Program-made: the position numbers and the translations under genes
Shown here: positions 1 through 64,000 of the stretch, one piece after another
Numbering within the stretch: position 1 is the stretch's first letter
How the letters are laid out: every line of letters starts with the position of its first letter
The notes under the pieces: generated by a model
What the model saw: the letters and a program-made list of their open reading frames with translations, nothing else
The model's database searches: none
Told to the model about the DNA's origin: nothing
Origin: Bryum argenteum
Lineage: Eukaryota > Streptophyta > Bryopsida > Bryales > Bryaceae
DNA: 64,000 nt
Assembly: GCA_037043015.1 (NCBI GenBank)
Contig: CM073321.1
Location: forward strand, 4,407,001-4,471,000
Direction: 5' to 3'

Positions 1-227
1 TGCTAGTGGCTTTGCAAGAGGCAAGAAATCCCCCTTTGAACGAAGTTGTCGCGGGGCACTGCCGAGGGATCTTGTTGTCTTGCTACTGTTATAATTGTTG
101 ACTTGGAACGCAGGTTGTGATGTTTTGGACGTCCCACCCACATTAATAGTGAAAGAGATGCAATTGAATCTCGCAAAGGAACGTCTCTAGCACTCACACC
201 GTAGTAGAGGTGCCTGTGAGGTGTTTT

Positions 228-2045
228 CTAATCGAGAGCATCCGGCGACATAGAGTGCCGCCGCGATGGTGATGTACGAAGCCGCTTCAGGGGAGACGGA
301 GACCAAACAGTAGTCCGAACAAGACCACAACTTGGCGGGCTATTGACAACATTGTCATCAACACTATACCTTGTAAAATCCATCGTTGCGGATGCTGCGT
401 CCGTTGCCGTGAACATATCAAAATGCCTCGACGCAAGAGAGGCGGCAACACTTGCTGAGAGTGAACAAAACATTCGGGGACAGAGGTCCGGTTGGAGACG
501 TCATCCTCATCACCAGACTCGTTGAGGGTGGAAGGCGCCTTGACCTGTAGAACAAAACTAGAAAGCCAAGGCGTAGGTCAAGAAAAGATGGACGTAGGAA
601 CATGCAAGAGTTATCCACGAAGCCGGGATAACTCGAGCGGGGAAGAACTGAAGTCAAGTTCTCAAGCACATATCATACAGGAACTTAAGGAGGAAACAAC
701 CAAATTGAAACCAAATCCGACATAAAGAGAACAGTAGACTAAATGCACACAAGTTGATACTTCAAAAGATTATCCCCGGGCCGGGCAAAAATGACGTCTT
801 AACTAACAACAAAGAAAAAATCATACAACAGAAACAATCATCAACATCAATCCTAAGTGAACAAGCATCCACAAATGACGAATAAAAATTGAGCACATTG
901 CGGTGTGGTACATAAAGGATGATACAATAATCGTCTTCATTATTAATCCAACCTGATTCATATAGTAGCAACCTATTTACATATTTATCTACTGCGTCCT
1001 CAAAAAGGAATAAAGAGTGCCCTAACCATCATCAAGACAATGACTTAGGAAAGGAAGGAGTGTTGTAAGTATGCCCTAAGTTCCTATGCGACTGCGCCAT
1101 ACCGTCTGAAATAAACCTCCCTAAATTGCTATACTTATTAAGAGGCGGTATACCAATCCTATGATTGTCGACATAGGACCAAAGATTCTCAAGCCTGCAA
1201 TTGGCAAGAAGAGCGAGTAGCCATGGACTAAGCACGGCGGACAGAGTATTGCTGTCCCGGCTAGATTTCGCCCAAGGCTCGAGGAAAATGGCGTTTCCAG
1301 TGTGGTTGCAAATACTCTCCTCAAGACTGTCGTCAATGAGGAGAGTATTATTTAACCCAAACACAACAGCTCCGTCACTAAGCGGGAACACCGCAGAGGA
1401 CAACGTTTTCAAAAATATCCTCTTTTGCGCATTGGTTGGGTACGACAAATAGACACCGCTGCTAACCTCAACCAAGCCACAAGACTCTTGTCCAAGGATC
1501 TCCAAAGGCTTACAAAGTCCACTGAAGAGGTAGTCAATGACGGCCTCTACAGTGGACTTCTTCATCAAACTCCATATCACAACCCTCGCAACATGGGCGG
1601 ACATAGTCGCCAAGAAGTCCCTCACTCCCGGGTGGTAGAAGACCGCCTTTGAGGGCACCTTTGCTGGGATGTGCGGCACGTGGAGCCGGTCCCCAAAAGA
1701 ACCCATGGGAGAATTTTTCCCGAGCGATGGCAGATACACACACTGACAAAGGATCCTGTTGATGTCGAGGACAACATTCAACCATCAAGGCGGCACCGTT
1801 TGCCCGAGTGCTGACCTTTGCCGCGGGATACACTCAAATTGGGAAATCAATTCTACCTGGCAATCAAAGGAAACAATAATGTTTAGGATACCCGATTGAA
1901 AGCAGAGAAACTGCGATCTGAGCAAATCCACAATGACGGCATGCATTGCATCCGTGGCATTGGGGCCAGATCGATCGGATTCTGATGCAATCTCACGGCC
2001 CGTGGCCGCAGGATGAATCCCACAGAGGTGAACTGAGAAAGACAT
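228..2045 (-). pseudogene. FCP1-like (NIF/HAD) phosphatase-domain gene, copy F1, broken
   Basis: The core open stretch is 1032-1781. It reads WLNVVLDINRILCQC, then VVIWSLMKK, ILGQESC and NTLLIDDSLEES, which is the order of the FCP1/NLI-interacting-factor fold: motif I, a 'WS' strand, and a DD motif IV. Motif I is DIN rather than DLD, so the nucleophile Asp is kept and the acid/base Asp is replaced. A TGA at about 1783 cuts the ORF just before WLNVV, and the upstream reading frame continues to 2045. Downstream, 228-473 holds ATMDFTRYSVDDNVVNSP, matching STMDFSTMAVEDGVVNSP of copy F2 (41230-43399), which shows that the same 3' exon is present but frame-shifted. It lies 350 bp downstream of copy A on the same strand. 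The plant subfamily with DxNG is known; the substrate is not. Confidence 0.7.
611..633. repeat. P1 palindrome inside the F1 locus
   Basis: TTATCCACGAAGCCGGGATAA-type imperfect copy of the P1 palindrome (arm TTATCCCCGG). A half copy follows at about 770-785. Both lie within the decayed 3' part of F1. Confidence 0.75.
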
Positions 2046-2614
2046 TGATGAACATCAAATGTTACTCCAATTTGAAGACAAAAATATTGATATCAAAAAT
2101 AAATTTATTTACATCAATCATGTACAAGGGATGTGTTTGTCAACTTTGACCAAAATACTAAGCTGAGAACTAACACTACTGAAAATCTATATTACATGAC
2201 GTGCCACAGCAAACGTTGACAACTCTAGAAATATCATAACAAGTAAGGGTCGTCCATCTCTTGCAGGAGAAAATAGACGAATAAGCAAAGTTCAGGCAAG
2301 CAAATCCGGAGCGTTCAGTCCAAGACAAACAATATCATGACGATTGTGACGACGACGAGTTATGCAGTAGTGGGGGGGAGGGTGAAAGTACTTACATAAT
2401 CATGTGGCTCTTGCGGTTGATTTGCGTCCGTCGGGCTCGACGAATAGTCCACCAACTCCTAGTCACGGGCATCGACCTGAGTCCTCGCCGGAGTGCTTGC
2501 GAACTCTTTCTTATCGGAAGCCGGAGCTGCAACGGGATCAGCAATGACCTCCGTGCTCGCCTCTTCAGCACCTCGAGCTGCCACGGTGTCCTCACTTTGC
2601 CTCTTGACTCCGCA

Positions 2615-3091
2615 TTATCCCTGGCCCAGTCATAATTCACCAACTGGTCGTACTGAGAGAGTTCTAGACAAGAATCGTGTGGATGAGCAGACTCAACCAC
2701 TGGAGCAGCGTGTGAGACAATCGATGAATCAGGACCCACGGCAAGTTGGTAGGCAGGAGGGGACACCTCCAAGGAAGAGTCTAGATTATCCCCGGGCCAT
2801 GGATAATCTCCAGCCGTATCAGGTTGATCGGCAACAACCTGGGAATCAACAATGCATGGGGCTGATGCCTCTACGGATAGAGCATTCTTAGCAAGGTCAT
2901 CATCGATATGCTCAGGGTCCCTCTCGGCAGTGTTTGGTTGCGCCTGGGAGAGGGAGCCAATCGCTGCAAGATTATCCCCGGCCTGGGGATAATCTCGGGA
3001 GGTTGTGTCCGAGGACAACAACAAGGGCTCCACCTCGCTGCTAGGTAGAGCAGCGAGGGTCGTGACAGTATTATCCCCGGCCCGCGGATAA
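2615..3091 (-). repeat. Four P1 palindromes read in frame inside the copy A tail exon
   Basis: P1 palindromes at 2615-2636, 2786-2806, 2972-2993 and 3071-3091 all lie in the same minus-strand ORF (3432-2392). They are translated as DYDWARDN, DYPWPGDN, DYPQAGDN and DYPRAGDN, so the palindrome has become a repeated octapeptide in an otherwise low-complexity acidic tail. Confidence 0.85.
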
Positions 3092-4525
3092 TCTGCAGCG
3101 AGCTCGGAACTCGGGGCGTCCGAGGTTGAAGGAAGAGTCATCTCCTCGCCTGCAACAATCGCAGCAATGTGGGCTGGCATCGGCTCGCATCCGAAACCAG
3201 TCCTCATCCACTCAATCATGGCGTCACGTTCTGCGAGCTTCTTTGCATCCTCTGCTTTCTTTTTGGCCTTCTCTACTGCTTGTCTGGCCTCGTCGGCTAG
3301 CCTCTTCTTATACTCCCCGTAGTGTTCTTCAACCTTGACACCCGAAGCACCTGGAGGAGGCGCAATTCTTGCTGCATTTGCCATCGGGTCAGTAGAAGGG
3401 TTGCACACTACAACAACCTTCTCTTTCTTCACCGGTATGTCAGCATCAAGAGCTGGCAGCTCGGTATCGTCAACTGGCCGGTTTTGACGACTGAAGCTCG
3501 AAGGTGTTGACGACGTGAGGTGAATGGTTTTGCCTTTGGGAGCTGGGACTTTGACGATATAGAATTCCTGCGTGGGATCTCCACCGTCGTCGTCACTAAG
3601 ATCGATGTATCGTGGGTGGGCGCCACGATTGCTTAGAGTGGTTTACCCTGTCTGTTTAAGACTTTACTATGAGGGGTTGTGTTTACTGCACGTGCAATTG
3701 TAGATGAGGGCATGGCGCAAGATGTCCCATCCAATGGTTGACCTCGGAGCTGCGAGATCAAGCCAACGTTTCAATGGCCTTCGCGAATCAACAAGCGCCT
3801 TGGAGTTGCCCAATGATCCGACGAAAACATCCGCAGATGCTTGAACAGACATTGTCGTCGTCGTGATGAGCCTCGACGGGATCACTGGCATAGGCTCCTT
3901 ACTAGGGCGTCGAGTCTCGGTATCAGGCCCATGCGCCTGGTGCTTCTCACTCATCGGAGTGGACCTAGGAGGAGATGTTTCCATTGCCTCCGCAGATGGT
4001 GTTGTGGGCGATGCCTCCGTTGATGGTCATGTGGGCGTTGCGTGTGCTGATGGTGCTGTGGGCGATGCATGCGGGGATTGCATGACCGGGGAATCTTTTG
4101 TCGCTTGATCAACCGAACGATAGTCCGAGTCGTCGGAATTGTCACCATCGGAGTCGCTGGAAGAGTCACGCTATTCTTCTCCTCCAAGGAGTCGGAAGAA
4201 GTATCTGGAGCCTGAGTTTGAGGCAACCGCGTACTCTTAGCTTCCAGGTCGGACAACGGCTCAGCTGCAGAAGATGACGGTTGGCTTCCCTCAAATGAAG
4301 CTCTCGTTACGAGGCTGAGGTCAGCCATTTTGTCAGACGATGAGTTCTTCTTGGTATCGTAGGGACAGTCATCGTGGATGTAGTCCCTATAGTCAACCCT
4401 CGCCCTTTTTCCCGTAGAGAGCAAGTAACCCCTGTAGTAGTGCTTGTCAACTAAGCCATAAAAGGCATGTTTCAGGATCTGCACGACAAGAGAAGTAACA
4501 GTCAGTGACGTTGGACTAGGTAAAG

Positions 4526-4703
4526 TTATCCCCGGCCCGGGGATAGCTAGTAGAACTTGACATCGAGAGATAAGCAGGATTTCCAACAACACGAATAGAT
4601 TTAAACAAGAAAATTTAACCAGATGACATGGCCAAATATCTACACTAGTATACAGCTAAAGTTATAAAAGCAAGGGAGCTATTTATCCCCAAGGCGGTGA
4701 TAA
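4526..4703. repeat. P1 palindromes in the methyltransferase intron of copy A
   Basis: Two copies, 4526-4546 (TTATCCCCGG plus inverted arm, nearly perfect) and 4683-4703 (degenerate), fall between the donor at 4748 and the acceptor near 4480. Confidence 0.8.
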
Positions 4704-6186
4704 TGGCACTAATTCAGTCCATGAGAGGAGCGTGGATGTCAAGCTTACGAGGGAGGCAACCATGAATTTGGAGCCGGAGAAGATCCCGAGAGTTGATTGG
4801 CCTTTCTTGCAGTACTGGCGGATGAGTCCAATGTAAAAATCCATCCGTAGCTCTGAGTACTTAGCACACCACGTGGATTTGTTGTAATGCCCCACTATCT
4901 GTGTAATACAGCACAAGTGGGGCTTTAAACATTGAGGGATTGGTGCCATTGAAGGCTTGCCCTTTTGGTGTCTTCTTGAACTAGAAGACGATGAACACGT
5001 CATTCGCAGATTTCTCTGGGGCTAGAGAACTGAAGATTTTCTCAGCTTTCGACACCACGTACTTGGAAGTGCTCATTGTGTAGTTGGGGTGGCTGAGCTG
5101 AATCATCGCCTTCAGCTTATCCAGCTTCTTTGCAATGGCGTTGTTCAAGATCCAGACCCATACAATAGGGTCTATGTAAGCTGGACTTGATATCAACGCG
5201 AACTTTGCTACCAAGGCTTTGAAGAACTCCTTCGCGGGATTGGAGTCCTTGCACAGGGAGAAGGCAGTGTCTCGCAAATCGAACAGCCCCAGCGAAACTG
5301 TTCCTGCAGGCGCCTCTGTCGACCATTGGCTAGTGAGAGTCATGGCCTTTGAGTCGAAGGTCCGAAGATTGAAAGTCTTGCTGGACTCCCGATGCTTGGT
5401 CTTCTCCCCCATGAAGTTCTTGAAGAAGTCCTCGATGTTGGGGAACATGAGCTTCATCTCCCCGGCCTTCTTGCACTTCCCTTGATTTTGCAGTTGGGTT
5501 GAGTAGAATTTAGCCTCGACATGGCTGAGCAACATGTTCCACGACGCCGTCGAGAAGCCCTTCCTCGACTTCCATTTCTTCCATTTCTCAAGGCATACTG
5601 CTCCGCCGTTAAGAACGAAGAATGGAAGAGATGGCGTGACCGCCTTCAACTCTTGGTAAACGATTGCCTTGCACTTCTGACAAATTATCCAATTACCACA
5701 CGCATGGCTCAAGCGATGAAAGTATTTCGTCTTGTGAAAGGACAACCTTGGATACTTCATCGCTCCATTAGCGGTTTCAATATGGACGAGGAAAGTAATG
5801 ACCCTGTCGATGTCATCATCGGAAAGATTTCCGAACTTTCTGAAGAACTCCCGGCTGACATGATGTTTATCGTATGTGAAGTAAGATGGGTTCATGCGAT
5901 AAGCCACGCCTGTGTCGGGGTTGATTAGATTTCCAAGCAAATGGAGTTCAAGGAACTCCTCAAACTTATCGTACATGGTGTCCGCGAATGTGATGATCTG
6001 GATCTCGTGCTTGAAGTCCGATGTAGTCAGAATGGTCTTTTTTGCCTTGTTGGGATCGATGTTGCGAAACCGGATGTTGAGCAGGTCCGTAAATTTCTCA
6101 GAGAACATTGAAAAAAATGTTAGATGCGAAAAGTGTAAGTACTAAGAGGTGTTTCTTGTTGCTCATTTCTAAGCACTTGAGCGTAG

Positions 6187-6300
6187 TTATCCCCGGGTCG
6201 GGGATAAATGTTACAATCTTCCTGGTAATGAAGAGAATAAACCGAAGGCAGTGGCGCCAATATTGAAACAGACGGTGGGTTATCCGCAGCACGGGGATAA
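6187..6300. repeat. P1 palindromes in the intron after the DGQH exon of copy A
   Basis: Copies at 6187-6207 and 6280-6300 sit between the GTAAGG donor (about 6327) and the middle exon. Copy C has P2 palindromes in the equivalent intron. Confidence 0.8.
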
Positions 6301-7809
6301 TCTATGGGAAATGTCTATTGCCTTACCTTGAAATTGGTGGGATTGTAGACGGAGTTGTTATTCCGAGTCGCGTTCACGTTCACGCTTGCGGACAGACGGC
6401 CACAGTCGATCCAAATAGACCTCCTAGGTTTTATCTGGTTGTCCCATGTCGGCTGGGCGTGCTTAAGAGGGTTCGTGGTGTTGTAGAATGTCGAAATTGC
6501 TGTGAGGCGCTACGGGTCGGTCTCGTAAAGAATGTACGCATACCACGATTGAAGCTCTTTCTTCTTGTCCTTTGTCACGGGCTCGTTCTGAAGCTCCCTC
6601 GAGGCTTCTACGAAGTGCTGGCCATCAATGATGGCAAATCTTCCATCCTTGATTGCTTCCCATGTTGTCGGCCGCCTAGGAAGCAAATTATTATTGGTGT
6701 CAATGGGGTAATGACAATTGTCTGCCTCCGAATTATATCTCCCATCCTTGAGAGGTATTTCTTGGTGTTTGTTACAATGTCCCTTTTAAGACTTCGCACT
6801 ACCTACATGTGCTTTCCCCTCTTAAGCTGCAAAATGGGCACGAGCTTCTGTTCTTTCTTGAACAAGAATGAGTCTTTGAAGCTGGCGTTGAAGACTGTCT
6901 GCTCAGAAGCAAACCTCACATAGTCTGCCACTTCAGCCGAAGGTTTGGTTGCATCCTTCTTTTGTCGAGCGCACACTTCGACGGTAGAAGTTAAGGTTGA
7001 TCCTTGACTTGCAGTTGCATGGGGAGCGGTACGCTGTCTCTTCTTTTTGGGGGCGGCTCCGCTCGCTAGAATTGCATCATTCATTAGCCTCTTCGCAGGC
7101 ACTCGTGGAGGAGCCGGCAGAGCACCACTTGATAGCGGAGTTGAAGCTTCAGAATGCAGGACAAGTGCAAACGAGCCGGGTGCCTTCTTATTCTTCGCCG
7201 CTTTACTGCTTGATCCTTCATGCATCTGTGACAGTCTTGACAGCATGGTTGTAAGTTTACAAAGTGTATCTTTCTGGTTGATGTCTCCCAGCTGTTGATG
7301 TTGTCCTGTCAGAACTTGAGAAAGCCATGCCGAGTCTTGCGCAGTTCCTCGAGAAAGCCGTGCGGGTCGAACTATGCTCCGCAATCTACACCCACCTCTG
7401 CCACAATTTCGAAGTGGTAAGGTTCTCTACCCTCGTCCTGCTGTAGAAGGACACACCTAAGCAACATGTACTTCTGCTTGTGTGCTTTGAATGCTGTTGC
7501 CCTTACATTCTGGTGTAAGGGAAAGACTGGGTCCGTGTAGACCAACTTGGTCATGACGAGGACATGGTTCTTGACGATCTTAAGTGTCCAGCTGACGACC
7601 ACATCTTTGAAGAGCCAGAGATCAAGGCTTTCGTCATCTTTATCGCGCTGGAAGGGGTCAAACCCGAATGGGTGCTGGACCTTGTACAAGGTCATGTCAA
7701 GGGGGTTTGTGGCGCTGAGAGCCATTGTTTTGTCTGCAATTGTAAATGACAGAGTTAGAATTTGAAATCTCTTAAACAATCCCAAGTATAGGTGCGTAGA
7801 CATATGAAA

Positions 7810-8524
7810 TTATCCCCGCGTCGGGGATAATTATACCAAGATCTGAATTGACTATGGAGATGTGGTTAGAGGGCATTGGGATATCTACGATTAAATTATG
7901 GATTTATCCTTGGAGCGGGGATAATCTCTTGGCGCTCTATGTAGACTTGAAGGGAAACGGCAGAATTATCCCCGGGCCGGGGATAATTTTTACTTCAATG
8001 TTTTGTTATCTACGACGGCGCGTGGATAATCTCTGTATATTCTATAAGGACCTGAGGCGAAACGGCAGAATCATCCCAAGGTCGTGGATAATTGTTAATC
8101 TAATGGATAATTTGTCTGATTTTGTTCAAGATTTATCCCGGGTCTGCGATAATCTACTATATTTATGTGTTAAAACAGGGCGAGATGACGGAATTATCCC
8201 TGGACCGGAGATAATTTCTACTTTTCTGGTTGATATTTAGGGTTATGTTCAGGATTTATGCCAAGGTCGGGGATAATCCGCTGATGTTGGGTGGAAAACC
8301 TTGATGAAAAATCGCAAAATTATCCTCGGGCCGGGGATAATTGTTTGCTTTAGAACTTATTTTATGGTTTTTTCAGGAGTTATCCCCGACCTGGGGATAA
8401 TTTATAGTCTTTTTTTTTATAGCATGGGCGAGTTACAATATTATCCCCGGGCCGGGGATAATTCCTTCTTACATAAGCCAAATACTCGGCTATGCGCAAG
8501 ATTTATCCTCAACCCATGGATAAC
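7810..8524. repeat. P1 palindrome array, about 12 units of 61-62 bp, 5' of copy A
   Basis: Units start at 7810, 7904, 7966, 8006, 8071, 8133, 8194, 8256, 8320, 8380, 8441 and 8503. From 8071 onward the spacing is 60-64 bp. The best copies (7966, 8441) are perfect TTATCCCCGG inverted repeats; others carry paired or single changes. DNA between palindromes is only loosely similar. The array begins 85 bp upstream of the copy A start and runs away from it. Confidence 0.88.
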
Positions 8525-8529
8525 ATTGG

Positions 8530-9000
8530 TAGCCAATGATGAAAATTCGTGCATTGGCACACTGGCAATCATGTGAAACAAAGTATTATCTACATACGGC
8601 GTAGATTTAGAATTCAACAGCAATCCCGATCAATTCGAATGAGATATTCAATCGAAACAAAGCAAATAGAATTCGGAGCTCACCCGAAAGAATGCGAAGT
8701 GAAGGCTGGATGAGCTATGACAAACTAAAACCCAATTCGATGATGATTTTAGTTAAGTACTGGACTTGCGACGCCTTCCAAGCAGATACCTTGAACATCA
8801 AAAGAAAATACAATTGATTCAGCTAAATCCCTAGTACGAATTCAGATACCATGTGCTTCAAACATCAAACCTGAAAAATGCTAAAGCGCAACCTCATAAA
8901 CAGTAATTCCACTCTACTCAAGCGAAGTACAGAAATAAAAAACTAGAAAAGCTCTTGTTTAAACTGCAGTAAGCGCAAAACCTGAAATGCAAAAGCAGAA
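8530..9000. other. Intergenic DNA without recognisable content
   Basis: No coding stretch, palindrome or RNA gene recognised here. Confidence 0.5.
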
Positions 9001-9660
9001 GCGAAAACTAGGAATTGTGATAAAAGCTGTAACAATCAAAACATGGAAAGGAAAGCGCCAAACCTGAATTGCAAAAGGAGAAGCTTTGAGGTAGCGGCAA
9101 ATCGAAAGATGGTGAAGTGCACCGAAGTGTGCGACGAGTGCAACAGACAGGGAAAACTCGAAGTCCGGTGAAACAGGGAAACGCGAACCGCAAAAACAGC
9201 GAAACAAGGAAATGCGAGCTGCAGGAACTCCAAAACAGGGAACACGAGCTACAGAAACGACAGGGATCGCAAAGGCGCAGCTAACAAGGAAACGCGAACG
9301 CCAAGAGAAGCTGGAAACGCATAGGCGGAGGGAAGCAGAAAACGCGAAGGCAAGAAAACGCGGCGCTGCGAAACGGATGCAACTCCGAACTGCAAAAGTT
9401 GCTGGTGCAGCTCCGAACTCCGACCTGCAAGAGCTGCGAAAACGAAGCGAAGCTGCGAGCTGCGACACGGGCAAGCCGCAAACTCCAGCGCAAAGTAGCG
9501 AGCTGCACTTAGAACTGCAAGAGCTGCGGTTGCAAAAGCGCGAAGTGCGGGAGGAACGCGAAGTGCGGGTGGAACGCGAAGTGCGGAAGGAAGCGGAGCT
9601 GCGGAACACAAAAAGAAAAAGTGAAGAGCAGAATGACTGCGGAAAGGGGTCACCATGACC
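9000..9660. repeat. Purine-rich, GC-rich low-complexity block
   Basis: Irregular tandem repeats of gcgaagtgcggga and gagctgcgaactgc-like words. The plus strand is open at 9212-9658 with an Arg/Glu-rich, coiled-coil-like product, and the minus strand is open too. Composition explains both, so no gene is called. Confidence 0.6.
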
Positions 9661-9679
9661 CCCTCCCATCATTACACTC

Positions 9680-9757
9680 ATGGCCATGCCCATGATGGTG
9701 TGTATGGGAATGGTCATGTACATAACCATGCCTATGCACATGATTATGGGCATGGCA
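9680..9757. repeat. CATG-rich imperfect foldback
   Basis: Imperfect inverted repeat of about 37 bp arms centred on atgtacat, left arm beginning GCCATGCCCATGATG and right arm ending ATTATGGGCATGGC, followed by a T9 run. It is related to the foldback at 28723-28826. Confidence 0.75.
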
Positions 9758-9759
9758 AG

Positions 9760-10680
9760 TTTTTTTTTGAAAAATTATATTAGGATACTTTCTATCATTT
9801 TTCATCTAAGTTCGCTTTTATCTAATTTACACGTACACTAATTTCCACGTACACTAATTTGCAAGTACACTTATATAGGTATTCTTTGTTTAGATTCTAG
9901 TTCTCTAAATTACTTTTAGGAAGTTTGTGTTCAAGGTTTAGTATTCTAAGTCTAATTTTCTAAATTGAGCTTTTAGTTTTCTTCTAAGTATTCCACGTAC
10001 TTAGTTTATTAGAAAGAATAGTACTCGAAGAAAGTTATTTTCACTTTGATAAATAGTCTTGTTGACATATGAATACAAAGTTTGTTATTCTAAACTTGAT
10101 TCTTAATTTGAAATATATTCTTCAACTAAAATTCCTTACACATGTATTTTGAATGCCACTTTCATTGTCCAACTTTGTTACTAATATGAGTACCGGCCTT
10201 AGGTTTAACTTTGGTAAGAACTGGCTAGTTTATTAAGCCTATTTGTACCCAAGTGACAAATTTCCATAAGTAAAATTGTTGATAAAGATACTTAAATCGC
10301 AATCCTAGGTTTCCATACTTCTTAGACTTATTGTACGTGGTTAGGTCCCAAACCCTAGTCTACACTCGAGGAAATGCACAAGAGGGAATTAGAGCCTAGG
10401 AATCGAATTTGGAGTCTTGATGCTTCCTAGATTGCGTGAATTTAAGTATAATTTCTCCAAAGATATCACAAAGTTTCATCATTCTCAATTTCAAACAAAA
10501 ATAAATGACCCTAAATCCTAAACCCTAAACCTTAAGCAATAATTTCCAAGGGCATAATATGAGTATAAGGTCTAAATACAATGTTTAAAATTAGTACTAC
10601 TTGTATTTGAAATGGAAAACCACTATTTCTTCATGTCAAGGACGCGGAAAGACACAAACTAACAAGAACTAAGAAGAAAT
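9760..10680. other. AT-rich spacer with a short telomere-like run
   Basis: No gene recognised. At about 10509-10535 the sequence CCCTAAATCCTAAACCCTAA is a degenerate plant telomere-type run, also a possible telobox. Confidence 0.5.
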
Positions 10681-10794
10681 TGAATTACCAGAACGAGAAC
10701 ACAAACAACACCATGAAATGTGAGAACTACAAGAGATGTGTTATCGAGACTGGAGAACCCCTCTGCCTCGACTCCCATATATACTACCATATAC

Positions 10795-10900
10795 GAAGCT
10801 TCTTCCGAGACTTCTTAAGCGACTTCCGAGACTTCTTAAGCGACTTTCGATACTTCTCAAGCGCCTTTCGAGACACTTCGAGACGCTTCTCAATCTTTTA
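10795..10900. repeat. Short tandem repeat, 21-22 bp unit
   Basis: About five diverged copies of cgagacttcttaagcgactt in tandem. Confidence 0.75.
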
Positions 10901-11094
10901 GAAGTTTCTAATGTATGTCCGTGACACTTTACATGTAATTTTTTCTAATATATTAGTAAAATATATTGCTATTGGACTAGTGGAAATTTTGAAAACATAA
11001 GGAATAAAACATGGTTTAATGAAATCTTAATTAACATTCAAATTTAGGCCTTATCTTACAAACATCTATAATTGAAATAAGTTTTCATGAAGTT

Positions 11095-12960
11095 AACATA
11101 TGGGCATGTAATTGCACTTTTTTCATTCTATGTTAAAATAACACAATAATTGCCTAATTTGTATTCAAATTTATCTTATAAACAATTGTAGCTGAATTAA
11201 GATTTTATTGATTTTACTTCTATACTCCTCTATATATATATACTTATTATTTATTTGTCTATTTATTTATTTATTTCTATAATTGAAATTTTTTATACAT
11301 CTATATATATTTTATAAATATATCTATCTATATAAATATAAATATATATGTATATATATATTTATTTATTTATTTACTTATTTATTCATATATAGTTTTT
11401 ACTTGTATGGGCATTTAATTGCGCTTTTTCATTCTATAATAAGGTAGCACAATAAATGCTTAATTTGTATGTAAATTTATCTCATAAACAATTGTTATTG
11501 AGTTAAGATATTATGTATTTAACATCTATACCTGTCTCGATATATTTCTTTATTCATACTCGTATCTATATCTCTATCTATATATGTATATTAATAATTT
11601 ATTTATTCCTATATATCTGATCTTGTACGAGCATGTAATTACGCTTATTTTATTCTATATTAAGATAGGACAATAAATGCTTAATTTGTTTTCAACTTTA
11701 TCTTAGAATTAATATAATTGAATTAAGATTTGATGAATTTAACCCTTACACGCCCACGATGTCGAAAAAAGACATTGTGGATGTACATCCAGAAACTTTG
11801 AAGAGCCATATCTTCTTCATCTGAGGTCCGTTTTGGATGAAATCACTTGGATTCTAAATCAAGTCTAGTTTGTGTTGTAAAATTTGCAAGTCCATACAAT
11901 AAAGTATGAATTAATGGAATGCACTTTAGTGAAGACAACTCTTGTTTTTGGGATTCCAAGCATGGGGCATGTATTATCACTGCAAGCCAATTATGTGAAA
12001 TTAAAAATAGTTTTTCATGATTTTTTTTTCCATGGTCATGATCTTAAGGTGATTCTTAACAACTTTGTAGTGAGAAGTTTTTTGATCCAAATGATTTTGC
12101 TATTGGATCTGCAATGATGTTTTGTCAACAGAAAAAGTGAGAAAATGAATGATATTTGAGGAGCTATATCTCCCTCATCCACCGGTGGATTTCAACTTAA
12201 TTAGAGTCTAGTCTAAGTGGTAGAAACCTTAATAAGATCAAAGATGTTTTGAAGATAAGGCATGAAATTGAATGCAAAGGGTCTAGTTTTGGACTATTTT
12301 TCCTTTGTAAAATGTTCAGTAGTTTTTACCATTGCATGGCTTTTATTTGAGCCAAGAAATTTTTTTGATGAATTTTTGTTGGGTAAAGGACTTATTAAGA
12401 TAAAGGAGAGCATCTTTCTAGTTGGTGATTTTTTCATTGCAATAGGTATATTGGTAGCATTTCCACCTCAAAGTGAAAATGATGAAATTTTGCAGTTTGT
12501 TTTTGATATTGATATGTTATGATCTCCCAATCTATAAGGCCTCATGACTCAAATTTTGGTCGACATGATCTTCGATAAGTCTATTACAAGTTTGTACAGT
12601 TAAGATCTTAATAGCTTCTCTTGATTTTCATCTATAACGATTTCTATGGAAATGCGCTTTTCTGCTAATAATAGGCTCGGGCGTTTAGGGGTTAACTTCT
12701 ATACTAGTATCTATGTGTATATACATACTTATTTATCTATTCATATACATTTGTACCTGATATATATATCTATATATACATAAATTTACTTATTTATTTA
12801 TTCATATATACATATTTAAACTCATATGGGCATATTATTGCGCTTTCTTTGTTCTATATTAAGATAGCACAATAAATGCTCAATATGTATTCAAATTTAT
12901 CTTATAATCAATTATAATTGAGTTAAGATATTATATATTTAATATCTATACTCGTATATA
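11095..12960. repeat. AT-rich satellite, diverged units of roughly 220-300 bp
   Basis: A landmark block recurs at about 11100, 11405, 11632 and 12828: gggcatgtaattgcgctttt, then cacaataaatgcttaattt, then caattgtaattgagttaag. Units are separated by TATATA/TATTTA runs. The piggyBac-like element 11743-12691 is inserted in the third unit. Confidence 0.8.
11743..12691. mobile_element. piggyBac-like non-autonomous element, TTAA target
   Basis: Ends are CCCTTACACGCCC (left) and the inverse of CCCCTAAACGCCCGAG (right), each flanked directly by TTAA (11739-11742 and 12692-12695). The surrounding satellite gives a paralogous empty site: other units read TTTAACATCTATA where this one is split. The 949 bp interior has two short ORFs (11884-12117, 12262-12522) with no transposase motif, so it is probably a non-autonomous copy. 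Confidence 0.78.
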
Positions 12961-13885
12961 TTGATGTATATTTATATTTATTCATATGCCTATTTATTTA
13001 TTCTTTGTTAGTATTCTATGTTTTTTTAAGGTATTTTTCATCAGTAGTGTACCATATATTTGATTCCATTGATTGTGCGATATTAAGTAAAGACTTGTCA
13101 ATGGAATGTTCTAATTATTCTAGTTACTCTCATTTTGTAATTATTATATTTTATTCAATAAATATATGAATACGAATTTATATTTTTTTTCCACTACTCA
13201 TAGTTTGTATAAAATGTTAAATTTTATGGAGAAAAATTTAAAACACAATTGTTTGTAAAAATAAAAAATCCATATTTATGAATGCGTTTCCCTCCAGTAT
13301 GAGTTTCTGGCAGAAACATCTTTGCCACCGAATATTTTCAAAATTCGGTTGTAAAAAGTGGAATCCTATTTAGGAGCCTAATGAAGACAAAATTCATGTT
13401 GCGACAAAATGTGTCGACTTTTTGCACGATATTGTGCGTTGAAGATACTCTCACGATGTAGCCGTTGAGGTCGGGCTGGGGTTGCTAACTCAGTCTCTCA
13501 ATCTTTCCTTTCATTTTTTCTCACTCTCGTCCGTGCTCTCAAGGTGCGCTTAGTTTGATATTTCGTTCCGGTGTGTGTGTTCAAAGTTGCGTGTTTTGTA
13601 GATGGAGTTTGAGTTGGTGCTGACTACGTCCGATGTAGTTTCTCATTTAGAAGTTTCAGTATTGTAGAAGAGGCGCACGATGTATTAGTTTGATAATGTT
13701 TCAAGTTATGACAATTGCTTGTCATGTATTCTTCGACTTGTGTACTAGCTACTGATTGTTAAGTGTGGTTTCTTCAGTTGCGAGCTCTAATTTTTCTTTC
13801 AGAATCTGCAATTCACAGGTGAGCGTCGTTCGCAAATTGAATGCAAGGCATGATTCCTCAGTGTTTCAGCACTTACTATTAATAG
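12960..13885. other. Intergenic spacer upstream of D1
   Basis: No coding region recognised. Composition changes from AT-rich to mixed at about 13300. Confidence 0.45.
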
Positions 13886-13892
13886 AATGCAC

Positions 13893-14663
13893 GTTATCTC
13901 CAGGCTAGGGATAACTTTTAGTGTCTCTGGGGATTATGTCCTGGAATCTGTGCTCCCATGAGTATCCACGCCCTGGGATAATTTCGCACCTTATACGTTA
14001 CTGTACATTCTCCCCGGGTCGGGGATAATAATTTTTTTGTGGACAGTTGCACAGCTATTCCCCGGTCCAGGGATAAATGCCTTCACAAAACGTACTTATT
14101 ATTATCCTGAGTATGGGAAATCTGAGGTTCTGGCAGCAGTTTAATAATTATGCTGGGGCCGGGGATAATTTCCTACTATATTCTACTAAACGTGATTGCG
14201 GGCCGAAGATATTATTTGTCTGCACCGTCATGGGAACATTTATCCCCGGTCCACGGATAAATCCCTCTACAGCGCTTAATAATTATTAATTCGAGTATGG
14301 GGATATTATGCCTAGGTCGGGGATAATATCCTACTCTATTCTACTAAATGTCATCCCCAAGCCGAAGATATAAGTTTTCGCACCGTCATGGGAACAATTA
14401 TCCTCCGTCCGGGGATACAATCTGTTTACACCATACTGTTAGTGATCCTGGCGTCGAGGACCATTCTCCTCTTCTCCTTGATGTTCTCGTCGGGCCGGAC
14501 ATACTATGTTCGTCTCAGAGATAGAAGTAAGAGACTTTTGCATCGCAAGTAAATAGTTCTACCAGAATACTGTCTACGCCCTACGGTTGACATCGTTGTT
14601 GCTAAGGAAGTAGTCATCTTTCCTTCTCTAAGGATAGTCTGTTATCCACGGGCCGGGGATAAC
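13893..14663. repeat. P1 palindrome cluster 5' of DDE-like gene D1
   Basis: About ten P1 copies, mostly degenerate: near 13893, 13962, 14009, 14055, 14149, 14239, 14306, 14398 and 14642. The last, TTATCCACGGGCCGGGGATAA, lies about 100 bp before the D1 start. Spacing is less regular than in the 7810-8524 array. Confidence 0.8.
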
Positions 14664-14760
14664 TGTGGCGCAACTTTTACCTTAGATTTCTAGTTTGATC
14701 ATCTCGTATACTATTAATCGAGCACTAAGTTATCTTCTCAATCCTCTTCCTTTTTGTAGG

Positions 14761-17574
14761 ATGGAGACTTTCGTTGTCAACGGTGTCGATTTCCGTCCAC
14801 CAGTTCTACCTGACGGAGTTGCACTGTGAGAGGGTTTCAACCGTTCATCATGGGTGTCGAAACGAGTCACTCTTCTAAATGACGCCAGTATCGACGTTGC
14901 AAAAGCTGTCTGTCAATCCGTTGCCTCTAGCGTTGTCCCGGAGGCTGGTGGTCGGCCTCTCGGATCTGAATTTGTCTGCGTGCAGATATCGGAGTCATTA
15001 GTAGAAGCAGAGGTTTCTTATGGTTGGAGCTACTCTTTGCGTGCATGGCCTATCAAGCATGTCCTTCTCAACGGAGCAAGTCTCTACGACCACGACCAAC
15101 GCGCCATCTTCAATGCTGCTTGCAAGGTCTTCGGTCGGCCACCACGAGTTGGTCTTCGTCAGTACGAGAGCAAACGTCAAAGGCGTCTTTGGGATTCACC
15201 ACCTAAGAAGGAGTACTTTCTTACACCGGAGTCCATCAACTTTGTTGCGACAACTTATTGTTGTCCGAAGAATTGTGTGCAGCCCTATCCTCGAGGCAAA
15301 ATTAAAGATCTGAGGTTCCAGTTCTATGTTCGCGGCGATGTTTACTTCAGAAAACATTGTCTCCTTAGTGAGCATGGTCAAGTCCACGAAGCGGAGGACG
15401 GAAATGACATGATTATGTTGGAAGGTATTGAGGTGTGTTGCGTGGCGTGGTACCTGATTATGGGTGTGTCACGTGCCACATTTTTCCGGTGGAGGTATGC
15501 CCATCAAGACGGACAACAAGCAGAGGACCATAGAAACTGTGGTTCAAAGAAACCTCGTATCCAGACATTGCAAGCCACAGCATCCCTTCAAGCCATTGTG
15601 GAAAATGCTGCCAACCTCATGCCTCATTGAACAAAGACTATTGATACAGGCGAGAAGGTAGTGTCCAAATGCTTGTCCTCTTCCTTCCGTTGGAGGGACA
15701 ATTTACCACAGGTGAATGCCATCAATGCCGTCCACGGTCTTCCTCCTATATCAAATTCAGCTCTAAGTAGGATCCGGCAAGAATCATTCGAAGAGTACTA
15801 TTCCAAGCAAAAGGGTGACACATCTGCGCGATGTGGTGAATGTGACAAAATCAAACAACTACGAGCATCCAGTACTCGAGGCAGTCGCGCATGGGCTCTT
15901 CATGATGCCAATTTCAAACGTCATAATACTTCTCAAATGGTGCATAGGTTGCTCTATTATAGTAACTGTTCAGAGTCTGAGGCACGACCCGAATCGTCTT
16001 TGTGCATTATTCATGACAAAATGGATCATTCCAAGACAGCCTCTCCGCAATTTTCACACAAGAATAAAATCAACCGATTCCTTCATGAAATTGTCGGTTT
16101 CCATCACAGGCATGATTGCTCATGGACACGGAGATGTACGTTACGCACATTACGGCCTCGATATATATCCCACGGATTCTAATCATACTATCGGTTCATT
16201 TGCTCAACTGCTAAGAGATTTGGAATCTCCTCCGAAGTGCTCTTCCAAGCAGTTGTTTGCTGGTGGTAGAAGTAGCCCTCTCTCTGAGGCTGTTTTGGAT
16301 GGGGCGGACATGTGCTTGGATTCGCTTGGTCTTCTCCCAGAGGCTCCAATCCCGGGAAAGACTCTTCCTCCGGTGCTACACATGCAGCTTGATAATGCTT
16401 GCGGGGATAATAAGAATCGGTTTGTTTTTGCATTCTTTTCACTGCTCGTGTACAAGGGCGTTTTTAGAGAGATTTACTTGAACTTCCTTCTCGTGGGTCA
16501 CTCATGAAGATATTGATGCTCTTTTTGGGCGATGGAGTAGTAAGCTCAAGACCAACAGCTACCCTACTGTTCCCCTTCTCATGAGATCCTTCATGGACAC
16601 AGAGGATAAGCTGGTTATTCCTCACTTAATTGAGGAAGTTCCGGTTTCAAGACATTCATAAAAGGTTACCTTTGCGATGGCGACGGGCGTTATTTGGGCA
16701 TACTAGTGCCCAACAATTTAGGTTTTTTGAAGATGCTTCCGGCTGGCCTTTAATGCAGTACAAAATTCTGTGTACGGATAGCGAGTGGCTTCCTCAAGAT
16801 AGTACAGGGGTTAGGTTGTGGAAAGTTATGCCAAATGGTCAACTTCAGGTTGCTCTTGGAGATCCTATGTTACTAGTTCCAAATAAAATGAAGAATATAG
16901 AAGACTTTCGAAAGGAAATTAGTCATTTTGTGAGCTTGTAAGAGTCTTTGGCGGATGCTGATCCAACAGGCGACTATCGTAGACATCATGAACAATTCAT
17001 TTATTATTGGAAAGCAGTTCGTGAGGCTTTAGATTTACCTGTCTTTGCTCCATCAACGTTCAGGGATGGATTTTGGCCTACTTCCAGGTACTCTCCAAGT
17101 GAAGAGGATTGATTTGAAGATAACGGAGAATCCCGCAAGGAATTTGCTACTGATCCTCTGTTCGTAGGACAAATACAAGATCGTCCACAGGCATCATTCG
17201 GAGTTGGACGGGATGTTTATGAGGAATACCTACTTGTGCTACGTCCGGCTGATGGAGATCTCAAGAAATTTTGGATAGCTCGTGCGTTGAGCGACCCAAA
17301 TGCTAATGTAGAGCATCCTCAAGAAATCTACATTGAGTATTGGAAGCCAGTATCTTCTAAACATGTCAATCCTGACACTTACCAAGGTTGGGTTACAAGA
17401 AGAGGTAATTCTTGGTATAAAGATATGGATTATGATCCAACTTGGGTGGCTACAACATCAATCATGGGAGCTCGGAAGCCAAGATTTTGACTTGAAACTG
17501 TTAATCCCAAGATGTGCATACCGGAGCTACAAATTTCAATTCTTAAGGACTCAATTATCGATTTCGATGAGTAG
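14761..17574 (+). pseudogene. D1: DDE-like (DUF7869-like) transposon protein, broken
   Basis: Start ATG at 14761 follows ttttgtag. The reading is METFVVNGVDFRPP, then a TGA, then an open frame 14854-15630. An HTH-like MGVSRATFFRW (15460-15495) resembles a homeodomain-like helix. A Cys pair (CGECDK) follows. The catalytic-looking core is HDKMDHSKT, MQLDNACGDNKNR and VGH-HEDIDALFGRW, the D/D/(D or E) pattern of DUF7869-type proteins that are abundant in streptophyte and animal genomes; that name is from memory and needs an HMM check. Breaks: TGA at 15628, a frameshift near 16068, a 2-bp loss near 16499, TAA at 16939, TGA near 17110 and TGA at 17488. The C-terminus aligns with D2. It precedes copy B by 700 bp on the same strand. 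Confidence 0.72.
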
Positions 17575-17579
17575 CTTTC

Positions 17580-18235
17580 ACGTTATATTAGATTATATTA
17601 GTTTCAATTGTCCATCCTTTCTCATTGCAATGTAGCCAACGCAAATTAGAGTAGTATGACATTACTTTTAAACATGATTTATCTATTTATAGCAAGATGT
17701 TTATATCCATTTCAATGTGTTTTCATGGGATTATTTCCTTCCATTGGTGCTGTGATCATTTTATTTATCTATAGATATTATGTCCTTTCGTCGGATTACT
17801 TCTTGTACGTATATTTCTTTGAAGTAATGATTTTCTTCATGCAAAATACTTTTTTGGTCCTTGAAGCTTGCAATCTATGACACGAATAATGAGATGTGAA
17901 GTAGTTTCAATATGCTTTACGTCTCAAAATAATGAATATCAAAGATCAACAAATATATTAATAAAATTTCTGGTATCGAGGGTTCATCTTACGTTCTTTT
18001 GTTGAGTTCATTGGAGTCTCATTTTCATTTTAGTCTCATTTTACTTGAAACCAGATTTAATATTTTTAACCACTGATTTAAATTGAGATTGCAAATTGTC
18101 TCAAAATACTTAATATCTCCTTAGTGTAATCGCAACTTTGGTGTAGTATTAAGTTTGAATCGAGCTAATTCAGCTGGTTATGAGACATAGTATGGTAGTT
18201 AGGATGATTTCTACACAAGTTGCACGATGTTGTCT
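17580..18235. other. Spacer between D1 and copy B
   Basis: AT-rich, with no coding feature recognised. Half-palindromes CGAGCTAATTCAGCTGG appear near 18160. Confidence 0.4.
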
Positions 18236-18237
18236 TG

Positions 18238-18260
18238 TTTAGCTCGAGTCAAGCTAATTT
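18238..18260. repeat. P2-like palindrome immediately 5' of copy B
   Basis: TTTAGCTCGAGTCAAGCTAA, ending about 20 bp before the copy B start at 18281. Confidence 0.65.
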
Positions 18261-19779
18261 ACCCCATGTTCGCTCCACAGATGACTTCAAACACTCAAGC
18301 TCTGGAGGAATATCTAGAGCAAGTCCCGGTTGATTCTCGAGTTCCCCAGCTTGCTGAACTGGCTGCGGGGACCATCCTCTAGTGGACATTGTGGACAACA
18401 AAGGAGCACTCAATCGTGTCATGGTCTATTATGCCGAAGGAGAATTCGCCATTCTTCATGTCCTACTAGCAATCCGGTTTGCAAGCTACATATCATCCAT
18501 TATGCATGGACGCGCATATCTACTGTTGCCTACGAGAATGTGTATCTCCTTTTTAAACTTGAGGCCTGCGATGGCATCAACTATGTCTTCACAATCGTTT
18601 TGCCACTAAACGAAGTTTGATACAATCACAAGCTCATCCAATAACACCTGATTTCAAAGGCGAGACTAGCTCTACTAAGCCATATTTTTGGCCGGATCTT
18701 GGACGTCTCCTCTCCAAAGAGCTTTGCCAGATCCTTCCAGTGCTACTCCACAAACATCTAGAAGGCCCTTGCTGATTACAAGGCTACCATAGGGAAGGGC
18801 AAGAAGTCGGTTTGGAGGGGAGGACCCCTTGCACAACAGTCGAGATTGTAGTCAGGGACTGCTTGATTGGGTCTCGCGACACCGGATGCAGGACCGAGAG
18901 ACCAGGAGAGGAAGTGCCCAAGCCCCAACTCCACAACTTCTGGCTCCAAGAAATCTAAAAGCGCCACTGGTGGTTGCGCTCTATCATTCATTGATCCTAC
19001 CGTGAAGGCAGCTGGGTCTGAGAAAGAAATCAGTGATGATGTAGCCAACAAGACACTTGCAACGTACTGGGAGAGGTGCGAAGACTGTTACGCCGACGCG
19101 ACAATATTGACCTCATTGAATTCTCATCAAGTACGTTTGTCGTGCGTGCGCTCGAGATTTTTTGGATAAAGCACTATAAGAACATCCTGACAAACTGTAT
19201 CAATGTCAGTTCCAGGTCGACCATCGTCATTATGCCCCTAATTTATTAGCCATTGGCGGAATGGAACGGGGATACTCCTGCTTCAACTTGCAAGTTCTGG
19301 ATCATGGATAGGCAGCACCATATTTATGCTGCAAAGAAATTGATTTGCGAAAACAAAATAGACGTGAAGAAAATTGCTGCCCTTAGAACCTGGAAGGCGC
19401 ATGTCGTTTGGCACAGGGACCCCAAGGTGATCATGGACGTGTCAGCCATGACCAACAAGACGAACAATGTTGGGACTTTCACTCCTTCTTGGGCGAAAAA
19501 TAATATGGGCGCTTGGAGTGTGTGGAAGGCGTGTGGCTACTTGGTAAAGATGAAGATGCAAAACCGGAAGGAGTCAAATAAACACGCGAAGATGCGCAAG
19601 AGATACAACGTAAGTTGGTCTAGCTCGTACAAGGTGACGCTTCACACAATGGCGATGCTTCTGAGAGTTCCGGGAAATAACTTCTTCAGCAACTATAGAC
19701 AGAAGAAGTGAAAAAATAAAAGCGTGGAGGAGATTTTGGAGTATGCAATGGAGTTATTCAAGAAGTTCTTGGAAGCTAA

Positions 19780-20040
19780 CCCCTAAAGGTCCTTGATACA
19801 AAATTGTTTAAATTTATCAAAAAGAACCTTCTTCTACTTCAGGTGCAAAGAAACTCAATCTAAGCATTGATTAGTAGTTCCAACCGTAGGATCTTGAAGT
19901 TAACTTGACCCTTTTCTCGAATGTCAAATTTGAAACGTTAATTTTTCTCCAATTTTGAGATTATAATGGTCAAAGTTGGCTGAATTTTCTTCCTGCAAAA
20001 ATTCCAAAAAGCAATCTCTGCTCTCATGGACCTTTAGGGG
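19780..20040. mobile_element. 261-bp piggyBac-like MITE inside copy B
   Basis: Perfect 13-bp terminal inverted repeats CCCCTAAAGGTCC, flanked by CTAA (19776-19779) and TTAA (20041-20044). With the flanking TTAA it shares TTAACCCCTAAA with one end of the 11743-12691 element. It interrupts the coding exon after EILEYAMELFKKFLEAN. Confidence 0.82.
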
Positions 20041-20729
20041 TTAAGGGGCAATTCAAAATACGGCCTGGAAATCTATTATGTTGCGAGTTTGACTTTGGGA
20101 CATTTGAATTCATGGGTTGGAATGAGTACCATCAATGGAACACGTTGCGTCGTTGGCATCATAGACCTCCGGTTCGTCCCTGGATCCGGGAGTACACCCG
20201 ATGACACCAGCAGCCCCTTCTTCAAAAAGTTTCTTGATAAATACCGGGAATGGTGAATGACCCCAATCATGATTGCTTGGATGTATGGCTTGGGATCACT
20301 GAGAGCGTTGCTCGGAATACCCAAGCGATGGCGTATGTAGCGACGCACATGAAGGACGATTTTGCCATGAAAACATCCAAGTACGTGCCTTGCAGCAACG
20401 AGCAATTCAACGACATCGCCAAGGAGAAGGTCTAAGAGAAGCACCAAGTTTCGCACCTGTTTCTTGTGATAAAGGCAGCCACGCGTTTAATTTCTTCCAG
20501 ACCATTCTGGACACGAATAAGGCACCAAACCTGCCCCTCTATACGAGTCCTGCAATGTACAATGAGCACTCCCTGCACCTTCATTAGAACGAACTTTGCC
20601 TCGAGTTCTGCTGCCTAGTCCTCAAGAAGTTTGCATCCCCAGGCCACAGAATTTTGTCAATTTTGGCTAGTCCTAAGCCCATGCTCACCAGAATTGTAAG
20701 TTCTTTGCATCCCATTATCTATTGTGTCA

Positions 20730-20826
20730 TTTAGCTCAATTGGAGCTATATTTGTGTTTAGAATTGACTATATCCGCATAGTGCGATCTTATGTTATTTA
20801 GCTCAACTTGATCTTAAAGCTCATTT
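20730..20826. repeat. P2-like palindromes in the methyltransferase intron of copy B
   Basis: TTTAGCTCAATTGGAGCTA at 20730-20750 and a looser TTTAGCTCAACTTG...AAAGCTCA at 20795-20826, between the donor at 20696 and the acceptor at 20876. Confidence 0.55.
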
Positions 20827-20944
20827 TAGTTTTACATTGTCCAATCTCTCACACGCTACCATTTTTGTTTGCAAAGATTTGTGGCCTTGATACCTACACT
20901 GTCTCAGATAAGGGCGATCAGGAAGGTTTAACCCCCTATTTGTT

Positions 20945-21375
20945 ATATTTGGAACATTTTCATCTCCCAAATTAAAACAAAACAACGGATGGAGCAAAAA
21001 TCAACATTTAGAAGAGTTTCACCGTAGGCATATGTACTCTAAATCTACTAATTTCCATTATATTTGGAGATGATATGAGACCTCTTGAATCTTAGAAAAT
21101 ATGTTTATCTTAAAGAAAGTTTCCAACCATACATATATTTGATACGATATATGTCAAGATTAACATACCAACAAAAGATAATTATCTTTCAATTGATAAT
21201 AATGACGGAGTCAACTTAAACAATCTTCTTATACAAAATAAATATATTGAATATGGATAGTAAATCGTACAAATATATAATACTCTATATACTAAATATC
21301 AAAGTAATATATATATGTCAATACCATGTTTAAGTACTATCACACCTACTTCCATAATAAATACTATATACTAGA
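20945..21375. other. AT-rich spacer
   Basis: Nothing recognised; between the 3' ends of convergent copy B and D2. Confidence 0.45.
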
Positions 21376-21378
21376 AGA

Positions 21379-24091
21379 CTACTCTTGAGAAGATGAAGCA
21401 AGCTCCCGTAAAGAAGCCTTGATGATTTCGACCTGCTTCTTGGGTATTGTAATAATTGCGTCTATACCTTCACTGCTTTCCTCGTCAGAATGCATAATTC
21501 TTGATTTCCAAGCAGTGAAAATAGCATCTGTAGGTTGCGACGATACATCTACACCTTTCTCAACAGTCCAACGAAGCTTTCTATTTGTATCCCAATCTGT
21601 GTAATGCTTCAGAATTTCTTTGAAGCGTGACATTGGATGGAAGAATTGGATATCGTCCGTATTCGGTAGGTCTGGGTTTGAATTTCGATCAGACATTGCT
21701 TGCCCGAGCCAGAAGGGCCGGCCATTGGTGCCGCATGGACGTAGTGCAACAAAATAACCCTTATAAAGGTCATGTCCAACTCGAAATGAAAGAGCAGGAC
21801 GATCACGTCTCTGGCCAACAAAATGCTCATCGTCGTCGTACTCTTCGCGCACATTCCCTTCTAAAGTAAATTCATCTTCTATAGCATGTGCAAGTCAAGT
21901 TGACGGCCAAAAACCATGTTGTAACGGTAATGGTTCCTCCAAACTTGACGGGATCCCATGTTGCGACGATGCAAGTGCATCCATGGGTATACAAAGAGCA
22001 TCTTTAACGCCGCTCCAGTAATATGAGAGAAGCTCGTACAATCTCCGCGATTCAATTGACTTACGTGACAATCGTTCCCAATGATCAACAAAGCCTGAAA
22101 TCCCTTTGACCACCTAAGGCAAATGGCGCATCTCTTTTGGACGTATAGCATCCGGTTCACCACGTGGCCATAATGATGTGCCTTGAGAATCCTCCTTCCA
22201 CAATTTAATACCAGCATTATCACCTCTAGGAAGCCATTCCTCATAGTGACAAAAAATCTTGTACTTCATTACAGGGCATCCACTTGGATCCATGTAAAAC
22301 TTGAATTGATGCACCTTTGTATGCCCCACCAATGCTTCATCGCCGTCTAACATCCACTCTTTATTGAATTTCTTGAAGTCCGGAACCTCTTGAACGAGGT
22401 GTGGAATAACTGGAAGTTTCTCTGTCCTCATAAAAGATTTCATGAGAAGAGGGATGGTAGGATAAATCCTCCTTTCCCAACGCCATGCTCCAACGCCCAA
22501 ATAACGCATCTATGTCATCATGAGTGTGACCGACGAGGATCCATACACACCTCGTAAAAGAGCAGTATACAGTGGATGCGATAGGGGCTCTGTAAAGAAC
22601 TCTCTATATGAGGATTTAGGTGCACCTTCCAGATCCCGCAGAAGTTTTGCAAACAAGCCAACCGTATAATTGGCATCATGTGAGTGAACATCAAGTCCAT
22701 AATGAGCGTATCGCTCGTCTACATGACCATGAGCAAGAATTCCAGTAACTGCAAGAGGTAACTTCATGAGTCCGTCTAAGTTCTTCACCTTATGGGACAA
22801 GGCAAGTGATGTTGTCTTAGAGTGGTCCATCTTGTCATGCATAATGGTCAAAACATCTTGAGGCGACTCTTTAAACCTAAAGCGGTTGAGGTAGTATAGG
22901 TCTCTGTGCGCATATGCGGAATCTAAGTACACATTCAACTTCTTCGACCATATAAGAGATGATTGTATCTAAGGAAGAGTGAGTTTCATCAATGATTGTA
23001 ACTCATCACACTTAGAGCAACGCTCGAAATTGTCCCCGGCCCGATCTTTTGGCATAGTATTCTGGATAGCTGAGGCGGCGAATCTTACTAAGGTTTGAAG
23101 TTGACACCGGCGGAAGCCCACACTCTTCAAGGTGATGATCAAGAAGAGGAATCTAGTCCTTCCACTTAAAACTTGAAAGAAGTACCTTGGCAACGACCTT
23201 CTCCCCTGATGGAAGGCTCCGGGACTTGTGAGGCATGTGATTGGCAGGTCTATCAAGTATTGCCCCTAAGACGGCAGAAGCAACAATCGTATGCCTCCTA
23301 GGCTTTCGCAAGCCCGTGTTCTCGTGTAACTGGGCCTCATAACCATCAGCTGCATTCTTGGCGTTGCGATAAAATGTACTCTTGCTCACGCCCATGATTT
23401 TCATCCACGCAATTGGACAAACATTGATACCCTCTAGAGTGAGTACATTTCGCCTTTCAGCATTTCTGTGGAACTACCTATGGACATCGAGTTTGACGTG
23501 ATTCTTGAACTGCACAGTTGTCTTATCGTACATGCGACACCTGAGAACCTTAATCTTCTCCTTTGGGTATAGTTCAACACAGTTGTGCCTACAGCACGTA
23601 TTATATGCGACCGCATTGATTGACTCCGCTGTCATCAGGAAATGGGCTTTGCGCGAAACTGGAGTAGACTCATTCCTTGAGGAATTATCATACGATCGAG
23701 TTCGAGATGACCCTTGCCGCCGACTACGTTCCCGGACCCATCTGTTGTAAACATCTTGCTGACTATAGTCAAAAAGATTAACGTCGTCTAGGAGGACTTG
23801 TTGGATGGGCCACGACTTGAAGCAGTAAATCTAGTTGTCAGGATCCTCGACCGCAACAAACAAAGTTGAAACTTGCACCACAACTCGGGAATCACCGAGT
23901 AGGCCATTACAATTAGGTGAAGCGCCAGACCGTAGGTTTCGGAGTAAACCCTCAGCGATTTTGAGTCCTTTGGAATCAAGCATTGCAACAGTCGTCCGTG
24001 TCCAGAGCCGTGGAGGAACAACTTAGGCAGCGAGTAAACCAGGATTCAAAGGTGCATCAACGAAATTTTCATCGTCTGAAGAAAAATCCAT
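21379..24091 (-). pseudogene. D2: DDE-like (DUF7869-like) transposon protein, internally deleted
   Basis: Start ATG 24091 reads MDFSSDDENFVDAPLNPGLL, then a stop. Later segments align with D1: WPIQQVLLDDVNLFD, NTCCRHNCVELYPKEKIK, IMGVSKSTFYRN (helix-turn-helix-like, about 23404-23365), MHDKMDHSKT, HGHVDERYAHYGLD, VGHTHDDIDALFGRW (about 22542-22498) and a C-terminus ending LASSSQE at 21379. Between GVYGS and LVGHTHDD the whole segment that contains LDNACGDNKNR in D1 is missing, so the presumed second catalytic acidic residue is gone. Frameshifts and stops (near 24020, 23815, 22508 and 22114) show it is dead. It is inverted relative to D1 and has a P2 array upstream. Confidence 0.72.
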
Positions 24092-24175
24092 CCTGTAATA
24101 TATCTTTACAAGGTTAAGAACTATTTGAACGCAAACATGGTGACAACTGCAGGACAATATGAGAAATAAATACAT

Positions 24176-24835
24176 GCAGTTTAGCTAAATTGACTAAGAG
24201 AATACATTCTACAGTTTAGCTCAAATCGAGCTAAACTGCATTATGTATTCGATCAATTAGTTTAGCTCGACTCGAGCTAAACTGTCTTACGGACAGCGCC
24301 TTGCAGTAAGGCTGGACTCGAACAGAAGTGGAAGTATAGTTTCGCGCTTTGGATTAGCTTAGCACCAGCTAAACAGATTCACCAGATACATACTACACTT
24401 TAGCTCGACTCCAGCTAAACTGTCCGACCGGACACATAACTGCAGTTTAGCTCGAGTCGAGCTAAACTGCAGAAACATACATTCCATACAGTTTAGATCG
24501 ACTCGAGCTAAACTGCAAAAACTTGCATGCCATACAGTTTAGCTCGACTCGAGCTAAACTGTAGAAACATACTTTGCATATAGTTTAGCTCGAGTCGAGC
24601 TAAACTGCAAAATATGTATGGCATAGAGTTTAGCTCAAGTATAGCTAAACTGTATGGACGCATGTTTCTGCAGTTTAGCGCGACTCGAGCTAAACTGTAT
24701 GCGATACATTTTTTGCAGTTTAGCTCGACTCGAGCTAAACTGTAGAAACCTACATTGCATACAGTTTAGCTCGAGTCGAACAAAACTGCAAAAAATGTAT
24801 CGCATACAGTTTAGCTCGAGTCGAGCTAAACTGCA
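24176..24835. repeat. P2 palindrome array, 45-46 bp period, 5' of D2
   Basis: The core array has palindrome starts at 24443, 24489, 24535, 24581, 24626, 24671, 24716, 24762 and 24807, steps of 46,46,46,45,45,45,46,45. Each unit is CAGTTTAGCTCGA with its inverted copy; looser copies lie at 24212, 24258 and 24398. The spacers are about 18-20 bp and partly inverted copies of one another (24698-24717 is the exact reverse complement of 24787-24806). Confidence 0.92.
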
Positions 24836-24839
24836 TGAC

Positions 24840-25495
24840 AAGATAGAAGACTGGTCCCGGGAATTCCAGCGGTTTTTACGGATTCAATTAGAATTCAAAA
24901 TTCCGTTACAACCAACGCTCTCCCATTCTATCGTCACACGCAGGAATCAAAATATACTCCTGTACCAACGTACTCGTCAAATCAAAAGAATATGTCAATA
25001 ACAACGACTCCGAATGCACAAAGGTTAAGTACATGCCATTAGAATACAACCACTGAATAGAAATTTTCAACCACTACTACTCAGGAAGAGGAGAAAACTA
25101 TGAAGAATAATGAAACAATCAATCCGAGAAGCTGTGCAAAGCAAATTAACGACAAACAATCATGCACAAATGCTATCGAGAAACACGTACGCGAAGGTAG
25201 AGGTCGAGCTGAACGAAGCACGGAGAAGTCAAGTACGTCGACGGAGTTCAACACACTGAGAGATTGAGAAGAAAAGAAGCATATTGTCCTGGATGTCGGA
25301 GGACATTGCGTAGCGCAATGCCGTTTTCGCGCTATCCCAGAAATAGGAAATGGGAGGGAATTGACGTTTGGATAATTGAAAATGGGCGGGAACTGTAGTC
25401 TCGACAGATGAAAATGGGCGCAAACTGAAGTGTCAACTGTTAATAATAGGCGGGAACAAAAGGACCGACTTTTGAAAATTGGCGAGATCGGGGTT
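24840..25495. other. Spacer with repeated ggcgggaac motifs
   Basis: No gene recognised. From 25340 to 25490 a word like aaatgggcgggaactg recurs about four times; GGCGGGAAC at 25385 and 25449 resembles the reverse of an E2F site without matching it fully. Confidence 0.4.
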
Positions 25496-25533
25496 ATAGG
25501 GTTTAGGGTTTAGGGTTTAGGGTGTAGGGTTTA
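25496..25533 (+). repeat. Interstitial telomere-like repeat
   Basis: Four TTTAGGG-type units in a row with one variant (GTGTAGGG). Plant-type telomere sequence; also typical of telobox promoter elements. Confidence 0.8.
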
Positions 25534-28500
25534 AGATTTTTTGATTACTGGTGTGTGATACTTGTTATTGGTCAAAAAAATGTTAATCTTTATACACCTA
25601 ATGTGAGGTATACTATGTTAGCAAACACTCATTGACAAAATAAAATTTTAGTTTAATTACTTGAAAGCAATACAATGGATACAACTTCTATTTTCATATT
25701 TTTGTGAATTGAGTATCCTTAACCTCAAACCTTTCTTTCTAAATAAAGTTTCTATACAATAAATTCAATGCAATATTTACCTTAAGGTAAAGTCTTATTA
25801 AGTATTGAGCTATTATCTTATGTATAAGTTTCATAATACTAATTTTTTTTGTGAATGCACTTGTTAACAATTCATAATTGAATGTGCATTATTATACACT
25901 TCAAATCAATTCTATTATTTGCTATTTCTCGTTAAAAACTGTACGAGTAAACATAATTTTTATTAATATATAAATATAAATAAATATATATATAATAGTA
26001 TAATATATGATATTTATTACATATTATATTATTTACTATTTATCTATAAATGAAAAATATATCTTTCAAATTGTGAATTCATACAATGTAAATATAATCT
26101 TAGTATATTATTTAGAGTATCTTGAGCTATAAGAAGTAGTGATGAAATGAAACATTTTTACTTTAAATTTAAAAAGAAATCTTCAAAGTAATGTACGATT
26201 AAAATTTTATACAATTTGATAAGTAAAATTGTAAACCATGTTAAATACACTTTGGAATATTTAATAAAAGAAATTTGGATGTACATTAAATTTTATATTT
26301 AAATTTAATGTCAATGTATACATGCTCAAATATAATTTAATTTTTTTGTGACATAAAGCTTACCAAACTTAAGATTACTTTTGAACGTTTTTATTTGATT
26401 TGTGGATGTTGTCTGAATACACCGTCATTTACATCTGTACATGTGATTGTAAGCATTACTAGGAGAGTAAAGTCAGGTGTTGGTATTGATTATGTACATT
26501 TAATGTACATTAGTTTGCGTATATTCATAAATATAATCACTGTGACGATTAGAAAACAAACAACAACAATATTTGTTGAGCCATTTACAAATTCTTCCTT
26601 TCAGCTCATATTTTACATGCTACACATTATCGAGATTCACAAATATGAGTATTGAAAACATTAATATTTTTGTACAACCTTTGAGAGTGGTGAACTTCAA
26701 TAACGTATTTATGTTTTAAACGTGACTGATCCTTAATAATTTATTCTACTACCTTATAAATATATTTAAACGCATACTAAAGAACAAAATTGGTTTTAAA
26801 TGAACATACAATAAGAATAAATGTACAGAAATGATCGTTGTACAATGTAAATAACAATGTGAGCAACAATGTAAACTAATACATGCTTTCATATTTTTAG
26901 AATGTAATCATAGTCATTATATTATCTAAAATATGTCTTTTTTAATTTATGTAGCTTGTAAAATTCTACACTATAGGCAATATTTATAGCTTATAGTTTA
27001 AGAATTTTATTGAAACCCTCTATGCAATAGCATGTTTTATAATTATAGTTTTACAGCACTTAATATCATTAACCTATATTAGACATCAAAAAAATCCAAA
27101 TTTGCATTTGTGCAAACTTTCTCTGTTCTACTTAATTATATTTATGAATCTCTTATCCTCAAATTTTGAATTTTAAAATAATATTTGAATTAATAATTCA
27201 GTTATTAACTTTTGTTGTCAAATACTCTATTTATTAAAGTATCAAAATTTTTAAAAATATCATATTTGTTAATTATCTATATATAAACTAATATATTCAA
27301 CAATAACTTTATGCAATATCAGCTTATTCCCAAATAACAAGTGTATTCCATATGTATTAATAATTTATTCCTAACCTTCTCTCAAATAATCTATTTTGAA
27401 ATAGTGTATTTAATAATTTCTTATACCTAAATAACATATTTATAAAATACTATATTTATTGGATTCCCTTTTTATTAGTCTTTTAATGTCAATAAAAATA
27501 TTAATTGAATTTTTCAAATAATCTAGTTATTAACCTACTATTTTCAAATAAAATATTCATATGATCATGTATTTCTTGGCGTATCAGTTCACTAAATTAA
27601 ATATATATATTTAGTTATATTAATATATTTAGTAAATAGCCTTTTCAATAAATTTATTTCTATGTGTATTCAATAATTTGTTTATTAGCAGTTATCTTTG
27701 CAAATACTATATTTATAAGATACTGTATCTTGTGCTGATCTATGTATTATATGTATATTTATTTATTTATTTACATTAACATATTTATGAAAAGTCTATA
27801 AAATATCCACGGATTCGCAAATTAAATGTGTATGAAATAATCTCTTCATGAATACTTATATTATCCAACAAAATATTCATTAGAGATATTGTTTAGTAAC
27901 AACTAATGCCAAAATAACTTATTTACCAAAAACTTAGATTTATTTATTTATTTCTTTATTTATTTATTTATTTATTTATATATATATTTTTTTTTTTTTT
28001 GACATATGAAAGAGGTATTATGATAGACAGTGATCATTTTGATTTCTAATTTTTTTAAAAATCACATCAATTTTTTATTAGCAACTCTTGCCTTTCGATA
28101 CAAATCGCATAGATCTTTTCATACTTTACCCCAATGTGACTAGAGTACAAGAAGAAAATTCAATTTTTTAATAACTTAGCGTATGTAGTTATGGTTATAT
28201 TTAATTATACTAACAAACTATTATTTGTACTTGTAAATACCCATCATCTGATAATAGTACATACTTTAGAAGTAGAAGAAGTTAATATGTATAAGACAAT
28301 TCGTGGTACAAATACAGTATATTTGTTTTACTCTGATGATAAAAAAATTACACATCAAAGTAAAGAGCCTCATATAGAATTACTTTTACTCTTCAATGGT
28401 TTTTCATGCATGTATACTGTAGGGCATAAAAACTAAACATGACATACCTTTTATTACAGAAGATAGGGATCAATGTACTCTCTAAATTACCTGTTTAAAA

Positions 28501-28700
28501 CTAAGAATTTAGAGTACTTTAGAGTACTAAATTTAGTCCCAATTTAGTCACAAAGTTCCATTAAAACCCTAGACAATTACTTAGTCAAAATTTGGACAAA
28601 ACTTGGACATAAATATAGTCAGAACGTAGTCAGAACTTAGCCAAGAATTAGTTAAAAAAATTGTAAGCATACTTAAAACGTAACAAACTTTTACTAATAA
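25534..28700. other. AT-rich DNA without genes
   Basis: Strongly AT-rich, no credible coding frame; a TTTA microsatellite at about 27940-27990 and TA runs near 25970. Short ORFs (26395-26655, 28191-28436) look like chance. Confidence 0.6.
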
Positions 28701-28722
28701 TCAGTAAAGTAAAAACGTTTTC

Positions 28723-28826
28723 CATGCCCATGATCATGTGCATGGGCATGGTCATGTACATGGCCATGTATGTATGTATGTATGACCATGTGCATGACCA
28801 TGCCCATGCACATGATCATGGGCATG
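28723..28826. repeat. CATG-rich perfect foldback (34-bp arms)
   Basis: Left arm 28723-28756 (CATGCCCATGATCATG...) is the exact reverse complement of right arm 28793-28826, with a 36-bp loop that contains TATG repeats. Related to 9680-9757. Confidence 0.88.
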
Positions 28827-29095
28827 AAAAAGTTTTTTGTAATGGGATCCCGACGTCCCACCACCGCCGCCATTTCCACGCAGGTCCCATCCCCCCCACT
28901 TACCTGCCATTGCCAGGCCCATTTCCTGCATTCTCTCCCCTTTCTCCTGCGCCTTGGCATTCCTGCTTTTGCTGCATTTTGCTTACCTCAATGTTAGCGC
29001 TGGTCCCTCGCATCTTGTGTTTTTGAGCTGTGTTGTTGTTTTGCGCGCTTTACGAGATCAGGGTTTTTGTCGTTTTTGTTGTTTTTGTTGAGAAG

Positions 29096-29283
29096 GAGGT
29101 TCGGGAGGTTGATTTGGCGCCATTTCGCTCAAGGCGCTGCGAAGAGCGGCGAGGACGAGTTCCTAGGCGGTGAGCACGTTCACTGCGAGGAGGTTCGGGA
29201 GGTTGATTTGGCGCCATTTCGCTCGAGGCGCTACGAAGAGCAGCGAGGACGTCTTCAGTGCGGAGAGCACGAGTTCACTACTG
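29096..29283. repeat. Tandem duplication, 94-bp unit
   Basis: gaggttcgggaggttgattt starts at 29096 and again at 29190; the two units differ at several positions. The surrounding 28850-29560 is GC-rich with overlapping frames on both strands but no recognisable protein. TTTAGGG-type units occur at 29538-29550. Confidence 0.8.
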
Positions 29284-29559
29284 CGAGCGGCGAATCTTAG
29301 GGTTCTGCGCGCGGCGGTGCGTAGGCTGCAGTGGCGGTAGAAATTTGCAGCCGTGAGCTTCTGTGGCCGTCGTCGGTGGGCTTCTTTGCAGCGGTGAGCT
29401 TCTGCGAGCGGCGGTCTTTGGAGCTTCTTCTTTGCCATCGTCGCTCGCTAAACTTCTTTGTGGCCATCGCTTTGTCTTGCCGCGAGTCTGAAGTCGGTAC
29501 TACGCTAAAGTTCGTCATTATTTGCCGTAGCGTAGTTTAGGGTTTAGGGCCCGTCATCG

Positions 29560-30665
29560 CAGATTTAAGCTGGAATACCCCGCTCTTTTAGAGTCCGAAT
29601 CTGCGACATTATTAGAATTCTCTCGTGGAGTGAAGGATTTGTGCGTAGTAGTGTCGGCATGAGGACGGCGGAGTTGCGGTTTGCAAGGAGATTGTAGAGA
29701 GATTCGAATTTTCCTTCTGTGACAAAATTTGTGAACTGTTACTTTTGAGAGTTAGGTCGGGAGTAAAAATTGCGCACTTGTAGTTAGAATTTGCAAGCTG
29801 CTCGGTGTGTTGAGTCGTGGCGTAGCAATTTGCAGTAACTTGTATTTGATTTGCTTGTACTGAATCTTTGTGCATTCATTCGTCGACAGTGTGGAACTTC
29901 TCTAAGCTCTTTTTAACCCTGAAGTCTAGCAAGTTTATTCTACTTGAAAACTATCTAGGTTTTTGATTTGCTTCTTCACATTCTCGTGTATGAAGTCACG
30001 ATTGCCCTCTAAGGCAAATGCTAAATCATAAGGTGCGAGATACAATTGTCGGAGATAGACTTGTCATAGTTCGGGTTCAAGATTCAATTGTCTGCGAACT
30101 TGGAAATAGTCATATTTGAAGAAGAATATTGAGGTAAGGTGAGACAAAAGTTTGTTTAAGAATCGATCGGCCCGAGACTTGTTATGATTTTTGTATTTTT
30201 GTATTCTTGCTTTCATTGTTGTGCAATGTTCATAGCACTTCATTTGAAGATTCAATGCGATGCTATGGCTTGAAACTCGTACATGTTTGAATTTCACGTA
30301 AAGTGCGGCATGTTATCTTTGGATTGCTTCATATTGTTAAAAGAAAGCCCACGCTTCCGCTTCGAACAAAGTATTCATTAACCTCTGATTCGAAGTACAT
30401 ATGTATTCACTAAACTCTAAATAATACACCACAAATGCTCACAAGCAAATGTAGTTCCTCACATGAGACCTCCCAATCCATGACCAATCACATTCTTGTG
30501 CGGTCAAAGCCCAAGAAAAGTGCATCACGGAAATCCATCGCCGAGAATAGAAGAAAAATGGCAGAGAGGTGACCATCATCAGCAAAAACCCACTAAAACA
30601 CAGTGTAGTTCAGCTAGAGCAGAGAAGAATAAGCCCTTAGAAACATATGCCCCCTACATAGAAGC
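29560..30665. other. Spacer 5' of the P2 array
   Basis: No gene or RNA recognised. Confidence 0.4.
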
Positions 30666-30670
30666 GGCTG

Positions 30671-31520
30671 CAGTTTAGCTCGAGTTGAGCTAAACTGTAG
30701 TTGACAAATGCCTCTACAGTTTAGCTCGACTCGAGCTAAACTGTAGCTGACACTACCTACATAGTTTAGCTCGAGTTGAGCTAAACTGTAGTTGACAAAT
30801 GCCTCTACAGTTTAGCTCGACTCGAGCTAAACTGTAGCTGACACTACCTACATAGTTTAGCTCGAGTTGAGCTAAACTGTAGCAGACCACCTAGACTATT
30901 TAGCTCGAGTCGAGCTAAACTGTACTCAACAAATGCTTCTACAGTTTAGCTCGACTCGAGCTAAACTATAGCTGACAAGCCTCTACAATTTAGCTCGTGT
31001 CGAGCTAAACTGCTGCCCATGTTAAGAACAAACTCCTAATTACGAAGCAGTTCAGGGTTTAGGGAACAGGTTTTGCGTGACCAATTTGACAATGAAATCT
31101 ACATAACACACTGTAGCTAAGCTTTAGCAAACTAGAAACTTCTCTAGTAATATAACAAAGCTTAAACTGATCCGGCTACAGTTCAGCTCGAGTCGAGCTA
31201 AACTATAGTTGACACATGCCTCTACAGTTTAGCTCCACTCGAGCTAAACTGTAGTTGACACATGTATCGACAGTTTAGCTCGACTCGAGCTAAACTGTAG
31301 AGGTGAAGTTAGGTGCGTCATACAGTTAAGCTTGAGTCGAGCTAAACTGCTGCACAAGTTACGACACAGTTCAAGGTTGAAGGTTTAGGCTATATTGAAA
31401 TGACGATAGGTCTAAAGTGTAGATAGCCTGGTAGCTTGAAGCGTTTAGTTTAGCCCAAGTCGATTTAGCCTGCTCATAAACCACTAGGCTGCAGTTTAGC
31501 TCGACTCGAGCTAAACTGCA
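30671..31520. repeat. P2 palindrome array 5' of copy C
   Basis: Starts at 30671, 30717, 30762, 30808, 30853, 30896, 30942 and 30986 (steps 43-46), then a second run at 31179, 31225 and 31271 (46, 46), with single copies near 31324 and 31492. The pair 30671-30761 is repeated as 30762-30852 with only the first base different. The copy C coding region begins about 90 bp after the last copy. Confidence 0.92.
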
Positions 31521-33082
31521 AGTAGTACTAGGAAGGATAAACTAAGCTTCGTGTATATTCAAACCGTTCCAATCAACTAACACACTCTCTTAACAGTCAG
31601 GAGAAGGCAAGAGTTCAGGAGGCGCTTCAGCACTTCTTCAAACTTAGGCCATCGGATATTGACGAGGAGGATGGCGATGACACGAAGCAGTTGGACTGGT
31701 GGGAATTCAAAGACCCATCCAAGGTTCATGGTCTGCGCGATGGATTTCATGGACAGCATTCCTCACCCTCGTCGTGACCTACAAAGGAGAGGTGACAGAT
31801 CCCATGACAATAGACATGGACTCAAAACTCACGGACTTCGACCACGAATCGGAGAAAGAAGTCATTGCTACATGCAGCACCTTCAAGGAGAAAGAGAAGG
31901 AGTCTGCTTACAACTACACCATCCTGATAGACATCAAGCAAACGCGCTTTGACTTCGGGCAGTTAGTGGAGAGTTTAGGGGCGTCCAGTTTCGTTGACGT
32001 GAAAACCACACTGAAACAAGACCTGCTTAATAAAACCTGGCAAACTAAGCAAGGGGGAGATCTCAGAGCAAAGCAGCTTGCAATCAAACTGCGATCTGTA
32101 ATTTTGCATATGACACACGCTGACGTTTTGGCGAAAACTATAACGCTCAAAGGAAAAGCTCCACTGGAGGGATCTGGGCTGACTGCGACGGGGAGCGGCG
32201 TATTGAGCAGGACCCCCTCACGCCCGCAACGTGCAACAAGACCTGCGGCTACAGCTACCACTACTTCTGACTCGCATGCAAAGAAAAGAGAAGCTCCAGT
32301 GAAGAAGTCGGCCAAGGCCAAGAAGAAGAAGAGCATGCTCATCCGCGAAGAGGATGCTTTTACGGCTTTGAACGAAGTGATTATTGCCATTCAAAGAACG
32401 TTAATAACGTGGAGGAAATCGACTTGAGCGTGAACTTCATATATCGAAGTTCTTCACAGACTGTCAAGATGCTTTCGTCTTTCCTAAGCCTGACACGAAG
32501 ATGGAGATCGACACGATGAGGATGTTCAAGTCCCCTCCGCAATGGAGAATCCGGGCATTTGAGAAGAAGGGCAAGACAGACTTGATGAATTTCCTCATCA
32601 ATATGCCTCGACGATCGCGAGAGCGAACGCTCTGCGTAATCTTTGAGATTAGAGGTGAAGCCAAACGGCTGGAGGATTTGCGGGGATCACGATTTCTGGA
32701 TAATCATCGGCCAACACAGTGTTGCCGCCTCAAAGCAGATGCTTGAGTCCCAAGTCCCGGAAACAATTCGTAAGGACTTTCGGGTGTGGTCAGCTTTCGT
32801 AGTTTGGACAAAGGATGAAGCCAAGTTCCGCAAGATTTTGGCGTTCTACAACAGAGTGAACCATTTCACTCCGTTTAAGCCGACATGGGCATCGAACATC
32901 CTTGCCGCCCGCACCGTATGGCAGAACTATGGGCGCCCTCCAAACAGACATGCAGCTGCTGGGGTGGCGGATAAACGAGTGCAAACAAAGCGAATTGTGT
33001 CACAATACGCAAATTTTGACGTAAGTATTATCTCAAGTCCCATAGCAACTCTACCTTCTTTAATTGTGAACAACTTACCGTG

Positions 33083-33266
33083 GCAGTTTAGCTCGAGTAG
33101 AGCTAAACTGTCATTGCAGTTTCATCATGTTCTACATTTAAATCTAAAATGCTTCTAACCATGTAGCGCGCACTGGTGTTAGATTTATCGTGCGATTCGT
33201 TTATCAATATCAGTTTAACTCGAGTCGAGCTAAACTGATAACAGTTTAGCTCGAGTCGAGCTAAAC
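33083..33266. repeat. P2 palindromes in the first mapped intron of copy C
   Basis: Copies at about 33086-33111, 33211-33237 and 33240-33266, between the donor GTAAGT (33021) and the exon at 33377. Confidence 0.85.
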
Positions 33267-34735
33267 TGTCGCTGCTCCTTATTGAACCCCAACACTTCTT
33301 ATAATCAACTGCTTTTGAATTTCGCATGCGCACTTTATAATCCGAAATCTCACACTACTTCTGTGGCATTGCAGAAATTTGTTGAATCTACTCGACAAAG
33401 ATTTGCCATGATCAATGTTGCCACGGCCCAAGTAGAGGCAAAGAACAAGGTCTTGTCCTTTACGAATGAGCTAAAGATCATCACCTTCCCTGATGATCCC
33501 TGCGACCTATGTACATAGTTAATTGGAAGTGTCGCCCAAGGGACCCTTATCAACCCCTACTCCCTGAGGATGCTGTGTGACAAAACATGGTTCAAACCAG
33601 ACAACGACCAAACCCTATCCAGGGAATTTTTTAAGAACTTGGGTAACCTTTCAGAGTCGGATCACAGGAAACTCTGTTCACATATGTTGAATAGGTCAGG
33701 TCCGTCTCCGAAACTAGAATATCCGAAGGTTACCCCGAAACACCCAGCAACCCTACTTAAAGATTGCTACTCCGTCAAGGAGTACGTTGAATGGTTGAAG
33801 CGGAAGGCGATCGCCCGACCGGATCCACAAGATCCGATCTGCACTCGAGATCTTCAAGAATAACGAGTTCGACGTGGTTGCGTGGAAGAAATTTAAAAGG
33901 ATTACCACGTCACCAAGGCTTGAAGCGCACTTTTAGAATGGGGTATCCCTGATAAATATTACGCGGATCAGAGGCAAACCTAGCACAGGAATACCAGCTG
34001 CGAGGATCTCTCTCCCTACGCAAAGAGGTTCTTCGAGGTATTTCTGGAAAAGCGCGAGAAGTTTATAGGCCCTATCGGTAGTGTTATATTCTGTTCCTTC
34101 CATCGCAAAACACCACTGAGGCTTGGAGATTGGCCTGAGAACTCATGGCCGGAGGTTGCACCTAAGATGAACGTTGGAATCATTGACTTCAGACTGGTTC
34201 AGGGTAGTGGTAGTATTAGCACCTCCGATTCCTCGCCTGACCACCCATTCTTCAAAATGTTCATGGCGATCTTATCGTCGCAGAACAAGCCAGCTCTCAC
34301 AGATATACCCTGCTGGTTATTATTTGCGGGGATGATAGTGATTACGCGCAAGTTGAGGCGTTTGCGACAAATCCTACCTACTTCCCAGGGTCAAACTATA
34401 AGCTGATTCCATCATTGTACTACCCATCCTCGCACAAACGGATCGCTAGATTCAATGCGAAAGCAAAGCAAGCCTCGGAGCCCGTGCGTCTTCTCTTCAT
34501 GATTAGACAAAAACGTGAAACTCGCGAGACTGCCAGAGATCGAGTATCGCGCCCCAAAACACGCGCTTTACGAGAAGCCGCGGAAGTACAACGAGTCTCG
34601 GTATCACATGTACCCGATCGAGTTGAGGATGGATTTTTATTTGCAAGTCATCCAGCTTTTCTGCCAGGAGTTGGAGAATATTTTTCTGCCCACTGCGCCC
34701 GAAAAGCGATCTGCAAAGCGTGGTAAGCTTCCATA

Positions 34736-34968
34736 CAGTTTAGCTCGAGTCAAGCTAAACTGTCACACTCAGTTTGTAATCGTGGGATTCCCTACAATTT
34801 AGCTCGACCCGAGCTAAACTGTCACTCAGTTTGTAATCGTAGGATTTCCTACAGTTTAGCTCGAGTCAAGCTAAACTGTATGACAGTTTAGCTCAACTCA
34901 AGCTAAACTGTCATATCTATATAGACATCATGTGCCCCTTACAGTTTAGCTTGACTCGAGCTAAACTG
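34736..34968. repeat. P2 palindromes in the methyltransferase intron of copy C
   Basis: Five copies starting at 34736, 34795, 34852, 34884 and 34942, directly after the donor at 34723. Three spacings are 57-59 bp with a shared spacer (cactcagtttgtaatcgt), unlike the 45-46 bp arrays. Confidence 0.88.
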
Positions 34969-35919
34969 TCATTTTTATTGGCTCTGTCATCTGACAGAGT
35001 CTTTGTATTGAGCGCCCCGACGGGTTTCTAAAAAGGTCCAATGACCTATCTCCTTGTGCGTTCACACCTACACAAGCATTTTCTCTCTCTATAAGGCTTC
35101 TCTCTTACTGTGGCAGACAAACGCAAACGGCGGCATCGCGCCGGCAGCGCCCTCCGCTGGGCAAGTCCGCGCTCCCCCAAGAGAGTGGACAGCCCTTAGT
35201 GACGAGGCCAGGCCAGGCAGCGCAGCGGACTTGAGGAGGAGAGAGATGGCTGGAGTCCTGTGCGGTCCGTGAGGCGCAGATCACAGCTTCGAGCGTGCAC
35301 GGCATCTCGACCACCACTCGACTTCTCTTCGCAGATGCTGTGAGGAGCTGCTGTCCCTGCCGCCTCCATGCGACTGGTCGGGTCCTCGTGTGTGTTGGTT
35401 CCAGACCTGCGTTGAAGAATTCCAGGTGAGAGCTGTCTTGCCATCGCCTGCTGCACCTCTTGCTTCCTTCTGCTTCCATCTTGCCTTTCGGCCTCCTCTC
35501 TCCTCCTCTCCTGTCGCCCTCCGCCCGCACCTTAATCGATCCTCTACTCTCACTCCTCACCAACCCCGTGTTTCATACTTCCTTCCTGAAACCCTACTGG
35601 TGTCTGCCAACCCCATACTTGAGCTTCCTCTCTGTTCGTCCCTCCTGCTGCCTGGATTAGGTCACCTTGAGGTCGGTCGTTCTCCATCCTCGTCTCGGCT
35701 TGACTCCTTCTTTCCGTCTGCCTGTCAGCATCTGCGTTGCATCTAGGGTTCCACTTTGCATCCATCATGCTCTTTGCGCCATCGCCGCTCGCATCGTCCC
35801 CTCCCCCTTCTTCTATTGACTATCGTTCCCTGTGAGCAGCACCGCCACCGCCGTAATCGAGGACCATGGTGGGCTCCGGCAGCAAGTCCTCGACTGCTAT
35901 GAACGGGGCGCCCTCGGGA

Positions 35920-36178
35920 GTCGTCGGAACCCTCTGGGCCACCCACGGATGGCAGCCTCCCGACCACGGTGGAGACCGTGACTCGAAAGTTGCAGAAAGG
36001 CCTGTCGACGTCGGAGAGCGAGAAGCGTCACTTGTTCTGGGAGACCCAACCGGTGGGGCAGTACGAAGATGCTTCTGGGGCGGGCGAGGGGCCGATAGAA
36101 CCCTCGTAACCGGTATCGGAGGTCCGGCAGGAGCCCTACAACTTGCCCAGCACCTACGAATGGTGCACGTGCGAGGTT
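35920..36178 (+). pseudogene. NMT1: N-myristoyltransferase N-terminal exon fragment
   Basis: In the frame that reads TVETVTRKLQKGLSTSESEK there follow FWETQPVGQYED, EGPIEPS, a [21 protein letters not shown] and CTCE. This matches the N-terminal region of glycylpeptide N-tetradecanoyltransferase, which transfers myristate to N-terminal Gly (family signature FWxTQPVxQ...EGPIEP...VRxEPYxLP). A TAA replaces a Thr codon. GC-rich DNA from about 35110 to 35860 is probably its 5' untranslated region. No later NMT exon is present; MCM5 exons follow instead. Confidence 0.85.
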
Positions 36179-36215
36179 TGTAAAGTTTGATATAAATACT
36201 GGTTTCGATTGGCAG

Positions 36216-38489
36216 GATATGGAGTTTAAGGAGTTTGCTCGAAGACCTGATGCATATCAAAAAGTGTGCGGGCTAATCGCTCCTTCAATCTTTGGTCACG
36301 ATGATGTTAAAAAGGCAGTAGCTTGTCTTCTTTTTGGTGGAGCTCGCAAGGTTAGTTGTTCTTTGCAGCTCACTCGGCGCCCTGCTCCTGGTCATTGTTG
36401 AGAGATATTTTTGTGTTCCATGAATTTTTCAGAACGACAGTTTTAACTTCTAATGATTTCTAAATTCCCATCTGGAAGCGCAGTCGCTGCCCGATGGTGT
36501 AAAACTAAGAGGGGACATCAACGTTCTTCTCCTTGGAGATCCCTCCACTGCAAAATCGTAGGTTGAAACTCATGAATTAATACCTTTTTCCACTCTTTCT
36601 CGTCAAGCATTGGATCAATCATCCTAAATAAGTAGTTGTTCCTTTGTCAGCATTCAGTACAGCATATTTGAGGGGTTGATGCTTTAGCCAAGTAGTTCGC
36701 ATGTCACATGCTCGAAGTCTATCTTTGTGTATATTATTTCAGTCTGGAGTATAATTATTTTGGCGGTCAAAGCATACCCTGCTGACAAGGTACTGAAGAT
36801 GTGTGGATTTTCACCTGGCTGTAGTTTCTGAAATTTGTTGAGAAGATCGCACCCATTGCCGTATACACCTGCGGGAAGGGTTCCTCCGCTTCTTTTGTAT
36901 TGACAACATCGCTTATCCGTGACTCAAAGATCATGCGTAACTCAACTACTTTGTTGTAATGTTGCATATTTTGATCGAGGAATATCCTCTTTGCAACTAT
37001 TCAATCTTAACTACTTCGCAAGATTTTTCGTGTCCTTTCGACCATAGAATGATCTTTTGCCGAGGGAGTTCTACCTTGAAGGAGGAGCTATGGTACTTGG
37101 CGATGGAGGGGTGGTTTGTATTGATGAGTTTGACAAGATGCGACCAAGACAAGTGACTTTCCTATCATGTCCTTTTTCGATAGAAGTAGTACGAGTATCA
37201 TAGGACATATGACCCATTGGGTTCCTTTGAATGCGCAGAGTTACCATTCACGAAGCTATGGAGCGAAGAACAATTTCCATCGCTAAAGCTAGTATCACTC
37301 TCATGCTCAACTCCCGGACAAAGATGCTAGCAACAAGCTAATCCTCCGTCGGGCGCTATGATGATCGGAAGGTCCTAGTTCTTCACCGTAATTTCAGTTC
37401 ATCTTGTTTCGCTATTACCCTCACGAACACCGGTTTCGACTTCTTGGTTCATGATTTCCATATGCGAGGAAAGACAAGAGAATATCGATCTTGACAACGA
37501 TTCTGTCTCGATTTGACTTGATTTTCATAGTCAAGGATTCACGAGATCATGCACGAGATATGGTAAAGAAATGACCTCTTCTTACATTACGAGTTGTAGC
37601 CGCATTGTCGGCACTTGTGATTTACTTCTCTCAAGAGATTGATTCAAGCATCTGCTCTTTTTTTGTGTGCGACAAATTGCACGGCACATTGTCAATGTTC
37701 ATACAACTGCCGATTCGATTGTAAGAGGCTCGAGAGGTCCAAGACAAAGAAAATTGGTCAAGCGGTATGTTTATTAATGAAAGCACATTCTTATTTTGCA
37801 TTTGTCGAACGTGACAAATTGTGATGGCTCGATTCTTGGTTTTTTTATTGCATGTATTCTTTTTCATGTTCTTCGATCTCGATATCGTGAATTGAGCGGA
37901 TATGTTGAATACTCAAAGTCCATCTCGTAGCCCTCGTCTGCCGATTCGGCCGCGCAGACTCCTCCAAAGCAACTATGTCCAAGATTCGACGGTGTATTGC
38001 GGACACTCCACCACCTTTTCATTTTCCCCAATAGTGTCTATCCGGTTAAGGTCTCGACCTCGATCTCTTCTTCTTGCAGCAAATGCGTCAACAAAATGAC
38101 GAGAATGGAGGCTCACCAATCCCAATCACAGTTTGGCAATTAGAGGCTACTATGCGTATCAGTGAATCACTTGCGAGAATGCGTATCAGTGAATCACTTG
38201 CGAGAATGCAACTGTAAGTCCATACTGTAAATATGAGCCACTTGCTTTAAGTATCCGATTCCCCTTCTATACAAGGGGTCGTCTTCAATAGTATTGCTAC
38301 GGTATCTTGCTATAGTATTGCACAGCTGAGTCCCTAACATCCTCATGACTTCTTTGCAGATCGTCAGTGGCCACTGAAGAGCATGTTAATGAGGCGTTAC
38401 GTCTCTTTCATGTTTCAACACTTGATGCTGCTCGATCTGGAATCACTGCTAACATGGTTGTTACTCCTGAAATGAGATCAGAAATTCAG
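36216..38489 (+). pseudogene. MCM5: MCM5 pseudogene with introns retained
   Basis: Exons of the replicative helicase subunit MCM5 appear in order: [20 protein letters not shown] and [19 protein letters not shown] (36216-36350, donor GT), [20 protein letters not shown] with Walker A GDPSTAKS (36484-36557), [20 protein letters not shown] (36825-36937), [16 protein letters not shown] and Walker [11 protein letters not shown] (37059-37140), [17 protein letters not shown] then a TAA (37240-37340), ILSRFDLIFIVKDSRDHARD after a frameshift (37496-37560), IVNVHTTADS (37685-37715), PITVWQLEATMRISESLARM (38080-38213) and ATEEHVNEALRLFHVST (38360-38489). Intact splice sites show a DNA-level duplication, not a retrocopy. 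Stops, a frameshift and a 27-bp internal duplication make it dead. The N-terminal third is absent. Confidence 0.92.
38152..38205 (+). repeat. 27-bp in-frame tandem duplication in an MCM5 exon
   Basis: Two identical 27-bp units (38152-38178, 38179-38205) encode MRISESLAR twice. Confidence 0.95.
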
Positions 38490-38694
38490 GTCAGACATTT
38501 TCTTGCTATATATTCTTCAGTAGTCAACTCAACGAGACTCTATACCTGATATTACACTGAATTCTCTTCAGTTTCACCTTCTATCTGCCTTGATACGTCT
38601 TACTTGAATTTGTGCTGTTGGTTCACAGTACTGTAGTAAGATCGATGTATTCAGTTATTAATGGTGCTTTTTGTCTCTGCAGGGTTGCCGTACA

Positions 38695-39330
38695 CAATAA
38701 TTTCTAATACTTCCATACCTCCATATTTCCATACTTCCATACTACCATACTTCCAAACTTCCAGACTTCCATACTTCAACACTTTCATACTTTCATACTT
38801 TCATACTTTCATACTTCCATACTTCCATACTTCAACACTTCCATACTTCCATACTTCAACACTTCAACACTTCTAGACTTCAACACTTCAAAGACTTCAA
38901 ATTCTTCAAGTACTTCAATTACTCCAATTCCAATTACTCCAATTCTCAATTACTGAATTATGTCAATACTTCAAATACTTCAATACTTCAACACTTCAAC
39001 ACTTCAACACTTCAATAACTTCAATTACTTCAATTACTTCAATTACTTCAATTACTTCAATCACTTCAATGACTTCAAATTCTTCAAATACTTGGATACT
39101 TTCAGATACTTGAGATACTTCAAAAACTTCAAATACTTCAAATACTTCAAATACTTCAAATATTTCAATACTTCAATACTTTGATATTTCAATAACTTCA
39201 ACTACTTCAATTACTTTAAATATTTCAAATACCTCAAATATTTCAAGTACTTTAATACTTCATTACTACAATACTTTGAGTATTCAATACTTCGAATACT
39301 TAAATAACTCCAATCACTCAAATTGCTCAA
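38695..39330. repeat. Minisatellite, ttccatac then ttcaatac words
   Basis: About 640 bp of 8-9 bp units. The first part is ccatactt, grading into acttcaat and acttcaaat. Long plus-strand frames here (38661-38876, 38960-39184) come from the repeat. Confidence 0.92.
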
Positions 39331-39334
39331 ATTA

Positions 39335-40150
39335 CACTTTTTACCCAACTTGCTATTTGAAGCCTATTCAAAACTTTTACATAGATAATTCTTTGATAGA
39401 TTGTATTTGGACAAACATCCTTGGAGTAGATGTTAAATATGGGGTTCTGAGATGCATATTGGCCGGATCATCATGAACCTATATAGTGTGCTTCTACCAA
39501 CTATATTACCAAAGTTTTCAAAAAATACAACCTCATCTCGATTTATTTGAACAAATACACATCAATTAAAATAAATAAGATATAATTTGTAAACCCTTCA
39601 ATGTCGAGTATTTTTATTGGAAACAATTGTGTATAATCCAAATACAACTTTTTTAATAAATACACTATGTAAATATTAAAATTGAAACAAATGTCTATAT
39701 ATAATAATGTCCAATCATATTTTGAATTAAATATTTGATTTTCAACATTTAATAGTGAGCAAGCATAAAATACCACAACCAAATATTAGACATTGAACAT
39801 TAAAGATATCAAATTATAATTTAAAAATAAATATTAAAAATTGCATATTAGATATTAATCATTGAAAATTAGATATACACTTTGTATAGATATTGTGGTT
39901 GTAAATACAAGGGTATAGTTTACATAAAGTTTATATTCTTTCATATTCAATTTTTGTCATTAAAAGAAACAAATGCACAAAGAATAACCCAAATACCAAA
40001 TTCACTATTTTGTATTACATCGGTTAATGTACGATTTTCTTTTAGATGTAAAGTGTAAGATAGAGCCTTTACGGTCCTACCGTTTTCTTGTTTTGCAAAC
40101 ATGTCAGGTCAAACTTCAGAGCAATTCCGTTTTCTAAGTTCCTGTGTTTA
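39335..40150. other. AT-rich spacer, part of the copy C intron
   Basis: No gene recognised; lies between the minisatellite and the copy C last exon. Confidence 0.45.
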
Positions 40151-41116
40151 TTGTAGATGCTGTCTCTCGATGCCTACTCCATATTTGACGTTGAAGATAA
40201 AGAGGACATCGACCACGCGTACAACGAAGGGCTTACTCTTGATCCCACTGACTTCTCCGTGAATGGATATTTTGTCGACAAAGAGGAGTTTCTAGAGGTG
40301 GGGGGCATGCTCTTGAAGGGCAAGCGCAAAGCTGTTGCGTCCTTGGATGGTGTAGACGATGAGGCGGACATCCCCGACAGGGAGGATTCTGGGTCAAGCG
40401 GAAGGCTACATCACGGTGAAGGCAGCACTTACAGCCTTGGTTCTAGAGGGGATGACTCCGCTCCAGTTGAAGAGGAAGACATGGAGTTGGACACGACTCC
40501 TCGGACACCGCAAGAGTTGCGTACTGATCCTGGGCGAGGAGGCGGCAGGGTGGGTAAAAAGGGGAAATGTAATCCCTTGTCGAAAGACTCACCCTCAAGT
40601 AGGTTCAAGGCCGAGGAGAGTGCCGAATTCGCAGCACTATAGCGGAAGTTCGAGGAGGAAATGGCACAGCGGAGGAAATTAGAAGAGCTCCTTGCGCGAG
40701 CAAATTCTGCGAAAGAAACGCGATAAGATGGACCAGGAACGCCATGCCCAGATGATGGAGATGATGCGGGTTTTATCTTCCGGCAAGCCATTAACTTCGG
40801 TTCAAACAATGGCAATCACTACTGCTCAGAGTGGTGATGCAGGAGCTACACATGCTGGTCCTACTACTTCGCAACCACTCACGTCCTGGCCACCTCCAAC
40901 TACCGAGCCTTCCGCGCCTACGCCTTCCTCTCCTACGCCTGAATTACGACCTGTGGGTGACGCAGAAGAAGAATCTACAGGTCCTCCTTCAACTTAGATT
41001 TTGAATCGAGTGTCTAGTATTTAAGCTGTAAATGCCGGAAAACACATATACATGTGAAATTTTGTATCAAACTCTGAGACATTTTTTTGTAATTAATACA
41101 GGCCTTTACAATTTTG

Positions 41117-41143
41117 CAGTTTGGCTCGACTCGAGCTAAACTG
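41117..41143. repeat. P2 palindrome between copy C and F2
   Basis: CAGTTTGGCTCGACTCGAGC with the inverted arm completing; one mismatch from perfect. Confidence 0.88.
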
Positions 41144-41229
41144 TTGCCCTTTTTCCATCTGCTTCATGTTGGCTCCCATATTCTATTTCCTCCATCATAT
41201 TGTTTCCTAATTCCGCGAACTTGTATTGC

Positions 41230-43399
41230 GCTGCCAGATGTTAATTTGGATGACCAAGCAATCCATGTTCCAGTCATGGATGATGTCACGCTTGAATGTT
41301 ATCACCATGAGCGGGTTCCACCGGTGGAGGACACACTTAAAATGCATGATGTCTCACATAAAGAGAATGTTGTTGCTTTCCGTGATGAGATAGATTGCAC
41401 TCAGCAGTCACTCGGGTCAATGGGTGTCCAAGTTGACTAAGAGGAGAGCAATTGTGATAATCAGGTATATTCAATTCTACACACTCTGCTCTCACCCATG
41501 GCCTTGTTGCGATGTATTACATGATTCTGACCTTGATATCATTGCACCAGTGACAAAAAATCCCCCATAATTTTGTCATGGTGCGCCGTTTTCATTTCAG
41601 GTCAACGACGCATCGGTCAATGATCTAAGTTCTAGGAAAGGCATAGGTCGAGTTCCAAGGAAATCCTCCGGTACTTGGTTAAATGTTGTTCTCGACCTCA
41701 ATGGTATCGTGTGCAATTGCACGCCATTTTGGGAAGCTAAAGGATACGAAAACCGTGACTTCCGTGTTCACTCGGCCACGTTGCCAACCGAGGTGGGAAA
41801 GAAGCTTGTATGTGTGAGGCCCAACTGTAAGGACTTCCTCTCTCGGGTGGCATCGTTTGCTACCATCACGGTTTGGAGTTCGAGGATGAGAACAACCACA
41901 GAAGCCATTTGTGATTTTCTCTTCGGTCCTATAAACCCTATAAGGCCATTACGAATACTTGGTCAAGAGGACTGTGACATGATTCCCTTGAAATCTAGTG
42001 GGAGCCAACCATTGTTCATGAAGGAACCGGGAACTCAAAAGTCTATCTTCCTTAAGACCTTGTCAGCTCATCTCTTCAATAGCTTCGATGGTTTTTATAT
42101 GGAGGCTAATACGCTCATCATAGATGATAGTCCGGTTAAGCACATGCTTAATCAGCGGGAAAATGTTCTTTTACTACCATCTTGGTCTTACAAGGACAAT
42201 AGGGCACACAAGGATTCTAGTTTGTTAGATGAGGTTTTGCCGTAGCTGTTAGAGCTACATGAGTTTGTCGGTCCCCTTAGCAAGTTTCGGTCATCGTTTC
42301 AATTTGGACGTGCCATATTATATGATGATCGTGCATCAATAGATCTGTATAATGATATACAAAAGGCATTAATAGAATGAAAAATTATTTTATATTCTAT
42401 TGTCGGGTAATTTTCAACCCTTTGGTTTAATTTGAATTCGTATCTTAGAATGTGAAGCTCCTGTAGTAGCTTTGTAGGACCTTTCATAGGTTTCCAAATT
42501 TTGAATTTGTGAATATGAAGACAATGTGATCTTTAGTTTTTCTTAACACAAGCCTCTCTTGAATGAACTTTATGTTCTCTGGATAATTGATGATTAGTTT
42601 GGAATATTGTTGAAATAGAATACGCAGGGTGATTGTCGTGCTTCTGTGGATTCTCTAATGAAAGCTGCAGATTTCGGGCCTTCGCTTCGGAGTAGAGGAC
42701 GATTATTGCAGTCTGCTGAAATGGCTCAATCTACCATGGATTTTTCGACAATGGCGGTAGAAGATGGAGTAGTTAATAGCCCTGTCACTAAGTCATCACC
42801 TCCGAAGTGATGCAATCCGCTTCCCCCGTGTGGCCTCCTACGATAAATCATAATGGTTCTCCTCTTCAAATTACATGTACACCTACAAAGCCTATGTTGT
42901 ACGACATCGACGTGAATATTTCTGAAGAAGTTTTTGTAAAGGTTCGTTACTTCATCCCTTGAGGGTTAGTGCATAGTGTCCATTTTATGCTTAGAGTTAA
43001 GTGTTTACGAGAAGGATCACCTATTTGTAGATCTACTGCTATACACTCTAATACGTTAGACAATTCTTAGACATTTGACTCATATGCTACCTATTGCTCG
43101 TATGAATCTTTTAGCTCCTTCACTTATAAGAAATACCGTTGTTTTATTTTGTTCAGGATCGTGTTTTGGAGAGTCCAAAACCATGCCCTTCAAAGTCTAC
43201 CGAACAGGGAGCAATCAAGCCTTTGTCAGAAAACCGCCGCCACTCGTTACCTAAGTCAAGCATCGAGGACCGGCGTCGCGAAAGACTGCAACGCCTTCTT
43301 GATAGTCCATTGATGCAAGACAATGATTCTAGCTGGACACGTCGGCGTCAACGAGCATTTATCCAATCTCGTATTGTCGCTTATGGTGGAACTCCGTAG
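41230..43399 (+). pseudogene. FCP1-like (NIF/HAD) phosphatase-domain gene, copy F2
   Basis: The main exon starts after ttttcatttcag at 41600 and runs 41601-42245. It reads TWLNVVLDLNGIVCNC, VCVRPNCKDFLSRVASFATI, TVWSSRMRTTTEAICDFLFG, LRILGQEDCD, KSIFLKTLSA and NTLIIDDSPVKHMLNQRENV. Motif I is DLNG, as in plant DxNG FCP1-like proteins: nucleophile Asp kept, second Asp replaced by Asn. The frame stops at TAG (42243-42245) but continues in frame for 39 codons (LLELHEFVGPLSKF); F1 has Trp at this position, so this is a Trp to stop change. An upstream exon (about 41230-41460) has a TAA. Later exons at 42630-42940 (frame-shifted) and 43157-43399 (DRVLESPKPCP to VAYGGTP) have good splice sites. It follows copy C on the same strand. 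Confidence 0.75.
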
Positions 43400-43572
43400 T
43401 AGTTACATCTATTAGCTACAGAAGTAATTATGTACAGACTTCATAGTCATCACTCTTGTATGACATATTTTGTGAATCATGATTGATATTTACAAGCAAA
43501 TAAATGGAATATTCTTTTATTCCCATCCTATTTCTATTGTTTGTTCAGAGCGATGTCTCTTTTTACATATAT

Positions 43573-44042
43573 TCATATCATGTTTGATGCATGATCTAGT
43601 ACTTTATGCTTAACATTGATCGATATTTTAGATGATTCTCTACTTTTAAATCTCCCAAAGTCCTGCATATTGCCCAATATAACAAATATGGGATTCATGA
43701 GGATTGTGATGATCGAAAGCAAGAGTGCCATCGGAGGGCGACTCGGAAAATAGCACTCATCGTAGGGCGAGAAGTAGTGGCAGACCCCCATATGGTAAGA
43801 ACCCACTGAACCGGGTTGTAAGTGGCAATGGGGACAAGCCCATGATTGAGCTGCGTGAGCATCTCCTTCATGTCGTGCAGCGTAGCAGACACGCATAGGA
43901 AATAATTCTTTGTGGGCTTCTTCACACTTACTTTCGGGAACGTCATGAGCAGGTTTGGAGTTTCGTTGAGCACATGTTGCACTAGTTTCCGTAGGGAACA
44001 CAGGGGTGTGAGCAGTGAGCGGTGAGCGTGAATTTTTGGCAC
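43573..44042 (-). pseudogene. Unidentified coding remnant
   Basis: Minus-strand frames read PNLLMTFPKVSVKKPTKNYF, LNHGLVPIATYNPVQWVLTI and, in the next frame, YDECYFPSRPPMALLLSI, as one protein broken by a frameshift near 43780. I do not recognise the family. It lies 600 bp downstream of copy E on the same strand. Confidence 0.4.
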
Positions 44043-44099
44043 GTTTTTTTTTTCTTTATGGAAGATGAAGACCCTATTACAACTCTTTCTATTTGAGAT

Positions 44100-44620
44100 A
44101 GTGACCCTATGACCATTGAGTCAAGTGTCATGAAATTTATTTAGGTTTAGTTAAGTCGAATTGAGTACCTCAAATCCATTGAGTTAGATCCTATTTCCGC
44201 ACGAAAGTAATGTTGGCTCCATTCCATAATTTCTCAAATAATAAATAATGGACAATTTTACATTGTCGTCAATAATTTAGGGCTAACGTCATCGCTTTTA
44301 ATCTTATGAAATTGGATGCAACTTTCGCCCCTCATTAAGAATTTAAATTTTTTACACATTTTGATTCCAGTTACCGAAAACAAGGAATAGCTAATTCAAT
44401 GCATTGAAATTAGAGGCAAGCATTGCTTCATTACAGTGTATTGACATACTTAGAGTAATACTTGAAGCACTTAGTGTAGGTTAAGCTATAAACGATAATC
44501 ATGATAAGTAAAAATATAAAACCGTATTGAAAAACACATATAGATAATAGTTAAGTAAAAGATGATGGAAACTACGAATGTATGGCGCTACCATGCCCAG
44601 TACCTATCTGGAAACAAATC
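44100..44620. other. Spacer downstream of copy E
   Basis: No feature recognised. Confidence 0.4.
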
Positions 44621-44628
44621 ACATACTA

Positions 44629-47600
44629 CGCTGAAGGTGTAGCACCATTAAAGTGCTGGTCACACTCATCAGCCTCAAAGTCTATAAACTTTAGCACACT
44701 ATTGCTCAAACGTGGACATGTACTGTCAGACAAAATGGGAGATGGAGCTTGAACCAACTCTTGTGCAAGACGCTCGGCATAGGAAGGTAGGGCGAATGTT
44801 GATGGAGGGTTGTTGTAAAGATGAGCGTTGCAAGTCAATCGCACTTTCAGACATGCGATGCTAAAAGTACAAAGAAAGTCAGTACAATATATTTGTAAGT
44901 GCGGAATTCAATATTGAGAAAGAGAATAGATTATGATATTACGCACCAATGAACTATTGTGGCTTCTACACTTGCGGTTCATCAGAGTCATAATCTACGG
45001 GTGGGGCTGATTCACCACTTTCTTCATCAACGAGAGGACCATCTCTGTAGTCCGCTAGTACACCATCAAAAATCTCTTTGTCGGGTTCCATAGCGATTAG
45101 GTGCCGGTTTGATCGCGCGCAAGCAATAACAGATGCACCTAAACATTTAGAAACCCACGTTAGCAATGCAAAGTGCATAAACAAAATTAAAAAATACTGT
45201 TACGAAAGCATTACTTGTACTAGCGCTCTAGTCAAAGACGATTTCTGAAACGTCCGTGAGACAATCCAAGAAGCATTGAATGAAGGAGGGGTCCTTTTCT
45301 CGCGAGCCTCGCCATGGCGTACTGTTTGGACAATAACGTAATGTCTCTTTGTCCGCAAAGTTACAAACGTGGTCTTGCTCGTCATGCATGATTGCCACAC
45401 CCGCGTACGCATGTGCCACTTACGAAGATTTGAACTTTGAAACAAACGTCTTACGAACATAGACCTTCATATTGAAATTGTGAGTCTGCGAAACACAAGT
45501 ATAAATATATTAACATACAAGCAGATAGGACATTAATACTAAATTGTGAAATTGGAAACTATAAATTGCTTCGTACATGTTTCTGGTGCGGTAGGGTAGA
45601 GGCCATTGGCAATGGATTGTTTCCCCACCAGTCCCGAACAACACGGAAATTATACGTTTCGGACTTAGAATCAAGAGTACACTAAATTCCACGATCTTTG
45701 GGATGCATAACAAGGATGGCTCCAACGTCAGTCAAGTTGTATGCGTCAATGATGAACAGATTCTCGAAGTAGTTTTTATCACGCTGGTTCCAAGATGAAA
45801 TTTCTATAGGAGAGACATCCAGGCATTGCTTTAATTTTTGCAGACGCTCCACGACGAGCAGAAATATGAATCAACCGTGCATCGCGTCTAACTGCATCTG
45901 AAGCTGGAGTCAGATTGTGTTCCTCTGGACCTACAATGTCTTGTGGGAGTGGGGCGATTTCTTTAGGTTCTTGTTTCAAGATCTACTACAGGCTCCGCAA
46001 CAGCGTTGCATTGCTTTTTGTTTGTCCGAGATTTGAGCTGTACAGGTCGTGAAGGAGGAGGAGATGGTGGGGTAGGGGCACCTGGTAAAATCGAGAAGTC
46101 GTTGTCGTCATCGTCGTCAATCTCCATTGGTGCAATATCAACTGCGTTAGCACCGAAGTTTTAAAGAAGATGTTTCTCCCCCCTTGTGCACGTAGTTGTC
46201 ATCGCACTCAAAGAACCAACCACTGGTCATCAATTGTCAGTTAGTAAACCGCCTATGTTTGGCTTCTGAGAATATGCTGCAGGGATCGTTTGTGACTGAA
46301 ACGTCTTCAAAATCTACTAATATGGACCATGAAGCTACAGTCAAGCAAACATATTAGAACGACAAAACTAAATATATGATACAAATGTTGCTAGAAGTAA
46401 AAAGCGAAGTGAATGCATACCGGAATAACAGTCGTTTAATAGTAGCTTTGCCTCCTCCAATCTTCTGAAGATCTAAGCCCCTAATGAACCTTGGGCTTGC
46501 ATTAGAAGCAAGGTAGTTGCCGAATGCCTTCTCCCATAAGAGCAACCTCTACTTCTCGACATACGCGGATGGCTTAAGAACAGCATCAGACTACTAAATG
46601 TTGAAATTGCCATTTTCCACCTGTTTTTGCAATTCTCTTTCAAGTAATTGTTTGAGCTCAAAATAAAGAAAACCTGTTAAAAATTAGAATACCGCAACTA
46701 CAGAATTACTGTAAAGACGTTAGAAAAATGCAAGATACATGTGCCCATAGGGAAGCGTGATGGAGAAATGCAACCACTGATTTTTCTTTCATTGGCGGTC
46801 GTCTGGGAAGTGGAAAGATCGACGAACTTTGTTTGGTGCGTTCCACCATTGCAGCCACTTTCTCTTGAAATCAAAATGAATATTGGTAGCGGCTACGATG
46901 CGTAAGCGCATGATTATCATATCGGGTTTATGATTTTGGCTATGGGAAGAATAAATGTGCAAATGAGAGAAATTGACACTGTCGATTTTGGTTATGTAAA
47001 AGAAGGATGGGTAGGCTAGGAACTAGAAAGGGAGTGAGACATACCTCTTTCGAAAATACTTTCCCAAGTTTGTTACTAGCCACGGCGACCATCTTGTTGA
47101 AATTTTTCCCACAAATTCATTTGATTTTTGCTTTGATGGCGTTATCCATGGTACTCTATACTCCCAATTCTATTTGTTTATCTTTTGGAATAGTAGCGTA
47201 ATAAGTAGTTTCAACATCGTCCAATGCTTTCCCTAATCTCCTCTATATAGCAAATAAACAAGAGTGAGAAGATCTGTAGAAATATATACAATGTAGCACG
47301 GTAAAGCACATGCATAGCGAACTTACCGCATATAAAATTTTTACAAACACGTCAACTGTAAGAGGATACCAAGTGTCCTTCTTTGCTTTGGCATTCTTGC
47401 AAATCTTGTAATCTTCCGCAGAGATGAGTTCTTTGAAATCTTTGAGTTTTAATTTACCCAACTTCCTCATGCGTTGCAGTTTCACACACAAACTATCTTC
47501 GACATGGTCATGCTCGGTAGACCTACATAGCAGAATCAGAGATGAGGAACTTTGTAGTTGGAAAGAGTATAAAATAAAATGATTTGAAGAAAAGAGACAA

Positions 47601-48415
47601 ATACTTTCCAATTTATGTCGTTCATAGCATCAAGGAGCAGATTGTTGTCTTTGCGAGCATCAAGTACGATGCTCTCAACAAAAATATACCACAAACGATC
47701 CATCTTGTGGTACCTCTCAAAATTTCGCATCCCTGCCGTAACACGCTGGTTACCTTCGTACACATAGAAGTACTTGTTGCTTAGGTGATGAAGATTAGGA
47801 TCCGACTGCAGCGTCTTCTCAAACTCTTCATTAGTACTTGTCCAGAGCGGATTCATCTACATAGCATCGCCCGCATCAATTTTTTTTCTCTGCCTTTCCT
47901 ATCGAAAGGAGAGAAACGTATATAACCCGATCGCCTTCGCGGGATCCTTTGTTGAATTCATTCTCCAATTTACGAACGTCTTACTCCGAGATAGGTCCAA
48001 CCTTAGGATAACAAACGAGACGACAGAAAGGTATAAGAATACAAGATTTTTTGACAAGTTTCTACTGGAACCTGTTTATGATCGCAATTGAATCACTTTT
48101 GTGAATCATCCGCATCTCATTTGCACTTCAATCCGGATCCTTGTTTTGAAGATGTGAAGGGCATGTGCACGATGCCGACGTTGACACTTCTACGTAAGGT
48201 AGGTTCTTCATCATCGGAAAGGGAGTCGTGTTTACCGGGATTTTGAGTCTCTTGAGGAAGATGTTCAATTTCTAAAGGGCCATCTTCTCGAACTCGATTG
48301 CACAAGCCTCCCACAATTTCTTGTGGTGAGAGAACTCTATCATTGCCAAGGTTAAGTTCATCTTGATCCAGAACTCCAAGTGGGAGATTGTTGCCAGGAG
48401 GTTGAGTGTCTTGTC
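44629..48415 (-). pseudogene. PBMT copy E, divergent, with the clearest methyltransferase end
   Basis: The N-terminal acidic exon (48415-48114) has DRVLSPQEIVGG and SLSDDEEPTLRR. The next exon has NEFNKGSREGDRVIYVSLLS, a stop, then NEEFEKTLQSDPNLHHLSNK and FYVYEGNQRVTAGMRN (about 47770-47725): EGNQRVTA fits the ParB-type G-x-(H/Q)-R-x-x-A motif. Donor at 47605; further exons 47522-47327 (donor GTAAGT) and about 47245-47044 with stops. The methyltransferase end is SEIVFD-stop-SASTS (45251-45213; motif I shape D-x-x-A-x-T), then after an intron GASVIACARSNRHLIAMEPD and KEIFDGVLADY (45138-45040), the usual motif I to II layout of DNA N6/N4-type enzymes. A last exon ends at 44629. Stops at several points; no palindrome array was seen upstream. 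Confidence 0.65.
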
Positions 48416-48429
48416 TTTTTTGAATGGAT

Positions 48430-49800
48430 TCGACTTTGAATATTTTTACATGAAGATCAAAAATAACAAATACAACAAAGCACCTAAAGAATAAGAATAT
48501 GTCATAGATAACTTAAAATATAAATAGACCAAATGAAGCCTTTTATTTTGAAGATAATAAAGAATGTATCATGTATTTTTAGAAAATCGTTACTTTGATT
48601 TAGAGTTTGCTGCTAGAAGCGGTGAGCGTCGTGGTGATATTTTGGCTATTGCCCTTGCCTTTAGACAACACGCTCTGGCCTAAACATAATAGTTTTGCAT
48701 GTAATTCACTCATGCAACCCGATCTACGTCATACTCTAAAGTTTGACGTACAGGAAAGGCAACAAGGAGAATTACTAGGACTACGGACAATGCTAACACT
48801 AAACGACAAGATTCAACAATAGCCTGGACATGGACTCTCATAGCGGATAGGTCGCTATCACCATCCGACACCTCATCTTTGTCAACTCAAACCTCCTTAA
48901 ATGGATCTCGCAACACCAATCAAAATATTAAATAAGCGATATATCCACACCTACTCAAAACCAATCAACAAACATCTCACATTATAGCAACTTTAAATTG
49001 TTTAATATTTCCAAAAGAACAACCATAACAATAAAATTAAAATATATTTTGACTAGAGCTTACTCCGTTTACTCAAAGGCCTCTATCTTGCTCGAATCAA
49101 CAAATAAGAACTCCCTCAAAATGTCGGTAGAGCATATTGAAAAATTGTCGGACCCTGTTTTTACGATTGGGTATTTCATATGTGTAATGCGCAATAAGAG
49201 TAAGTATAGTGTTTAGAATCCGACCTAAGTATGTTGTACGCCGTATATTATAAGGCAAATAAGTTTGAACAAATATGTGTCATCATTAGAATTTAGTTTT
49301 GAATAAGAAGGTTGGGCTGATAAACCCGTACTCTGCACTTGACATGCAAGGACGGACTGTCAGAAGCCGGACAGGTGCTTGAAGGACGGCGGTAGAAGGA
49401 CGGAGTGGTCGGGAGTACAATGATGACAAGAGTGGCCGAAGACGGCTCTGTACAAGGTCGGCCATGATGGCGTACAAATAGCTTATGATGGTCGGATTTG
49501 CAGTTGGCCCTTCCTATAAAAACACAACCCGTCCACCGTTGTCGTCACCTGCCTTCTCGCTTTCTTGCATTCTTGCCTTCTTGCGATCTTGCTTTCTGTC
49601 TTCTTGCTTTCCGACGTATTGTTTCCGATCCGGCTCCCTAGCCAATCTCAGCCCAGCTACGCGTTACTTCCTTTCTTTCTTCTTCCCAATGGCAAGATCA
49701 GCATCAACTTCCGCTCCGGCGTAGGAGGAGCTCAAGATCTTCATCAAGTTGGTCATTCCGATCATTTCCGTGGACATGAGAAGAAGTTGTTGAGGTAAGA
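48430..49800. other. Intergenic DNA between copy E and the 504-codon ORF
   Basis: No coding feature convinced me. 49500-49800 is a T/C-rich stretch that could be a promoter or leader for the ORF at 49811 (TATA-like CTATAAAAACAC at 49513). Confidence 0.35.
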
Positions 49801-49810
49801 CCTCGATCGG

Positions 49811-51325
49811 ATGGGCCTCGCAGAGTTGTTAGAGACTCCATGGGGTCTGCCCAATGCTAAGATGGTACGTGAGATCAAGGAAGGCTCGCCAAACCAGTTC
49901 GAAGGGACGGTCAGAGGAAAGCCGCTCACAAGGACAGCTGATAACTGGAGGACTGTTTACGGCTTCCAGGAGAACAATAACATAGGGCTATGCGGCCGGA
50001 AGGCCCAGCAAGTGAAGACGGCCTTCAACGGAAAGCCGCACAAGAACAACGGCTACGCCGTGGAGAATTGCAAAGATTTGAGGGAGCACTCGGTGATCAT
50101 GTTTCTAGCGCCGATCATCTATGCAGAAAAGCCGCATCGTATCATTGTCCGGCTTGCAAATACCGTTATGGGCGACTACCACGGAGAACAAGGGGTGGAT
50201 TGGAGAGTGGTCGTCAGGGACCTAGTTTCCTCGATGGCCAACAACGTAGGTAAAAGCCGTCCTAGCCCCATCTCCCCTTTTCTTTATCACTTGTACCACA
50301 AGGAGGAGGTTCTGACGGAAGAGGAGGAAACGAACTTCGAGCTGGCGTTAGCGGCGCAACTCCAAGGAATCATAGACTCCAAGGAGGATGTTGATAGCAA
50401 GGCCATCTACTCGGATGAGGAAGAGGAGGCCGGATCAGAGGATGAGGAGGTGGAGCCGGAGGTACACCAGGAGCTAGTGCCGGAGCCGACCCCACAGGCA
50501 ACACCGGAGGTCATCATCCTTCCGTCTACGTCCCTCACTGAGCGTCCGGCTCCGGAAGTAGTTCGATCCGGCCGAGGAGAGACTTCCGCGGCCGGCAAAG
50601 AGCAGACTACATCAATCTGGCTAGACGATCCACAACTTCGTCCAGCTATATCATCTCCGGACCACCCGGATCCGATGATGAGAGCGTGGCGCTATTTTAC
50701 GGACGCTCGCACATTCTACTTTGCCCTTCAGGACATGATCAACAACTTGTTCAAGGATTTTGGTGTTGAGTCCTTGGCAAGAGTGAAGAAAGTCGTGGAT
50801 GCCGGGCCGACCCAAGAGGAAGTCCAGAAGTTGGAGCAAAAGATTACAAAGCTGACCGTAGACAACGCCCGCCTCCGAGAACAAATTAGAATACGAGATG
50901 ACGCACTGGCCGTGCGACAACAAGTGTTGGAGATGGCTCACGAGCAGGTAACCAAGCTTGTGCACGTTTGTGAGATTCCGGCCGAGGTACTCCAAAAGGC
51001 CAATCTGTTCGAGGGCGGAATCCTCGAGTCAAAAGTATTCAAGGCGGACACTTTCTGCAAATTCGTGTTGGCGGCCAAGACATACGCGACAAAGAATGAG
51101 GTGAGCAACAAGGAGGTGAAGATTGTGTTGGACTCCGTCCGTGAGCATATTGATGCCATTGCTGTGCTTCTGGCCTTCATAGGTAGGCGAGCACAGACTC
51201 TTCTCGAGCGTCCCCCTCCCGTCGAAGTCCAGAGGTCGGATGTTGGACCCTCCAATCCGACCACTCCCAAAGGCAAGGCAAAGGTGGAAGAAGGTGCACA
51301 TGTCTTAGCTGATTCTCCCAGCTGA
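49811..51325 (+). CDS. Uninterrupted 504-codon ORF, unknown function, possibly transposon-related
   Basis: This is the longest intact frame in the window. An N-terminal half of about 180 residues (TVYGFQENNN, RIIVRLANTVMGDYHGEQG, VDWRVVVRDLVSSMAN, SPISPFLYHLYHKEEVLTEE) resembles the helical 'putative plant transposon protein' type often found in plant repeats, on pattern only. Then come an acidic stretch (SDEEEEAGSEDEEVEPE), a Pro-rich linker, and a coiled coil (EEVQKLEQKITKLTVDNARL, residues about 335-390). No catalytic motif is visible. CTATAAAAACAC lies about 300 bp upstream. P2-like palindromes occur 220-550 bp downstream. It could be gag-like or accessory; confident that it codes, not of what. 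Confidence 0.6.
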   Translation: MGLAELLETPWGLPNAKMVREIKEGSPNQFEGTVRGKPLTRTADNWRTVYGFQENNNIGLCGRKAQQVKTAFNGKPHKNNGYAVENCKDLREHSVIMFLAPIIYAEKPHRIIVRLANTVMGDYHGEQGVDWRVVVRDLVSSMANNVGKSRPSPISPFLYHLYHKEEVLTEEEETNFELALAAQLQGIIDSKEDVDSKAIYSDEEEEAGSEDEEVEPEVHQELVPEPTPQATPEVIILPSTSLTERPAPEVVRSGRGETSAAGKEQTTSIWLDDPQLRPAISSPDHPDPMMRAWRYFTDARTFYFALQDMINNLFKDFGVESLARVKKVVDAGPTQEEVQKLEQKITKLTVDNARLREQIRIRDDALAVRQQVLEMAHEQVTKLVHVCEIPAEVLQKANLFEGGILESKVFKADTFCKFVLAAKTYATKNEVSNKEVKIVLDSVREHIDAIAVLLAFIGRRAQTLLERPPPVEVQRSDVGPSNPTTPKGKAKVEEGAHVLADSPS

Positions 51326-51542
51326 TTGTCGTATAGTTGGGGATGAATTTGCCAGTTTTTAGCTTGTCTAAGTATCCGTATTAGTGGAGAGTATTCGATC
51401 ACAATCTCCGACCTTGTTTTCTTTTGTCAATGATAGTAGGAGTATTAAGCTCGAGGGTCATTATGTACAAAGGGTCATTATGAAGTACAGCGGGTGACTT
51501 GTATCTACTACACCGACATCTAATGTCCAAGATTTTGAGAGA

Positions 51543-51870
51543 ATTTAGCTCGAGTTGAGCTAAATCTTCACAAAAAGGAAAAGTTTGCGGTACGGTATTC
51601 AACAAGAATCTCGTTTTTGGCACTTGATGTTAGGGATTTTGAAAGTATTAAGCTCAATTTGAGCTAAATTTTCAATGATATTAGCAAATGTGTCGGGTTT
51701 CACGCGACAATGTAAGCTGAATGTGCATAAATGTTACAATTCTGACCATAGAAGGCGGCTCATTTAGCTCAAATTGAGTTGAACACATTGAATAAGAATC
51801 CATTTTAATGACAAAACTGCAAGTTTAAGAGCTAAAGTGACATCGAGCTAAAGTGACATCAAGCTAAATT
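51543..51870. repeat. P2-like palindromes 3' of the 504-codon ORF
   Basis: TTTAGCTCGAGTTGAGCTAAA at 51543-51565, TTAAGCTCAATTTGAGCTAA at 51648-51670, a looser one at 51760-51783, and direct repeats of gagctaaagtgacatc at 51830-51865. Confidence 0.7.
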
Positions 51871-52044
51871 CTATGCATCAGAGATTGTAATTGTCTCGCA
51901 CAAAAAAGTGACAAAAACACGCATACGATAAAATGCGCAAAAGAGCAGCGTGAATAATGCGCCTAAACAAGAGTTTCACGAGAGCCAAAGACATGCGAGA
52001 AGCTGCTGCGTGGGAGACCTGCGAGAAGGAGTAAACAATTGCGA

Positions 52045-52120
52045 CAATTGACGCAGAAGACGACAATGGCAAGAGGAAGACGACAATGGCGAGGAAGAAG
52101 ACGACAATGGCAGGAGGAAG
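52045..52120. repeat. Short tandem repeat gacgacaatggc
   Basis: Three to four units of aagacgacaatggc plus a purine-rich linker in a locally GC-rich block (51980-52270). Confidence 0.7.
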
Positions 52121-52329
52121 GAGACCTCTCCGAAGAGAAGCGCGCGAGAAGGCTGCTCCTGCCTGGACCCGCTGCCCCCCCTCCCCCACCGCCTGCCCGC
52201 CTCGTCTATACTGCTCCGGCTGCCCAAGATGTTTGCGCCACCCGAGCTCCTTGGGCTGCCCGAGCAACCCGATACCCTCTACTAAGAATCATACGCTATA
52301 AAAGATACGCTATAAAAGTTTGCTATAAA

Positions 52330-53225
52330 AATGGTTTTTTGAAATTCTTTTGATACATTAGGGATTTGGTATGTTGTGTACCACATCCTGTTTAGGGAAC
52401 CACGTTTGGATTTATAGATTGTTCACATTAACCTTTCAACACCCAATGTCAAAGGTTTTCTTACTGGAAGAAAACTTACCATTTTGACAGAATAGGTTAG
52501 ATTCTTCATTGGTTACTTTTAGTCTCTGTCCACTTTATGATACATTATATGATTTGAGCGACTCATATCAATTTCCAGTTACCAATTATATCACCTAATG
52601 TAGAAAATTTGAATGAATCAATCCAATTTAGGGTTGAAGATCTTTATATTATCTTTGGAGAACTGCATTATAAGACTTATAGAATCCATGTTTTATAAGA
52701 CATCTAAGTTGTCTTTAAAGCCATGGGTCTTTAAGGAATGAATGAAAAATAAAAGTAAAACTACAAAGTTCTTAGATTTTATTACAAGATTTTACTTTTG
52801 TTTTTTACAAGTATCGAATTTTGGATTTTACGTAATTGGCTTGCAATAAAAACATGACTTATGTTAGGAAACCTTAAAACAGGACATGGTTTTGAGCATG
52901 TTGGTTGACCCTAAAACATCAAAGCAGACAAAAAGGCTACTTCTTAAGCTAAGTTTACTTTTTAATTATTTTTTCTTTTTTGTACCTAAGCCTTTTGAAA
53001 ATGATGATAAACAAACTTCTAGTTTGTGATATTTATATTGCAGCAATAGTTATAATGGTAGTATCTTCTCTTCTTCGTAAAAATCATCTTGTGTTGTGCA
53101 CAAACAGGCTATGCTCTTGCAATCCATGAAGTCTTATGAGTCATGTTTTGGTCGACATAAACTATAATAATGTGTTCGTGGCTATGAATACTCCAAAAAA
53201 TTTTAAGGATTAAATGCTACCGACA
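52330..53225. other. AT-rich spacer
   Basis: No gene recognised. Confidence 0.45.
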
Positions 53226-53229
53226 TATG

Positions 53230-54260
53230 AGGTGATACTACCACTTGAATTAGCTGATATAGACCCTATGAATGTGATGGAAGGGTTAAGAAAATCATAG
53301 GAAAATGGAAACTATGTGCTTAACCTTACATGGGAATATTTGAATCGACATAATTTGAAGTTAAGAGGTGAATGCAAATATATAAGCAAAAAGGGAGTGA
53401 AAGGGTTCTTGATAATTTTCCTAGGTGATTTGTATCATACAAAAAAATCAATAAAACCCAAGGGCTAGGGAAGGGAAGACAGTATTTTTCTCAAATTACC
53501 TAAAGTTATTTAGACATGTTCAAATTGGTAGTGTTTGCAAAAATATGAGGTAGAGCATGGAGGAAGGTGGTTTTAGCATGTAGATAAGCTGATTAAAACC
53601 CTAGAAATAATTACAGAAAAATCAAAGCTACTTTTCCCAAATTACTTTTAAATTCGTGAAGTGACGAGAAATTTAAAATATAGAAGGAAAATAATTAAGA
53701 GGGAAGAAAAAATATTTTTAAATCTTCCATCAGCTAAAAAGTACGTTATAAACATGATGGAGCTGTAAAAAAATCATAGGAGTAACAGATGTATATGGTG
53801 GATTTTAGTTGCAAGCACTTAAAACCACAAGAACTTTGAAAAATAGGGAAAAAATAGATGAATGGGGGGAAAGTATGAATTTAATACTTGAACTAGTTAG
53901 AAATGACCCTACTAAAATCATTGAATCATAAATAAAATCCTAGGGGAATTGCATTCATATGTCATAATTTGGTTCTATCTACTAAAATTTTAAATGATAA
54001 TTTAGAGGAGGTGATACTAATACTTGAATTAGCTAATAAGGACCTTTTGAATGTGATGGAAGTGTTAAGAAAATCATAGGAGAATGGAAACCATGTGCTT
54101 GACCTTACTTGGAAATATTTAAATTGTTTGGATTTGAAATTAGGGGGTGTAGGCAAAAATAATATATAAGTAAGAAAGGAGTGAAAGGGATCTTGATAAT
54201 TTACCTAAGTGGTCCATATAGTGTAATAAATATGGTAAAAATCTTAGGGCCACGAGAGGG
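53230..54260. repeat. Degenerate repeat, two clear copies
   Basis: The segment with gaatgtgatggaagggttaa and gggagtgaaagggttcttga (about 53255-53440) recurs with changes at about 54030-54230. Fragments between them (53500-53960) look like further diverged units. Confidence 0.7.
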
Positions 54261-54369
54261 AGGGTAGTAATTTCGTAAACTTAAACAGTCTTATGAAAGT
54301 AGAGGCTGTGCGCAAATGCATATGAAAACCAAATGGGGAAGATAATTTCAACTATTGGATTATACCAAA

Positions 54370-55840
54370 TAACTTGATGGTTGTTTCCTATTCATAGAAT
54401 GTGCATGTACTCGAAGATGTGCTGCAGCACCATAGATAGGTCGTTTGGAAACATCTGAATGTGCATCAGGTTGATGTCCTTTACTTCGTTCCTAGCATGC
54501 AAAATCATTCATGTTATGATGTCAAAAGAGAAGAAACATAGGAGTTGTACCTCTTCCTAATTACACTTTTACACTCTGCAAATATATTAATAGAGGATGG
54601 TTTTTCCATTCAGTACTCTGCCTTTGTAGAGAACAATGTGAGTACCTAAGTTCTTCGATAAGGTAAATAAATTAGAGGGAGTATTATGCAGTAGAAAGAA
54701 GTGGAGGCTATCAACTCACTTCAAGTTGTTGACCTCAATCATGACATGCTCTTGCTGAATTGCAGACACACCTTCAACTAATCTCAAAAATGTACCTTCC
54801 ACTTGGAAAAGCAGATAAAGAATGCTCAAAAGTTTCCCAAATCCGTAAATACAAAGCTCGCAGCATTTACAAGAAGTTGCACAGTTAAAATGTCTTGATT
54901 AAGCATGCAAATTTCACCTCCTTTTTAGAATCGTCCTCTTCCTCGCGAAACTCTTCTACGTCCTCAACCCCTGCAATCAATTTGATGAAAAATGAGGGCA
55001 TGCACGCAGACTTCACAACAATACTTTCACCTCATCCATGCATATTGCAACTCCGTATTCATGCCTAGCATGCAATTCTTCAACTAATTCTGGTATGCTT
55101 ACCTATACTTGCTCCACTTTCTGTAGCCGTCGCCCCAACATCATTATTGGCCTGCTTAATCTCTCCTTCTTCTTCAGCTGCAGTAAGGTCTCTTATTTTT
55201 TCTTCAGGAACAGGAGCTACTGAATGCCTTCAATCCTCTTTGTGACGCCCGTCCCTAGACTACCTGTAGCTTGCTCATGTGTCGCCTACCTCAAGATTTA
55301 GCGGATATACGTTCAAACCATAACCACAACCTTATTAAAGAGACAAGTTAACCATGCTAGCTACCGGCTCATACCTCATGAGGATTCTAGTTACCACTCT
55401 CATCAGCTTCCTCTTCTGCTCCAACTGCACTTCCGTCCCGGCTATCTCCATCTTCTCTTGACAAGAGGACAATTAGAGCACTTAGGGGTCAAGACTAGAT
55501 TGTACATGAAACTAAAACTTGAATACAAAGATAGCAAATAATTTGCTAATCTATATGAGCTTTTTAAAAATGAAGAGATATAGTCTTTCCTTGATATATC
55601 TTCCTCAAAACCACAAGAAGACCAGTGATTCTAAATGTAAGTACCCTGAAAGGGACTACAAGGACTTTTTGCTCGTCCACTAGCAGCATCTGCGTCTTCC
55701 AACTCTTCATCACTGCTATCTTCTTCTGCTATCTTTCTTCTTCTTCTTCTGTCGTTGCAGCTCCCCAAACCGCTTTGCCGCCCACACTTCCCATCACCGT
55801 CCTCTCGCCTGCTCTTCCCGCAGACAGATAATCGAAAAAT
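54370..55840 (-). pseudogene. Candidate multi-exon acidic nuclear-protein gene or remnant
   Basis: Minus-strand pieces with plausible splice borders: KKKKKIAEEDSS-type reading with SSDEELEDADAASGRA (about 55770-55650), GDSRDGSAVGAEEEADESG (55455-55395), VPEEKIRDLTAAEEEGEIKQ with donor GTAAGC (55215-55100), GVEDVEEFREEEDDSKKE between cag and gtgaaat (54970-54918), VEGTFLRLVEGVSAIQQEHV (about 54799-54720) and INLMHIQMFPNDLSMVLQHI (about 54480-54380). Exons are short and very acidic. I do not recognise the family. It may be a captured fragment like the NMT/MCM5 case. Confidence 0.35.
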
Positions 55841-55849
55841 TCTCTAAAC

Positions 55850-56400
55850 CACGTTACCTAAACAAATTGCACTGACAGTGAAACTTGAAATATTTTTCAA
55901 TAGGTGCAACCATGAGGATATGAGCTGATTCCTTTCAACATAAGAATGACATTAGAAGAGTTTCAGGCTCATTGAGAGGCCCCCTGAGCCCGAATTCGGG
56001 CAGCTCAATTTTCCGCGAAAAGGACAGGACATATCAGCAAATCGTGCCGGCACATAAGGTGCCACCTGAATTTCTTTTCCACCTCATAGAAGTCTGTGAC
56101 CAATCGGTAGGTAGATGTCCTCTGCTTAGGTACATGTCAGAGCGGTTTTTGGCAAGCGTGTTTGGATGTACTGTCAGTATTTTATTAGACCCACGACATT
56201 TAGAAAAGATTAAAAAAACCAGTGTTGTACTATTGAAAAATAATTAAACAAAACAGGATGTCCCAGCCAGTCTCAAAAAACAAGTATATAACTACGGCGG
56301 GAATTTGATGACATGGATTAAGTAGCACAAGTTGTGTAAAGAACCATGTTTCCTAGCCCAAGGCGTTTTACTAATCATTAGTTGCACAAGTTGAGAGGAG
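55850..56400. other. Spacer 5' of the BAH-like ORF
   Basis: A plus-strand frame at 55972-56247 shows no family signal. Nothing else recognised. Confidence 0.35.
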
Positions 56401-56441
56401 AGAATTTGTTTTGCCATAGCAAGTTACTTTGCTTTAGCAAG

Positions 56442-57600
56442 ATGACGAAGCCGCAAGACAAGGTCCATAGTGTTGTGCTCCACAACACTGTGGATGAACA
56501 TGGTGCATACGTGCCACTGCGTGTAGAAATTGGATCATGGGTCAGATTGAGAGCAGCTGAAAGAGGTCCATGGTCACAAGATGCTAGGGTTCATGGTATG
56601 GACACGTTTGCTGGAGCATGGAAGGCCCAAATTTTAGAGTTTAGGTTCAAAGTGGCGGTGCGACGGGGGAAAAATGTGGTGGAGCTTGAAGCCATCAAGA
56701 TGCGACATGCTTATCAACGACGGCAACTGCAGCTTGATTCGGCGACTTCCTCTAACGAGCCACGCGCATGTGACTTGCTGTATCTGTCCTACTGGGACGA
56801 TTGGGTTGATCTAGCAGCAGTGGTAGATGTCATTTTTGTTGACCATCATGAGGTCGGAGAGGATGCAATATGTAATGGTCGTAGTAATAAATATCTGTTA
56901 GATAATGGTACGTTTTTTCTGAATGCCGTATATGTTCATCAATCTGGCACTTCCTTGTATCGTTGTCTAGAAGAATTGCCACTGCCGGCCCTTGATGATC
57001 CGCATTGGCCCCTCCCCGACATGCAAACCTCAGAGGCTTTCAGAGCTAAGCTTGCAGTAGACATTGCGGAAGCAATAAAAGGTGGAACAGGTAGTAGAGC
57101 TACACATTTGAAGTGGTTTATGCCGGTGCACGTCATGGTGGACTTTTTTGCTGTAGCAGACAACGTTCGTCGCACTACTACGATGTACATCATCAAGGCT
57201 CCATCAGCAGCACTACTGAATAGTTTAATGGATGCGAGATGGGACGAGAAGTTCCAAGCACGGCAAGACGTTCTTAAGTTCACCGTTAGCAAGTCCAGTA
57301 TGGTTATTTGCTATCACTTAGCGCAACAGGCGTTGTATTTCAATTATCAGTATGTGCGCTATAGAAAGGAGGGTAGCGTTTGGGTGCCCATTGATCAGGC
57401 TGTGCTCCAGCACATGATATCCATCACGGTTGAATTAGAAGGGATAAAATTACCTCCTTTTGAAGTTGGTTCGCATTAGTCACTTTCTCACATTCGAGAG
57501 GAGATCTCAATTCTGCTTCCACGAGAGGTCATCCCTGAGTACTATGACCTTGTTGTGAAGCGCGTTGGTTTTGCTGATTTGAAAATCAATGCTCGATCTT
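56442..57600 (+). pseudogene. BAH-like ORF, probably truncated by a stop
   Basis: I prefer the internal ATG at 56442 (MTKPQDKVHSVVLHNTVDEH) to the upstream ATG at 56382, because conserved-looking sequence begins there. VEIGSWVRLRAAERGPW, KAQILEFRFK, DVIFVDHHEVGEDAI and FFLNAVYVHQSGTSLYRCLE have the alternating strands and 'V..GD.V' opening of BAH-like chromatin modules, but this is a weak match. The frame ends at TAG (57477-57479), yet it continues in frame for 41 codons (SLSHIREEISILLPREVIPE, ending NARS), suggesting a recent premature stop. No introns seen. Confidence 0.5.
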
Positions 57601-57609
57601 AGCGAAGCA

Positions 57610-59090
57610 CAGAAATCAAAGCAGTCTTGTTGGGGAAGTTCAGTATTCAGAAGATAGTTCCATGCTGATGTTTTATTAGCTCACCGGTAGTATAGGCAGA
57701 AGCTTGTTGTTGACATTTAGAGGAGGATTACGATTTGCAAAACTATACTTGATCTTGAAAGAACATTTGCAATTGTATTTGATGTCTACATGTACCTCTT
57801 CTAGTTGATTTTGGAAATAGTTTTGTAAGCTTGGTCCTTCTGTTTGAATGCAAGCAAATTACGTTGCTTCAGCATTTCAGCCATCATCACTGAATTTTGG
57901 TTAGTATTTGGTATTCAGTACTGGTACTTAGTTTAATTATATATATACAGTAGTTTTGTGTCATGTTCGGCTAAAAATACATCTAAAATAAGTTCTAAGT
58001 ATGTATAGAAATATCGTTAGAATTTTAACATGGTGAAAAAAATAATTCTAAAGTATATTCTACTTCAAGACATTTGTAGAACTTGTATTTGAAGAAAACT
58101 TAATTATTCAGCATAACGGTGCGAGAATTGATCAAATGGTATGGTATAGGGTTTGAAGACTAAACGTTTTGGAGAATAAAAAATTTTGAGGATAATTTTT
58201 TTGAAAATAAATCATACAATAATCTAAAGCCTTTGGAATATGGAACTTGTGGAATGTGAAAATTCTAAAATAAATTATAATGTAAGAAAATAATTGACTA
58301 CATCACTTAATGGGTTGTCCTTTGCATGTGTTTATTTTAAGGCAAGAATATTACTAAGTTTATTTTAAGGCAAGAATATTACTAAGTTTAACCCCTTCAT
58401 GGCTTCATCTAGGCTGCCTAATTAACCAAAAACAAATTATGCATGATATGAACTATGGGAGTGAAGTCACTTGCTTGTGTTTTTTACTATCATTTTTAGG
58501 TGAACAAAATTTTATTCTGATTCCGTGGTAGCAAATTGTGAATTTATTCCATTGAACTAGAGACAAAGTAAACAACAGCGTACCAGCAAGCTTCAGAAGT
58601 CATACTTATTGACTGTCTAGGTACATAAAAAACATAGTTTTTTTATTATTGATTTCTTCATATATTAAGGTGTTACTGGGATTTTAGAATCAAATAATTC
58701 TTTAGGTTCAATACTAGTGTTGACTGCAATTCGCAAACCTTTACATTTCAATTAGTTTAACCTTTATACTTGTGTAATTTGTGATGCTCGTGTGATGAAC
58801 GCTTGTGTAGAAAGGTGCTTCTATTCATGACTATTGTATAATAAGAACTCAACTTGATAGCAATAATATAATTCTCTATAATATCTCTAAGTGCCATGAA
58901 AAATGTTACATTATCAAAATATTAGTGCAAAATCCAAATAGATTATATACATAGGACATATAACTGCTTAATCTGCTTTTTTGTCCTTTACAGTAGCACT
59001 ACAGACAAAAATTTCACAATACGCTTCTTTGTCCATCATAGCAACAACAAAGAGAGTATGTATATACACATTATAAGCAACAATGTTGCT
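57610..59090. other. AT-rich spacer
   Basis: No gene recognised. A 28-bp tandem duplication lies at 58331-58386. Confidence 0.45.
58331..58386. repeat. 28-bp exact tandem duplication
   Basis: tttattttaaggcaagaata plus eight further bases, present twice in a row; TTTAACCCCTT follows directly. Confidence 0.93.
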
Positions 59091-59103
59091 AAATCACCTA
59101 CTC

Positions 59104-59670
59104 TCAATCAACTGCAGGCTCTTTATCTTTGCTATTGCGACGCAGAAGTACTGAAGTGTTGCCATTCCTGTAAGAGGCTTCCAACACACTAGTAAACACG
59201 CTGCAGTCGACCGCTTGGTGTGGCTCCAACAGTCCTCTAAATTGAGCCACCCATGGGCCTACTAGATGAATCGGTGATGAAGCAAGGTGAGGATCCTTGC
59301 ATTGCTTGCACTTGTAATCTTGACTTGTGATCAGCTCCACCACGCAAGGAGCATGCAGAAAACACCCACAAGATGACGGAACTGCGGCTTTCCACACGAA
59401 TCCTAATCCCCAATATGCACAATTGTCATAAGATTCCAATCGTATAGGGGGAACATATTGTCTTGGATATTCAAATGACCTCGTTGTTTTGAGTGTCAAG
59501 AACTGCCGCCTTGCTCTTGTAACCGATGCTTGAGCGCGGGTCAATGCAACAATAGCGCTTTCGTGTGCCGCACAGTGCGATTCCACATCTCTCTCCAATT
59601 GAAACAACTTTATCCAATATGCAGCCTCTGCCTCTCGTACAGCAGCAAGCTGCGATGTTAAATCTACCAA
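59104..59670 (-). CDS. Coiled-coil protein with zinc-ribbon-like Cys/His cluster, probably a fragment
   Basis: 188 codons, reading EEYAKKAAELVDLTSQLAA if extended upstream to a TGA near 59700. Residues 1-60 are a coiled coil (SQLAAVREAEAAYWIKLFQL). A Cys/His cluster CGCFLHAPC then YKCKQCKD (59370-59280) has the spacing of the second half of a RING/PHD-like ribbon (C-x-C-x3-H-x2-C, C-x2-C); the first half is not evident. The upstream boundary is broken, so this may be the 3' exon of a larger gene. Confidence 0.45.
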   Translation of the reverse strand: MVDLTSQLAAVREAEAAYWIKLFQLERDVESHCAAHESAIVALTRAQASVTRARRQFLTLKTTRSFEYPRQYVPPIRLESYDNCAYWGLGFVWKAAVPSSCGCFLHAPCVVELITSQDYKCKQCKDPHLASSPIHLVGPWVAQFRGLLEPHQAVDCSVFTSVLEASYRNGNTSVLLRRNSKDKEPAVD

Positions 59671-59704
59671 TTCCGCAGCTTTCTTTGCATACTCCTCAGC
59701 TCAA

Positions 59705-59770
59705 TGTGGTGTCAGTGCGTGCGGTGAGCAGTGAGTGGTGAGCAGTGAGCAGATTTTCACAAGCAATGGG
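59705..59770. repeat. gtgagcag minisatellite
   Basis: Short tandem gtgagcagtgagtggtgagc, resembling the tail at 44000-44030. Confidence 0.65.
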
Positions 59771-60117
59771 CAGATTTTCAAGAGCAATGATCAGGTTTTG
59801 AGTGGAAATTAAGCAGAGTACATCAAAATCATCAATATAGAAGGCGACGGCCATAGGGTCGGGGGTTCATTGCATAAACCCATGACCGTGTGAAGAAGTT
59901 ATTGTTTGTGGCCGTAGAGGTGGTCGTCAATGAACTGGAATGGTATGGCTCGTCCTCACTTCATGCGGGAGCGAGTGAACTGTGCAGGGGGGGGGCGCGT
60001 TCCACACACGGGCGCGCCCGCCGTGCTAGACATGGTGCGCCGTGGCATGCAAGGACGGTGTGCACGGGGTAAGATACCTGTGACGGGGTCATGCTTCTGA
60101 CGGTGACGTTAGTCGTT

Positions 60118-60262
60118 AGAGCGAGGGTAGAAGTTGAACAGAATGAGGGTGAGAGTGAGAGAGAGGGTGAACAGAGTGAGACCGTGAGAGTGAGCGAGGG
60201 TGAACGGAGTGAGAGTGAGCGAGGGTGATCAGAGTGAGAGTGAGCGAGGGTTGAAGTTGAAC
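60118..60262. repeat. Minisatellite, about 31-32 bp unit
   Basis: Repeats of gagagtgagcgagggtgaac with variants, about four units. Confidence 0.85.
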
Positions 60263-60434
60263 AATGAAGCAGAACTCAAGATAAGGTGGTGCATCCAAAA
60301 TGTTTGTGAGCTTTGTTCATGATTAAGGAAATCTAAAGTTACAACATTTTTTTAAAAAAGTGGGATGTTGGTTAAACCATTTTGGTAGTCTAGACACCGC
60401 AGGTTGTGACGTGGACCTTCGTGAACAAGAACTA

Positions 60435-61426
60435 CTAATTTTGTACTGGGATCCTATCCAAAATCCTTGCAAGCAGCACGCGCTTTATTTCGTTGAAGCT
60501 TAAGGTGGAGGCGGTCACGAGGTGGTCGTCTTGGAGTCGGAATCCACAAACCATGCGGAAAATGTAGCATAGGTGCTTGCAGTTATACCATCCTCCACGC
60601 CCTTTGTGGTGCAATGCCATATCTGTGAAATCAATACAAGTGCAGCTGGGGAATGATCCTATCGTGAGCTTGTACTCCGCTCCCTCTGACCCGCTGGTTG
60701 ATTTCAAATCAATGACTGCTCCGATACCTGGGCTAGGAATAAAGGTGATCCGGGCCATCTCTGTGTGTAGAAGCGTTGCCGACTCCCACGTTGCGAGCTG
60801 CTTCTCCGAGTTCTTACGAGTGACGAAACGCTTGCAGGATTTGTCGTTGCGCACCGCCATGTACTTATCTGGTTGTGTTGGGATTGGGATGCATATCACG
60901 TCGAGAGAAATATTTAAGCATATCACTGAAACAAAAGTTAAAGCACGCTTACAAGATCCATGAAGCCTTCCCATTGCCTGTGACGAAAATGCCACCGCGC
61001 CAGCCAGGACTCCATCGCTGGCAAATTTGAATTTGTAACAGCTTCACTTGACACCCACCACGACCGAATTGCAAGGTAGCGTGTCTCGGCCTCATTCATA
61101 TTGATTTCATCCTTATATTGTGTACAAATTCGCTTATGCTCATCGCGGAGCACCGGGGTTACGTATAAGTTTGTTACTCTGTGCATGCATTTTGTCCAGT
61201 GGAGTAGACACGATCTCTCCTTCTCTTTCATGGGCACAATCTTGTTTCCCGTCCCGTAAATCTCTCGAACAGCGTTCCAGTTGGCTTGAGCGCTATCACC
61301 CATGAAACCTTTGAAATTGACGTTGACGACACCATGAAGCGCCATAACTTCGTTAAGCATCCTCCAAAGGTGTGATTGTGCATGCTTAGTCTCAGATTGC
61401 ATGTCGCAAATGGCCATTGTCATCAC
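60435..61426 (-). pseudogene. MULE-like transposase C-terminal half with SWIM zinc finger
   Basis: Two overlapping frames. 61426-60938 reads MTMAICDMQSETKHAQSHLW, FKGFMGDSAQANWNAVREIY and RSCLLHWTKCMHRVTNLYVT, resembling the last catalytic-Asp region of MULE/MuDR-related transposases (D-S-A-Q-A-x-W). 60995-60435 continues after a frameshift or intron with YMAVRNDKSCKRFVTRKNSE and a SWIM finger, SCTCIDF then YNCKHLCYIF (C-x-C...C-x-H, about 60650-60560). The upstream catalytic part is absent, so this is a fragment or the 3' exons. Palindromes ACACCGGTGT lie 30-120 bp upstream. Confidence 0.6.
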
Positions 61427-61455
61427 CTTGGGGTGTAGACGGTATGACCTGCCCT

Positions 61456-61548
61456 ATAACACCGGTGTAGCACTGTTCACTATTGATGTGTTGGTGTGAT
61501 CATGATCCCTATAACACCAGTGCAGCCCTCTCTAATAACACCGGTGTA
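61456..61548. repeat. P4 palindromes 5' of the MULE-like gene
   Basis: ATAACACCGGTGTA at 61456-61469 and 61535-61548, with a variant ATAACACCAGTGCA at 61511-61524. Confidence 0.75.
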
Positions 61549-62027
61549 TCTTCGTGCAATGCAAGTGTGATAGTGTGACCCTAAGCCATGAACCTTAAAA
61601 ACCCCATGGTTTGTCAAAAACTTCATCCGTCAATATCGCATCCATAGGGTGTCCAATCGCGGCGAATCAAACCATTCCGGAATCCACAAGTCCCGGGCAA
61701 CACCGTGGACGGACCCTCGTTAGCAAATTCCACCTCATTCTAGAGTCGTTTCTTTGGAGTTGCACATGTGGACGCATAGAGGATCTCTTGATTACACAAA
61801 AAAATCTCAACCACGCTTTGGGGTACAGCGCAAGGATTCCGAAACCACCTCAAGTTTGCAATTTGGACGCAAGACGGATGAGCCATCTGCGGATGAAGTT
61901 TGGAAATCCAAAACTTCATCCGTCTATAACTCCTCCGTTTTAAGTCTGATCACGATATACTTTACCGTTTTGGAATAGGGTCAACATAGGCTACAGCGTG
62001 ATTGCCTTGGATTTACGGCCCTTACCC

Positions 62028-62999
62028 CATCCGGTGCCGGACCATAGTATAGGCGGGTAGCCTCTGTCACTTACTTTGGCCGCATCACATAAACCGCATC
62101 ACAAAATAGTGAGTTGAATCGATTGAAGCCAATTCTCTGCCACTTTGACATGGTAACCAAGGCCTCCGAGATGAGCCCTAAACACTGCATCGCGTACCCG
62201 ATGGGATAAAATGGATGTTTTGCGCACTGAAGCAGCGGCACTAAAGCAATGCCCGTTACGACACCCAATGGCACCTAAGACCCCATCCGGTACCCGTCGG
62301 GGGCAAGAAGAAGAATCTTGCATCTCCTCGATGATATTCTGCCACGCTTGTCATGCCTACTATTTGGCAACTTTGACCTTATCGGGTAACCGGTGGAGAC
62401 TCTCGATTGATTTTTTCTTCATGGCCAGGACAAGATCATCAATGCAAACGAGGTAAGTTTGCCTAATACTTTCGCTAAATCTTCAAATATGATAACGAAA
62501 ACCTTTGTTGAATGTGCTTGTATTTATAAATGTCAAAATTAAATGCATAACTATTGATCTGTATTTCCCATCGGATACCCAATAGGGTATTTCTATTCAG
62601 TTCGTTGCGATTCTGAAAATAATCTGAAGTTTTTCCAGGTGAATTTGCTATCAAGGAAGGGGTCTAGCGCTTGCTGGTGTCCAAGGACCCTCACTTGCCG
62701 CAACCTAGCGCGTGGGCGCAGCTTGAGGTGGGTGAGGGCTGCGTTGCAGTCAGGTGGGCGTCGGGTGGCCGATGGGGTCCTGGGACCCGCATTCGCGCCA
62801 TCGCGGCGCCTCGACGCCAGAGGCTTGGGTTCGCCCGTCGGGGACGAGGTCGCCTCCCTAATCCATAATCGGCCATGTAGGTGGAAGTCGGGTGCCCGAT
62901 GGAGCCTTGGCGCGCTCACCTACCCCGACCGTAGCGCCGATCTGGGCCGCATCTTTACTCCCCGACGCGGCTCGCGTAGGGGGGTCGGGCGCCCGATGA
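62028..62999. repeat. P5 palindrome cluster (CATCGGG/CCCGATG) 5' of copy G
   Basis: Copies near 62028, 62188 (CATCGCGTACCCGATG), 62284, 62380, 62568 (CCATCGGATACCCAATAGGG), 62760, 62886 (GTCGGGTGCCCGATGG) and 62984 (GTCGGGCGCCCGATGA), degenerate to good. Part of the cluster lies in a GC-rich block (62640-63170) with overlapping frames on both strands and no recognised protein. Confidence 0.68.
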
Positions 63000-63302
63000 G
63001 GTCCCGCGACCCGCAGGGACATTACCATGCCGGGGCTTTACCTTGCCCCTACCAGTCGTGGAAGGCAGCGAAGGACGCGTCGGGACAAAGCGAAGGGCGC
63101 GTCGGGATACAGCGTGCCGAGGCGACAACATCAAACCCCAACTTCGACATTGCGCCCAAGAATTACTAATCACCTTATGAAGCAGCTCTCATTGTCTGCC
63201 CTCCGTGGAATAAGCTCCATCAAATGAAGGCAGACGATATAGGATAAGATTTGTAACGCATTTCTTGTATAAGTTTTCTTGACTATTCTTCCGTTTCTGT
63301 GT

Positions 63303-64000
63303 TCAAATAGATGAGCTTAGTCAGTTGGAAAGGGAGTCGGCTTTGACGAACACAACCTTCGCCACACCGGCACCTGAGAATTGGCGTGCAACACGATCAG
63401 GCATACAAATGACGTGGACGATGCTGATCGACTGGCGAAGATGTCAATGACCTCGAGGCTGGATAAGGGCAATGGTCTCGCTAAGGAGAGCGTCGTTGAA
63501 CGGGGACGGCCTGCTGAAGACTCGCACTCTTTTAAACAGATAGTGGTTGAGGGTGGACATCCCGATGAAGGACCCCAACCAGCTGAGGAGAGTTTGGTGG
63601 ATCACGATAGCATTCCCTTGATAGAGGCTGAGGTCGAGGAGAGATTAGACAGTCTTGTAAGCCAGGAGGCTGTTAACACTGGATCCCGGATAGACGCGCT
63701 TCGTTTGAAGCCCAAATAAAAGTCACGTTTGAACATTCCTCTTTGCAGGCTGAAGGGACTGACAGCTATAAGACCAACAATGAAGAATGATATCGAACTT
63801 CTTCAAAGTCAATTTGTCAACGGAGGATACATTGAGGGCGCGGTTGTCTTCTACGTTGCATTAGAAGACGACAACTCCAATTCCCATGACATGACTGAGG
63901 AGGACATGCTGTCATGGAGCGACCACCGGCGTGCTGTTAACGATGAGTTTGAGTCGAAATTGAAACACGATCCAGTTTTGCAACAATTCTCGAACAAAAT
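63303..64000 (+). CDS. PBMT copy G, 5' part, running off the right edge
   Basis: The exon after ctttgcag (from 63749) is open to the edge: KGLTAIRPTMKNDIELLQSQ, GGYIEGAVVFYVALEDDNSN, DHRRAVNDEFESKLKHDPVL and QQFSNK. This aligns with copy E (REGDRVIYVSLLS, NEEFEKTLQSDPNLHHLSNK), where the EGNQRVTA ParB-like motif comes next; here that motif would fall just beyond 64000. An upstream exon (about 63303-63660) is acidic and may end at GTAAGC (63657), but the frames do not join cleanly, so the 5' structure is uncertain. This is the only PBMT copy with an unbroken stretch through this region, and the P5 palindromes lie 300-1300 bp upstream. Confidence 0.6.

Follow-up and report, generated by a model that had tools for sequence, protein, structure and literature searches.

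Palindrome arrays linked to the clade of a ParB-methyltransferase-like gene in giant DNA transposons of the moss Bryum argenteum

Related systems and the two moss elements

Bacterial ParB, Noc and KorB proteins have palindromic sites, and a 4-bp target site duplication is a feature of Sola1 transposons. A literature search for ParB together with Sola, or as a transposon accessory gene, gave a single study of apparent relevance, on Ectocarpus. As described there, the Sola1 element is a giant DNA transposon, some 20 kb long; it encodes the transposase on one strand and, on the other, a ParB-like and N4/N6 MTase-like protein of roughly 1000 aa. Reports of ParB-methyltransferase genes in Sola1 transposons already exist, and what is new here is the paired operator arrays. 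In the outlines given by the respective papers, Sola2 elements also have 4-bp target site duplications (PMC3627910), ParB-N6_N4 MTase fusions exist in phages (PMC12704722), and the target motifs of VANC, from the Arabidopsis VANDAL (MULE) transposons, are tandemly arranged outside coding sequence and vary from one related family to the next (PMC5735166).

We analysed a window of 64,000 nt of Bryum argenteum (GCA_037043015.1, contig CM073321.1, positions 4,407,001-4,471,000, forward strand). It holds two adjoining decayed copies of one superfamily of giant cut-and-paste transposons, elements A and C (Table 1). In each, a DUF7869 transposase gene is divergent from the ParB- and methyltransferase-like gene, PBMT, which thus lies on the opposite strand as in Sola1, and a NIF-like phosphatase gene lies downstream of PBMT. 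The right end of element A (query 3523-3526, window 18122-18125) is common to 24 other copies. The left end of element C (query 6330-6331) is common to 8 others, and, of 18 other copies, 13 place its right end at query 896 and the rest at 891-901. The window copy of A is flanked on both sides by AGTG, and perfect 4-bp duplications were found in four of five further A copies, the left end of the fifth (C7) not being found. For C, a duplication (TGGT) was seen in one of two copies, the window copy having none. The 4-bp duplications at copies of both elements fit Sola. In the C copies compared, the match breaks off near 11.3 kb of the query (window 23600-43500) and resumes at 16,488, leaving out the later insertion. 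The transposase stretch of element A recurs at 90-96% identity in copies sharing a common end, and its phosphatase ORF lies within a stretch common to other PBMT A copies.

The transposase matches only the library family DUF7869 (PF25273, Pfam naming), on which no literature was found. Twenty Pfam scans of 19 different ORFs gave nothing above cut-offs except DUF7869 and NIF, and Rfam and tRNA searches gave no match. Lanisha, a eukaryotic DNA transposon lineage that was named only recently, is placed in the CMCT group, outlined as having mostly CA..TG ends (PMC12730594); unlike these, the moss elements have termini starting with AAGGGG or AACCCC. Because the units are transposons with definite ends and target duplications, a role in centromeres or partition was dropped. 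Beyond the Ectocarpus element as it is described, we see in the moss elements candidate cis sites in the form of clade-linked arrays in front of both divergent genes, changes to the nucleotide-binding and methyltransferase motifs, the phosphatase gene, and seven clades within one genome.

Table 1. Features of elements A and C and of the intervening PBMT B remnant (window positions)
Feature	Position	Strand	Remarks
Element A, giant DNA transposon	-1005 (contig 4405995) to 18122		19,128 bp
Left terminal inverted repeat, A	-1005		AAGGGGATATT
NIF-like (HAD) phosphatase ORF, A	1032..1784	-	PF03031 E 4.5e-10
PBMT A gene, broken	2392..7764	-	tblastn with open relative L048; N-terminal 7764-6701, ParB-like 6707-6252 (TAG inside), MTase-like exon 6108-4686, tail 4655-2392
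Further A-type sites	2614-3092, 4525, 6186
A-type array upstream of PBMT A	7807..8463		ten copies of 26-nt unit; consensus ATTATCCCCGGnCCGGGGATAAT
A-type palindromes upstream of transposase gene	14007..14663		six sites, 2-4 mismatches
DUF7869 transposase-like gene, A	14830..16507	+	PF25273 E 4.4e-25 for 15767-16507
Right terminal inverted repeat, A	18105..18122
PBMT B remnant (B1/B2-like), outside A and C	18227..20205	+	tblastn
Degraded B palindromes	18237..18259, 20729, 20796		TTTAGCTC-type (TTTAGCTCGA-type)
Element C, giant DNA transposon	20930..43695		22,766 bp, later insertion counted in
Terminal inverted repeats, C			AACCCCCTATTTG / AATCCCATATTTG
DUF7869-type transposase-like gene, C	21379..24004	-	tblastn with A transposase ORFs, 36-52% identity
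C-type array upstream of transposase gene	24214..24831		12 sites
C-type array upstream of PBMT C	30673..31516		13 sites; consensus CAGTTTAGCTCGAnTCGAGCTAAACTG
PBMT C gene, broken	31589..34706	+	exon 1 with ParB-like part to about 33050; exon 2 (MTase-like) 33363-34706
C-type palindromes, first intron of PBMT C	33086..33266
C-type palindromes 3' of PBMT C exon 2	34738..34966
Later insertion within C	34980..40086		absent from C copies compared
Single C-type palindrome preceding phosphatase ORF	41119-41141
NIF-like phosphatase ORF, C	41571..42245	+	PF03031 E 1.5e-13

Palindrome arrays at both divergent genes

The units of the A and C arrays are 23-bp palindromes (11+1+11). With 10-nt arms and at most one mismatch, 62 palindromes were counted in the window after merging, against 9, 10 and 10 in three Markov shuffles, where palindromes were not merged. 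In both elements the element's own arrays precede the two divergent genes and recur in PBMT introns. The initial annotation had noticed inverted repeats upstream of PBMT A and PBMT C, and both are borne out as palindrome arrays; it had missed the arrays preceding the transposase gene and the bounded transposon units. The C array at 24214-24831, the C sites in the intron and downstream, and the further A sites are likewise additions, and some of the latter (2614-3092) lie within the ORF of the PBMT A tail.

The arrays might be binding sites of the transposase, tracking the clade because the transposase does. Subterminal repeats bound by the transposase occur in CACTA and hAT elements, each window element has its own transposase gene, and each transposase match or ORF has an array no more than 210 bp in front of it. 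However, no palindrome sites were found near the element ends, PBMT is also preceded by sites and its introns hold more, and we consider this explanation rather improbable. Even less likely is that the arrays are by-products of tandem repetition, or hairpins, without a dedicated protein, the families having separated by drift and homogenisation. The regular spacing of several arrays (about 46, 53 or 62 bp; 7 of the 9 spacings in the A array at 7807-8463 are 60-64 bp) would agree with it. Within arrays, however, the sites are 79-92% identical and their flanks 26-50% (0.79 against 0.38/0.32 in the A array), so that the palindromes are alike and the adjacent flanks diverged, even where spacing is irregular as in D and F. 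Moreover, the A, C, D, B2, E and F types have all retained two-fold symmetry, and a single motif is found beside two genes of one element that lie far apart. The B1 type is a 30-bp array of an imperfect, asymmetric variant.

Two other proposed sites fared less well. The PBMT B exon match begins 105 bp to the right of the element A end, and the palindromes reported there do exist, at three places, in degraded form: 8, 9 and 8 of 11 pairs are kept at 18237, 20729 and 20796, respectively, and none lies within two mismatches of the family 23-mers. Further right, the palindromes attributed to a fourth copy, G, were not recovered as such. CATCGGG is absent throughout 55001-68500, where CCCGATG words and a single imperfect 16-mer (62188-62203) were all that was seen. 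Between 43696 and 68500, a search at E 1e-4 brought up no ParB or PBMT exon apart from a scrap at 43884-43997.

Palindrome type follows PBMT clade

Across 63 sampled copies, which fall into seven ParB clades (A, B1, B2, C, D, E and F), the palindrome type tracks the PBMT clade. The count retains the window's own copy C (L011) and leaves out L043 and L044, which are repeats of L072 and L086; clades A, B1, B2 and D have one or two loci each. In these copies the A, E and F motifs are restricted to their own clades. In the stretch tested, C-type sites cluster at PBMTs of the C, D and B2 types and not at those of the A, E and F types. There are five distinct inner motifs over the seven clades, the inner half-site TTTAGCTCGA being common to C, D and the distant B2, despite only 21-22% identity between the C/D and B2 proteins. 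A palindrome strictly private to each subfamily, as initially suggested, is therefore too strong a statement and was dropped. Similarly, the sites had been called unrelated in sequence, which overstates the difference: the A, C, E and F types share the frame nTTnnnnyCGrn. A single site differing from the B2 motif by at most two mismatches occurs in each of eight F loci, and in a motif-free scan some E loci had few sites (L084 none, L081 and L082 two each).

Pairing within a clade follows from common descent, and inheritance inside one element yields much of the protein-palindrome pairing for free. Therefore, the independent cases number about seven clades and not 63 loci. At that level motif distance and protein distance are weakly correlated (Mantel r 0.35, exact P 0.006, seven clades), the B1 row being an imperfect palindrome and the tree tool having warned of long branches. 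Host transcription-factor sites were thought an unlikely identity for the palindromes because the motif differs by family. The proposed co-diversification of protein and site is supported in part, by the clade-following types, the clustering of C-type sites at C, D and B2 PBMTs and the predicted ParB-CTPase fold. Against it speak the half-site that B2 shares with C and D, region G, the pairing that inheritance gives in any case, and the replaced arginine of the ParB fold described below.

A putative self-specific regulator

Structure models of low confidence (pLDDT 55.7 and 53.1) predict an N-terminal ParB domain of ParB-CTPase fold in PBMT and a second part whose fold may be methyltransferase-like, of Rossmann type. 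With its palindromic sites and DNA methyltransferase domain fusion, it would resemble bacterial ParB, Noc and KorB and the phage proteins as these are described. The model of a 996-aa ORF, which probably retains an intron, had METTL3 and MTA1 types as top Foldseek matches, at E 0.01 or worse, short of significance. A profile search of solved structures gave a best E of 0.11, to neither a ParB nor an MTase. In a large protein database the ParB exon has 13 homologues, all unnamed, and the MTase part none at E 0.001. The arginine of the GxxR P motif is described as needed for nucleotide binding in the ParB-CTPase fold (PMC12704722). The QH pattern used to read it matched 53 of the 63 loci, the other 10 being uninformative. 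Unlike in bacterial and phage ParB, 52 of these 53 loci have S, H, C, N or T in place of the arginine, and one keeps it. Also unlike them, no segregation context was seen and the site arrays stand at transposon genes.

PBMT could instead be an active DNA methyltransferase steered to the palindromes, marking N6-methyladenine or N4-methylcytosine, a role proposed in print for the related Sola1 gene. The catalytic motif of beta-class and MT-A70-like DNA methyltransferases is [DNS]PP[YFW], and at the position compared we take DPPW to be expected. With the aspartate placed on MTA1 D209 from the alignment start, assuming no gap, that position reads D-L/F/V-R in all eight well-aligned covering rows (A, B1, C and E), and [DNS]PP[YFW] was not found in them. 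The ninth row, L081, is misaligned there, and clade D lies outside the alignment coverage. A pattern search, blind to DPPY, found DxR in B2 and F loci too, and the scanned PBMT exons gave no Pfam methyltransferase match up to E 5. An active enzyme thus seems unlikely, the models being of low confidence.

The reading that we favour, and consider probable, is that PBMT is a self-specific regulator of its own transposon, in the manner of VANC. PBMT would bind the palindromes of its own family as a dimer and, once bound, control the expression of its own element, most likely by protecting it, in an open state, from silencing by the host, as VANC does for VANDAL. Protein and site would diverge together, and a copy would therefore serve its own family and not others. 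Provided that the palindromes are the targets, their tandem, non-coding and family-specific layout is that of VANC targets. Against this reading count the pairing that common descent gives within clades, the one or two loci behind clades A, B1, B2 and D, the half-site that B2 shares with C and D, the B2-like sites of eight F loci, the asymmetric B1 variant, the few sites at some E loci, and the 2-4 mismatches of the A sites preceding the transposase. The likeness to VANC is one of description, anti-silencing being carried over by analogy: PBMT has predicted ParB and MTase-like folds, unlike VANC, and the VANC/VANDAL motifs are outlined as 8-9 nt long, against 23 bp here (PMC5735166). More tentatively, PBMT may be a phage-type ParB-methyltransferase turned into a catalytically dead, nucleotide-independent regulator that reads palindromic operator arrays and shields only its own family from silencing, its specificity having been re-set several times in one genome through paired changes of protein and arrays, as an independent counterpart of VANC.

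The ParB-methyltransferases of algal transposons had been guessed to bind and modify their own element. What that guess lacked, candidate binding sites, is supplied by the two mapped elements in front of both of their divergent genes, and self-binding thereby becomes directly testable. The clades also form a natural set of matched protein-site pairs, useful for decoding specificity, and the moss elements may be a second example of sequence-specific self-recognition by transposons.

Two transposons with a common gene plan

The window units A and C, each with a gene for a ParB- plus methyltransferase-like protein (PBMT), are bounded transposons. Copy counts, obtained from DNA searches of the genome with pieces of the window and from common end points, are lower bounds. 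Element A has the terminal repeat AAGG(G/A)GATATT, the 4-bp duplication AGTG and a right end common to at least 24 other copies. Four of five further copies inspected showed perfect 4-bp duplications (AAAT, GGAG, TAAA, ATGT), and the left end was not found in the fifth. Element C has AACCCC-type ends; its left end is common to at least eight other copies, and 13 of 18 other copies (at least 18 copies counted) have exactly the same right end. The window copy of C is without a target duplication, and the C copy at 5.51 Mb has TGGT. The terminal 42800-43695 is nearly identical to G000:C1:4597309-4598204, a copy about 150 kb distant, and GTTT forms both the four bases left of C and the four bases after the right end of that copy; together these features suggest a rearrangement between two C copies. 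As the C copies compared skip one stretch inside the element, we consider that stretch a later insertion.

Both elements follow one gene plan, in opposite orientations. The transposase-like DUF7869 gene and the PBMT gene are divergent, palindromes lie upstream of both, and a NIF-like phosphatase gene is found on the far side of PBMT; the two transposase genes are related to each other. Additional palindromes occur in the PBMT introns and ahead of the NIF gene. In both elements, AT-rich blocks lie between two palindrome arrays.

Features of the window (site-free: no palindromic site at up to four mismatches)
Feature	Position	Remark
Element A, left end	-1005	
Site-free ends of A	-1005 to 768; 14664-18122	
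PBMT A tail ORF	2392-3642 (-)	some A-type palindromes inside, translated as DYPRAGDN-like repeats
PBMT A match	7764	nearest A-type site 45 bp away, upstream
A-type array	7807-8463	26-nt unit x10, spacing mostly 60-64 bp
AT-rich block	10001-14000	GC 29-32%
A-type array	14007-14663	
Transposase ORF of A	14830	last A-type site 167 bp upstream
Element A, right end	18122-18125	
Element C	20930-43695	
Site-free ends of C	20930-24213; 41142-43695	
Transposase match of C	24004	first site of array 210 bp upstream
C-type array	24214-24831	
Telomere-like GGGTTTA x6	25491-25533	inside C
AT-rich block	26001-28000	GC 21%
C-type array	30673-31516	13 sites
PBMT C match	31589	last site of array ends 73 bp ahead
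Later insertion in C	34980-40086	
Long AATACTTC repeat array	38706-39306	within the insertion
ORFs	60435-61453 (-)	no Pfam match for 60435-61043

Palindrome type and PBMT clade

The initial annotation had placed a separate palindrome family upstream of each of four PBMT copies. Its arrays at A and C are confirmed, and the arrays before the two transposase genes come in addition to its list. At B there are three sites, all of them degraded. The proposal for G failed: CATCGGG is absent from 55001-68500, and a PBMT exon was not found there. The window holds 62 palindromes with 10-nt arms; three Markov-shuffled sequences held 9, 10 and 10.

In the sampled copies, palindrome type pairs with the ParB clade of the PBMT. 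The 63 loci, two duplicates having been dropped, comprise clades A (2), B1 (1), B2 (1), C (30), D (1), E (14) and F (14).

Half-sites and sites per clade, at up to two mismatches per 23-mer
Motif	Half-site	Sites
A	nTTATCCCCGG	A: 27; other clades: 0
C/D	GTTTAGCTCGA	C: 193; D: 23; B2: 7; other clades: 0
B2	ATTTAGCTCGA	B2: 10; C: 118; D: 19; F: 8 (a single site per locus, at 8 of the 14 loci); other clades: 0
E	nTTATCGTCGn	E: 88 (present at all 14 loci; at least two sites at 13); other clades: 0
F	nTTCAACTCGA	F: 153 (present at all 14 loci); other clades: 0

Clade B1 has a 30-bp array of imperfect TTTAGGTAGATGCCTGCTAAA. A motif-free scan gave 0-24 palindromes per locus versus 0-1.7 in shuffles, the site-poor loci being L084 (none) and L045, L081 and L082 (two each). 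The whole genome contains 5878 occurrences of the C-type 21-mer and none of its reversed control. In the first 1.3 Mb of contig C1, 95 of the first 100 C-type places lie within 12 kb of seven C/D/B2-type PBMTs, a grouping set post hoc once the common motif was known, and none lies near six A/E/F-type PBMTs, the PBMT lists being lower bounds; 7 of 2000 circular shifts attained 95. Moreover, all seven listed C/D/B2-type PBMTs have at least two C-type sites. Within clades the pairing is explained by common descent, and the independent cases are about seven clades.

Conservation of the sites and genome setting

Palindrome symmetry is conserved. Across nine arrays, core identity is 0.79-0.92 and arm pairing 0.79-0.95, whereas adjoining 14-mers are 0.26-0.50 identical, a difference that holds at irregular spacing too. 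Between families, matched changes affect both palindrome arms in many copies. According to these results, the arrays look functional. Sister clades have similar motifs, TTATC being common to A and E. Protein and motif distances are only loosely linked (Mantel r 0.35, P 0.006, with long-branch warnings on the tree and the distances), since C/D and B2 have the same inner ten bases with proteins 21-22% identical.

The genome comprises 259 Mb in 25 contigs, C1 measuring 44 Mb; the window occupies G000:C1:4407001-4471000. In each of six PBMT protein searches, the majority of the copies listed were on C1, far above its share of the genome; C1 could be a chromosome rich in transposons, a sex chromosome for example. 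The window gave no tRNA or Rfam matches, and its ORFs at 60435-61453 look similar to transposases of the MULE/FAR1 type that carry a SWIM zinc finger.

A proposed role for PBMT

The protein type is already known, because a paper describes a 21.5-kb Sola1 transposon of Ectocarpus in which a 1104-aa ParB plus methyltransferase gene lies opposite that of the transposase. The paper cites proteins of this kind from green and red algae, and it suggests that the protein binds and modifies its own element (PMC12477816). A survey of the ParB-CTPase fold reports phage ParB-N6_N4 methyltransferase fusions and a role of the GxxR arginine (PMC12704722). Our searches of the open-licence literature showed no report on target sites of such a transposon protein. 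Most likely, PBMT would bind as a dimer to the palindrome arrays before the two genes in elements of its own family, and bound PBMT would keep the element expressible, a role likened to that of VANC, the anti-silencing protein that does this for VANDAL transposons (PMC5735166).
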